Shown: positions 1 through 47,016 of the stretch, one piece after another
Position numbering within the stretch: position 1 is the first letter of the stretch
Layout: every line of letters begins with the position of its first letter
DNA from: Clostridia bacterium
GTDB lineage: Bacteria; Bacillota; Clostridia; Oscillospirales; CAG-272
NCBI GenBank assembly: GCA_017472695.1
Contig: JAFUOQ010000012.1
Coordinates: 1-47,016 of the forward strand
Length of the DNA: 47,016 nucleotides
Direction: 5' to 3'
The notes under the pieces: generated by a model
The model's database searches: none
Seen by the model: only the letters and a program-made list of their open reading frames with translations
Told to the model about the DNA's origin: nothing
Translations under genes and position numbers: made by a program

Positions 1-16
1 ATAGCGTTTGTAGCAA

Positions 17-97
17 GTGGAAAAACAGAAGCGAAGCCATAGAGTTAGACGAGAAAATAATGAGAAAGATTTGGCGCGAAAGGAGGCAGTAATATAA
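17..97 (+). other. Short ORF fragment, probable relic of a mobile or foreign operon
   Basis: An open frame runs from a GTG at 17 to a TAA at 95-97 and encodes about 26 very basic residues (Arg, Lys and Glu rich). Its stop overlaps an ATG at 97 in a TAATG junction, and a strong AAGGAGG lies about 10 bases before that ATG, which is what a translationally coupled gene pair looks like. The downstream frame soon runs into sequence copied from the asd 3' end, so it cannot be an intact gene. I do not recognise the peptide. The small basic ORF and the coupling would fit a mobile-element operon, but that is inference. Confidence 0.3.
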
Positions 98-175
98 TGA
101 TATTACAACGACGTCAAGCCAAATGTTGCCATTATTTACCGAATAAAATATGGTTGAGCAATGTTTTGAAACGTT

Positions 176-227
176 CCCTTTCTTACTTGGTCGCCACAGC
201 ACCACAAGGTGATAGCGTTGTCAAATA
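176..227. repeat. Duplicated 52-base fragment of the asd 3' end
   Basis: These 52 bases are identical to 325-376, which lies inside the 3' end of the asd gene. Bases 1-15 also match 307-321, the stretch just before it in the intact gene. The window therefore starts in a second, broken asd 3' end, with about 160 unrelated bases (16-175) where the intact gene has only three. Confidence 0.75.
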
Positions 228-240
228 TAAATTCGCATAT

Positions 241-263
241 AAAAAGACGGTAGAAATACCGCC
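241..263 (-). terminator. Rho-independent terminator after asd
   Basis: Read on the minus strand, a seven-pair stem with one G-U pair (GGCGGTA / TACCGTC) around a four-base loop is followed by a run of five T. It lies about 15 bases beyond the asd stop and would end the hom-lysC-asd transcript. Confidence 0.75.
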
Positions 264-278
264 TTTATTATATCATTA

Positions 279-1280
279 TTATTTAATTAATTCTTCCGCA
301 ATTTGGATAGCGTTTGTAGCAGCACCCTTTCTTACTTGGTCGCCACAGCACCACAAGGTGATAGCGTTGTCAAATACAAGGTCCTTTCTGATTCTACCAA
401 CATAAACCAAATCTTGGTCAGATGTTACAAGAGGCATTGGATAAAGCTTGTTTTCGTTATCGTCATATAGCTTACAGCCTTTACCCTCTGCAACTGCGTT
501 TTTAACTTGGTCAACGGTTAAATTTTCTTCGGTAATTACAGTAACGGAGATTGAGTGTGAGCGAACAACAGGAACTCTTACACAAGTGCAAGTAACCTTT
601 AATTCTGGCAAGTGAAGGATTTTTCTGCCTTCGTTTTGCATCTTCATTTCCTCAGTTGTGTAGCCATTGTCGTTAAAGCCACCGATTTGAGGAATAACAT
701 TTTCTGCAATTTGATATTGGAAAACTTCACTTGTAATTTCGCTACCCTCAAGAAGCGCCTTTGTTTGAGCACGAAGCTCGACAGGTCCACCAGCACCAGC
801 ACCAGATGTTGCTTGATATGTGGAAGCAATCATCCCCTTGATGCTTGACAGCTTGTTGATTGCGTTTACAGCAACCAATGTGATTATAGTTGAACAGTTG
901 GGGTTAGCAATGATGCCCTTGTTTTTCTTAACATCCTCTGCATTGATTTCAGGAACTACAAGTGGAACATCGTCGCACATACGGAAAGCGCTGGAGTTGT
1001 CAACAAAAACCGCACCAGCCTTAACAATGTCAGGAGCAAACTCCTTTGCAATAGCATTTGATGCTGCACCAAGAACAATATCAAGTCCCTCAAATGCACC
1101 AACCTCTGCTAGCTTAACCTCTATTTCTTGACCCTTGAATGGAAGCTTTTTGCCAACACTACGTGCGCTAGCAAGTAAACGGAGCTCGCCGATAGGGAAG
1201 CTTCTTTCCTCAAGGATTTTCATCATTTCACGTCCTACAGCACCTGTTGCACCTAGGATACCTACATTATATGTTTTCAT
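279..1280 (-). CDS. asd: Aspartate-semialdehyde dehydrogenase
   Basis: This enzyme reduces aspartyl phosphate to aspartate semialdehyde with NADPH, the second step towards threonine, methionine and lysine. The 333-residue product has the usual family length. It opens with a Rossmann NADP-binding motif (GATGAVG, about residues 10-16) and carries the catalytic cysteine in NPNCST near residue 128. It is last in the minus-strand hom-lysC-asd operon: its ATG shares one base with the lysC stop (TAATG), so translation is probably coupled. A hairpin terminator follows. A fragment of its own 3' end is repeated at 176-227. Identification is firm from length, motifs and operon. Confidence 0.97.
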   Translation of the reverse strand: MKTYNVGILGATGAVGREMMKILEERSFPIGELRLLASARSVGKKLPFKGQEIEVKLAEVGAFEGLDIVLGAASNAIAKEFAPDIVKAGAVFVDNSSAFRMCDDVPLVVPEINAEDVKKNKGIIANPNCSTIITLVAVNAINKLSSIKGMIASTYQATSGAGAGGPVELRAQTKALLEGSEITSEVFQYQIAENVIPQIGGFNDNGYTTEEMKMQNEGRKILHLPELKVTCTCVRVPVVRSHSISVTVITEENLTVDQVKNAVAEGKGCKLYDDNENKLYPMPLVTSDQDLVYVGRIRKDLVFDNAITLWCCGDQVRKGAATNAIQIAEELIK

Positions 1281-2608
1281 TATTCTTCAACCTCGCTTAA
1301 GTTATATAGTACTTTGATTGTCTTTTTAAAGTTTCTGTCATTTACACCGATTATGATGTTAATTTCGTCAGCACCCTGCTCAATCATCTTAATATTGATA
1401 TCGTTTTCACCAAGAGCCTTAAATATTTTGCCCGCAATACCAATATTTGCTTGGAGCTTTCTACCAACAATAGCAATCAAGCTAATTTCATTGTCAATCT
1501 TAATTGAATCTGGAGCTAAAGCAGTATTTAGAGCAGCAATAAGCTCGTGCATACAATTTTCAATGTGAGACGATGCAATAACAACAGAGAAGCTGTCAAT
1601 ACTGCTTGGAATATGCTCAATTGGAATTCCAAAGCGCTCAAACACCTCAAGGGCACGTCTTACATAACCGATTTCATCATTCATTCTGCTTTTTGCAATT
1701 GTAATGATAGAGAAGTTTTTCTTACCTGAAATACCAGTGATAAAGTGAGAGCTTCTGTTGTCCTCGTCCTCATCAAAGCTTTCCATAATAAGAGTTCCGC
1801 GTGCGTTCATATCGTTTGTATTCTTGATATAAAGAGGAATGCTCTTTTGTCTTACAGGAAATACTGTTTCCTCGTGCAAAACATCAGCACCCATGTATGA
1901 AAGCTCACGAAGCTCGGCGAAAGTAACGTTTTCAATAGGTCTTGGATTATCAACAATTCTTGGGTCTGCAGTCATAATACCGGAAACGTCTGTCCAGTTT
2001 TCATACATGTCAGCATTTATAGCAGCAGCGGCAATAGCACCTGTAATATCAGAGCCACCACGAGAGAAGGTCTTGATGTTTCCATCAGGAGTAGCACCAT
2101 AGAAGCCCGGAATAACAATTCTTGGGTTGTTTTCAACAATTTCAGAAAGATTTTTGTATGAGCGGTCAAAATCAACCTTACCATTGAAGTTGAAAACAAG
2201 CCAGCTTGCACTATCAACAAATGTGTAGCCGAGATATTCAGCCATAAGTCTTGCGTTTAAATACTCACCTCTTGAAACAATGTAGTCAACGCTTGATTTC
2301 TTGTTAAGACCAGATGCAATCTTTTCAAATTCATATTCAAGATCTTGCTTAAGTCCACAGCCATTGTAGATTTCGCGATATCTTTCCTTGATTTTTTCAA
2401 ACATATCATCAACACCGATGCTATATTTGATATGTGCGTGGCAAACGTACAAAAGGTCGGTTACCTTTATATCCTCTTTAAATCTTTTGCCAGGGGCAGA
2501 AACAACAACAACCGCACGGGATTTGTCCGCCTCGACAATTTTTTTAACCTTGCTAAATGCTTCGGCGGAGGCAAGAGAAGAACCACCGAATTTAACTACC
2601 TTCAACAT
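1280..2608 (-). CDS. lysC: Aspartate kinase
   Basis: This kinase phosphorylates aspartate from ATP, the committed step of the aspartate family pathway. The 442-residue protein begins with the KFGGSS nucleotide-binding signature (residues 6-11) and contains the SRGGSDITG substrate motif in the middle. The last 150 or so residues form paired ACT-like regulatory domains, which in this family bind threonine or lysine, so feedback control is expected here. It is a monofunctional kinase, not fused to homoserine dehydrogenase. It starts three bases after hom and shares one base with asd, giving a compact three-gene operon. Confidence 0.97.
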   Translation of the reverse strand: MLKVVKFGGSSLASAEAFSKVKKIVEADKSRAVVVVSAPGKRFKEDIKVTDLLYVCHAHIKYSIGVDDMFEKIKERYREIYNGCGLKQDLEYEFEKIASGLNKKSSVDYIVSRGEYLNARLMAEYLGYTFVDSASWLVFNFNGKVDFDRSYKNLSEIVENNPRIVIPGFYGATPDGNIKTFSRGGSDITGAIAAAAINADMYENWTDVSGIMTADPRIVDNPRPIENVTFAELRELSYMGADVLHEETVFPVRQKSIPLYIKNTNDMNARGTLIMESFDEDEDNRSSHFITGISGKKNFSIITIAKSRMNDEIGYVRRALEVFERFGIPIEHIPSSIDSFSVVIASSHIENCMHELIAALNTALAPDSIKIDNEISLIAIVGRKLQANIGIAGKIFKALGENDINIKMIEQGADEINIIIGVNDRNFKKTIKVLYNLSEVEE

Positions 2609-2611
2609 AAA

Positions 2612-3760
2612 TTAGTCCTCAACACCCGCAAAGAATGCACGCGGGTCGCTTTCCAATATAGATTTTGCAAGTGAGTGCATAGCACTAACCTTCATTTTAT
2701 TAGTAATAATATAATAACTAGAATCAACACACTCGTAGCTATCGATCAAATCGCTCGCTGGTAGAGTATTTGCTCTTATATAATATTTTCGTTCACACTT
2801 TTCATTATCAACTGTATACTTTTTAGTGCGAACTGCAGATTCGCGACAGCCATCAACAATATCAGCAACGTCAGAGGCAAGTGCGTGACCAGTTGGATAT
2901 TTGCCTGCGCCTTGTCCGTAGAAGGAAAGACGACCAACACTCTCACCAAATAAGGAAATCATATTGAAATTCTTATTCACACTTGCTTCAAGTGCGGAGC
3001 TAGGAAGTAAAACAGGCTCAACAAATGATGAAATTGTTCCATCATCATTCTTAATACCGAAGCCCATATATCTAACTGTTTTATTAAATCTTTCCTTAAT
3101 ATATTCTATGTCGCTTTTTGTAATATTGCGAAGTGAGAAGGTTGAAACCTCCTTTTCCTCAACAATAGTATCAAAGGATAGAGAGGATGAGATTGCAGTT
3201 TTTCTTGCAACGTCGAGTCCGTCAATGTCAGCTGATGGATTTGCCTCTGCATATCCAAGCGCCTGTGCTTCATTTAAAACCTCATCAAAGTCACGCTTGT
3301 CCGTAATCATAGCATCCAAAATAAAGTTTGTTGTGCCATTCATAATGCCCATGATTTTAGTGATTTCATCACATTTTGCAGTACGCTTAAGGTTGTAGAG
3401 CCAAGGAATACCACCGCCAACCGAGGAGGTAAAGCGAAGAGTAACACCATTTTCGTTTGCTAATGTGTGAAGCTCATCAAAATATTCACAAATCAAATGC
3501 TTATTGGAGCTAACAACGTGCTTGCCGGCCTTTAGAGCTTTAACAACAAAGGTGTGGGCAGGCTCAAGACCACCAATAGCCTCGGCAACAACACCAATTT
3601 CACTATCATTTAAAATATCATCGTAGTTTGCGGTTAAAACATTGCCGAGCTCATCGTGTGGGCGAATATCAAGAACCTTCTTAACCTTGTATCCATTTTT
3701 GTTAAGAATTTCATAAGCCCCTGAGCCGACAACACCGTAACCGAGAATTGCGATTTTCAT
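2612..3760 (-). CDS. hom: Homoserine dehydrogenase with a shortened C-terminal tail
   Basis: This enzyme reduces aspartate semialdehyde to homoserine. The N-terminus has a Rossmann motif (GYGVVGSGA, about residues 7-15), followed by the homoserine dehydrogenase core with SSNKHL, the GIMNGTTNFIL motif and the DIDGLD segment. At 382 residues it is shorter than the roughly 430 of typical single-domain-plus-ACT enzymes. The last 60 or so residues keep two strand-like pieces (RKYYIRA and YYIITNK) but lack a recognisable DxPGxL ACT turn, so threonine feedback on this protein alone is doubtful. It is first in the minus-strand operon, divergent from thrC across 123 bases. Confidence 0.95.
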   Translation of the reverse strand: MKIAILGYGVVGSGAYEILNKNGYKVKKVLDIRPHDELGNVLTANYDDILNDSEIGVVAEAIGGLEPAHTFVVKALKAGKHVVSSNKHLICEYFDELHTLANENGVTLRFTSSVGGGIPWLYNLKRTAKCDEITKIMGIMNGTTNFILDAMITDKRDFDEVLNEAQALGYAEANPSADIDGLDVARKTAISSSLSFDTIVEEKEVSTFSLRNITKSDIEYIKERFNKTVRYMGFGIKNDDGTISSFVEPVLLPSSALEASVNKNFNMISLFGESVGRLSFYGQGAGKYPTGHALASDVADIVDGCRESAVRTKKYTVDNEKCERKYYIRANTLPASDLIDSYECVDSSYYIITNKMKVSAMHSLAKSILESDPRAFFAGVED

Positions 3761-3820
3761 ACAAATTTTGTCCTTCCCAAGAAATTTTTCAAAAAAATTG
3801 TGTTTTTATTTCAAAAACAC

Positions 3821-3849
3821 TTGTTTTTCTATGTGAAATAGTGTATCAT
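3821..3849 (+). promoter_or_regulatory. Sigma-A promoter for thrC-thrB-ACT
   Basis: A TTGTTT box at 3821 and TATCAT at 3844 are separated by 17 bases, 35 bases before the thrC ATG. A ribosome binding site AAGAGGT follows at about 3868. The hom promoter must lie in the same gap on the other strand, but I see no clear match for it. Confidence 0.6.
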
Positions 3850-3883
3850 ATATAAAAGAAAAAATCAAGAGGTATTTTAAAAA

Positions 3884-5380
3884 ATGTTATACTTATCTAC
3901 AAGAAATAATAAAATTTCCAAAAAGCCATCAGAGGCAGTGCTTGAGGGCATTGCAAAAGATGGTGGACTTTATATGCCAAAGTCCTTTGACGGCTGTGTT
4001 TTTCCTATGGAAAAGCTCACAAAAATGTCGAATAAGGAAATTTCAGCAACTGTTATTTCGCTCCTTTTTAGCGATGATAAAATGCTAGAAAACAAGGATG
4101 GAGAGCTTGCAGGCGCATATGAGCTTGTTAGCCGTGCATATGATGGAAAATTTGATAATGAGGATTTTGCTCCTTTGTCAAAGGTTGATGATGCATATGT
4201 TATGGAATTATATCACGGTCCAACCTGCGCGTTTAAGGATGTTGCACTTCAGCTTCTTCCACAGCTTGTTTCCTCTGCTAAAAAAGCAACCAATATGAAG
4301 GATGAGATAGTTATTTTAACCGCGACCAGTGGAGATACCGGAAGTGCTGCACTATCAGGCTTTTCAGGTGTTGATGGCGTTAAGATAATTGTTTTCTATC
4401 CAAGAAAGGGAATTAGCGCAGTGCAAGAGCGCCAAATGGTGTCCGTTGATGGCAAAAACACATGCGTTTGCTCGGTTGGTGGTAACTTTGACGATGCTCA
4501 AAGCGGTGTTAAAAACATTTTTGCTAACCTAAAATTGCCAGATGGCGTTAAGCTATCAAGTGCCAACTCTATAAATATAGGTAGACTTGCTCCTCAAGTA
4601 GCATATTACTTCAAGGCTTATCGTGATTTACTCTTGAATGGAGAAATCAAAATGGGTGACAAGGTTAATTTTGTTGTTCCAACTGGTAACTTTGGAGATA
4701 TTTTAGCTGGCTACTTTGCAAAGAAAATGGGACTTTCGGTTGGCAAGCTCGTTTGCGCTTCAAATGCAAACAAGGTATTGACAGATTTCTTTGAAAATGG
4801 CGTATATAATAAAAATAGAAGCTTCTATATCACAAATTCACCATCAATGGATATTTTAATTTCCTCAAACCTTGAAAGACTTCTTTACCTCACCTGCGGA
4901 GATGAGAAGTGCGCTAGCTATATGGCACAATTAAAGGAAAACGGCGAATATAAGCTTGAAAAGGATGAGCTTGATAAAATAAAATCAGAGTTTGAAGCAG
5001 GGTTCAGTGATAATGAAGAAACAATAAAAACAATCAAGGACGTGTACGAAAATCACGGATATTTGATGGATACACACACAGCAGTTGCTTGGAATGTGTA
5101 TGAAAAATGGGTAAAGGAAAGTGGCAATAAGGACAAAACGGTTGTTCTTTCTACCGCATCTCCATATAAGTTTTCAAATAGTGTAATGAATGCACTAGGA
5201 AAAGAGTATGATAGTGAGTTTGATGCTTTAAGCAAGCTTCACGCATACACAGGAGCAAAAATTCCTAATTCTCTTGTAAATATTGAAAATAAGCCAGTCT
5301 TCCACAATGTAACAGTTGAAAAGGACGATATGCTTGAATTTGTTAATAAAATGGTAAACACAAAGGTTTGGAACGACTAA
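3884..5380 (+). CDS. thrC: Threonine synthase
   Basis: A PLP enzyme that converts O-phosphohomoserine to threonine, the last step of the pathway. At 498 residues it belongs to the longer class of threonine synthase, which starts with a separate N-terminal domain (YLSTR at residues 3-7). The PLP lysine lies in GPTCAFKD (about residues 112-119), the TSGDTGSAAL phosphate-binding loop follows, and the SANSINIGR segment is intact. The ATG at 3884 follows an AAGAGGT site. It heads the plus-strand operon: thrB begins seven bases after its stop. Confidence 0.96.
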   Translation: MLYLSTRNNKISKKPSEAVLEGIAKDGGLYMPKSFDGCVFPMEKLTKMSNKEISATVISLLFSDDKMLENKDGELAGAYELVSRAYDGKFDNEDFAPLSKVDDAYVMELYHGPTCAFKDVALQLLPQLVSSAKKATNMKDEIVILTATSGDTGSAALSGFSGVDGVKIIVFYPRKGISAVQERQMVSVDGKNTCVCSVGGNFDDAQSGVKNIFANLKLPDGVKLSSANSINIGRLAPQVAYYFKAYRDLLLNGEIKMGDKVNFVVPTGNFGDILAGYFAKKMGLSVGKLVCASNANKVLTDFFENGVYNKNRSFYITNSPSMDILISSNLERLLYLTCGDEKCASYMAQLKENGEYKLEKDELDKIKSEFEAGFSDNEETIKTIKDVYENHGYLMDTHTAVAWNVYEKWVKESGNKDKTVVLSTASPYKFSNSVMNALGKEYDSEFDALSKLHAYTGAKIPNSLVNIENKPVFHNVTVEKDDMLEFVNKMVNTKVWND

Positions 5381-5386
5381 AGCACT

Positions 5387-6265
5387 ATGGACAAGATAAA
5401 GGTAAAGGTTCCCGCAACTAGCGCAAACCTCGGCTCTGGCTTTGACTGTGTGGGAATTGCATATGAGCTATATAATGTCTTTGAATTTGAAAAAATAGAC
5501 ACAGGGCTTGAGATTTTAGGGTGCGAGCCAAAATACGCAACCGAGGAAAACCTAGCATATGTGGCATATCGCACTGTTTGTAAAAGAATAGGCGTCAATC
5601 CATCAGTTAGAATTACTATTTTAGAAACAAATGTACCAAATTCGCGTGGGCTTGGCTCATCTGCTACCTTCATTTGTGCAGGTGCGTTTGCTGCTTATAG
5701 GCTACACGAAAACGCGCTTTCTCACGAGGACGTGTTAGAAATTTGCACTGAAATTGAAGGACACCCAGACAATATTGCTCCTGCGCTTTACGGCTCGCTT
5801 TGCTCGGCTGTTATGGAAAAGGAATTTACAAAGGCAGTTAAGTTTAACGTATCTGAAAAAATTCATTTTACAGTTTTAATTCCTGATTTTCAGGTTAAAA
5901 CCGAGGATGCGCGCCATCAGCTCCCAGAATTTGTCGAGAGGAACGACGCCGTTTACAATATGTCACGAGTGGCTCTTTTGCCATATGCGTTTGAAAATGG
6001 CGATTTTGACCTTTTGAGAATTGTCACAAAGGACAGAATACATCAAAAATATAGAAAAAAGCTTTTTAAAAACATAGACGACATTAAAAAGGCGGCTTAC
6101 TCGTGCGGCGCTGAATCATTTGTAATCAGCGGTGCAGGCTCAACCTGTCTTTGTATGTCACAAAAACCAATAGCAAATGATCTTAACAAAATAATCAAAA
6201 ATATGCCCAATGGCTGGATAGCCACAGAACTTAAAATTTCCAAGGACGGAACTAAAGAGGTATAA
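5387..6265 (+). CDS. thrB: Homoserine kinase
   Basis: A GHMP-family kinase that phosphorylates homoserine for threonine synthase. The 292-residue length is normal. The N-terminal KVPATSANLGSGFDC substrate motif and the phosphate loop PNSRGLGSSAT (about residues 86-96) are both complete, and a Gly-rich SGAGST motif lies near the C-terminus as expected. It sits six bases after thrC and one base before the ACT-domain gene, so the three genes are probably one transcript. Confidence 0.96.
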   Translation: MDKIKVKVPATSANLGSGFDCVGIAYELYNVFEFEKIDTGLEILGCEPKYATEENLAYVAYRTVCKRIGVNPSVRITILETNVPNSRGLGSSATFICAGAFAAYRLHENALSHEDVLEICTEIEGHPDNIAPALYGSLCSAVMEKEFTKAVKFNVSEKIHFTVLIPDFQVKTEDARHQLPEFVERNDAVYNMSRVALLPYAFENGDFDLLRIVTKDRIHQKYRKKLFKNIDDIKKAAYSCGAESFVISGAGSTCLCMSQKPIANDLNKIIKNMPNGWIATELKISKDGTKEV

Positions 6266-6266
6266 T

Positions 6267-6704
6267 ATGAGAAGTAAATATTTGCTTGTTGACAGAGAAA
6301 TGCTACCAGAGTGCTATTTGAAGGTAATGGATGCAAAGGAGCTTATTTTGAGCGGAAAGGCGAAGGACGTTAGCGATGCTTGCAAAATGCTTGGCGTTGC
6401 GAGAAGCACTTATTATAAATATAAGGACTACGTTTTTGCACCAAATACTGACACAGAGTGCCGAAAAGCTGTAATTTCCTTTTCGCTTTATCATAAATCA
6501 GGGCTTTTATCCGAGGCTCTTAATACACTCTCAAATGCAGGTGCTAACATTCTTACTATTACCCAAAATCTACCCGTTAATCAAAGGGCAAATGTGGTAA
6601 TTTCTATGGATGTTTCCCATTTGGTTGGAGACATTTCTGCCCTTCTTGACCTTTTAGGCAATATAGATGGTGTTAGCTCGACAAAGCTTTTAGCTATTGA
6701 ATGA
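6267..6704 (+). CDS. ACT-domain regulatory protein, PheB/UPF0735-like
   Basis: A 145-residue protein with a helix-turn-helix-like N-terminal half (a DVSDACKMLGVARSTYYKYKD-type segment at about residues 34-54) and a C-terminal ACT domain (about residues 70-145, with the GLLSEALNTLSNAGANI turn). ACT domains bind amino acids. The family is usually named PheB or UPF0735 and its role is poorly settled. Here it ends the thrC-thrB operon one base after thrB, which suggests threonine-linked sensing instead of a phenylalanine role. It could complement the shortened tail of homoserine dehydrogenase, but that is inference. Confidence 0.85.
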   Translation: MRSKYLLVDREMLPECYLKVMDAKELILSGKAKDVSDACKMLGVARSTYYKYKDYVFAPNTDTECRKAVISFSLYHKSGLLSEALNTLSNAGANILTITQNLPVNQRANVVISMDVSHLVGDISALLDLLGNIDGVSSTKLLAIE

Positions 6705-6711
6705 TTTTTAT

Positions 6712-6744
6712 AAGTCTCACAAATGTGGGACTTGCTTTTCTTTT
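6712..6744 (+). terminator. Terminator after the thr operon
   Basis: A ten-pair stem (AAGTCTCACA / TGTGGGACTT, one T-G pair) with a two-base loop, followed by a T-rich tract. It begins eight bases after the ACT gene and separates the operon from the lipoprotein gene. Confidence 0.8.
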
Positions 6745-6753
6745 GCTTCTTTG

Positions 6754-6782
6754 TTGATATGTAAATTTAAATATGCTAAAAA
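6754..6782 (+). promoter_or_regulatory. Promoter for the 6811 lipoprotein
   Basis: TTGATA at 6754 and TAAAAA at 6777 are 17 bases apart, with a TGC extension before the -10 box. The AGGAG site follows at about 6799. Confidence 0.5.
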
Positions 6783-6810
6783 TATTAGCAAAATAATTAG
6801 GAGACCATAT

Positions 6811-8211
6811 ATGAAAAGAATATTGACTGCTTTTTCCGTGATTTTATGCTTGATTTTCGCTTTTTCACTTACTTCATGTGGGGACAAATCAAACGATGAT
6901 AATGGAGAAAATCAAAATACTGCCGTAATTATGCTATACTTAAATGGTGGTAGCTTGTCAGAGGATGGGCAAACAAAATATGTTTTAGAGCTGGACTCAA
7001 GCCTTAAAACCTTGGAAATACCAACAAAAGAGGGATATCTTTTTAATGGTTGGAAGGTGAATGGAGAATTTGTTTCATTTCCACATACAGTAACAGGTGA
7101 TGCTGTTTTTGTTGCTGAATGGAAAAGCATAAAGGCTGACACTGATACCGATATTGAAACTAATACAGATACAGACACAGAAACAAATACAGATACCGAA
7201 ACTAATACTGAAGCTGAAACCAATACAGATACCCAAACCGATACAAGCACTGATACTAGTGCCGATGCCGATGTAAATGTAGAGGAGTGCGAGCACAATT
7301 TCGATAATTGGGTAGTAACTGTGCGCCCAAACTGTGCTGGTATTGGGGAGGAAGCAAGAACCTGTTTGATTTGTGGCAAGGTAGAAACAGCGGTTATCAA
7401 TGACGAAACAGGTGGAATCTGTAATTACACCTCTTGGGTTGTAGCGAAAACAGCCGGATGCCTGGACAAGGGCTTAAACGTTCGTATTTGCAAGGTGTGT
7501 GAGAGCGTAGAAACAAGAGAAATTTCAACAATTACACACGAGGAATCTGATTGGACAATTACAACAGAGCCAACCTGCCTTGAGGATGGAGTTGAAACCT
7601 GCAACTGCCGTTGTGAGCAAACAAGAACAGCAAAGGCTCTCGGACACAACATAGAGACAGCCCCGGGAGAAGCACCTACAGAAACAAGTGAGGGCATTAC
7701 ATCTTACTGGACATGCACTAGATGTAAAATTGAGGGTGGAGACGAAATAGTAGGAAATCTTTCAACTGTTTCAAATGTAGCCTCTGGTGCAATATATTCA
7801 CACAATGCAACTGATTATTGGGCTTTTGACCCTAAATGTTTATATGACGGCAAGGAGGGGCATGGTACACGTTCACCAAAGGGTGGTAACTATTCTATCT
7901 TTTTGGACTATGAGCTTGAACAATATGTAACAACATTTAAGCTAAAATGCAATGGCGGAGGAACACTTTCCTCAGGCTCTACCGATCTTGTGTATAATAT
8001 TAAAAACATTTCTATTAATTTTTACAGTGTTAATGGCGAAATGGTATATACTACAGGGAAAACCGATGTATCAAGCTCGGAATATATTGAGTGCGAAGTA
8101 AATGAATTTGTAACAAGAATTGAAATTCAAATATTTGGTGGTAGTCATGGTGGAAGTGAGTTCTTGTGGGAGCTATATGTAATGGCACCTACAACTTACT
8201 CAAGTAAATAA
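6811..8211 (+). CDS. Surface lipoprotein with B-repeat, Thr-rich linker, Cys modules and discoidin-like domain
   Basis: The start is the ATG at 6811, which follows AGGAG; the frame stays open upstream but has no signal there. The 466-residue product has a lipoprotein signal ending in LTSC (Cys23), so it should be anchored outside the membrane. Residues 38-105 form an InlB-type B-repeat (YLNGG ... GYLFNGWKVNGE ... FVAEWK). Residues 110-150 are a Thr linker of TDTDIETNT type. Residues about 155-305 hold Cys-rich modules (C-x2-C pairs with W and H). Residues about 318-466 look like a discoidin or F5/8-type beta-sandwich (YWAFDPKCLYDGKEG). The architecture suggests surface or carbohydrate binding. 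No enzyme motif is visible. The neighbour at 8353 shares the plan. Confidence 0.85.
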   Translation: MKRILTAFSVILCLIFAFSLTSCGDKSNDDNGENQNTAVIMLYLNGGSLSEDGQTKYVLELDSSLKTLEIPTKEGYLFNGWKVNGEFVSFPHTVTGDAVFVAEWKSIKADTDTDIETNTDTDTETNTDTETNTEAETNTDTQTDTSTDTSADADVNVEECEHNFDNWVVTVRPNCAGIGEEARTCLICGKVETAVINDETGGICNYTSWVVAKTAGCLDKGLNVRICKVCESVETREISTITHEESDWTITTEPTCLEDGVETCNCRCEQTRTAKALGHNIETAPGEAPTETSEGITSYWTCTRCKIEGGDEIVGNLSTVSNVASGAIYSHNATDYWAFDPKCLYDGKEGHGTRSPKGGNYSIFLDYELEQYVTTFKLKCNGGGTLSSGSTDLVYNIKNISINFYSVNGEMVYTTGKTDVSSSEYIECEVNEFVTRIEIQIFGGSHGGSEFLWELYVMAPTTYSSK

Positions 8212-8231
8212 AATTCGACAAAAATTACAAA

Positions 8232-8258
8232 AAGCAGGGACAAAAACCCCTGTTTTTT
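8232..8258 (+). terminator. Terminator after the 6811 lipoprotein
   Basis: A CAGGG / CCCTG stem around an A-rich loop, followed by TTTTTT, about 20 bases after the stop codon. Confidence 0.7.
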
Positions 8259-8291
8259 ATATTATTTGTATAAAACAACCATCTTTTTGTG

Positions 8292-8320
8292 TTGACAAGT
8301 AATATAAAAAATGATACAAT
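8292..8320 (+). promoter_or_regulatory. Near-consensus promoter for the 8353 lipoprotein
   Basis: TTGACA at 8292, a 17-base spacer and TACAAT at 8315, 33 bases before the ATG, with a GGAGG site at about 8340. The two lipoprotein genes are thus transcribed separately. Confidence 0.8.
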
Positions 8321-8352
8321 AAAGGGGAAGAAAAAAATCGGAGGAATATACA

Positions 8353-10764
8353 ATGAAAAACAAGCTTTTAGTTTTATTGTCTTTGATTCTTTGTTTATCA
8401 ATGATTTTTGTGCTTGCATCATGTGGTAGAAGAGAAGAACCCGACACTGATACAGAGACTGAATCAGTAACAGAAACAGAGACAGAAACAAACACAGAAA
8501 CAGAAACGGAGTCTGATACTGAAACAGAAACAGATACTGAAACAGATACCGAAACTGAAACAGAAACAGAAACAGAAACCGAGATCCCAGAGTGTGTACA
8601 GCACACTTATGGTGAGTGGACTGTTGTAAATGCAAAGACATGTAGCACAGACGGTCTTGAAAAGAGAGTATGCTCTGTATGCTCACACGAGGAAACACAA
8701 GCTATCCCAATGGGTCACGATGAGGGAAGGTGGGAAACAGTTACCGAGCTTACATGTACTCAAGACGGCTTGAACATCAAAAAATGTGGTGCTTGTGGCG
8801 AAGAGCTGGATAGAGAAGAGTCTATAGCTGATGGACACAAGTGGGGTTCATGGAAGGAAACACAAAGGCTCACCTGCGAGCAAGATGGTATTTCCACAAG
8901 AATATGTAATGTATGTGGTGAATCTGATACTAAAACAGAAACGGCACAGGGTCACAAATGGGGGGCTTGGGAAACAATTCAAACCCTAACATGTACTCAA
9001 GATGGCATCCAAACACAAACCTGCCAAAACGACGGCTGCGGAAAAACAAACACAGCAACGTTAACCGCTTCAGGTCACAAATGGACTGAATGGGGTATTG
9101 GTTGGGATGATGAGCCAAGTGCACAAGAGCCTACCTGTACAGAAGAGGGATATTTAGATAGAGTTTGTCCTGAATGTGGCGAAGAAGAGAGAAAAACAAC
9201 CCCAATAATTCCTCATGCACTAGGTGAATGGATTGTTCCAGACGGAGTTACTTGTGAAACAGGCGGTACAGTTACAAGAAGCTGTTCGACTTGTGAAGAT
9301 TATGTAGAAGAAAAGACTGTTGAGGCAGGTGACCATGTTAATGTGGTTTATGTGGGTGCAAAGGAAGCAACCAAGGAAGAGGACGGCTCAACAGGTGTTG
9401 AAAAATGTCTTGCTTGCGGTAAGGTGATTTCAACTGCAAAGGTTATTAGATTTGTCAATGTTGCTTTAAACGGAACAGTTACAACTGATTCTAAATTCTG
9501 GGCATCAACCTCAGCTAACATTCAAAAGATTATAGATGGCAATCGCGAAACAGGCGTTTGCAGTAACTCATCTGTAACAAGCATTACAGATACCATCACA
9601 TTCAATGAATCAACAGGTATAGTAGAGGTCGTTTTAGTAGTGAACGGCAAGGGTACTACAACCGAAGGCAGTAGCTACTCTGAAGTGACAAACAATGATT
9701 ACAAAATTATGTTTGTTCTTTATGACGAAAGCGGTAAAGCGGTTTATACCTCCCAAGAATACAGCACGCTTGATAAGGTAGAAATTTCAGTAGATATCAC
9801 ACTTCCAGAGGGCGTGTCAGTAAAGAGCATGAAGGTTACTCGTTTCAAACAGGCCTATGTAAACACAAGCTATCTATGGGAGGTTGAGGTTTATAACAAA
9901 GAATATCTCGATCCTTGTGAGGCAGCGGGTGGTCACGCATGGAGCGCATGGCAAACAACAGAGCCTTACTGCACACAAGATGCTCTTGTAGACGGCTTGG
10001 AAACAAGAACCTGTTCAACTTGTGGCGCGGTTGAAGAAAATGCTTTGCCAGCTTCACACACTTGGTCAGAATGGAATATTTTAGGTATTGTATGTGGCGT
10101 TGGCGGAACAAAGACAAGAGAATGTACCTCTTGCGGTAAGGAAGAAAGCGAAACTGTTGAAGCTGAAGGACATGTAAATGTAGTTCTTCAAGGAGCTAAA
10201 GAGGCAACATTAGAAGAAGCTGGATATACAGGTGATAAGGTTTGTACAGCTTGTGGTGAAACCGTAGAGGCGGGAGCAGTAATTCCCAAGCTTGTAAACT
10301 ATGCGCTTGATGCAACTGCATCAACCAACTCAACATTCTGGGCGGTTGTTGGAAATGGCTCCTCCTGGGCACCTAACACGATTCCAAACATTAATGATGG
10401 AGATTTGTCGACCGGCGCTAATACAATGGATGGAAATCTTCGTGATATTAATTTTGTTCTGACATGGGAATCGGCTGTTGGTGTTGATAATATTGTAGTT
10501 GTATGTAATGGTACAGGTAACCTTGGATACAAGGGAAATGTAACAGATACAAACTATAATTGTGCTATTACAATAAATGTATATGACGAAAGTGGAAATG
10601 TCATTAAAACATTAAGTGATACAACTGCCGACAAGACTGAAATCAATATTGATTTTGAAGAAACTGTATCTGTTTCAAAAATAGAGGTTTCATTGTCAAC
10701 ACTCTATAATTCAGCAGAGGGTGCTATATTTGAAATTATGGCAATCGGCTCCAGCGCTGAATAA
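8353..10764 (+). CDS. Large surface lipoprotein with Thr-Glu linker, tandem Cys modules and two discoidin-like domains
   Basis: The 803-residue product has a lipoprotein signal ending in LASC (Cys24). Residues 31-78 are almost pure Thr-Glu/Thr-Asp repeats. Residues about 81-368 carry five or six Cys-rich modules with the pattern H-x-W-x2-W, then C-x3-G, then C-x2-C-G. Residues about 369-517 form a discoidin-like beta-sandwich (NVALNGTVTTDSKFWAS), residues 518-645 hold further Cys modules, and residues 646-803 a second discoidin-like domain (NYALDATASTNSTFWA). The first discoidin domain aligns by eye with the second and with the end of the 6811 protein. Carbohydrate or surface binding is plausible by analogy with F5/8-type domains. 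The Cys modules could bind metal or form disulfides. No catalytic motif is visible. Confidence 0.85.
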   Translation: MKNKLLVLLSLILCLSMIFVLASCGRREEPDTDTETESVTETETETNTETETESDTETETDTETDTETETETETETEIPECVQHTYGEWTVVNAKTCSTDGLEKRVCSVCSHEETQAIPMGHDEGRWETVTELTCTQDGLNIKKCGACGEELDREESIADGHKWGSWKETQRLTCEQDGISTRICNVCGESDTKTETAQGHKWGAWETIQTLTCTQDGIQTQTCQNDGCGKTNTATLTASGHKWTEWGIGWDDEPSAQEPTCTEEGYLDRVCPECGEEERKTTPIIPHALGEWIVPDGVTCETGGTVTRSCSTCEDYVEEKTVEAGDHVNVVYVGAKEATKEEDGSTGVEKCLACGKVISTAKVIRFVNVALNGTVTTDSKFWASTSANIQKIIDGNRETGVCSNSSVTSITDTITFNESTGIVEVVLVVNGKGTTTEGSSYSEVTNNDYKIMFVLYDESGKAVYTSQEYSTLDKVEISVDITLPEGVSVKSMKVTRFKQAYVNTSYLWEVEVYNKEYLDPCEAAGGHAWSAWQTTEPYCTQDALVDGLETRTCSTCGAVEENALPASHTWSEWNILGIVCGVGGTKTRECTSCGKEESETVEAEGHVNVVLQGAKEATLEEAGYTGDKVCTACGETVEAGAVIPKLVNYALDATASTNSTFWAVVGNGSSWAPNTIPNINDGDLSTGANTMDGNLRDINFVLTWESAVGVDNIVVVCNGTGNLGYKGNVTDTNYNCAITINVYDESGNVIKTLSDTTADKTEINIDFEETVSVSKIEVSLSTLYNSAEGAIFEIMAIGSSAE
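8429..8587 (+). repeat. Low-complexity Thr-Glu-coding repeat
   Basis: A run of short units of the type ACAGAA/ACTGAA/ACAGAT encodes the Thr-Glu/Asp linker of the 8353 lipoprotein. Similar tracts lie at about 7137-7260 and 14671-14812 in the two neighbouring surface genes. Such hexamer-like repeats can change length by slippage while keeping the frame. Confidence 0.8.
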
Positions 10765-10770
10765 ACAATC

Positions 10771-10801
10771 AAAAAAGCAACCGAGCGATCAGTTGCTTTT
10801 T
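10771..10801 (+). terminator. Terminator after the 8353 lipoprotein
   Basis: A ten-base stem (AAAAAGCAAC / GTTGCTTTTT) around a ten-base loop, starting six bases after the stop codon. Confidence 0.8.
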
Positions 10802-10813
10802 GAAATTAATAAT

Positions 10814-10844
10814 AAAACAGATGCCTGTTTTAGGCATCTGTTTT
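10814..10844 (-). terminator. Terminator after the fused ABC transporter
   Basis: A long perfect stem (AAAACAGATGCCT and its complement) around a short loop, four bases beyond the ABC transporter stop. The flanking T runs on both strands mean it may also stop readthrough from the plus side. Confidence 0.85.
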
Positions 10845-10848
10845 TTAA

Positions 10849-13800
10849 TTATTCAGTTCTCAAAGCAATAACAGGGTCTTTCTTCGCCGCAACTCTTGAT
10901 GGGATAAGTCCCGCAACGAGAGTGAGCGCCATACTAATAACAACAAGGATAATAGCAGGCAAAAATCCTAGAGATGCTTGAAGTCCAGCAATGCCAGTCA
11001 AGGCAAATAGAATAATATTAATAATTACTACAAGAACAAGCGTTACTAAAATACCAATAACACCCGAGATAAATCCAACTATCATTGTTTCTGCATTGAA
11101 TACGCGAGAAATGTCACGCTTTGAAGCACCCATAGCGCGAAGCACACCGATTTCCTTTGTTCTTTCTTGAACGGAGATAAGTGTAATTACTCCAATCATA
11201 ATAGACGAAACGATAAGAGATGTAGCAACAAACGCAACTAGTACATATGTGATAGCATTGATAATAGTTGTAAGTGAAGACATTAAATCGCCTATAAGGT
11301 CGGAATACTCAATTTGCTTTCCACTGTCAGCGCCTACATCCTCGTTATATTGCTTAATTAAATCCTTCAAATCATCCTTTTGCTCAAAGGTGGAGGTGTA
11401 AATGTTGATAGAAGAAGGAACGCCCATATCTATTAAGCCAAGCTTAACAAGATTCTCTTCATATGTTGAATCAGAGAAGCGCATGAAGTTATCATAATAG
11501 AAATCAAAGTCCGCATTTTTATCTAGTAATAGCAGAGTAAGTGCACCAGCCTTTGCCTCGTTTGTAGGAAGCGCGATTGCAAGAGATTGATCTACCTGCG
11601 CATTGATTTGCATTTTTGCACCCTCTGTTACCATAGGAGTAATGAGCTTCATAAGTGTTTCATATGAGTAATCATTGAATTTATATTGGGCAACTATTTG
11701 CTTTTTGTATTCCGCTTGTTTATCTTTCTCGGTCAATAAATCAAAGCTCATACCCTTGTTTGCTTGCTCATAGGATGCTTTTGCGGCTGCCACAATAGCC
11801 TCCATATCAGCTTCTGGAGTAGCCATTAAAATAGCATCAGCAAGAAAGTTGACAGCGCTTTCCTTGTCCTTAAGACCAACAAGAGTCATATTAACATATG
11901 TGTCAAGAGTAGTTGTAGTTTCAACCTCTTCAGTCATTGGGTTGTCAAATGGAGCGTTGTGAGCCTGTGCATATGCAATTTGAACATATAGCTCTGCCTT
12001 TTCAGATGTTGAAAGACCATTTACATATTGTTTAAATATTTCAGTCTTTTCCTCTGTTGTTAGGTTTGCTTGCGAGGACTCAAATGGCAATCTTGAAATT
12101 ACGTCATATGTTTCATTGTTCTTTTGAATTTGAGCAACGGTTGAGCTCGAAGCCTTTTCGATCACATACTCTGTTAGCTTGCTTGTATAACCAATAGCAC
12201 CACTCATGTAGCCAGAATCAACAGTGTCCTTTAAGCGGATAATACCTGTGATTCTTAATTCAAGTGCGTTTTCATAAACCGCCTCTAGGTGTGTTGGGTC
12301 ATTGGTTTTATCAATAACAGTTTCACCATCATATGATACGTAGAAATCTGAAGGGAGAAGAACCTTGTAGGTCTTGTCACAAATCTCTTTGAATGTCCAT
12401 GATGGAACAGTGTCCTCTGGGAGTGGCTCTGCCTTTGCGGCGTATTCAATGATTTTGTCGATATCAGCCTTGCTCATAAGACCAAGCGCGTATAAGGTCA
12501 AGTCATCAAGCTCATTGTCCTCGTCAACAACAAGAACAATTTCGTCGTGGCTATTAGGCCATTCACCATAAATCACATCATATTGGTCAGTTATGACATT
12601 ACTAACAGTCTTGCCATTTTTGGAGTCGGCAAGAAGCTCTTGCCACATGTTGATTGAGCCCATGCTCATCATAGAGGGCATTGAGGTTGATGATGTGCCA
12701 CCAAACATAGAGCTTGATTCGCTTTCGCTCATAAGTCCTGACTCAATAAAGTAAGCCATAATCATTTCTTGCAAAAGCTCGTTTGTGTCGGATTTAATAA
12801 TGTCGCCCTCTTCGTTTTTGGTATAAACGCTGAGGTTTAAATTGTATTTGTATTGAACCTCGGTAACTGCCTTGTAAAGGTCTGAATTCTCGTCTGCTAG
12901 CTCCTTGTCAAGGTGCTCCTTGAAAGACGCCAAGTCGTTTTTGTTAACCTCGATTTTACTAATTTCGTTAACAAGCTCTGCAATCAAAGGATCCTTGTAA
13001 ACGGAATTTTCATCGCGATTTTCCTTTTCCTCCTCTGTGCCATTTTCACCACCTGTTAGTAGTGTTATCATAAGAGAACTAATGTCAACAGATTGGCTTT
13101 CAATTGTTAGGGGGTAAGAGGAAAGGGTAGTTTCTTGTACGTGTGCAATATAACCGTTTAGACCGTTAGAAACTGCAAAAATTAACGCAATGCCTATAAT
13201 ACCAATACTACCCGCAAATGAGGTGAGAACAGTTCTACCTTTCTTGGTGAGTAGGTTGTTAAGCGAGAGTACAAACGCGGTGAAGAAGGACATAGACGTC
13301 TGCTTCTTTTTACCCTTGTTTGTAGGCTTTTTTACTTGAGGAGTGTCTGATTTTTGTTCTTTTTTAGCTTTTGAAGCTGTATCAGTGCTTTTGGCAGCTA
13401 TAACGCCCTCAATTGCGACACTCTCTCCAGTGTTTTCTGTCTTTTCTGTGCTAGAATCGTATGGATTTGTGTCGCTTACAACCAAACCATCTAAAAGATT
13501 GATTATTCTTGTTGAATACTGTTCAGCTAGCTCTGGGTTGTGAGTAACCATGATAACGAGTCTATCGTGTGAAATCTCCTTGATAAGCTCCATGATTTGA
13601 ACACTTGTTTCAGAGTCAAGAGCTCCGGTCGGTTCGTCTGCAAGCAAAATTTCAGGGTCGTTAACAAGTGCACGAGCAATTGCAACTCTTTGCATTTGTC
13701 CACCTGACATTTGGTTTGGCTTTTTGTTTAACTGGTCACCAAGTCCAACCTTAACAAGAGCTGCCTTTGCACGCTCCCTTCTTTCAACAGAGGAAACACC

Positions 13801-14133
13801 AGCCAATGTGAGCGCAAGCTCAACATTTTTAAGTACGGTTTGGTGAGGTATTAGATTGTAGCTTTGAAAAATAAAGCCGACAGAGTGGTTCCTATATGTG
13901 TCCCAATCACGGTCAGTAAATTTTTTAGTGCTTTTGGAGTTTATTTCAAGGTCACCCTCGGAATATTTGTCAAGACCACCTATGATGTTAAGGAGTGTGG
14001 TTTTTCCACATCCACTTTGTCCCAAAATTGAAACAAATTCGCTCTCTCTAAACTCAAGAGAAACGCCTTTTAAGGCATGCACAGCAGAATCGCCTGTGAT
14101 ATAGTCCTTTTTAATGTTAGTTAGCTTTAACAT
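10849..14133 (-). CDS. Fused ABC transporter, MacB-like ATPase plus FtsX-type permease
   Basis: A 1094-residue ATPase-permease fusion. Residues 1-220 are an ABC ATPase of the LolD/MacB class: Walker [10 protein letters not shown] (38-46), signature MSGGQ (142-146), Walker B ILLADE (162-167). A Lys/Thr/Ser-rich linker follows (about 230-280), then a first membrane helix (about 300-330), an unusually long extracytoplasmic region of some 550-600 residues, and three C-terminal helices with an FtsX-type permease domain (about 960-1090). MacB-class pumps act as mechanotransmitters that move peptides, lipoproteins or antibiotics without passing them through the helices, so peptide export or lipoprotein handling is plausible. 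In FtsX/MacB families the periplasmic domain is much smaller. An AAAGGGG site precedes the ATG. It lies between surface lipoprotein genes. Confidence 0.88.
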
Positions 14134-14207
14134 TTTTCCCCTTTCTTTGTGAAATTATTATAAAAATATTATCACTAAAATATTAATTAAAAATAATAGA
14201 CATTTCT

Positions 14208-14236
14208 ATTTTATTACTTTGCTTTTTTTATGTCAA
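14208..14236 (-). promoter_or_regulatory. Promoter for the fused ABC transporter
   Basis: On the minus strand TTGACA (14236-14231) and TAAAAT (14213-14208) are 17 bases apart. About 75 bases of AT-rich leader with no clear structure follow before the ATG. Confidence 0.7.
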
Positions 14237-14281
14237 TATATAATATTTAAATTTCACATAAATTTCACACAAAAATAATTC

Positions 14282-14310
14282 TTGAATATACTATTTAATT
14301 ATGTTATTAT
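14282..14310 (+). promoter_or_regulatory. Promoter for the lipid-anchored deacetylase
   Basis: TTGAAT at 14282, a 17-base spacer and TATTAT at 14305, 36 bases before the ATG, with an AGAGGT site in between. It is divergent from the ABC transporter promoter. Confidence 0.7.
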
Positions 14311-14345
14311 ATTATTAGAGTAAAAAAACCAAAAGAGGTAATAAA

Positions 14346-16061
14346 ATGAAGAAAATAGTTGCAATTTTTATGCTGGTTATTATGCTGCTTGGCATTGTTG
14401 GATGTGCAGGCAGAACGGGTAATACTGACACAGGTAATTCCCAAGAGCTTGTAACAGTATGGCTCGATTTACAGGGTGGTGAGCTAACCTCAATGTCCAT
14501 AGAATTTGAATGGAACAAGGGCGAAGAACTTGAGTTTTTACCAGACCCAACTAAAGAGGGCTGCGAATTTCTTTGCTGGACAGTTAATGGAAAGCCTGTT
14601 TCCTTCCCGTATGTTGTGGAGGAGGATATACTATTCACCGCTTATTGGCAGGGAGCTGATGGTACAAATACCGACACAGATACGGAAACTGAAACCAATA
14701 CAGAAACTGAAACCAATACAGAAACTGAAACAAACACAGAAACCGAAACAAACACAGAAACCGAAACAAACACAGAAACCGAAACTAATACTGAAACAGA
14801 AACAGAAACAGGCTCGTACGTTCCACCATTGCTTGACCACGACACCATTAATTATGAGGCTAGATATTCAAACGATAAAAAGAAGATTTATTATGGAAGT
14901 TATTCAGTAAAGGTGCCAATAATAACCGATTATTACAACAACTATGATGCTGCGTTTTCAATGACCTTCGATGATGGTTACCATGTGCAAACAGGCTATA
15001 ATGTCTCAAGTGTGTTTGAAAAATACGGCTGGCGTGGAACAATGATGCTTTGTCCTTCGATGGTTGACGATAAGGTTGATGAATGGAATAAGGTTTTTGA
15101 TATGGGATATCTTGATGTTGGTTGTCACGGCTGGGATCATATTCACCCACACGAAATAACTGACGACCAAATGGAGCATGAGATTAAAGAAGCAATTGAG
15201 TTTTTAAGAGAAAAATTTCCAGGACAGGATGTTCTTACCTTCGCAACTCCTTTTGCTCAAATTACAGATTCTTATGAGGAATATTTAAAGCTCTACACAA
15301 TTTGTAACAGACTTGAATCAGCGGGCACCCCTGTTTTCCTTGGAAATGACGAATATAATCTATATAGAGTTAATTCAACATCGATAAACACATCTAAGCT
15401 TGTGGAGGATCCTAATTTTCCAGACGACCCAACCAAACGTGTTGTTAGTCCTGCGATTGAGACAAAAATTGATGATGCAATTAATGCAAATCAATGGTTC
15501 GTGGCTCTTTATCACTGCGTAATGGACAATGCTGTAAATAGCACAGATATGGAAAAAACCTCATTTGAAAAGCACTGCGAATGGCTTTATAACAACTATG
15601 GTGATAGAGTTTGGTTCGCATCATATCAGGATGTCGCATCGTATGCGGCTCAAAAGCAAACGGCGACAATTGAATACACCGCGTGCGACAACGAGTCAAT
15701 GACTTATATTGCAAAGGTTGACAAAAATTATGGTCAAGAAATGACACTTAAATTTTATATGCCATTCTTTATTGACTCTGCATATGCAGTAATAGATGGG
15801 GAGACACATTACCTAACTATTGAAAAAGAACCAAATACAAGAGTTGCTTACATCAATACCGAGATTAGTGAGGAAGGTACTGAAATCAAGATTTATATGG
15901 GCGGAAACGACAAGTACTTTAACAACTGCACTCACAACTATGTTGAAAATAGCGTTGTTTCTCCAACAGAAAATAGCTTTGGTTACACAGAAATGATTTG
16001 TACAAACTGTGAGCACACATATAAATGTGCTTATACAGAATATGCGGAAGATGAAGAATGA
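14346..16061 (+). CDS. Lipid-anchored polysaccharide deacetylase with B-repeat and C-terminal Cys module
   Basis: The 571-residue product has a lipoprotein signal ending in IVGC (Cys20). Residues 34-103 form an InlB-type B-repeat similar to the one in the 6811 protein, and residues 108-155 a Thr-Glu/Asn linker. A NodB-type polysaccharide deacetylase follows (about 185-410). Its metal-binding motif TFDDG has Asp209-Asp210, and the second motif has His261, His265 and His267 in CHGWDHIHPH, so it looks active. The usual motif-3 Arg is replaced by FATPFA, which resembles variants of this family. Residues about 525-571 end in one divergent Cys module (C-THNY ... CTNC). Likely substrates are peptidoglycan or another N-acetylated surface glycan. 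The fusion to shared surface modules is the notable feature. Confidence 0.87.
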   Translation: MKKIVAIFMLVIMLLGIVGCAGRTGNTDTGNSQELVTVWLDLQGGELTSMSIEFEWNKGEELEFLPDPTKEGCEFLCWTVNGKPVSFPYVVEEDILFTAYWQGADGTNTDTDTETETNTETETNTETETNTETETNTETETNTETETNTETETETGSYVPPLLDHDTINYEARYSNDKKKIYYGSYSVKVPIITDYYNNYDAAFSMTFDDGYHVQTGYNVSSVFEKYGWRGTMMLCPSMVDDKVDEWNKVFDMGYLDVGCHGWDHIHPHEITDDQMEHEIKEAIEFLREKFPGQDVLTFATPFAQITDSYEEYLKLYTICNRLESAGTPVFLGNDEYNLYRVNSTSINTSKLVEDPNFPDDPTKRVVSPAIETKIDDAINANQWFVALYHCVMDNAVNSTDMEKTSFEKHCEWLYNNYGDRVWFASYQDVASYAAQKQTATIEYTACDNESMTYIAKVDKNYGQEMTLKFYMPFFIDSAYAVIDGETHYLTIEKEPNTRVAYINTEISEEGTEIKIYMGGNDKYFNNCTHNYVENSVVSPTENSFGYTEMICTNCEHTYKCAYTEYAEDEE

Positions 16062-16126
16062 GTGGCAATTCGGTAAAAACAAACAAATGAACACTTGTGC
16101 ATATAATAATTTAAATTAAAGATAAA

Positions 16127-16160
16127 GAAAAGCTCCGATTTCTCGGAGCTTTTTGTTTTA
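16127..16160. terminator. Bidirectional terminator between the deacetylase and pckG
   Basis: A perfect stem (AAAGCTCCGA / TCGGAGCTTT) with a four-base loop and T runs on both sides, placed between two convergent genes. Confidence 0.85.
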
Positions 16161-16166
16161 TTTAAA

Positions 16167-17972
16167 TTATTTTGAAAGTCTTTCTTCAAGAGCCTTGAGC
16201 TCGTCGTACATTGTCTTTGGAACTCTGTCGCCAACTTGAGCGTAGAACGCTTTAATGTTTTCAACATCCTCAAGCCAAGAAGCCTTGTCAACTGAAAGAA
16301 GTCCTTCGATTGTATCAATATCAATATCAAGACCTTCAATGTTGATGTCTTTAGCGTATGGAACATAACCGATAGCTGTTTCACGAGCTTCAACCTTATC
16401 CTCGCATCTTTGGAGAATCCAGTCAAGAACTCTCATGTTGTCGCCGAAGCCTGGCCAAATGAAATGTCCTTCATCATCTGTTCTAAACCAGTTAACGTGG
16501 AAAATCTTTGGAGCGTTAGGAATCTTATGACCCATATCGAGCCAGTGTTGGAAGTAGTCACCCATGTTGTAGCCAACGAATGGACGCATAGCCATTGGGT
16601 CACGACGAACTACACCAACTGCACCTGCTGCAGCAGCAGTTGTTTCGGAAGCCATAATTGAGCCAACAAACGAACCGTGTTGCCAACCGAATGATTGATA
16701 TACAAGTGGAGCAGTCTTTGCACGACGACCACCAAATACGATAGCTGAAATTGGAACGCCTGCAGGATTGTCAAATTCCTTTGAAATGCATGGGCAGTTC
16801 TTTGCAAGAGCTGTAAAACGAGAGTTAGGATGAGCAGCGGATGTGTTAACCTTATCCTTCTTGTCATACTTTGTCTTATCCCACTTTTCGCCCTTCCAGT
16901 TAATGCAGTTGTCAGGAGCGTTGTCGTTAAGACCCTCCCACCAAACTGTGTTGTCATCAAGCACATGACCAACATTTGTGAAGATGGTATCTCTCATAGT
17001 TGTTGCGAGCGCATTTGGATTTGACTTATTGTTTGTACCAGGAGCAACACCGAAGAAGCCGTTTTCTGGGTTGATTGCCCAAAGTCTGCCGTCCTTACCA
17101 ACACGGAGCCAAGCAATATCGTCACCTACGCACCATACCTTATATCCCTTGTCTGTGTATGTCTTTGGTGGGATAAGCATAGCGAGGTTAGTCTTACCAC
17201 AAGCAGATGGGAATGCAGCAGAGATATACTTTGTTTCGCCATTTGGATATTCAACACCGAGAATAAGCATATGCTCAGCCATCCAGCCCTCCTTACGTCC
17301 AAGATAGGAAGCAATACGGAGTGCAAAGCACTTCTTACCAAGAAGAACGTTTCCACCGTAACCGGAGTTAACTGACCAAATTGTGTTGTCCTCTGGGAAG
17401 TGGCAGATATAACGATTGTCCTCGTCAATATCCTTTCTTGCGTGAAGACCCTTGATAAAGCCCTCACCGTTGCCCATAGCTTCAGCAACGTGCTTACCAG
17501 CTCTTGTCATAATGAGCATGTTAAGAACAACATAAATTGAGTCTGTAAGCTCAATACCATATTTTGCAAAATCAGAGCCAACTTGACCCATAGCATAAGG
17601 GATAACATACATTGTACGACCCTTGTAAGAGTTTTTATAAAGCTTTGAAAGCTTTTCGTAGCATTCCTTTGGATCCATCCAGTTATTGATGTTACCAGCA
17701 TCCTCTTTTGTTCTTGTACAAATAAAGGTTCTGCCTTCTACACGAGCAACATCGTTAATAGCTGTTCTGTGTAGGTAACAGTTAGGAAGGATTTCCTCGT
17801 TTAATTTTTCAAGCTCACCGGTTGAGCAAGCCTCGTCCTTTAAAGCCTGTGTTTGCTCTTCAGAGCCATCAATCCAAACAATTTTGTCAGGATTAACCAT
17901 TTCAGCCATTTCTTCAATCCAATCAAGAATTAGCTTTGAGCTTGTTAGAGCTTCGTTTTCAAATTTGATCAT
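16167..17972 (-). CDS. pckG: Phosphoenolpyruvate carboxykinase, GTP type
   Basis: This enzyme interconverts oxaloacetate and phosphoenolpyruvate with GTP/GDP. At 601 residues it matches the GTP-dependent class. It carries the cysteine-containing kinase loop PSACGKTN (around residue 255), the downstream WCVGDDIAW metal site and the NPENGFFGVAPGTN motif typical of this class. In anaerobic fermenters it often runs in the carboxylating direction towards succinate, but this sequence does not show which way it works. It is monocistronic with its own promoter and a shared terminator. Confidence 0.96.
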   Translation of the reverse strand: MIKFENEALTSSKLILDWIEEMAEMVNPDKIVWIDGSEEQTQALKDEACSTGELEKLNEEILPNCYLHRTAINDVARVEGRTFICTRTKEDAGNINNWMDPKECYEKLSKLYKNSYKGRTMYVIPYAMGQVGSDFAKYGIELTDSIYVVLNMLIMTRAGKHVAEAMGNGEGFIKGLHARKDIDEDNRYICHFPEDNTIWSVNSGYGGNVLLGKKCFALRIASYLGRKEGWMAEHMLILGVEYPNGETKYISAAFPSACGKTNLAMLIPPKTYTDKGYKVWCVGDDIAWLRVGKDGRLWAINPENGFFGVAPGTNNKSNPNALATTMRDTIFTNVGHVLDDNTVWWEGLNDNAPDNCINWKGEKWDKTKYDKKDKVNTSAAHPNSRFTALAKNCPCISKEFDNPAGVPISAIVFGGRRAKTAPLVYQSFGWQHGSFVGSIMASETTAAAAGAVGVVRRDPMAMRPFVGYNMGDYFQHWLDMGHKIPNAPKIFHVNWFRTDDEGHFIWPGFGDNMRVLDWILQRCEDKVEARETAIGYVPYAKDINIEGLDIDIDTIEGLLSVDKASWLEDVENIKAFYAQVGDRVPKTMYDELKALEERLSK

Positions 17973-18036
17973 TTGATATATACCTCTTTCATAGAATTAA
18001 CATAAATTAAAGTTAAACCCCAATTTAACCGCTATA

Positions 18037-18066
18037 ATTATATCATAAAGTAAAATATGTTTGCAA
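18037..18066 (-). promoter_or_regulatory. Promoter for pckG
   Basis: On the minus strand TTGCAA (18066-18061) and TATAAT (18042-18037) are 18 bases apart, about 65 bases before the ATG. An AGAGGT site precedes the start. Confidence 0.6.
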
Positions 18067-18083
18067 TATAAAAATGCAATATT

Positions 18084-18450
18084 TTAAAGAAAAATTACGT
18101 GTTTTTTACTATATTTTAGCATGTTTACGATTCTTTGGCTAAAAACATACTTTTCCTTTGGATGAATATCAATGTTGTCGCACACATCTCGACAGATAAC
18201 AGTCTTTACAAAAGGAATGACATCTTGTGCGCGAAGCTGTTCCTTTCGCATTTTCTCCCAAGCATAGCCCACACGGTCAAGATGGTCAGCTAGCTGAGTG
18301 ACAATGAATTTCAACTCGTCATTTTTAAAATGCCGTCTCCAAGCAAAAAATTAAAGCCTTTAGCATATCAAGATAAATGTCAGCTTCAGCTATACTTGCA
18401 CTGCTTTCACCCTGATAGCAAGCAATAAGACCGATTTTTCTGTTTTTTCT
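18084..18450 (-). pseudogene. Decayed sialate O-acetylesterase (SASA-type) remnant
   Basis: Read on the minus strand, the first frame gives KIGLIACYQGES and then LDMLKALIF. After a frameshift at about 18332 it continues as WRRHFKNDELKFIVTQLAD and IHPKEKYVFSQRI. These blocks match the conserved second half of sialate O-acetylesterases and related SGNH-type esterases (QGES, WR-x-F, IVQLAD and the catalytic DIHP). The N-terminal half is missing, and the GLIACYQG piece may be an early motif joined to the later one by deletion. The intact enzyme would remove acetyl groups from sialic acid or similar glycans. The remnant is not expected to be functional. The rest of the 17973-18560 gap holds only the pckG promoter and AT-rich sequence. 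Confidence 0.7.
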
Positions 18451-18560
18451 ACAAGTACCATATTGTACTTTAATAAAAACTGATAATATTTTAACATAAA
18501 CCATTTAAAAATCCAACAAAAAATGATAAAATATTCCTATAAATATAATTTGGAGAAAGT

Positions 18561-19004
18561 ATGGAAATAGAGAGAAAGTTTTTAGTCGGTGCATTGCCAA
18601 ATCTAGAGGGCTGTCGTTATAGCGAAATTAAGCAAGGGTATGTCAGCTTTTCGCCAGAAATTAGAGTGCGTCAGTTGAACGATAAATACTATCGCACAGA
18701 AAAGGGCGAGGGTATGATTATGCGCGAGGAAAATGAGTGGGAGATAGACAAGGAAACGGCTGATCAAATGTTTTCCCAGGTTAAAACCAACATAATCAAA
18801 AAAACAAGGTATTATATTCCATATAATAAATACACCATTGAGCTGGACATTTATAAAGGCATATTTAAAGGGCTTGTCGTTGCAGAGGTTGAGTTTTCCT
18901 CTTTAGATGAAGCAAAGGCTTTCTCTCCGCCAGACTGGTTTTTAGAGGACATCAGCGAGAAAAGGGAATATAGAAACAAAATTTTAGCCTTAAAAAGACC
19001 CTAA
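18561..19004 (+). CDS. CYTH-domain protein, triphosphate-binding enzyme
   Basis: The 147-residue product opens with the ExExK signature (MEIERKFLV), which in CYTH proteins binds divalent metal and triphosphate. Further paired charged residues typical of the triphosphate tunnel barrel follow (IRVRQL, KYTIELDIYKG and VEVEFSS-like strands). Known members are triphosphatases for thiamine triphosphate or inorganic polyphosphate, and class IV adenylate cyclases. The sequence alone does not choose between them, although triphosphatase is the commoner activity for short bacterial members. A TTTGGAG site precedes the ATG. The gene stands alone upstream of tyrS. Confidence 0.85.
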   Translation: MEIERKFLVGALPNLEGCRYSEIKQGYVSFSPEIRVRQLNDKYYRTEKGEGMIMREENEWEIDKETADQMFSQVKTNIIKKTRYYIPYNKYTIELDIYKGIFKGLVVAEVEFSSLDEAKAFSPPDWFLEDISEKREYRNKILALKRP

Positions 19005-19077
19005 ATTGCAACTATCTATTGACAAAAAGACTTTAGTTTGCTAAAATTATCAATATATTATAAGATCTATGCTTTGC

Positions 19078-19131
19078 GCGCTTTTTAGGTGCGTCATTCC
19101 TAGCGTAGTCGAGGAATCTAAAGCAAAATAG
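19078..19131. repeat. Small dispersed inverted-repeat element upstream of tyrS
   Basis: The core GTCATTCCTAGCG...GAGGAATCT forms an imperfect palindrome (ATTCCT / AGGAAT). It looks like the small extragenic repeats that many gut Firmicutes carry near genes. No other copy of this exact type is visible in the window. Confidence 0.4.
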
Positions 19132-19157
19132 AATCTCAAACGACAATGAGGTATAAA

Positions 19158-20375
19158 ATGAAGATTTATGACGAGTTAGTTGCCCGTGGACTTATCGCAC
19201 AGGTAACAAATGAAGAAGAAATTAGAGAAATGATTGATAACGGCAAAGCCGTTTTCTATATAGGATTTGACCCAACAGCAGATAGCTTGCACGTTGGTCA
19301 CTTTATGGCGTTATGTCTTATGAAAAGACTCCAAATGGCAGGCAACCGTCCAATTGCTCTTATTGGTGGCGGTACTGCTTACATTGGCGACCCATCGGGA
19401 AGAACCGATATGCGTTCAATGATGACAAAGGAGTCGATTGAGCACAACTGTGAGTGCTTTAAAAAGCAAATGTCTCGCTTTATTGAGTTTGGAGAGGGCA
19501 AGGCTCAAATGGTTAATAACGCAGATTGGCTTTTGGATCTTAACTATATTGAGTTTATTCGCGATATTGGTGCTTGCTTCTCGGTTAACAATATGTTAAG
19601 AGCAAAGTGCTATGAGCAAAGACTTGAAAAGGGACTATCCTTCCTTGAATTTAACTATATGCTTATGCAATCCTATGACTTCTTGGAGCTTTATAACCGC
19701 TATGGCTGTAATATGCAGTTCGGCGGAGATGACCAATGGTCAAATATGCTTGGCGGAACTGAATTAATCAGAAAGAAGCTCGGCAAGGATGCGCACGCAA
19801 TGACAATTACTCTCCTACTTAACTCCGAGGGTAAAAAGATGGGTAAAACACAATCAGGCGCTGTATGGCTTGACCCAAATAAAACCGCTCCATATGACTT
19901 TTATCAATATTGGAGAAACGTTGCGGATGCAGATGTATTAAAATGCATTAGAATGCTTACATTCCTACCACTTGAAGAAATTGACAAGATGGACACATGG
20001 GAGGGTAGCCAGTTAAATACCGCAAAAGAGATTCTTGCATATGAGCTTACAAAGCTTGTTCACGGTGAAGAGGAAGCAGAAAAAGCACAAGCGGCTGCTA
20101 AATCAATTTTTGGTGCTGGTGGAAGCGAGAATATGCCAACAGAAGCACTTTCAAATGATGACTTTATCGATGGCAAGATTGACATTCTTTCAATCCTTGT
20201 AAAGGCTGGTCTTGTTCCATCAAGAAGTGAAGCAAGACGAGCAGTTGAGCAAGGCGGCGTAACAGTTGACGGTGATAAGGTAACCGATACAAGAAAAGCA
20301 TATACAACCGACGAGGTTGCAAATGGCTTGGTTGTTCGTCGTGGTAAGAAAGCATTTAAAAAGGTAACACTTTAA
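19158..20375 (+). CDS. tyrS: Tyrosyl-tRNA synthetase
   Basis: It charges tRNA-Tyr. The start chosen is the ATG at 19158, because GAGGT lies at the right distance before it while the ATG at 19146 has no site; this gives 405 residues. The class I signature appears as HVGH (near residue 46) and the second as KMGKT in place of KMSKS. The DxxxxxGxxxQW region (GGDDQWSNM) binds tyrosine, and an S4 RNA-binding domain ends the protein. The leader contains no T-box motif that I can see. Two hairpin terminators follow. Confidence 0.96.
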
Positions 20376-20406
20376 AGGCTTGAATCGAAAGCACTAATTA
20401 AAGTAA

Positions 20407-20433
20407 AAAGAGGTCGAAAGACCTCTTTTATTT
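20407..20433 (+). terminator. Terminator after tyrS
   Basis: A perfect AAAGAGGTC / GACCTCTTT stem with a four-base GAAA-type loop and a T-rich tail, 31 bases after the stop. Confidence 0.85.
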
Positions 20434-20503
20434 ATGCAATTCTAAAGCCGTCATTTAAGTGTAGTGGCAGGCGTTCTCGACTGTCCGTTTTATAAATAAG
20501 CAA

Positions 20504-20537
20504 AAATTCACGCACAAACGCGTGGATTTTTATTTTT
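20504..20537 (+). terminator. Second hairpin before the GH3 gene
   Basis: A CACGC / GCGTG stem, extended by A-T pairs, with a T-rich tail. It is either a back-up terminator for tyrS or part of a small intergenic repeat; it lies just upstream of the GH3 promoter. Confidence 0.55.
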
Positions 20538-20540
20538 TGG

Positions 20541-20569
20541 TTGATTTTTATAATATAAAATGTTAAACT
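20541..20569 (+). promoter_or_regulatory. Promoter for the GH3 glycosidase
   Basis: TTGATT at 20541 and TAAACT at 20564 are 17 bases apart, 37 bases before the ATG. An AAGGAG site follows. Confidence 0.5.
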
Positions 20570-20606
20570 ATAAATAGCAAATTTTTACCCATGCAAGGAG
20601 AATCAT

Positions 20607-23312
20607 ATGAAATACGAAAACAACTATTATAAGGACTACGACCTTGGCAATTTGCCAAAGGATTCCGTAAAGGAGTTAGAGAAATTATCTCTTGAGAGCG
20701 CAAAAGAGGGCATTGTAATGCTAGAGAATAAAAACAATGTTCTTCCGCTAAAAAAAGGTGACCACGTGTCTATTTTTGGCAGAATTCAACGCGAATACTA
20801 CAAGAGTGGAACAGGTTCTGGTGGACTTGTTAATGTTAAATATGTTACTAACATTGTTGACGAGCTTAAAAAATTTGATGATATAAAAATTAATGAAGAG
20901 CTTTTGGCAGCTTACGAGGAATGGAAAAAGGAAAATCCATTCGATAAAGGGCAGGGCTGGGGCGGTGAGCCTTGGTGCCAAAAGGAAATGGAAATTGATA
21001 TTGACCTTGTAAAAAAAGCCAAAGAATTTGGTGATAAGGCTATTGTTGTAATCGGTAGAACCGCGGGTGAGGACAGAGATAACTCTGCTGCCGAGGGTAG
21101 TTACTTGCTTTCAAAGGGCGAGCAGGAGCTTCTTGCCAAGGTTTCAAGCGTTTTTGACAAGGTAATAGTGATTCTTAATGTTGGTGCTATAATTGATATG
21201 AAATGGGTAGAAAAATACAACATTTCATCTGTTTTGTATGTATGGCAAGGTGGTATGTGTGGTGGCAAGGCTTGTGCTGAAGTTTTAATGGGCTATTCCC
21301 CATGTGGTAAGCTTGCAGATACTATTGCATATGATATTTCCGACTATTCATCAACTGCAAACTTCGGTGGTGAGGAAAAGAATATCTATAAAGAGGATAT
21401 TTATGTGGGATATCGTTACTTTGAAACCTTTGCACCCGAAAAGGCACTATATCCATTTGGCTATGGTCTATCATATACAACCTTTGATATAAGGGCAAAT
21501 GCTTGTGTCGATGGGGATAAGATTTGTGTTAAAGCAACAGTTGAAAACACAGGCAATTGTGATGGTAAAGAGGTAGTACAAATCTACTTTGGAGCACCTA
21601 ATGGCAAGCTAGGAAAAGCAAGCCGAGAGCTCATTGCTTATGCTAAAACAAAAATGCTAAAAAGTGGCGAAAAAGAGACACTCTCCCTTGAATTTTCTAT
21701 AAATGATATGGCTTGCTACGATGATTCGGGAGCTACCGGTAACAAAAACTGCTATGTACTTGAAGCAGGTCAATACATTATTTATGTTGGAAAATGTGTA
21801 AGATGCTGTGAGCCCGTTTTTGTTTATATGCAAAACGAAACAGAGGTGGTAAGAAAATGCGTTCAAGCATTGCCACCAAAGATTGCATTTGATAGAATGA
21901 AAAATGTAGGTGGCAAAATTACATATGAGCCAGCTCCAACTATTGAATATGACCTAATTGAAAGAATAAATAATAACCTACCAGCAGAAATTAAATACAC
22001 AGGCGACAAAGGAATTAAGCTTGAGGATGTAAGAACAGGCAAAAATACAATGGATGAGTTTATTGCTCAATTGACACCCGATGAGCTTTGCTGTTTAGTA
22101 CGTGGTGAGGGCATGAACTCACCAAAGGTTACCCCGGGTACAGGCTGTGCATTTGGCGGTGTAACTGAGAAATTAATTTCCTATGGTGTGCCAATCATTT
22201 GTGGTACTGACGGCCCTTCTGGTATTAGAATGGACAGTGGCTTGCAAGCGACAAGTATGCCGAATGGCACATGCTTGGCTTGTACATTTAATGACAAGCT
22301 AGTTTCAGACCTATATTCACTTGAGGGTGTCGAGATGACCGCATATGAAATAGATGTTATTCTTGGCCCCGGTATCAACATTCACAGAAGCCCACTAAAT
22401 GGTAGAAACTTTGAGTATTTCTCTGAAGACCCATATTTAACAGGAAAAATGGCTGTTGCTATTTCCAAAGGACTCAATCGTGTTGGCGTTTATGCAACAA
22501 TTAAGCACTTTATGGCTAATAGCCAAGAGTGGAAACGTCACACAGGCGATTCAGTTCTTTCTGAAAGGGCACTTCGCGAGATTTATGCGCGCCCGTTTGA
22601 AATAGCAGTAAAAGATGGCGAGGTTAAGTCAATAATGACCGCATACAACGCAGTAAATGGCTACCATGCAGCATCTAACTATGACCTTACAAAAACTCTC
22701 CTTCGCGATGACTGGGGCTATGACGGATTTGTAATGACTGACTGGTGGGCACACATAACCAATTTGGACGGCACAACCTCAACAAGCGATTTTGCTACTA
22801 TGGTTAAATGCCAAAACGATATTTATATGGTTATGGAAAATGCAAAAAACAACCCAGATAACCTAAAAGCTAGTCTTGAAAGCGGCTATTTAACAATTGG
22901 AGAGCTACAGGTTTGTGCAAAGCGAATTTGCGAATTTGCAATGACTACCCACGCATACGAAAGATTTAAAGCAAACGGATTTAAATATGATATTGAAGCA
23001 CTAGATACATCAAATATGGAAGTAAGATACGAGCTTTCGGATGTCGCTTTAGGTCAAGCATATGAGCTTCAGTTTACAAAGGGTGGCAAGTATGTAGTAG
23101 AGATAGAGTTTACAACTCCTCAAAGCGAGCTTGCTCAAATCAAGATTCCTTTAAAGCTAAACAAAACCGATGCCTGTACCTTTGTTGCCAAGGGAACAAA
23201 TGGAAAGACAGGCACAGTTAAAGCACAGGTGTCAATTATGCAATGGAAGCAAAGCCTAACCTTTACATCGAGCGACGAGGTTGAAATTAAAAAGGTTAAA
23301 TTCCTATTATAA
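20607..23312 (+). CDS. Glycoside hydrolase family 3 enzyme with permuted domain order
   Basis: A probable beta-glucosidase or related exo-glycosidase of 901 residues. The usual order is reversed. The alpha/beta sandwich that normally comes second is at about residues 25-290 (ESAKEGIVMLENKNNVLPL, later LFPFGYGLSYT-like LYPFGYGLSYT). A fibronectin-III-like domain follows at about 300-410, and the TIM barrel is last (about 490-800). The predicted nucleophile is Asp712 in FVMTDWW, where the common motif is SDWW. KHF and the NGRNFEYFSEDP active-site segment are intact. No signal peptide is present, so it should act inside the cell on imported oligosaccharides. Permuted GH3 enzymes are known from rumen Ruminococcus and Butyrivibrio. 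It has its own promoter. Confidence 0.92.
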   Translation: MKYENNYYKDYDLGNLPKDSVKELEKLSLESAKEGIVMLENKNNVLPLKKGDHVSIFGRIQREYYKSGTGSGGLVNVKYVTNIVDELKKFDDIKINEELLAAYEEWKKENPFDKGQGWGGEPWCQKEMEIDIDLVKKAKEFGDKAIVVIGRTAGEDRDNSAAEGSYLLSKGEQELLAKVSSVFDKVIVILNVGAIIDMKWVEKYNISSVLYVWQGGMCGGKACAEVLMGYSPCGKLADTIAYDISDYSSTANFGGEEKNIYKEDIYVGYRYFETFAPEKALYPFGYGLSYTTFDIRANACVDGDKICVKATVENTGNCDGKEVVQIYFGAPNGKLGKASRELIAYAKTKMLKSGEKETLSLEFSINDMACYDDSGATGNKNCYVLEAGQYIIYVGKCVRCCEPVFVYMQNETEVVRKCVQALPPKIAFDRMKNVGGKITYEPAPTIEYDLIERINNNLPAEIKYTGDKGIKLEDVRTGKNTMDEFIAQLTPDELCCLVRGEGMNSPKVTPGTGCAFGGVTEKLISYGVPIICGTDGPSGIRMDSGLQATSMPNGTCLACTFNDKLVSDLYSLEGVEMTAYEIDVILGPGINIHRSPLNGRNFEYFSEDPYLTGKMAVAISKGLNRVGVYATIKHFMANSQEWKRHTGDSVLSERALREIYARPFEIAVKDGEVKSIMTAYNAVNGYHAASNYDLTKTLLRDDWGYDGFVMTDWWAHITNLDGTTSTSDFATMVKCQNDIYMVMENAKNNPDNLKASLESGYLTIGELQVCAKRICEFAMTTHAYERFKANGFKYDIEALDTSNMEVRYELSDVALGQAYELQFTKGGKYVVEIEFTTPQSELAQIKIPLKLNKTDACTFVAKGTNGKTGTVKAQVSIMQWKQSLTFTSSDEVEIKKVKFLL

Positions 23313-23339
23313 GCAGATATTTCTTAATACCGCCACAAC

Positions 23340-23390
23340 ACCAAGCCTTCCCTAGCAGGGAAGGTGTCGCCAAAGGCGACGGATGAGTAG
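23340..23390. repeat. Two-hairpin dispersed repeat after the GH3 gene
   Basis: Two adjacent perfect hairpins, CTTCCCT-AGC-AGGGAAG and GTCGCC-AAA-GGCGAC, are followed by GGATGAG. The same two-hairpin plan, with different stem sequences, recurs twice near 46810-46960. It is probably a non-coding mobile-derived repeat of the REP/MITE kind. Confidence 0.6.
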
Positions 23391-23473
23391 AGCATTTTAT
23401 GATAAGCAATGGGGGAGAGGCTTACTTTTCTCAACTTAATCAACAGATAAAATGAAATAAAAAGGAAAGAATT

Positions 23474-23989
23474 ATGCAAAATATTTTAATTGTAGTCGAT
23501 ATGCAAAATGACTTTATAGATGGCGCACTTGGTACACCTGAGGCTGAGTCAATCGTGCCAATAGTTAAGGATGTAATTTTAGCGCATAAGGGCAGAGTGA
23601 TTTTTACAAAAGACACACACTCCCCCGACTATTTATTAACTCAAGAGGGCAAAAATCTACCTGTTTTACACTGTATAAAGGGATTGTACGGATGGGAAAT
23701 AGCCGATAGCCTGAAGGAGTACGCAAAAGAGGTGGTCGAAAAGCCAACCTTTGGCTCAGTGGCCCTTGCCGAGCAGTTGAAGGTGGAAAATGAAAAAAGC
23801 CCAATAGAAAAGATTACTCTTGTAGGGCTTTGCACCGATATTTGTGTTATTTCTAATGCTCTTTTATTAAAGGCAACATTCCCCGAGATTGATATAGAGG
23901 TTATCTCAAGTGCCTGTGCAGGAGTTACGCCAGAAAGCCACGAAAACGCGTTAAACGCAATGAAAATGTGTCAAATTATAGTTAAATGA
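23474..23989 (+). CDS. Isochorismatase-family cysteine hydrolase, nicotinamidase-like
   Basis: The 171-residue product shows the family triad: Asp in VVDMQNDF (residue 9), Lys in VEKPTFGS (near residue 82) and Cys in GLCTDICV (near residue 121). DTHSPDY and LHCIKG supply the metal and substrate pocket residues seen in nicotinamidases. The likely reaction is nicotinamide to nicotinate in NAD salvage, though other amide hydrolases share this fold. An AAGGAAAG site precedes the start. The DUF1292 gene begins 10 bases later. Confidence 0.87.
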   Translation: MQNILIVVDMQNDFIDGALGTPEAESIVPIVKDVILAHKGRVIFTKDTHSPDYLLTQEGKNLPVLHCIKGLYGWEIADSLKEYAKEVVEKPTFGSVALAEQLKVENEKSPIEKITLVGLCTDICVISNALLLKATFPEIDIEVISSACAGVTPESHENALNAMKMCQIIVK

Positions 23990-23999
23990 GGAGTATAAA

Positions 24000-24305
24000 A
24001 TGGACAACGAATCTTTAAACAATAACGAATATGAAGAAGATATTGTCACCTTGACAAGTCCTGATGGAGAAAAAATTGATTTTATCGAAATCGCAGGAAT
24101 AGCACACAAGGATGGATTTTATTTAATTTTACAGCCTGTTGAGCTTTTGGAGGGCATGACAGAGGATGAGGCACTTGTTTTTAAGGTGTCACAAACTGAA
24201 GACGGCGAGGAAAAATTTGAAATTGAGCTCGATGAAGAAATAATTGAAGCAGTATTTGCCGAATACGACCGTCTTTGTGACGAAGCACAAAAGAATGCTG
24301 AATAA
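24000..24305 (+). CDS. DUF1292 family protein
   Basis: A 101-residue acidic protein of the DUF1292 family, common in Firmicutes. The family pattern is visible as TLTSPDGEKIDFIEIAGI, then YLILQPVE, then EEALVFKV-like DEALVFKV. No enzymatic motif or membrane segment is present, and its function is not known. It follows the nicotinamidase-like gene by 10 bases, behind a GAGGAG site, and shares its terminator. DUF1292 genes elsewhere often sit near yrrK or alaS; this setting differs. Confidence 0.85.
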   Translation: MDNESLNNNEYEEDIVTLTSPDGEKIDFIEIAGIAHKDGFYLILQPVELLEGMTEDEALVFKVSQTEDGEEKFEIELDEEIIEAVFAEYDRLCDEAQKNAE

Positions 24306-24308
24306 TAG

Positions 24309-24337
24309 AAAAAACGCACACCCTGTGTGCGTTTTTT
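24309..24337. terminator. Bidirectional terminator between DUF1292 and malQ
   Basis: A perfect AAAAAACGCACA / TGTGTGCGTTTTTT-type stem with a CCC loop between two convergent genes. Confidence 0.9.
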
Positions 24338-24342
24338 GATTT

Positions 24343-25776
24343 TTAGCTCCTTGAATAAAGCTTGTTCCAAGCCTTTAATTTCTGACGGTCGATTGCTCCA
24401 AATTGCTCCTTGGTAATTCTGAATGACCAGTTGTCATCACAGCTGCCAGGGGTATTTAGACGAGTATCTTTTCCGTACTTTAGTAAGTCTTGAATTGGAA
24501 AAATTACAAGTCCCGCATGGCTTGCCAGCATTGAGCGAATTACAGTGTCGTAGCAGTTGTCCCAGTTGGCACTCTCATAGCCAAAATAGTCAAGGAACTT
24601 CTGCCGTTTTTCCTTGTCAAGCTCCCAAACATAGCCAAGCAGAGTATTATTGTCGTGTGTGCCTGTGTATGCAACGCAATTATTTATATAATTGTGGGGC
24701 AAGTGTATTGAGTTATCTTCACCTAAAAGGGCAAATTGTAAAACTCTCATACCAGGGTAAGTGGAAGCCTTTACTAGCTTTTCAACCGCTGGAGTTATCT
24801 CTCCCAAATCCTCTGCAATTATTAATTTGTCATTGCAAATATCTCCAAACGCTTTAATTAGGCTCATTCCTGGACCCTTTACCCATTTTCCGTTTCTTGC
24901 TGTGGTTTCTGTTGCTGGAATTGAAAAATAGGATTCCAAGCCTCTAAAATGGTCAATTCTTACACCGTCAAAAAGCTCACACATAAAGCTCATGCGCTTT
25001 TTCCACCAAGTGTAGCCATTTTCCTTCATTTTTTTCCAGTTATAAAGTGGATTTCCCCAAAGCTGACCATCCTCACTAAAATAGTCTGGTGGAACTCCTG
25101 CTACATTGGTTGGCTGATAATGCTCGTCAAGCAAAAATTCCTCTGGGTTTGCCCAAACATCACTTGAATCATGAGCAACATAAATTGGTACATCACCTAT
25201 AATTTTTACACCCTTTTTGTTGGCATATTCTTTAATTTCAAGCCAACCTGTGATTGCCATATACTGTATAAATTTCCAAGCGTGTAAGGTGTCCTTGCTT
25301 GGTTTGTCTTTTGTCCATTTTGTCCACTCTGTGTCGCCATTTACACTTTTCAGTGCCATAAATTCGCAAAACTTTTCAGTTTCAGGATGGCTTTTATAAA
25401 AGTCATCAAGCACCTTTGTTTCTAAAAATCTTGACGATGCTTTTTTGAGTAGCTTCATTCTATCGCGATTTAGCTTTGTAAACTCGCATGCATAAGGGCT
25501 CTTTTGCTTTGCCTCCTCAAGCTCTGCGCGTGTTATAAGCTCACGTCTGTATAGCTTTTCCACATCAATAAAATATGGATTTACACTAAATGCAGAATAT
25601 GATTTATAAGGTGAGTTATATTCATCAGGTAAGCAGAAGGGAAGCACCTGCCAATAGGTAAAGCCACATTCTGCTAAAAAATCAATAAACTCCTTTGCAC
25701 TTTTTGAAAATGCACCCTCAGAGTAGTCACCCCAAAGAGTAGATACATGCATTAAAACTCCACTAGCTCGTTTCAT
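24343..25776 (-). CDS. malQ: 4-alpha-glucanotransferase
   Basis: A GH77 amylomaltase of 477 residues that transfers maltosyl units between alpha-1,4-glucans, serving glycogen or maltodextrin turnover. The nucleophile motif VRIDHFRGLE and the acid/base motif IIAEDLGEIT are both intact, as is the GTHDNNT segment. There is no signal peptide, so it is cytoplasmic. The opening MKRASGVLMHVSTLWGDY segment is the usual start. It is monocistronic with a strong promoter. Confidence 0.95.
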   Translation of the reverse strand: MKRASGVLMHVSTLWGDYSEGAFSKSAKEFIDFLAECGFTYWQVLPFCLPDEYNSPYKSYSAFSVNPYFIDVEKLYRRELITRAELEEAKQKSPYACEFTKLNRDRMKLLKKASSRFLETKVLDDFYKSHPETEKFCEFMALKSVNGDTEWTKWTKDKPSKDTLHAWKFIQYMAITGWLEIKEYANKKGVKIIGDVPIYVAHDSSDVWANPEEFLLDEHYQPTNVAGVPPDYFSEDGQLWGNPLYNWKKMKENGYTWWKKRMSFMCELFDGVRIDHFRGLESYFSIPATETTARNGKWVKGPGMSLIKAFGDICNDKLIIAEDLGEITPAVEKLVKASTYPGMRVLQFALLGEDNSIHLPHNYINNCVAYTGTHDNNTLLGYVWELDKEKRQKFLDYFGYESANWDNCYDTVIRSMLASHAGLVIFPIQDLLKYGKDTRLNTPGSCDDNWSFRITKEQFGAIDRQKLKAWNKLYSRS

Positions 25777-25803
25777 ATAATCTCCTAAAAATAATATATT
25801 TTT

Positions 25804-25832
25804 ATTCTATCATATGAAAGCGAATATTTCAA
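25804..25832 (-). promoter_or_regulatory. Promoter for malQ
   Basis: On the minus strand TTGAAA (25832-25827) and TAGAAT (25809-25804) are 17 bases apart, 28 bases before the ATG. Confidence 0.65.
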
Positions 25833-25945
25833 TAATTAATATTATAAACTAAATTATAATAAAATATTGAAATTTCTTCAAAAAGTATTATACTAAAATA
25901 GAAATATTTTGTAACGAGAACCATATGTCATATACATAATTTTTG

Positions 25946-26162
25946 ATGCGAGGCACATTGCTTTTATTGTTATTTTCCTCCTGCTTATGGTTGGACTTTT
26001 ATCTTGTTAATGTACGTTGTTCACCCACCGCAAGACGGCTTGCTATACCTAAATGATAACGATGGCTGGCTCGGCTACGTACTCCTACATCTTTTACTTG
26101 TAATTGTCTGCATCACACTAACCTATATAAAGCCGATAATTTGCGGTGTAAGCACTGTGTAG
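25946..26162 (+). pseudogene. Decayed small membrane-protein gene
   Basis: The 529-base gap between malQ and the big repeat protein is not empty. One frame reads ARHIAFIVIFLLLMVGLLSC and stops. The next frame picks up at about 25990 and reads FILLMYVVHPPQDGLLYL, then GYVLLHLLLVIVCITLTYI, ending at a TAG at 26160-26162. Two hydrophobic helices split across frames suggest a frameshifted membrane-protein remnant. A short intact reading (ATG at 26010, 50 residues) is also possible. I do not recognise the family. Base composition is richer in GC than the flanks. Confidence 0.35.
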
Positions 26163-26235
26163 AAAGCAAAAAATAATTAAAAGTGCTTGGCATACACTTT
26201 ATTTTTATAAAAAATGTAAATTTTTTTAAGAAATA

Positions 26236-26264
26236 TTGAATTTTGCAGTATGTTTGATTATAGT
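26236..26264 (+). promoter_or_regulatory. Promoter for the giant leucine-rich-repeat lipoprotein
   Basis: TTGAAT at 26236, 17 bases, then TATAGT at 26259, followed by a second TATAAT-like box. An AAGGAG site precedes the ATG. Confidence 0.65.
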
Positions 26265-26305
26265 ATAATTTTATAAAAAGAATAATTATTCAAAAGGAGA
26301 AAGAA

Positions 26306-29300
26306 ATGAAAAAGAAAATTTTATTTAGCTCAATTTTGCTTGCTGTGGTCCTTTCGTTGGTTGCGGTTTTGACCTCCTGCTTAGGGCCAAGCGAGTGTGA
26401 GCATTTATGGAACGAGGTTTATTGCGAAGACCCCTTGTGCGAAAAGCCGGGTATTATCGAGCGTAAATGCTTGAACTGCGGCAAATTTGATATCGTAGAG
26501 ATCGACCCACTGGGACACGAGCTTGTAGATGTAGTGGGCTATGAGCCAACTTGTACCGAGGACGGCTTCGGTAAAGGCGTTCGCTGTGAAAGATGCGATT
26601 ATGAAATATTAGGAGAGTACATAAAATCCGAAGGACACGAATTTTTAACAGTTCCGGGTTATGCGGCAAGCTGTACAAAGGATGGACTTTCCGATGGCAA
26701 GCGCTGCAAAAAATGCGGATATGAGACAATTGAGCAAATCGTGATTGGTGCAAAAGGTCACGAATGGGTTACAGATTACGGCTATAACGCAACCTGTACA
26801 GAGGACGGACTTTCCGACGGCACTCATTGCTACGTATGCGGCACGGTCGGAGAGATACAAGAGGTTATTCCCTCAACGGATCATAGCTACGTTACGTCAT
26901 TTGGATATGAGTCGACCTGTACCGAGGCAGGATATTCAGACGGTACTTACTGTGAGTATTGCTATACTGTAGGCGTTCCACGAAAAGAGCTTCCCTTAAA
27001 GGAGCATACTTCGGTTGTTGATGAGGGCTATGCACCCACGTGTACAGAAAACGGTCTTTCCGACGGCTCGCATTGTGAAATTTGTAATGCAATAATTACA
27101 GAGCAAACCGCTATAGAATATAACGGACATAAGGTGATCTCTGTCGGCGGCAAAGCGCCAACCTGTACTGCCACAGGTAGTACTGCTGGCAAAAAATGTG
27201 AAACGTGCGGAATTATAATTGTCGACTCATTTGTAATGCCAAAGGCAGAGCATAGCTTTGAAAATGGCACCTGTACCGAATGTCAGCTCACAATGTCAAT
27301 CGGACTTACATATGTAAAGAACGATTCCGAAGACGGATATATAGTAACGGGTATAGGCTCTTACGAGGGTGATGCGATTGTTATCCCCGATACGTATGAG
27401 GGTCTCCCTGTAGTTGCAATTGGAGAGGGCGCGTTTAAAAATGAAGCAATAACAAGCGTGACTCTTGCAGGAAACATAATAACTATTGAAGGCAGCGCAT
27501 TTGAGGGCTGCACATCACTTGCAGAGGTAAATCTGCCAAATAGCGTTACAGACGTGCGTGAAAATGCCTTTTACGGCTGTTCTGCTCTTGAATACGTAAG
27601 CTGTGAGGACTTTTCACAAAGCAACGAGTGGACAGACGGTTGGAATGGTGAAGAGAGTATTACTATAAAATCCGATAAAAAGAATGGGCTCAGCGCATTC
27701 GAGGTTTATCTCCTCGCTGTGCAGACAATGAAAAACGACATTGACCGTTATATAATGAGCACAATTCAAAAAATGAACGTTACTCAAGGTGAATACTCAC
27801 AAAGCGTAACGAATCAGCAATATTATGAATATGCCGGCGGCGAGCTTTATTCTCATATTTACGACGGAAAAACAAATACAGAAATGAAGGTGTGGTACAT
27901 TGACGAGGTGTCATATTTCATTCAAAACGGCAATTATTATAAAATGACTGCCAGCCCTGAATATTTCAGAGATTTTGAAATTCAAGTGAAGTCCACGCTG
28001 AATGTATTTGAAGAAAAATATTTTGAAAATGCAGAGTTTTACAGAAAAACTGACGGCACATATAATCTTACCCTTGTTATGAGTAATGAGCATATGGCGG
28101 AGCTTATAGAAACCGTTTTAGGTATGGATCCCACATCCGTTACTATGACCTCCTGTGTTTATAGCTATGATTTTGATGCGGACGGATATCTTTCCGCTAT
28201 GTATGCTGACGCAGAGTATTCTGTAACCGCGGGCACACAAACCGCAATAGGAGTGCTTGACCAGGATACCGTGTTTACAGAGGTTGGCACTTTGAAAAAT
28301 GTAACACAGCCTGTTGGCAGCTTTACCGACGTTACGAATACATCGTGTTCGCACCCCTCGACAAAGCAGGTGACAGTTCCAGGATATGAGGCAACCTGTA
28401 CGAAAGACGGTCTTACAGACGGTATTTATTGCTCTTATTGCTACGGAACAGTTAGGGCTTCACAAAAAATAGCGTCAAACGGACATAGCATTGAAAACGG
28501 CAAATGTACAGTATGTGGTATGCTTGAAAACCAAAGCAGCGGCTTATATTATGAAATTTCAGAGGACGGAAAAACCGTTTACCTTGCGGGTATTGGTAGC
28601 TTTGAGGGCGTGGACGTTGTTCTTCCAGAATATATATTTGGTTTACCTGTTACAGGCATTAAGGCAGGCGCATTTGACGGAGCAAGCGTTACAAGCATAA
28701 CCATACCAAAAACTATGACCAAAATAGAGGACGGCGCGTTTGACGGTTGCGACACCTTAACAAAGGCAACGCTTCCTGTTTGGCTCGTTTCCTCATTGCC
28801 AAATAAGTTTAATAACGTAACCATTACCGATGGCACAACGATTTCTAAAAACGATTTTTCAGCTCTTACTGAGCTAAAAATTATCACACTTCCAGAAAAT
28901 ATAAACGAAATCGAAGACGGCGCATTTGAAAACTGCACAAAGCTCTCAATAATTTATAACTATTCAAAGCTCAATATCGTCGCAGGCAACAAAACTGCAA
29001 ACGGCGGAATAGCTAAAAATGCAATAGAAGTGTATACCAATCCCTCATATGCCACGGAATATATTGCGGTCGGTGACTTCCTCTTTACCGAGAGCTCCAG
29101 TGAATATATTTTGAATCGTTATATAGGTAATGACAAAATTATAGTTTTGCCAGACGGCGTAAACGGCACGACTTATAGCATATCTCGCAGTGTATTTGAA
29201 GATAATACAGAAATAGTAAGCATAACAATACCTAATGGTGTAGCTTCAATTGAAAACGGAGCGTTCTCTGGTTGTTATAAGCTTGTAGAGATGTATGATC

Positions 29301-30943
29301 TATCCAGCCTAAATATAAGCGGCACAAAGATAGTACATACATCGCTTGATGAAAAAAGCATACTTGAAACAGTTGACGATTATATCTTTATGACTTGGGA
29401 AGATAAATATTATCTTATGGGATATGTAGGTGCTGAAACAGAGCTTACCTTACCTGAAAGCTATAAGGGTAATAATTATGAAATATATGAGTATGCATTT
29501 TATAATCGTGATGATATAACAAAGTTAACAATATCAAACGGTGTAACATATATTAGAAGCTATGCGTTCGAGTATTGTGACTCGCTTACAAGTGTAACAA
29601 TAGGCAATAGCGTAATCTCTATAGGAAGTGATGCTTTCTCTGGTTGCACCTCGCTTACCGAAATCAACTTTAATGCAACAGTTATGAATGATTTAGGATA
29701 TTATAACGGTGTATTTTATAATGCAGGTCAGTCCGGAGAGGGGATAAAAGTAACAATTGGTAAAAACGTAACTAAAATTCCTGCTTATTTATTCTATCCA
29801 TATGGTGCCTCTTCATCATCCTCACCAAAGATAACAAGCGTAGTATTTGAGGAAGGCAGTGTATGTGAAAGCATAGGATATTGTGCGTTCCGCAATTGCA
29901 CCTCGCTTACAAGTCTAACAATAGAAGATGGTGTAGCATCTATAGGAGAAAATGCATTTTATGGTTGTACATCGCTTGCAAACATAACAATACCTAATAG
30001 CGTAACAACTATAGGAAGCTGTGCGTTTGGAGGTTGCACCGCACTTACAAGTTTAACAATAGGAGAGGGTGTTACGTCTATAGGCGGATCTGCGTTTGGA
30101 AATTGTCGCTCGCTCACTGAGATAAACTTTAACGCAACCGCTATGGACGATATAGCAAGCTCAAGCGATCGTCTATTCCTATTTTCCGGAGAGAATGGAA
30201 TAAAAGTAACAATAGGTAAAAACGTGACAAAAATACCTGATTATTTATTCTATAGTTATTATTCCAATTCTTCCTCGCCGAAGATAACAAGTGTGGTATT
30301 TGAGGAAGGCAGTGTATGTGAAAGTATAGGATACAACGCGTTCGCTTATTGCAATTTGATTACAACTATAGTACTCCCCGATAGCGTAACGTCTATAGGA
30401 ATAACGGCGTTCATTGATTGCACATCACTTACAAGCATATCAATACCGAACAGTGTAGTGTCTATTAAAAACAGTGCGTTCAGTGGTTGTAGTTCTCTTG
30501 TGTATAATGATTATAATAATGCATATTATTTAGGAAATTCGGAAAATCCGTATCTAGTACTAATAAAAGCTAAGGATACATCTATTGCATCTTGTACTAT
30601 TAATGAAAATACAAAATTGATAATTAATGATGCGTTTTCCGGTTGTGCCTCACTTACAAGTATAACAATCCCCGATAGTGTAACCTCTATAGGTTTCCAG
30701 GCATTTAGAAAATGCACCTCGCTTACAAGCGTAACAATTGGAAAAGGCACAAAGCTTATAGATAGATATGCGTTTGATGGTTGTTCTTCACTTTCAAGCG
30801 TGACATTTGATAATACTAGCGGATGGTATAGAACTGAAACAGAAGGCTCAACGAGTGGAGTAACTCTTAACGTAACAAATGCCTCAAACAATGCGAAATT
30901 TTTAACATCTACATATGTCAATCGTTACTGGTATTGCAAATAA
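26306..30943 (+). CDS. Giant BspA-type leucine-rich-repeat lipoprotein with Cys modules
   Basis: A 1545-residue lipoprotein; the signal ends in LTSC (Cys25). Residues 31-330 carry seven or so Cys modules (GHE ... PTCTEDGLSDG ... C-x2-C). Residues 335-430 are a first block of LRR_5 (BspA) repeats of the type IGEGAFKN. Residues about 450-680 form a separate alpha/beta-looking domain that I do not recognise (NDIDRYIMSTIQKMN, then MKVWYIDEVSYFIQNGNYYKM). Residues 680-745 hold another Cys module, and residues 750-1510 a long second LRR block of 23-residue repeats (SITIPNSVTSIG-like). BspA-type repeats in bacteria mediate binding to host or other surface proteins. A strong RBS precedes the ATG. The gene is monocistronic. 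Confidence 0.88.
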   Translation: MKKKILFSSILLAVVLSLVAVLTSCLGPSECEHLWNEVYCEDPLCEKPGIIERKCLNCGKFDIVEIDPLGHELVDVVGYEPTCTEDGFGKGVRCERCDYEILGEYIKSEGHEFLTVPGYAASCTKDGLSDGKRCKKCGYETIEQIVIGAKGHEWVTDYGYNATCTEDGLSDGTHCYVCGTVGEIQEVIPSTDHSYVTSFGYESTCTEAGYSDGTYCEYCYTVGVPRKELPLKEHTSVVDEGYAPTCTENGLSDGSHCEICNAIITEQTAIEYNGHKVISVGGKAPTCTATGSTAGKKCETCGIIIVDSFVMPKAEHSFENGTCTECQLTMSIGLTYVKNDSEDGYIVTGIGSYEGDAIVIPDTYEGLPVVAIGEGAFKNEAITSVTLAGNIITIEGSAFEGCTSLAEVNLPNSVTDVRENAFYGCSALEYVSCEDFSQSNEWTDGWNGEESITIKSDKKNGLSAFEVYLLAVQTMKNDIDRYIMSTIQKMNVTQGEYSQSVTNQQYYEYAGGELYSHIYDGKTNTEMKVWYIDEVSYFIQNGNYYKMTASPEYFRDFEIQVKSTLNVFEEKYFENAEFYRKTDGTYNLTLVMSNEHMAELIETVLGMDPTSVTMTSCVYSYDFDADGYLSAMYADAEYSVTAGTQTAIGVLDQDTVFTEVGTLKNVTQPVGSFTDVTNTSCSHPSTKQVTVPGYEATCTKDGLTDGIYCSYCYGTVRASQKIASNGHSIENGKCTVCGMLENQSSGLYYEISEDGKTVYLAGIGSFEGVDVVLPEYIFGLPVTGIKAGAFDGASVTSITIPKTMTKIEDGAFDGCDTLTKATLPVWLVSSLPNKFNNVTITDGTTISKNDFSALTELKIITLPENINEIEDGAFENCTKLSIIYNYSKLNIVAGNKTANGGIAKNAIEVYTNPSYATEYIAVGDFLFTESSSEYILNRYIGNDKIIVLPDGVNGTTYSISRSVFEDNTEIVSITIPNGVASIENGAFSGCYKLVEMYDLSSLNISGTKIVHTSLDEKSILETVDDYIFMTWEDKYYLMGYVGAETELTLPESYKGNNYEIYEYAFYNRDDITKLTISNGVTYIRSYAFEYCDSLTSVTIGNSVISIGSDAFSGCTSLTEINFNATVMNDLGYYNGVFYNAGQSGEGIKVTIGKNVTKIPAYLFYPYGASSSSSPKITSVVFEEGSVCESIGYCAFRNCTSLTSLTIEDGVASIGENAFYGCTSLANITIPNSVTTIGSCAFGGCTALTSLTIGEGVTSIGGSAFGNCRSLTEINFNATAMDDIASSSDRLFLFSGENGIKVTIGKNVTKIPDYLFYSYYSNSSSPKITSVVFEEGSVCESIGYNAFAYCNLITTIVLPDSVTSIGITAFIDCTSLTSISIPNSVVSIKNSAFSGCSSLVYNDYNNAYYLGNSENPYLVLIKAKDTSIASCTINENTKLIINDAFSGCASLTSITIPDSVTSIGFQAFRKCTSLTSVTIGKGTKLIDRYAFDGCSSLSSVTFDNTSGWYRTETEGSTSGVTLNVTNASNNAKFLTSTYVNRYWYCK
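29655..30345 (+). repeat. Internal 453-base repeat inside the leucine-rich-repeat gene
   Basis: The stretch ending near 29880 is repeated 453 bases (151 codons) later with few changes; for example ATAACAAG at 29831 and 30284 sits in nearly identical contexts of more than 50 bases. This marks a recent duplication of several LRR units. Confidence 0.75.
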
Positions 30944-30952
30944 TTAAAGCAA

Positions 30953-30982
30953 AAAACACATCGCTTCTGCGATGTGTTTTTG
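30953..30982 (+). terminator. Terminator after the giant LRR gene
   Basis: A stem AAACACATCGC / GCGATGTGTTT with a four-base loop and T run, ten bases after the stop. Confidence 0.85.
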
Positions 30983-30993
30983 TTATACAAAAA

Positions 30994-31017
30994 GAAAACA
31001 CGCCAAAGCGTGTTTTC
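30994..31017 (-). terminator. Terminator after fba
   Basis: A perfect GAAAACACGC / GCGTGTTTTC stem followed, on the minus strand, by CTTTTTG. It faces the preceding terminator back to back. Confidence 0.8.
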
Positions 31018-31033
31018 TGCATTTAATTTTTAA

Positions 31034-31897
31034 TTAAGCCTTGTTTACAGAACCGAATAGCTCCATCTTTTCCTTAACAGTAGCCTTGATAGCCTCAAAG
31101 CCAGGAGCGAGAAGCTTTCTTGGGTCAAAGCCCTTACCAGAAAGGTCCTTACCCTCTTCAACATACTTTCTTGTAGCTGCTGCAAATGAGAGCTGGCATT
31201 CTGTGTTAACATTAATCTTTGATACGCCAAGAGAAATAGCCTTCTTAATCATATCCTCAGGAATTCCTGTACCACCGTGAAGAACAAGTGGCATGTCTCC
31301 AGTTTTTGCGCTTATTGCAGCAAGAACATCGAAGTTAAGACCTGCCCAGTTAGCTGGATACTTACCGTGAATATTACCGATACCAGCAGCAAGCATTGTA
31401 ACACCAAGGTCAGCAACCATCTTGCACTCGTCTGGATCTGCACATTCGCCTGCGCCTACAACGCCGTCCTCTTCACCACCGATAGAGCCAACCTCTGCCT
31501 CAAGTGAAATACCAAGAACGTTACAAGCATTTACAAGCTCTGTTGTCTTTTTAACATTTTCTTCGATTGGGTAGTGTGAACCATCGAACATTACAGATGA
31601 GAAGCCTGCATTGATACAAGCCTTTGCACCCTCGTATGAGCCATGGTCGAGGTGAAGAGCAACAGGAACAGTGATGTTTAGGCACTTAATCATACCCTTA
31701 ACCATACCAACTATTGTCTCATATCCACACATGTATTTACCGGCACCCTCGGAAACACCAAGAATAACGGGTGAGTTGCACTCTTGAGCGGTAAGAAGAA
31801 TAGCCTTTGTCCACTCAAGATTGTTGATGTTAAATTGACCTACGGCATATTTGCCTGCTTTTGCTTTTTCAAGCATTTCTTTTGCTGAAACTAACAT
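31034..31897 (-). CDS. fba: Class II fructose-1,6-bisphosphate aldolase
   Basis: A zinc-dependent aldolase of glycolysis and gluconeogenesis, 287 residues, the normal class II length. The catalytic and metal segments ALHLDHGSYE, SLEAEVGSIGG, GNIHGKY and LHGGTGIPE are all present in order. Tagatose-bisphosphate aldolases are close relatives, but the fructose-bisphosphate role is more likely as there is no sugar operon nearby. An AAGGAG site precedes the ATG. The gene is monocistronic. Confidence 0.94.
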   Translation of the reverse strand: MLVSAKEMLEKAKAGKYAVGQFNINNLEWTKAILLTAQECNSPVILGVSEGAGKYMCGYETIVGMVKGMIKCLNITVPVALHLDHGSYEGAKACINAGFSSVMFDGSHYPIEENVKKTTELVNACNVLGISLEAEVGSIGGEEDGVVGAGECADPDECKMVADLGVTMLAAGIGNIHGKYPANWAGLNFDVLAAISAKTGDMPLVLHGGTGIPEDMIKKAISLGVSKINVNTECQLSFAAATRKYVEEGKDLSGKGFDPRKLLAPGFEAIKATVKEKMELFGSVNKA

Positions 31898-31938
31898 AAT
31901 TTAATACTCCTTAAATTTAATCTTAATTTGACGTGTAT

Positions 31939-31967
31939 ATTTTACTACAAATTACGCGCAAAATCAA
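31939..31967 (-). promoter_or_regulatory. Promoter for fba
   Basis: On the minus strand TTGATT (31967-31962) and TAAAAT (31944-31939) are 17 bases apart. Confidence 0.6.
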
Positions 31968-31980
31968 TATATTTTTAAAA

Positions 31981-32481
31981 TTACTTAAAAATACTTATAA
32001 TATATTCGCCAAGAATGATGGTTTCTATATCCTCTTTTGTAGTGTCGATTTTTGTAATATGGGAGGAGTTATAGCCGTATTTTTTAATAACAGCTTCTTT
32101 TCCTGTCCAAATTTTGAAAAAAGTGACTAAACCATAATTATTTTTTTCGAGCAATTCAATTTCACAAGAGGTGAAATATCTTTTTGCAAATGGTTGCGCT
32201 CTGTTTTTAAAGGAGGGATCAATTTTTTCACAGTCTATGCCGATAGGCATATCGTTTAGGCAGACTGCGCAAAGACCGTCTGTGTGAGATATGCTAAAAT
32301 GAATTGAATTATCCTTCAAATATGGCTTGCCGTTCTCGTTTTTTAGTATTTCATATTCATTAATGCCACATTCAGAAAGCATCTTGTCAAGCAGAGAATA
32401 AGCAGTGTTGTGCTCAATTATTCGCTTGTCTTTAAGAGAAGCTGAATTTGGATAATCAATATTTAGATACTCAACCTTCAT
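31981..32481 (-). CDS. 4'-phosphopantetheinyl transferase, Sfp-type
   Basis: This enzyme moves the phosphopantetheine arm of CoA to a carrier-protein serine. The 166-residue product has the Sfp-family motifs: IHFSISHTDG, then GIDCEKID (metal-binding Asp and Glu), then WTGKEAVIKKYG. It is shorter than Sfp itself (about 220) because the N-terminal region is compact. It lies 55 bases after the acyl carrier protein gene on the same strand, with a hairpin between them that may partly uncouple the two. The carrier protein is its obvious candidate substrate. Confidence 0.9.
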   Translation of the reverse strand: MKVEYLNIDYPNSASLKDKRIIEHNTAYSLLDKMLSECGINEYEILKNENGKPYLKDNSIHFSISHTDGLCAVCLNDMPIGIDCEKIDPSFKNRAQPFAKRYFTSCEIELLEKNNYGLVTFFKIWTGKEAVIKKYGYNSSHITKIDTTKEDIETIILGEYIISIFK

Positions 32482-32504
32482 AAAACCTCCTTTAAAAATC
32501 AGTA

Positions 32505-32532
32505 AAAAACAGAGGCAAGCGCCTCTGTTTTA
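32505..32532 (-). terminator. Hairpin between the acyl carrier protein and transferase genes
   Basis: An ACAGAGGC / GCCTCTGT stem with an AAGC loop and T run on the minus strand. It may lower expression of the downstream transferase relative to the carrier protein. Confidence 0.75.
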
Positions 32533-32535
32533 AAA

Positions 32536-32763
32536 TTATTTTGCATTTTCTTCAAGATATTCAACAACGTCACCAACGGTGATGAACTTATGTATATCGT
32601 CCTCGTTGAACTCAACACCAAACTCGTCCTCACAAACAAGAACAAGGTCAGCAAGCTCTAGTGAGTTAACTCCCAGGTCGTTTGCAAGCTCTGATTCCAT
32701 AGTAACATCGTCTTGGTTTAATGATAATTCTTCAACTAGAATATTCTTTAATCTTTCAAACAT
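32536..32763 (-). CDS. Acyl carrier protein with an Asn-Ser-Leu attachment site
   Basis: The start is the ATG at 32763, because GGAGG lies just before it; a TTG upstream would add four residues but sits in the ribosome site. The 75-residue product has the four-helix carrier-protein pattern. The phosphopantetheine serine is in LGVNSLELADL, where the usual motif is DSL, so Asn replaces the conserved Asp that contacts the transferase. No fatty acid synthesis genes are nearby; the partner is an Sfp-type transferase. It could be the housekeeping carrier protein or one for a special pathway. Confidence 0.92.
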   Translation of the reverse strand: MFERLKNILVEELSLNQDDVTMESELANDLGVNSLELADLVLVCEDEFGVEFNEDDIHKFITVGDVVEYLEENAK

Positions 32764-32922
32764 AATTTCCTCCAAAAGGTTTTCACTTAAGTTATTATTT
32801 TTGTGTGACTAACCTCAATAATTATATAGTTTTTAATGCGATAAGTCAATAGTGAAAATGCACAAAATTTTTTAGCGAAAAATGGAATATTGATGTAAAT
32901 TCACCAAAGAATGTTGATGAAA

Positions 32923-33942
32923 TCAGTCATTTTCTTCTTTTTTTCGACTTTTGATATTCGCCAAAGGATTGTTGTCGACTGCATCCTGCATACCTTGATT
33001 AGATACATGAGTGTATATTTGAGTAGTGTTTAGTTGCTCGTGCCCCAAGATTTCCTTTAAAACTCGCACATCAACCTTTCCAGTCTGGTACATAAGGGTT
33101 GCAGCAGTGTGGCGAAGCTTGTGAGTAGAGTAGTGCTTATAGCCAAGCCCTGCTAATGATAGGTACTTATAAACAAGCCATTGAACGGTTTTGTTGCTAA
33201 TCCTTTTATATTGCTTACTGATAAATAAAGCGTTAGTGTTAATTGCCTTATATTTTTCTCCTCGCCTGATTTCCAGATATCTATAAAGCGCATCGCGGCA
33301 AGCATCGTTTAAATAAACAATGCGCTCCTTGTTGCCCTTACCAATAACGCGAAGGGAACAAAATTCTCTGTCAATATCATTTAAATTGATTCCAACCAGC
33401 TCTGAAAGACGCATACCACAGTTTAAAAACAGAGTGATAATCGCGTAGTCGCGCTCCTTTGTTTTTGAGTTCTTGTCATTTTCAATGGCTTCAAGCAAGG
33501 AAATGCTTTCGTCCATCGAGAGGTGCTTAGGCAATGATTGCTTTTTCTTTGGCGCTTCCATATCTATTGCAGGATTTTTGTCCATAAGCCTGCGCTTTTG
33601 GCAAACAAATTTATAAAAAGCCTTGATAGCTGAAAGCTTTCTAGACCTAGCCGCAACGCTATTTCCTCTCTCTGTCGAAACATAGATGAAAAAGTCGTAG
33701 ATTTCTTCAGTTGAAACAGAGGTTATAAACTCAATATTCAAGCCGGAAATATCAATAGCCGTGAATTCATCGGAGGAAAATTTAATTTTGTGTCGTTTAG
33801 CATAAACATATCTAAAAAAGAGCTTTAAATCCGAAAGATATTCGTCAACAGTCTTTTGAGAACAGCCTTGGATAGTCAGCTTGTATGATGCAAAATCACG
33901 CACAAGTGCTGGCATAATTTCTATAGAGAAAGTGCTTGACAT
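32923..33942 (-). CDS. Tyrosine recombinase, XerC/XerD family
   Basis: A 339-residue site-specific recombinase. The N-terminal half is a SAM-like core-binding domain, somewhat longer than in XerC/D because of an insertion near residues 50-75. The catalytic half has Arg in GMRLSELVG, His and Arg in HKLRHTAA, His in LGHEQL and the nucleophile Tyr in TTQIYTHV. An AAGGAGG site precedes the start. There are no integration or excision genes beside it, so a chromosome-dimer resolution role is more likely than an integrase role. I see no dif-like site in the window. Confidence 0.9.
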   Translation of the reverse strand: MSSTFSIEIMPALVRDFASYKLTIQGCSQKTVDEYLSDLKLFFRYVYAKRHKIKFSSDEFTAIDISGLNIEFITSVSTEEIYDFFIYVSTERGNSVAARSRKLSAIKAFYKFVCQKRRLMDKNPAIDMEAPKKKQSLPKHLSMDESISLLEAIENDKNSKTKERDYAIITLFLNCGMRLSELVGINLNDIDREFCSLRVIGKGNKERIVYLNDACRDALYRYLEIRRGEKYKAINTNALFISKQYKRISNKTVQWLVYKYLSLAGLGYKHYSTHKLRHTAATLMYQTGKVDVRVLKEILGHEQLNTTQIYTHVSNQGMQDAVDNNPLANIKSRKKEEND

Positions 33943-34029
33943 AAAACCTCCTTAACTAATAGATTTTATACCATTTTAACATATATTAGAGTAAATTTGT
34001 ATCAAAAATATAAATTTTTCAAAACATTA

Positions 34030-34058
34030 TTGAAATAAATCGCACTTTCTTATATAAT
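34030..34058 (+). promoter_or_regulatory. Promoter for the 34093 membrane protein
   Basis: TTGAAA at 34030, a 17-base spacer and a consensus TATAAT at 34053, 34 bases before the ATG. Confidence 0.75.
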
Positions 34059-34092
34059 AAACATATATCGTAACAAAATAAAGGAGAAAAAT

Positions 34093-34692
34093 ATGGAAGA
34101 AGAGAGCAAGGGCTTTGGCGCTTTTTTTAGCAAGAATTTTGATATAATATCCAAGCTTTTTGTATATCACATTGCAATGTGCGTGTTTGGACTTGTTGTT
34201 TCTATCGCTGTTGAAATGGTGGCAATCCAATTTAGCGGAGATAACGATATTACAACCTTGAGCGTGTTTACATATATTGCCGCTGCCTTTGGCGCACTTG
34301 TGTATTTAGGCCTTATATATGTTTGTATGTGGGAAAAGGGCGCATCTGACAGGATTAAGATTGTCGGCGGCAGAATGAAGGAAAATAACTTCAAGGGCTT
34401 GCTTTTCTGGCTAATCGCAAATTCGATTAATATATTTATTATATTAAATGTGTTTATTCTATCATTTATTCCCTCAGCAGGAAATGTTCACGGCGTTTTA
34501 TCAATTGTTACAATGTTCTATAATGCAATGTACTTGCCCGAGCTTGTTGCTATGAGCAATATTACATGGTTATATTTTGTTGTATTAATTCCCGGCGCTG
34601 TTATGGCAATGGTTTCTTATATTCTTGGAATCAAGGGGTTTAAGTGCATCTTCCCAGAGCCAAAATCGGAGCGAAACAGAAAACTCAAATAA
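34093..34692 (+). CDS. Four-helix membrane protein of unknown function
   Basis: I do not recognise this 199-residue protein. It has four hydrophobic segments (about residues 22-45, 55-80, 105-130 and 155-180), a short acidic N-terminus (MEEES) and a basic C-terminal tail (KSERNRKLK), which suggests both ends are cytoplasmic. No enzymatic or transport signature is visible. It has a consensus promoter, a good GGAG site and its own terminator, so it is likely a real and well-expressed gene. Confidence 0.8.
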   Translation: MEEESKGFGAFFSKNFDIISKLFVYHIAMCVFGLVVSIAVEMVAIQFSGDNDITTLSVFTYIAAAFGALVYLGLIYVCMWEKGASDRIKIVGGRMKENNFKGLLFWLIANSINIFIILNVFILSFIPSAGNVHGVLSIVTMFYNAMYLPELVAMSNITWLYFVVLIPGAVMAMVSYILGIKGFKCIFPEPKSERNRKLK

Positions 34693-34696
34693 ACTT

Positions 34697-34726
34697 AAAA
34701 AACGGACACTCCTGTGTCCGTTTTTT
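34697..34726. terminator. Bidirectional terminator between the membrane protein and PAP2 gene
   Basis: A stem CGGACAC / GTGTCCG extended by A-T pairs, with T runs on both strands, between convergent genes. Confidence 0.9.
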
Positions 34727-34727
34727 G

Positions 34728-35708
34728 TTATCTATCTGTTTTTATTCGTTTTCTGTTGGCTCTTTTTTCTTCGATTTTAAGCTCTAATTTTTTAAACCAT
34801 TTGAATGAAATAGGATAAACGTCAATTACAAAAATAACAACCAAGCCATATCTTAATGCACGCGCGATTGTGTTTGCATCAAATATTGCATTTAATGGTA
34901 TTTTTAGCCCTTCAAGTAAGCCAAGGACTAGTATAAGACCAATGCCAGCTTTCAAAATTTGTGTGTACCATTTGCCACTTTCGTTGAATTTAACATATTT
35001 TCTTTCAATGGGAAAGGCAATTAAAACTCCAACAAGAGCACCAAATATTAGATACGAATTTTTGAGTGCCGAGATATAATTGTGCATTTGGTCACTTGGA
35101 AGGCTTGATGGATCGAAAATAAGCTCCATATAAATTAAAAAGGCAAGAGCAATAATTGACATAACCCCTAGGAAAATAAACATACCGAATTTTGATTTAT
35201 ATGCCTTATACATAAGTGGCTTTGTTACCACTATTACTAAAATTGCAAAGAACACAGAGAAAAACACATCAAGAGGTGTGTGAACTCCCAAATACATTCG
35301 AGAAAAGGGAACAATTATGCAAATAACAAGTGCAATTGCCTTAACCCAAGAGCTTTTGGAGATTAGAGAAATCGTTCCAAAAATTCCTATTGAGTTTTGC
35401 GTATGCCCACTTGGAAAAGAGAAGCCACTAGCATCTGGTATAGCCTCCGGAACCGCCACAAAATTCGGGTTCAAATCCCAAGGGCGCAATATCCTAAATG
35501 ATATTTTTAAAAATTGGTTTGCAACCGTTCCTAAAAAGCCGATTGTCAAAAGTAGATATCCATCTCTTTTGGAAAAGCACCAAAACACAATAACGGCAAC
35601 GGCGATAAAAGCCATCTCTCCGCCAAGCTCTGTTACTAAAAGAAAGAATTTGTCAAGAGATGGGGTTCTTAGATTTGATAAAAATTCAAGAAATTGCAAA
35701 AGGCACAC
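34728..35708 (-). CDS. PAP2-family membrane phosphatase
   Basis: A polytopic membrane protein of 326 residues in the lipid phosphatase (PAP2) family. The three catalytic motifs are present: KISFRILRPWD (K-x6-RP), FPSGHTQNS (PSGH) and SRMYLGVHTPLDV (SR-x5-H-x3-D). Members release phosphate from undecaprenyl pyrophosphate or phosphatidic acid on the outer face. The C-terminal third carries further helices beyond the family core and ends in a basic tail (EKRANRKRIKTDR), so it is longer than a minimal UppP-like PAP2 protein. The physiological substrate cannot be told from the sequence. Confidence 0.88.
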   Translation of the reverse strand: MCLLQFLEFLSNLRTPSLDKFFLLVTELGGEMAFIAVAVIVFWCFSKRDGYLLLTIGFLGTVANQFLKISFRILRPWDLNPNFVAVPEAIPDASGFSFPSGHTQNSIGIFGTISLISKSSWVKAIALVICIIVPFSRMYLGVHTPLDVFFSVFFAILVIVVTKPLMYKAYKSKFGMFIFLGVMSIIALAFLIYMELIFDPSSLPSDQMHNYISALKNSYLIFGALVGVLIAFPIERKYVKFNESGKWYTQILKAGIGLILVLGLLEGLKIPLNAIFDANTIARALRYGLVVIFVIDVYPISFKWFKKLELKIEEKRANRKRIKTDR

Positions 35709-35751
35709 CTCCTTTACCTATTTAGTATATCACACAAAGTTAATATTTTCA

Positions 35752-35782
35752 ATAAAAAACAAGTCCAAGTTACCTTGGACTT
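35752..35782 (-). terminator. Terminator after the 35800 lipoprotein
   Basis: An AAGTCCAAG / CTTGGACTT stem with a four-base loop, followed on the minus strand by GTTTTTTA. Confidence 0.8.
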
Positions 35783-35799
35783 GCTTTTATTATAATTAA

Positions 35800-38766
35800 T
35801 TATTCAAAAACAACAGTGAATGATTCGTTGCTGTAGTTTCTAATATCAAAGATATAGGTGCATCCTGCCTCGAGGTAAACCTCAAGCTTAAAGTGCCCAT
35901 TCATGCCACCATCATCATTTGAGTCAATAGTTGATTTATAACCATAATCATCTAACTCACTAACGGAAACCCATGTATCACAGTATTCTGCGTCTGACTT
36001 AGAATATATAGTGTAATATCCACTGGATGTAGCATAATAAGTGAATGAAGCATAATATGATGAGCCCGAATAATATTCAAGATCATAGTCGCTTTCTATG
36101 CCTACAGTGAATTCAATCTCCTCGTGTCCACAGTCGGAACAGGATTTGTAATACTCATATCCATCATTAACGGTTTCGCCAATTAATCTATAGCCTGAGT
36201 TGAAGCTATGACTGTTTGTGTAGTATTCGATATAGCTATCACCACATTTGGAGCAAGTATAATACCTGTAGCATATGTCAAGACATACGTCAGAGGTTGT
36301 GGATTTTGATGAGTCAAGCTGATAGTAGTGTCCACCGTCGTACCAGATGTCAAAATATTTGTAGTTACCGGATACGTTTTTGAAATATAGGTCAATGGTT
36401 GTGGAAGAAAGGTCGGCATTTGATAAAAGCGCATCGTAATCAACGAGTGCCAAAATCTCATCTTCTGACAACGAGTATGAGGATGATACTTCATATTGCA
36501 CGTAAGTGCCGTAATCAGCATTTAATCCCACGTTATATATATCAATTCCGTTACATCCTGATTTATAAGCGGTGCTTGATACGTCTGTGCTGATTTTATA
36601 AACATCATAATAAACGTAATAAGTATATCCATAGTATGAGTCGTAAGAATTATTATAATAGTTATAACCATATACATAATAGCAGTTTTCGGCGCTGTTA
36701 TATACTATATCTGCCCCAAAATATTTTTCCTCAAGCAATGATAAAATATCGTCGTTTGTAAGAGTAGGCACCTTGTTAACGTTTTCCTTGATGGTTGCAA
36801 CAGCGGATGTATCTATTTCAACAGTTTCACCAGGAATCATTTCGAAGGTCAAATTCACGATATCCGATGTTATGGTGTATGTGTAGTTGAAATCCTTATC
36901 AGCAACAATGGAGATAGTTAGCTCAACATCCTGTGTCACCATATAAGTGTACTGACAGCTTAGACCCTTGAAAGCACCTGTTGAGTCGAAGCTCATAACA
37001 TATGAGTAGCTGTCCATTAGCTCGTCAATTTGAGCATCAATCATTTCCATCATTTCTTCAATATCTTCATTGCTAATTTCGTCATCAGAGTTAGACATAG
37101 CTAATTGATAGAATGTGCTTTCCTTTGCCATATCAATAATTGTTATAACCATTTCTTTAAGCTGTGCTTCAGCCTCGGCTCTTTCATTTACTGTGGTGCT
37201 TGGGTCATCCTCTGGTGCACCGAGTGAAACGAGCAATGCTTCCATAACAGTTAAGCCTGAAAGCTCCTCGTCTGTTAGCATAGTATAAATGTCAAAGCCC
37301 TCTGGGAGCTCCTCGCCAGTTGACTCGCTAATAAGCATTTCAAGAGTAACACCCTCTTGACCTGACACAATTACTAAAAGCTCATCAATAGCATCAAGCA
37401 ATGCTTCAAGGTCAACGCCTTGGTCAACTTGAATGTAGTTGAGAAGGTCGGCAACAGAGTATTCGTAAATAGCCTCTGAGGTGATGAGCTCTTCAATTTC
37501 AGCAAACGCGCCTTCTTTAATTATAATGTCAACCAATTCGGATATTGTTTTTCTGCCAAGAGCATCATTAACATCTTTATAGAAGCCATAGTTGATAGAA
37601 AGGTCATATGAGCCATCACTGTTAGTTGTTACAGAGATTAAAGCGCCAGCCAATTTTGAGAAGAGAGCATCTACAGCATTAACAGCTCCATCAATGTTAA
37701 CATCATCAAATTCTGGAGCGAATGAGTTGTTGAACCAGTTTTCAATATCAGGCATTAATGCTTCAGCCTCACCAAGAGCACCCTCAATTTCTGCTGTGTC
37801 GGTATTTCCAACAAGAGATAGCTTCATATATTGTGAAGCATCAGTCCCTGTGGAAGTGATATCGAGGTCACCTGAGGTGTAAGCATAGAGCCAATCATCC
37901 TCAATATAAAATGCGCAATTCACTTGCTTTGTAATGTCTGTTTCGTCAGCGACAGCATCAAGAACACCATGTCCGTAGCCGTACAATTTTCCATTTTCGT
38001 CAAGTGTTACGTAACCCTCGGCAACGTTTAAAGTGCAAACACCATTGGAAGATAAGTCGTATTCTTCATCTATGGTGATTTCAAGATCTGTAAGATAGAA
38101 GCCTACGGAATCGAATTCTGGAGCCTCAATTACAGGAGGTGTTTCGATTAAGGTTGTGCCACAAACAGTACATTCTGTAAGTCCCTTGTGACCTGTTTTC
38201 TCAGTTGTTTCGGTTTCTGTTCTTTCACAAGTGGAGCAGGTACGAGTCTTTTGACCGTTCTTTGTGCAGTCTGCTATAACAGTAACTCTCCATGAGCCCC
38301 AAGTGTGGTCAACTGCTTCACCTGTATAACGAGTTTCAACGTTGGAGCAAACAGAACAAGTACGTGCTTCCTCTACACCCTCGCAATATGCTTTACCTGT
38401 AGCTGCCCAATCAGAGTATGAGTGTGTGCCTGAAACACCCTCGGTGTTTTTGCGATTTTCGGTTGTGTTACATGTAGAGCAGGTGCGAGATTCGTCTTGT
38501 CCCTCGCAGGTAGCAGAGCCAACTGCTGTCCATTCACCCCAAGCGTGAGCATCTAATGATGCCGCATCGGTATTGAAGCGGGTTTCTGTTACTCCACAGC
38601 TATTACATGTGCGGATTTCGTTTTGACCCTCACATGTAGCATCGCCATTAGCTATCCATTCACCATACACGTGCTCACATTCTCCACAGGAGATAAGAGC
38701 AAATGAAAGGCAAGCAAGCATTAAGGCAACGCCAATAAGTAGGGCAATTTTCCTAATGTTCTTCAT
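35800..38766 (-). CDS. Large lipoprotein with Cys modules, Tyr-rich segment and C-terminal beta-sandwich
   Basis: The start is the ATG at 38766, which follows GGAGG; the upstream in-frame TTG lies in the ribosome site. The 988-residue product has a lipoprotein signal ending in LISC (Cys27). Residues 28-205 carry four Cys modules (WGEW ... ATCEG ... RTCSTC). Residues about 225-640 are a mostly acidic, unrecognised region with repeated helical stretches. Residues about 680-735 are unusually rich in Tyr and Asn (YNYYNNSYDSYYGY). Residues about 830-885 hold another divergent Cys-module pair. Residues 895-988 resemble a pre-peptidase-type C-terminal beta-sandwich (GYYTIYSKSD ... YIFDIRNYS). The function is unknown; the layout fits a surface adhesin or scaffold. 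Confidence 0.82.
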   Translation of the reverse strand: MKNIRKIALLIGVALMLACLSFALISCGECEHVYGEWIANGDATCEGQNEIRTCNSCGVTETRFNTDAASLDAHAWGEWTAVGSATCEGQDESRTCSTCNTTENRKNTEGVSGTHSYSDWAATGKAYCEGVEEARTCSVCSNVETRYTGEAVDHTWGSWRVTVIADCTKNGQKTRTCSTCERTETETTEKTGHKGLTECTVCGTTLIETPPVIEAPEFDSVGFYLTDLEITIDEEYDLSSNGVCTLNVAEGYVTLDENGKLYGYGHGVLDAVADETDITKQVNCAFYIEDDWLYAYTSGDLDITSTGTDASQYMKLSLVGNTDTAEIEGALGEAEALMPDIENWFNNSFAPEFDDVNIDGAVNAVDALFSKLAGALISVTTNSDGSYDLSINYGFYKDVNDALGRKTISELVDIIIKEGAFAEIEELITSEAIYEYSVADLLNYIQVDQGVDLEALLDAIDELLVIVSGQEGVTLEMLISESTGEELPEGFDIYTMLTDEELSGLTVMEALLVSLGAPEDDPSTTVNERAEAEAQLKEMVITIIDMAKESTFYQLAMSNSDDEISNEDIEEMMEMIDAQIDELMDSYSYVMSFDSTGAFKGLSCQYTYMVTQDVELTISIVADKDFNYTYTITSDIVNLTFEMIPGETVEIDTSAVATIKENVNKVPTLTNDDILSLLEEKYFGADIVYNSAENCYYVYGYNYYNNSYDSYYGYTYYVYYDVYKISTDVSSTAYKSGCNGIDIYNVGLNADYGTYVQYEVSSSYSLSEDEILALVDYDALLSNADLSSTTIDLYFKNVSGNYKYFDIWYDGGHYYQLDSSKSTTSDVCLDICYRYYTCSKCGDSYIEYYTNSHSFNSGYRLIGETVNDGYEYYKSCSDCGHEEIEFTVGIESDYDLEYYSGSSYYASFTYYATSSGYYTIYSKSDAEYCDTWVSVSELDDYGYKSTIDSNDDGGMNGHFKLEVYLEAGCTYIFDIRNYSNESFTVVFE

Positions 38767-38823
38767 AATTCCCTCCAAAAAAATTCAAAAGTTAAATTGC
38801 TTTTTCAAGCCTTTTGTAATTCT

Positions 38824-38852
38824 ATTATATCATAATTGGATGTAAATGTCAA
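38824..38852 (-). promoter_or_regulatory. Consensus promoter for the 35800 lipoprotein
   Basis: On the minus strand TTGACA (38852-38847) and TATAAT (38829-38824) match the sigma-A consensus exactly with a 17-base spacer. Confidence 0.85.
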
Positions 38853-38905
38853 CAATTTCTAAAATACTATATATTTACCAATAAATAAGCGCCTAAAACC
38901 CTCTA

Positions 38906-38935
38906 TTGACAATTTAGTTAGGGCTGTGATATACT
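38906..38935 (+). promoter_or_regulatory. Promoter for the lipoprotein-ABC operon
   Basis: TTGACA at 38906, an 18-base spacer and TATACT at 38930. An AGGAGG site follows just before the ATG. Confidence 0.75.
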
Positions 38936-38975
38936 TTTCTTATGGGATAGCCCAAATTCTTTAGGAGGTGTTTTT

Positions 38976-40217
38976 ATGGTTAAAGGGAAGACTACCAAAA
39001 TGGTAGCGTTTTTTGTTGCACTATTGCTTTCAACCTTGTCGCTTTTTGGCTGTTCACCTCAAAAGGATATGGTAAAGGACAAAATTGAAATCACGCCAAA
39101 GGAAGAAATCACCCGGTATTCACAAGAAACTATTAGCAAAGCTGAACGAAGCATTTATTCGCTTTTGCATCTATACAAGGAGCACAATAGCCAAAAAATT
39201 ACCACTGAAATTGAAGCTAATATGAGTAGACAAGCACAGTCGGTGGCTAATGATACAGCGGGCATAATTAAAGAGGAAAGCTACCTGCTTATTTTGGAAA
39301 AAATCAATAACAATTCTGAAAAAATAGTTGAGGGAGTGTCGCAAATTCGCACGACTAGTCTGCTAGACGGATTAAACACACTAACGCCGATTTATAAGGA
39401 AATATCTAGCCTTGATGGCAAGGAGCTGGTGGGCGAAATAATTTATAGCCTCGCTATGTGCACCTTTGATATAAAGTATGATAAGCAAATGGCTTCTTAT
39501 GAGATATATGGAGAAAAGTATATTCTTGATAAGGCAAACGAGTACCTAAAAGCAAAAGAGGTGCTCGCAAATGATATAGGAATCTCTAATGTTAACACCC
39601 TAGTTGAATATGCATTTGTATATGTTGAGCTTTTAGTAGGTGGCGCGTTTGATGGTAGCCCATTAAGCGACTTTTCAAACGATGAAATTGCGATATTTAT
39701 TAAGCGCCTAGAGCTTGACAAAATCACAATTAGTGAAAAGGGCTGGACTATGCTTTTTGCCATTTATGGAGAGGGCACTGTGAAAAATTTAAATAGTAGC
39801 TTTTTCAACAGAGCTCTGTTTTCCGCTACTCAAAATGGTGATGTTGCCGAGCTTGGAAGGAGCACACATGAGCTTATTTCTATCTTATCCCTCGCACAAA
39901 AAAGACTCTTGCCAAGTGATATTGCACTTTTAAGAGAAAATAAAACAGACGAGCTTGTTGCAAGTGTATTTGGCAAGCTCACAGACGAGGAGTGGACATT
40001 CCTTGACAAATCGATGCCAAAGGATTTTGACTATGATAAATACGTTGACTTGGCAAAAAAATATTACGGCAAGGACTTTGAAGCTTATCTATCTACCTGC
40101 GAAACTGCTGACATAAATGAGCTAAAGGCAAGTCAAGGGACAGACGATTTCAATAAAACATTAAAGGAGTACATAGCAGGAATATGCCCAGCATTTTCCT
40201 ACGATATAGATTTTTAA
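38976..40217 (+). CDS. Lipoprotein of unknown function, first gene of an ABC operon
   Basis: The 413-residue product has a lipoprotein signal ending in LFGC (Cys26). The mature part is mainly helical and charged, with no cysteine modules or known domain that I can see. One base separates its stop from the ATPase gene, and the permease gene follows, so it is probably the accessory lipoprotein of this ABC system. It may bind the substrate or tether the complex. It does not resemble the usual solute-binding proteins. Confidence 0.8.
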   Translation: MVKGKTTKMVAFFVALLLSTLSLFGCSPQKDMVKDKIEITPKEEITRYSQETISKAERSIYSLLHLYKEHNSQKITTEIEANMSRQAQSVANDTAGIIKEESYLLILEKINNNSEKIVEGVSQIRTTSLLDGLNTLTPIYKEISSLDGKELVGEIIYSLAMCTFDIKYDKQMASYEIYGEKYILDKANEYLKAKEVLANDIGISNVNTLVEYAFVYVELLVGGAFDGSPLSDFSNDEIAIFIKRLELDKITISEKGWTMLFAIYGEGTVKNLNSSFFNRALFSATQNGDVAELGRSTHELISILSLAQKRLLPSDIALLRENKTDELVASVFGKLTDEEWTFLDKSMPKDFDYDKYVDLAKKYYGKDFEAYLSTCETADINELKASQGTDDFNKTLKEYIAGICPAFSYDIDF

Positions 40218-40218
40218 A

Positions 40219-40869
40219 ATGATTTCTGTTGAAAATATCGAGAAAAGCTATAATAGTGAAAAGGTTTTAAAAAATGCTTCTCTAAAAATTGAGGACTCGG
40301 AATTTGTTTCAATAATGGGAAAAAGTGGTAGTGGTAAAAGCACGCTGATTTCCATTATGGGTGGCTTTTTAGCACCCGATTCTGGTAGGGTATTGTATGA
40401 CGGGAAAGATATTTTTAAGTACAATGACTCTCAATTATCAAGCTTTAGATGTACAAAAATCGGCTTTGTTTTCCAAGCCTTTGGGCTGATTCCTACACTT
40501 AATGTTATGGACAACCTGCTCCTTCCCTCAACTCTTGGTAAAAGCCAAAGCAAGGAGCAAAGAGAATATATTCTTGAGCTTTGTAAAGCACTTGAAATTG
40601 ATACAATGCTCAAAAAATATCCCGATGAGCTATCTGGTGGACAATGTCAAAGAGTGGCAATAGTAAGAGCTCTTTCCTATGAGCCTAGCGTTGTCATACT
40701 AGACGAGCCGACAGGCGCACTCGATAGTGCTATGGAGAAAAAGGTTATGGAATTGCTCGTCAAAATCAATAAAGAGAAGGGCACAACCATAATTCAAGTT
40801 ACTCATAGTGAAAGGGTAGCCTCATATGGTACAAGAATTATCAAAATAAACGATGGGGAAATTGCTTGA
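40219..40869 (+). CDS. ABC transporter ATPase, LolD/MacB class
   Basis: A 216-residue ATPase with Walker A GKSGSGKST (about residues 35-43), signature LSGGQ (about 136-140), Walker B VVILDE and the D-loop TGALD. The length and sequence fit the LolD/MacB class that drives FtsX-type permeases. It starts one base after the lipoprotein gene and its TGA overlaps the permease ATG by one base (TGATG). Confidence 0.93.
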   Translation: MISVENIEKSYNSEKVLKNASLKIEDSEFVSIMGKSGSGKSTLISIMGGFLAPDSGRVLYDGKDIFKYNDSQLSSFRCTKIGFVFQAFGLIPTLNVMDNLLLPSTLGKSQSKEQREYILELCKALEIDTMLKKYPDELSGGQCQRVAIVRALSYEPSVVILDEPTGALDSAMEKKVMELLVKINKEKGTTIIQVTHSERVASYGTRIIKINDGEIA

Positions 40870-43193
40870 TGAGACTTTTTTTAAAGCACCTGTTTAGGAG
40901 CATAAGAAAAAGACCTCTGCAACCGCTGATAATCACATTAACTATTCTTCTTTCCGTTCTTGTTATGACTATGTCGCTCACAATCAAGGCTTCGTTATCC
41001 GAGGAGATTAACTCGGTCAATGATTCAAAATACGGACATGCAGATATAGTGGTAAACTTGAATAATGAGTCAGCCTCGCGCTTTATGTTCACCTCTGATG
41101 CTTCGGAGCTTTTAGGTGATAGGGCAAGCGTTGTCGGCTCTTATGAGTTAGTTTTTACTACTTCCAATGGTGGTGCTGTGACAGGCAAGGCAGTTGATTT
41201 TTACGAGGTCGGAAAGCTCTTTGATTTTGCATTTTCTGAATATAGTCAAATCAAAGAGGAGGAAATAAAAAGCACAGTAATAGTGACCTCACAGTATATG
41301 GAGAAAAACGCTCTTTCGCTTGGGGACACAGTAGTGCTTTCACTTTTTGGTTGGGAAAAGGAATACAAGATTTCTGCAGTATCTAAAAGCCCACTTTTTG
41401 GCGACTGTGATATTATGCTTGATATTACAGGAGTTATGGAAGCATTAGGTGAAAAATCGCTATTTATTTCTGCCTTGGGCGAGGACTTTAAGCCTTATAG
41501 TACACTATACATAGATATGCTTGACACCACAAGCACCAGCGATGCTATTAATGAACTCAAATCAAGCGAAGCACTAGCTAACCGCTCGTTTACCGATGTA
41601 AAGGAAAGCCAAAATCAAGGCTTTGTTGGCGTGGTTTTACCTGTGGTTGTTGGTGTTTGCATTTTTATGCTCGCGTTTTGTGGGGGAGTAATTATTTTCT
41701 CCTGCTTCTACATTCTTTCAAGAAAAAGATTACAGGAAAATGAAGCGTTTTCTGCCTGTGGTACAAAAAAATCCTTTTTGAATTTAATGCAATTGCTTGA
41801 AGCATTAATATATTGGATAATCGGTGCACCAATCGGCCTTGCACTGGCAATTCCTGCATCATATCTTGCAGGTGAGATATTGAGCTTCAGATATGCAACT
41901 ATAAAAATCACCCCGGTAAATGCGATTATAGCAATCTCGCTTATGCTACTAACCGCTATTGTTACAGTGTGTATCTTCTTGTTTACTAGGGACAAAAAAG
42001 TAATAATTAAAAGGAAAATTACTATTTCCGGCGTTTTGGTGTCAATTTCCCTCGTGTCGTTTTTTGTTGCTATGCTCTCAAAAGGAAATTCAAGAGCAAT
42101 ACTTGGATTTTTTTCAACCGATATTATGCTAATCACACTGTTTTTTGCCACCCCGTGTCTGTTTTCCTTGCTTGTGGCTCTCTTTATTAAAGCTTTTGAA
42201 AAAAGACAAAACATTGGCAAAGGAATAAAGTCAGTAAGCCTTTATTATGCCTTAAAAAACGCACACAGGGTTAAGGTTTTGTCAAATTTGACAAGACTTG
42301 TGTCAGTTTTACTTGCTGTTTTAATATCAACACTTTTTATTGTTGGTGCATCAAACGGATTTGTTAAGGCAACAGAGAGTAGTGTTGGTGGTGATTATCT
42401 TATTTTGAATGCTACCGACAGATGCTACGACGAAATTAAAAAGTCCCCTCACCTTGATAGCATAAGCAAAATCTACAAATCAGAAATAAAGTACGAAAAT
42501 GGCTTTACAACTCCACTCCTTTCGTCAAATGATAAAAGCGCATTTGGAGAAAATATAAAGCTAGACACATTACCGAAGGGTAACGAGGCAATAGCTTCCT
42601 CGTCTGATGCAAAAATGCTTGAGCTCAAGATAGGTGATAAAATAACAGTCGAGGCAGATGGCAAGGAGCTTGAGCTTTTTATTGTTGATATTATGAGTAT
42701 AGGGGCAAACGCAATAATTTTTGATAGTGCGCACTTTGGGCTTACTCCAAATATCATATCAGTAAATGCAAGGGTGGGAGAGGAAAGCGAGCTACTTGAC
42801 GATATAACAGTAGCATCCGCCAAGGAGCTAGCCACAGTAATTCCTGCAAAGAACCTACAAAAGCAACAAATTGATAGAAATATGTGCCTTTTGAAATGTG
42901 CAAATATTCTCCTTTTTGTCGCAATTGTGTTTGCTGTAATCGGCTTTGCAAATAGCCTTTATGAAAGCTATATGTCGAGAAAAGAGGAGCTTTTCCTCTA
43001 TTCATACGCTGGCATTTCAAATGTCAAAATTTTCAAAATGATACTGTGGGAGCTTGTGCTAATGATAGGCTTCGGTGCCTTAATTGGTATAGTCGGCTCA
43101 CTCGTTATTGTGCCTTCTCTTGACAAGGCACTAGGACAAATGCATTTTGAGGTCGTTGCTTATTTTTTGCACTTTTTGGAAATTATTTTTTAA
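40869..43193 (+). CDS. ABC transporter permease, FtsX type
   Basis: The start is the ATG at 40869, which overlaps the ATPase stop; an upstream TTG adds one residue only. The 774-residue protein has a first helix near residues 18-38, a long extracytoplasmic region, a central cluster of helices (about 255-440 and near 485-505), a second extracytoplasmic region and C-terminal helices (about 655-770). This is the duplicated FtsX layout seen in peptide-resistance and lipoprotein-related exporters. No BceB-like large extracellular sensor is evident. Substrate is unknown. The operon probably forms one complex with the 38976 lipoprotein. Confidence 0.88.
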   Translation: MRLFLKHLFRSIRKRPLQPLIITLTILLSVLVMTMSLTIKASLSEEINSVNDSKYGHADIVVNLNNESASRFMFTSDASELLGDRASVVGSYELVFTTSNGGAVTGKAVDFYEVGKLFDFAFSEYSQIKEEEIKSTVIVTSQYMEKNALSLGDTVVLSLFGWEKEYKISAVSKSPLFGDCDIMLDITGVMEALGEKSLFISALGEDFKPYSTLYIDMLDTTSTSDAINELKSSEALANRSFTDVKESQNQGFVGVVLPVVVGVCIFMLAFCGGVIIFSCFYILSRKRLQENEAFSACGTKKSFLNLMQLLEALIYWIIGAPIGLALAIPASYLAGEILSFRYATIKITPVNAIIAISLMLLTAIVTVCIFLFTRDKKVIIKRKITISGVLVSISLVSFFVAMLSKGNSRAILGFFSTDIMLITLFFATPCLFSLLVALFIKAFEKRQNIGKGIKSVSLYYALKNAHRVKVLSNLTRLVSVLLAVLISTLFIVGASNGFVKATESSVGGDYLILNATDRCYDEIKKSPHLDSISKIYKSEIKYENGFTTPLLSSNDKSAFGENIKLDTLPKGNEAIASSSDAKMLELKIGDKITVEADGKELELFIVDIMSIGANAIIFDSAHFGLTPNIISVNARVGEESELLDDITVASAKELATVIPAKNLQKQQIDRNMCLLKCANILLFVAIVFAVIGFANSLYESYMSRKEELFLYSYAGISNVKIFKMILWELVLMIGFGALIGIVGSLVIVPSLDKALGQMHFEVVAYFLHFLEIIF

Positions 43194-43205
43194 TTAAAAA
43201 AACCA

Positions 43206-43257
43206 ATCGCCAAGGCGGATTTTAGTTTATTTAATCCTATTTGGCGATATTTTTATT
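43206..43257 (+). terminator. Terminator after the ABC operon
   Basis: ATCGCCAA and TTTGGCGAT pair around a long AT-rich loop and are followed by a T-rich tail. Confidence 0.65.
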
Positions 43258-43268
43258 ATATTTTATAC

Positions 43269-43297
43269 TTGACAAATTAATACACTCATGGTAGAAT
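43269..43297 (+). promoter_or_regulatory. Promoter for the secreted LRR protein
   Basis: TTGACA at 43269, a 17-base spacer and TAGAAT at 43292, with an AAGGAG site before the ATG. Confidence 0.75.
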
Positions 43298-43352
43298 TTA
43301 GTTGTAAATATATCCTAATGGATAAATTACAATACTCTTTAAGGAGAAAATT

Positions 43353-45308
43353 ATGAAAAAGAAACTATTCTTGGCAATTTTGACCGTTATGATTTTCACT
43401 TGTCTGTTTGCGGTTTCTGTAAATGCAGCGGGCTCAACAGAAAATACATACGGCGATGTTACCACAATTGAAGGAGTAGATGCTCCGTCTGTAATTAATG
43501 CTTCTGCAAAAACAGTAATTGTGGCAACTGATGGTACTTATTACACCATCCCAACATACTGTGTTTTGGAAGACAAAACAACAGCACAATGGAAGCTAGT
43601 AGATGAAATCAAAACACTTACTGGCGTTACCAAGGCGAACGATCTTAGAAAATATGTAGTTCGTATGGAAATTCCAGAAGGAATAGAAGCTCTTTGCACT
43701 GATATGTTTAAAGATTCTGCAAGCTTGCTATCCGTTAAGTTCCCTACAACTTTAACTGATATCGGTGTGGCTTCTTTTGCAAACTGCAAAAAGCTAGTAA
43801 CTGCTGAAAACCTTGAAAATACTAAAATAACCGAGCTTAAAGGTCAATCCACCGCTGGTTATAACAATGCTACAGGTTGCTTTGCAAACTGCGATGCTCT
43901 CACAGAAATCAATCTTCCATCAACTGTAACTTACATTGAACAATGGGCTGCTACTTCTTGCTACAGTCTTACAAAAGTAACCGTTCCTAATGATGCAAAA
44001 ATCACTTACATTGGTCAATATGCATTTGAGAAATCATTAATAACTGAGTTTTATTTCTCATCAGAGCTTACCTATATTGGTAAAGGCGCGTTTGAAAAGA
44101 CAAAACTTACAGCACTTGAAAATTTTGAAAATACACAATTAACTGAAGTTGTAGAATATGCATTTAATGCTTGTCCAATTACCGAAATAAAGCTTCCTTC
44201 AACACTAACCAAAATTGGTCAATATGCATTTGGTGGACACAAGGCAGTTCAAGATAAGCTTGTAATTCCTAATGGTGTAACCGAAATTGGCAAGTGTGCT
44301 TTTGCTGGTAACTATACAAAAATAAATGAGATTGTTCTTCCTGCAAATCTCACTACTTTAGATATTTACGCATTTGAAAAGAATGTTGTCAATGTATGCT
44401 ATATTCCTTCTACTCTCACAAAAATACCAGAAGGCTTGTTTAAGGATTGGGGTAGATCATCCAATATATTGTTTGTTTATACCGGTACATCAGAACAACT
44501 TAACGCTTTACTTGAAAGTGCAAACACCTCAAACAACGGAGTTTTCACAACTGATGCAAAGAAGAATATTAAATCAGCTGAAGAATATGGCGAAATAGTT
44601 CTCGCTAATGTAAGTGGCAAATCTATCGTTTATGGATACAATCCTTGCAAGGCGTTCTATAGTAATGTTCACAACATAGTTTCCGAAGAGGGCAATACAT
44701 GCTCAGGCACTTGCGATAGAGTAGGTTGTGGTCTATTTGCAATGCTTGAAAACCCAGTTCACACAGAAGAATTAAAGCTTGTATTTGGTGAAGACAAATC
44801 AGAAGTAGTAGATTACTATGCAGATATGTATGTTGTTCACGTATGCAAATACTGTGCAGAGGAAACAGCAACAGCAGACGAATATGGCGCAATCTTTGTA
44901 AAGATGGGCTTCTCAGTAGCTGAAGATGATACAACATCAATCTCATTCTTTACAGCTGTTAACCTCAAATCACTTGAAAAATATGAAGAAATGGCAGAAA
45001 CAGATGTTCAGTACGGTATAGTAGTAAGCGCTGCACCATCAGCAAACCCAATCACAGGCGTTGTAGATGGCAAGCCACAATTAGCTAGCAGCACTATCAA
45101 TATCGCAATGCAAGGAACAACATATACAACATTCTCTGTTAAGATTACAGGTCTTCCTGAAAATCAAACACTCAACTGCTGTGGATATGCAATCGAGGGT
45201 GAGAAGGTAACATACCTCAACCACGCAACAGCAGATGCTGAAGCTACAACAGTTTCACACGCAATTGCACTTCAGCTCCAACAGGCTAGTGTTGACGCGC
45301 AAGAGTAA
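43353..45308 (+). CDS. Secreted BspA-type leucine-rich-repeat protein
   Basis: A 651-residue exported protein. The signal peptide ends near residue 25 at VNA-AGS, so it is cut by signal peptidase I and, unlike the other surface proteins here, is not lipid-anchored. Residues about 100-365 are LRR_5 (BspA) repeats (LTYIGKGAFEKTKLTALENF-like units). Residues about 410-480 contain a Cys-rich stretch (CSGTC, CKYC) that only loosely resembles the Cys modules of the neighbours. The C-terminal part (about 485-651) is an unrecognised beta-rich domain. No LPXTG or membrane anchor is visible. A binding or adhesion role is likely by family. Confidence 0.85.
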   Translation: MKKKLFLAILTVMIFTCLFAVSVNAAGSTENTYGDVTTIEGVDAPSVINASAKTVIVATDGTYYTIPTYCVLEDKTTAQWKLVDEIKTLTGVTKANDLRKYVVRMEIPEGIEALCTDMFKDSASLLSVKFPTTLTDIGVASFANCKKLVTAENLENTKITELKGQSTAGYNNATGCFANCDALTEINLPSTVTYIEQWAATSCYSLTKVTVPNDAKITYIGQYAFEKSLITEFYFSSELTYIGKGAFEKTKLTALENFENTQLTEVVEYAFNACPITEIKLPSTLTKIGQYAFGGHKAVQDKLVIPNGVTEIGKCAFAGNYTKINEIVLPANLTTLDIYAFEKNVVNVCYIPSTLTKIPEGLFKDWGRSSNILFVYTGTSEQLNALLESANTSNNGVFTTDAKKNIKSAEEYGEIVLANVSGKSIVYGYNPCKAFYSNVHNIVSEEGNTCSGTCDRVGCGLFAMLENPVHTEELKLVFGEDKSEVVDYYADMYVVHVCKYCAEETATADEYGAIFVKMGFSVAEDDTTSISFFTAVNLKSLEKYEEMAETDVQYGIVVSAAPSANPITGVVDGKPQLASSTINIAMQGTTYTTFSVKITGLPENQTLNCCGYAIEGEKVTYLNHATADAEATTVSHAIALQLQQASVDAQE

Positions 45309-45324
45309 AACTAATTAAAATAAA

Positions 45325-45354
45325 AAGAAACCGCACACGCGGTTTCTTTTTTTC
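45325..45354 (+). terminator. Terminator after the secreted LRR gene
   Basis: An AAAGAAACCGC / GCGGTTTCTTT stem with a four-base ACAC loop and a run of seven T. Confidence 0.9.
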
Positions 45355-45367
45355 TATTAAACGAAAC

Positions 45368-45480
45368 GAGCCTCCCCTTGTCAGGGGAAAAATATAAGGA
45401 GGGGGAGTTTTCTTGGGGGAATACTTCATTTCTTTTTGCCTCAAAATCCTTTGTAGGGGATGCGCCTCGACATCCCATAA
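45368..45480. repeat. Repeat-like intergenic fragments
   Basis: CCTCCCC...GGGGA and AGGAGGGGG fragments, followed by GTAGGGGATGCGCCTCGACATCCC, look like pieces of the GC-rich extragenic repeats common in gut Clostridia. They are degenerate here and do not code for anything I can support. Confidence 0.4.
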
Positions 45481-45503
45481 GAAATCGCCCATTTGTTTCT
45501 TTT

Positions 45504-46691
45504 TTATTGTTTTTTCTTTCCTTTTATATATAAAACAAGAGAAATAATAGCAATAGTAACAGGGAAGATAAGTGCAAGCAAAAATCCTGCTTTTAAATTA
45601 TCTCCAAAAACTCCCGCAGTGGTAGGGCCTGCAAGGCAACCAAAGTCACCAGCCAAGGCGAGCATACCAAACATAAATACACCGCCCATAGGCTCTTTTT
45701 TGGAAGCAATACTAAATGTACCAGGCCACATAAGCCCACAACCAATACCGCAAAGAGCACAACCAATAAGTGAAAGTATTTCAAAGCCCTCTGGGGCAAA
45801 GATTGCTAATAGATAAGAAAGAATACATATAATTGAGGAAATAAATATTCCCTTTTCAAGGTTGATTTTCTCCGATGTCTTTGCAAAAAACACACGGGAA
45901 AGTCCCATGCAAACAGCAAACAGGCAAGGGCCTATCAAATCGCCCAGCCACTTTTCAACCCCTAATGTCGTTTCTGCGAAGGTTGATGCCCACTGGCTCA
46001 TTGTAAGCTCGGAAGCACCTGCGCACATCATCATGATAACAAGCATCCAAAATGACTTGCTCTTGAAAAGCTGTGAGGGTGTTTTTTCCTCCACTCCCTC
46101 GGGAGTTAGAGAATATATAGGTGCAAAAGCAAACAAAACTAAATCAATAAGTGGAATAATTGCCCAAAGTAGCGCCATAATTCCCCAATTTTCAATGCCG
46201 AAAATAAGGAAAAACATAGTTGAAATAAATACAACTCCCACCTGTCCCCAACAATAGAAGGAGTGGAGCAGGCTCATCATACCGCTTTTGTTTTTGGTAG
46301 GACACGCTTCAACAATAGGGCTAATTAAAACCTCCATAAGTCCGCCACCCATACCACAAAGCATCATAGCAATTATAAGTCCCACAAAAGGAGTGCCACT
46401 CATAATATTTGGTAAAATATAAAGCAGACAAATACCCATAACAGAGAATACATCAGCTAATATAACTAGCTTTTTATATCCTATCTTGGATGCATAACGC
46501 GAAATTACAAAGTCAATAACCAATTCAGTCACAAAATTTGCTGCAATAAGCACAGTTGTTTGTGTCGCGTTTATTCCAAAATGCTCACCAAAAAACACAA
46601 ATAAGAGGGGAGGGAAGTTAATCATAATAGCTTGCGTAATATATCCCATAAAGCAAGCAGTCACAGTTCCCCGATAGCTTTTAAAAAACAT
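45504..46691 (-). CDS. Major facilitator superfamily transporter
   Basis: A 395-residue membrane protein with twelve hydrophobic segments of MFS type. The two halves resemble each other, and GMGGGLMEVLISPIVE and GIGCGLMWPGTFSIAS mark equivalent positions in each. These Gly-rich motifs recall the FucP/NarK-like or sugar-porter branch, so a sugar or other small solute is a plausible substrate, but none can be named. The ATG follows a GAGG site. It is a single gene on the minus strand and no catabolic genes are visible beside it. Confidence 0.87.
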   Translation of the reverse strand: MFFKSYRGTVTACFMGYITQAIMINFPPLLFVFFGEHFGINATQTTVLIAANFVTELVIDFVISRYASKIGYKKLVILADVFSVMGICLLYILPNIMSGTPFVGLIIAMMLCGMGGGLMEVLISPIVEACPTKNKSGMMSLLHSFYCWGQVGVVFISTMFFLIFGIENWGIMALLWAIIPLIDLVLFAFAPIYSLTPEGVEEKTPSQLFKSKSFWMLVIMMMCAGASELTMSQWASTFAETTLGVEKWLGDLIGPCLFAVCMGLSRVFFAKTSEKINLEKGIFISSIICILSYLLAIFAPEGFEILSLIGCALCGIGCGLMWPGTFSIASKKEPMGGVFMFGMLALAGDFGCLAGPTTAGVFGDNLKAGFLLALIFPVTIAIISLVLYIKGKKKQ

Positions 46692-46774
46692 AATGCCTCG
46701 CTAAAATACTAAAATTGGTGTATTTATACACCAAGGAGCATTTTAGCATAAAGAAAATGAAATGTCAATCAACA

Positions 46775-47011
46775 ATATTATTATTTTCAAGCCAAAAGTC
46801 GAATTAATTAGGCTCCTTTGTGCAAAGGGAGCTGTCGCGAAAGCGACTGAGGGATTGCTTATTAATCTAAGATGTTTATATTATTATTTTCAAGCCAAAA
46901 GTCGAATTAATTAGGCTCCTTTGTGCAAAGGGAGCTGTCGCGAAAGCGACTGAGGGATTGCTTATTAATCTAAGATGTTTATATTATTATTTTCAAGCCA
47001 AAAGTCGAATT
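46775..47011. repeat. 103-base tandem repeat, two full copies and a partial third
   Basis: Copies lie at 46775-46877 and 46878-46980, and a partial third runs 46981-47011. They look identical by eye. Each unit holds an AT-rich half and a GC-richer half with two adjacent hairpins (GCTCCTTTG-TG-CAAAGGGAGC and GTCGC-GAAA-GCGAC) plus TGAGGGATTG. The plan matches the element at 23340. It fills the 325-base stretch after the MFS gene; no gene is visible there. Confidence 0.85.
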
Positions 47012-47016
47012 GTACA

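What the first reader, a model, noticed from the sequence alone, without database searches (positions are those of the whole stretch)
6811..38766. A shared Cys-rich surface module used across four lipoproteins and a deacetylase
Modules of about 40-50 residues with the pattern H-x-W-x2-W, C-x3-G, C-x2-C(-G), ending in GH, occur in tandem in the 6811, 8353, 26306 and 35800 lipoproteins, and once, in divergent form, in the 14346 deacetylase. They always follow the lipid anchor or linker and are joined to different effector domains. The three Cys and one or two His could bind a metal or form disulfides. I know no functional assignment for this module. Spread over many genes with strong promoters, it looks like the common part of a surface system.
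Basis: partly seen in the sequence, partly recalled or inferred. Interest (0 to 1): 0.7.

Follow-up and report, generated by a model that had tools for sequence, protein, structure and literature searches.

The report
Metal-linked repeats in bacterial surface proteins
Many gut-type Clostridia build surface proteins with strings of a small repeat that very probably binds zinc, each repeat apparently borrowing one metal ligand from the repeat before it, so that the string can act as an adjustable spacer holding other domains off the cell.

Summary
Five window lipoproteins (the deacetylase is one) hold 32 copies of one ~40-residue unit, H1...C1xxxG...C2xxC3; none reaches a Pfam or NCBIfam cut-off, and reversed or shuffled controls give no hits. 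It is wider than reported: at least 17 open frames of this genome, 88 of 98 sampled genomes of the family, 180 of 295 of the order, 95 of 391 of the class, and a few plasmid and phage records. It is not wholly unassigned: in July 2025 the same module was modelled (AlphaFold3 only) as putative zinc-binding domains of the Thomasclavelia ramosa IgA protease. New here is a ligand rule: each site is H1+C2+C3 of one unit plus C1 of the PRECEDING unit. Many first units carry a Cys/His cap before H1, most last units lack C1, and caps reappear where the preceding C1 is missing. A hold-out met four of five stated predictions. DsbA and VKOR families were not found. In relatives of one protein the array shortens or gives way to a Gly/Ser/Asn linker, which favours a spacer. 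No structure could be predicted; metal content is untested. Not a dedicated "surface system".

The parts
6811..8211 (+). Lipoprotein gene (466 aa): lipobox LTSC, weak Listeria-Bacteroides repeat (below Pfam cut-off), Thr/Asp/Glu-rich linker, 4 module units, C-terminal unassigned domain
7282..7725 (+). Module array, 4 units (Cys in place of H1 in unit 2; unit 3 irregular; last unit without C1)
8353..10764 (+). Lipoprotein gene (803 aa): lipobox LASC, Thr/Glu-rich linker, array 1, unassigned domain, array 2, second copy of that domain
8593..9417 (+). Array 1: 7 units, N-cap Cys81, last unit without C1; 21 Cys = 3 per site
9916..10254 (+). Array 2: 3 units, Cys522 six residues before H1 (outside the four-residue cap definition), last unit without C1; 9 Cys = 3 per site
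14346..16061 (+). Polysaccharide deacetylase lipoprotein (571 aa): lipobox IVGC, deacetylase domain, one C-terminal unit
   Evidence: PF01522, E 1.7e-15
15927..16010 (+). Single unit C-x-H...CxxC, no C1
26306..30943 (+). Lipoprotein gene (1545 aa): lipobox LTSC, 8-unit array, BspA-type leucine-rich repeats, internal 2-unit array
   Evidence: PF13306, E 1.3e-122
26396..27283 (+). Array: 7 full units + short last unit (H-x6-CxxC); N-cap Cys31; 25 Cys for 8 sites (Cys40 extra)
28346..28516 (+). Second array: 1 full + 1 short unit, N-cap Cys681; 6 Cys = 3 per site
35800..38766 (-). Lipoprotein gene (ATG at 38766, GGAGG site): lipobox LISC, 5-unit array, unassigned middle domain, divergent C-terminal pair
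38161..38679 (-). Array: 4 full + 1 short unit, N-cap Cys34; 15 Cys = 3 per site
36130..36285 (-). Divergent pair of CxxC units that does not fit the ligand rule well

Best explanation
The module is a tandem metal-binding (most likely structural zinc) repeat that forms spacers in secreted and lipid-anchored proteins of Clostridia. Shown from sequence: each unit has H1, C1 and a C2-x-x-C3 pair; many arrays begin with an extra Cys or His just before H1; most end in a unit without C1; inside arrays a cap appears mainly where the preceding C1 is missing. Inferred: each site is H1+C2+C3 of unit n plus C1 of unit n-1 (Cys3His), so that metals sit at unit junctions and staple the units into a chain; an N-terminal Cys/His cap completes the first site and the last unit needs no C1. 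Inferred more weakly: the chain sets the distance of other domains (LRR, deacetylase, CotH by Pfam; CAP, SLH by eye) from the membrane or wall; unit number is free to change, and a disordered linker can stand in for it.
For: 591 adjacent unit pairs in 116 open frames: Cys cap in 2 of 541 pairs whose preceding unit has C1, in 16 of 50 without it (Fisher 8e-17; one pair per frame, median p 0.0018, 90th percentile 0.028). Mid units have C1 in 416 of 454; last units in 26 of 134, and in 7 of the 102 not followed by His. Hold-out, 38 new frames, 215 pairs: Cys cap after C1 1 of 191; last units without following His lack C1 in 29 of 30; mid C1 146 of 166; first caps 22 of 50. Deacetylase relatives: 5 one-unit forms have E,E,A,A,V at C1; 15 forms with more units have Cys (10) or His (5) there. 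Cys inside arrays of >=3 units: 1846 against 1816 predicted (3N-1); 57 of 98 arrays exact. One phage protein begins with tandem minimal C-x-H-x8-CxxC units. DsbA and VKOR families found in 0 of 19 genomes each. Printed AlphaFold3 models put metal sites of the same module at subdomain interfaces. Spacer: P0005 and its three relatives have 4+1, 2+1, 2+1 or no N-terminal units, the last with a Gly/Ser/Asn-rich linker.
Against: The hold-out missed one of five stated predictions: Cys cap where C1 is absent was 2 of 24, not >20%, both in one frame (His caps, counted afterwards, bring it to 7 of 24 against 3 of 191, p 9e-6). In the first set 7 of the 16 cap swaps come from one frame (L185) and one is a Cys-rich stretch in L183. 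75 of 140 first units show no cap in the residues tested. 'Last unit' without the His condition is a weaker signal: 26 of 134 and, in the hold-out, 11 of 45 have C1; those with a His following may be arrays split by my parser. The C-terminal pair of P0005 and extra Cys in last units of some deacetylase relatives do not fit. The one-unit deacetylases are one clade, so one event. The printed models give 2His+2Cys for four of five sites; I can reconcile the first and last sites of ZBD1 but not all. Rows are related, so Fisher values are optimistic. Other disulfide-forming families than DsbA and VKOR were not searched.
Confidence: 0.68

Rival explanations
1. Register-shifted site: C1, C2, C3 of one unit plus the His that opens the next (all three Cys of a unit act together).
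For: C1 and the following His covary strongly (phi 0.74 over 256 units), which this model also predicts; the cap swap between C1(n-1) and cap(n) does not by itself tell which CxxC pair takes part.
Against: It leaves N-terminal cap+H1 and the last unit's CxxC without partners, yet these are kept; single units C-x-H...CxxC (deacetylase) and minimal phage units are complete only in the other register.
Confidence: 0.12
2. Disulfide-bonded Cys-rich repeat, as in EGF-like modules.
For: Secreted, Cys-rich, three Cys per unit.
Against: No DsbA (PF01323) or VKOR (PF07884) match in the genome and 18 relatives, some of them incomplete, with control genomes ringing (no other oxidative family was searched); conserved His tied to the Cys pattern; the IgA protease authors report no disulfides in their experimental structures, which lack these domains, or in their models.
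Confidence: 0.06
3. Metal store or sensor: arrays bind exchangeable zinc, and the spacer role is secondary.
For: One site per CxxC would give about 30 sites in the five window proteins (by eye), and arrays reach 32 units.
Against: Absence of the array, with a low-complexity linker in its place, in one relative; Cys3His sites are typical structural sites (recalled).
Confidence: 0.12
4. Binding module: the repeats themselves recognise a glycan or protein, and the metal only folds them.
For: Conserved Trp positions; the IgA protease authors name protein binding as an alternative.
Against: Joined to several unrelated domains, with variable copy number and in one relative absent; in IgAse the ZBDs are dispensable and even hamper cleavage.
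Confidence: 0.15

Closest known systems
ZBD1/ZBD2 of Thomasclavelia ramosa IgA peptidase (PMC12237041; chain sequence in PDB 9qa6)
   Same: Same repeat by profile (E 9e-9 with A1; E 1.5e-10 with A3); three-stranded subdomains, metal sites at subdomain interfaces in AlphaFold3 models, suggested spacer or hinge.
   Different: Two to three units with mostly 2His+2Cys predicted sites; the window arrays run to 8 units with Cys3His expected. The parts of the paper I read (section 5 part 1 of 5, and term passages) state no repeat rule, no caps and no spread beyond IgAse.
Zinc ribbon / rubredoxin knuckles
   Same: CxxC(G) knuckle; weak profile hits to rubredoxins, TFIIB and ribosomal L32 (E 0.035-0.2).
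   Different: Those sites are closed within one domain (recalled); here the fourth ligand appears to come from the neighbouring unit.
Tandem C2H2 zinc fingers (e.g. designed Aart, 2i13)
   Same: Periodic Cys/His; profile hit E 1.6e-6.
   Different: Ligand order CCHH with a helix (recalled); judged similar composition, not kinship (inference).
Periscope proteins / SHIRT stalk repeats (PMC8201768, start of abstract in listing only)
   Same: Variable-number stalk that sets projection length.
   Different: Different domain; metal plays no part that I know of (recalled).

Membership tests
IgAse ZBD-type module | Sequence kinship to ZBD1/ZBD2 | tested here: met
   9qa6_A is the best hit of two profiles
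IgAse ZBD-type module | Three-stranded antiparallel subdomain | not testable with these tools
IgAse ZBD-type module | Metal sites at unit interfaces | tested here: inconclusive
   sequence rules point to it; no coordinates
Pfam / NCBIfam / PHROGs families | Match of the module to a family model (over the curated cut-off where there is one) | tested here: not met
   five window proteins; PHROGs, six proteins; one hit, to the signal and linker of P0002. Exception: HMBD (PF19335) scored over its cut-off for one 12-unit protein of the genome, but no single stretch passed
Disulfide-rich (EGF-like) repeats | Oxidative folding machinery | tested here: not met
   (DsbA and VKOR families only)
Disulfide-rich (EGF-like) repeats | Cys paired in disulfides | not testable with these tools
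   no structure or mass spectrometry
Zinc ribbon | Two knuckles giving four ligands within one domain | tested here: not met
   one CxxC per unit
Periscope (variable-length stalk) proteins | Copy number varies among related proteins | tested here: met
   (P0005 and three relatives, 32-37% identical)
Periscope (variable-length stalk) proteins | Length variation between strains of one species | not tested
   The genome search holds one genome per species; no strain series was compared

The most novel reading that the evidence does not exclude
A metal-stapled rod: because every site spans two units, the array folds and stiffens only when loaded, so zinc supply (for instance calprotectin-limited zinc in the gut) would set how far hundreds of Clostridia surface proteins reach from the cell, with Cys/His caps as built-in start and stop signals of the chain.
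Probability: 0.2. Interest if true: 0.75.

Novelty: new variant of a known kind. Interest (0 to 1): 0.52.

Why it matters
The repeat is in most of the genomes sampled here from this family and order, yet the window copies match no curated family; in the annotated plasmid and phage records seen, proteins under it are called hypothetical or InlB B-repeat-containing. A ligand rule with start and stop caps gives exact predictions (metal count = number of CxxC pairs; which Cys belongs to which site) that one purified array can test, and would let annotators mark these regions as metal-bound spacers rather than disulfide-rich or unknown sequence.

Tried and rejected
Zinc-finger hits (2i13 and others) were set aside as composition. 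The unassigned domain shared by P0001, P0002 and L173 (A4) was first thought discoidin-like; those proteins have no such Pfam match and the only structure hit was at chance level (E 0.49), so it is left unnamed. P0003 has no solved relative at E 1e-4 by phmmer. Weak matches in the phylum sample (short partial matches, several with in-frame stops) were not taken as copies. A viral-contig scan with the G069 array found nothing; one with the phage array found two contigs. Paper searches; in their listings only the IgAse paper clearly treats the module. A 'surface system' was rejected because the module sits in many unlinked genes with different domains.

Windows in the pair counts were widened once: one search took C1 at 7-16 residues before C2, at 5-17, after short units with C1 closer were seen. 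The hold-out used the definitions unchanged; its five predictions were noted beforehand. It is not fully independent: several hold-out genomes also gave frames to the first set, but frames sharing a 60-residue stretch with it were dropped.

Full report
What is there. The window (GC 38.7%) is the start of contig 5 of a 1.78 Mb genome, 90.65% complete. Its order also holds Pseudoflavonifractor sp. An44: genome G069 is 'same order' and its module locus is identical to that named record over 332 residues; so the host is a member of the Oscillospirales (order name recalled). Five genes carry the module. All five start with a signal peptide and lipobox by eye (LTSC, LASC, IVGC, LTSC, LISC). Partner regions are BspA-type leucine-rich repeats (26306 gene), a deacetylase domain (14346 gene), and regions without a family match over cut-off (6811, 8353 and 35800 genes; the 6811 gene has a sub-threshold Listeria-Bacteroides repeat).

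Is it more than chance. Twenty-six copies were aligned (A1): the G after C1 and both Cys of CxxC are invariant, H1 nearly so. A profile built from module copies hits 207 of 2683 open frames in the fetched loci and none of the same frames reversed or shuffled.

Scope. In its own genome A1 finds 72 places at E<=1. In nine fetched regions outside the window, 12 further open frames hold units (some weak), 10 of them with a lipobox by eye, so at least 17 with the window's five; weaker places on other contigs were not fetched. Nine of the twelve were scanned against Pfam: LRR_5 in three (one also CotH), Flg_new repeats in three (one also F5/8C and deacetylase), HMBD by summed weak stretches in one, nothing in two. 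Sampled genomes with a match: 88 of 98 in the family and 180 of 295 in the order (E<=0.001), 95 of 391 in the class (E<=1e-5); in the phylum 48 of 398 at E<=0.01, many of them weak partial matches. Six of 72,556 plasmid records match an array from G069 at E<=1e-4, with organism names Enterocloster, Monoglobus, Butyrivibrio and Subdoligranulum; nine of 50,697 phage records match, eight of them unclassified clones from human faeces. Phyla other than the window's were not sampled as whole genomes.

What is already known. A profile search of solved chains gives the T. ramosa IgA protease, 9qa6, at E 9e-9 (A1) and 1.5e-10 (A3). I read section 5 part 1 of 5 and term passages of PMC12237041. [quoted passage not shown] Of PMC12402451 I saw passages only; those on structure concern the construct 323-878, outside these domains. 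In the listings of my paper searches I saw no other paper that treats the module; subscription journals and preprints are not held.

The ligand rule. In 256 of 267 units anchored on CxxC (11 too near an end), C1 and the following His covary (phi 0.74), while H1-C1 is 0.31 and H1-H2 0.16. Most last units keep H1 and CxxC but lose C1. In 591 adjacent pairs from 116 frames, a Cys within four residues before H1(n) occurs in 2 of 541 pairs when unit n-1 has C1 and in 16 of 50 when it has not; the 16 come from 8 of 30 frames that have such pairs (7 of them from L185), the 2 from 2 of 111. In L185 the arrays have lost C1 throughout, and all 12 units of its three longer arrays begin CxH, CxxH or HxH (by eye). 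First units carry a Cys cap in 48 and a His cap in 17 of 140. This fits a site made of H1, C2, C3 of unit n and C1 of unit n-1, with Cys or His caps as substitutes. The opposite register explains the covariation too, but leaves the first cap with H1 and the last CxxC idle.

Hold-out. Five predictions were written down before 40 new regions were fetched. Of 47 frames 9 overlapped earlier ones; 38 were kept, 34 of which gave 215 pairs. Cys cap after C1: 1 of 191 (predicted <2%, met). Cys cap without C1: 2 of 24 (predicted >20%, not met). Last units without a following His lacking C1: 29 of 30 (>85%, met); mid units with C1: 146 of 166 (>85%, met); first-unit caps 22 of 50 (>35%, met). Counting His caps as well, decided afterwards, gives 7 of 24 against 3 of 191 (p 9e-6). 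Ten of the 24 have a His shortly before CxxC (the NHWHxC type), a variant also present in the IgAse array.

A natural experiment. Relatives of the deacetylase domain occur in 21 of 29 genomes of the genus, the window's included; 20 loci, one per genome, were read. Five end after one unit and have E, E, A, A, V at the C1 position; fifteen have a further unit and show Cys (10) or His (5) there. All 20 have the cap, H1 and CxxC. The one-unit forms are a single clade (100/99), so this is one event followed by drift (19 rows). Some last units here hold a Cys at another place, which the rule does not predict.

Stoichiometry and chemistry. Inside arrays of at least three units there are 1846 Cys against 1816 expected from 3N-1; 57 of 98 arrays are exact and 83 within one. 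In the window: 21 for 7 sites, 9 for 3, 15 for 5, 6 for 2; 25 for 8 and 14 for 4 are off by one or two (site assignment by eye). DsbA and VKOR families were found in 0 of 19 genomes each, the window's and 18 relatives, several incomplete. This argues for metal over disulfides; zinc rather than iron is inference.

Function. The middle domain of P0005 has relatives in 3 other genomes of 29 (32-37% identity): two have two full and one short N-terminal unit where the window has four and one, and the third has no N-terminal array but a Gly/Ser/Asn-rich linker. Arrays range up to 32 units. I conclude, with moderate confidence, that the array is a spacer. Against this, the divergent C-terminal pair of P0005 is kept in these relatives and does not fit the rule.

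What is not shown: fold, bound metal, surface exposure, and any role in binding.

Noticed in passing
L193:3-5600 (+) and L193:6480-10187 (+), phage record PV036458.1: Two large hypothetical proteins at the end of an Oscillospirales phage genome carry module units; the first also has tandem minimal C-x-H-x8-CxxC units, and that stretch is identical in two IMG/VR contigs.
   Followed up: partly
window 7705-8208, 9424-9909, 10279-10761; L173:1640-2740: A domain without Pfam match in the proteins checked is shared by the 6811 and 8353 lipoproteins and by another protein of this genome (A4).
   Followed up: partly
window 32923-33942 (-): Phage-type integrase gene between module-bearing genes; no prophage boundaries were sought.
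   Followed up: no
L196 and other loci: A variant unit type with an NHWHxC pattern (His shortly before CxxC in place of C1), which may use a His donor.
   Followed up: partly
L103 region, G669 contig 32: A 4814-residue open frame with twelve module matches in the capped listing.
   Followed up: no
window 20607-23312 (+): Glycoside hydrolase family 3 gene with the C-terminal domain ahead of the N-terminal one.
   Followed up: no
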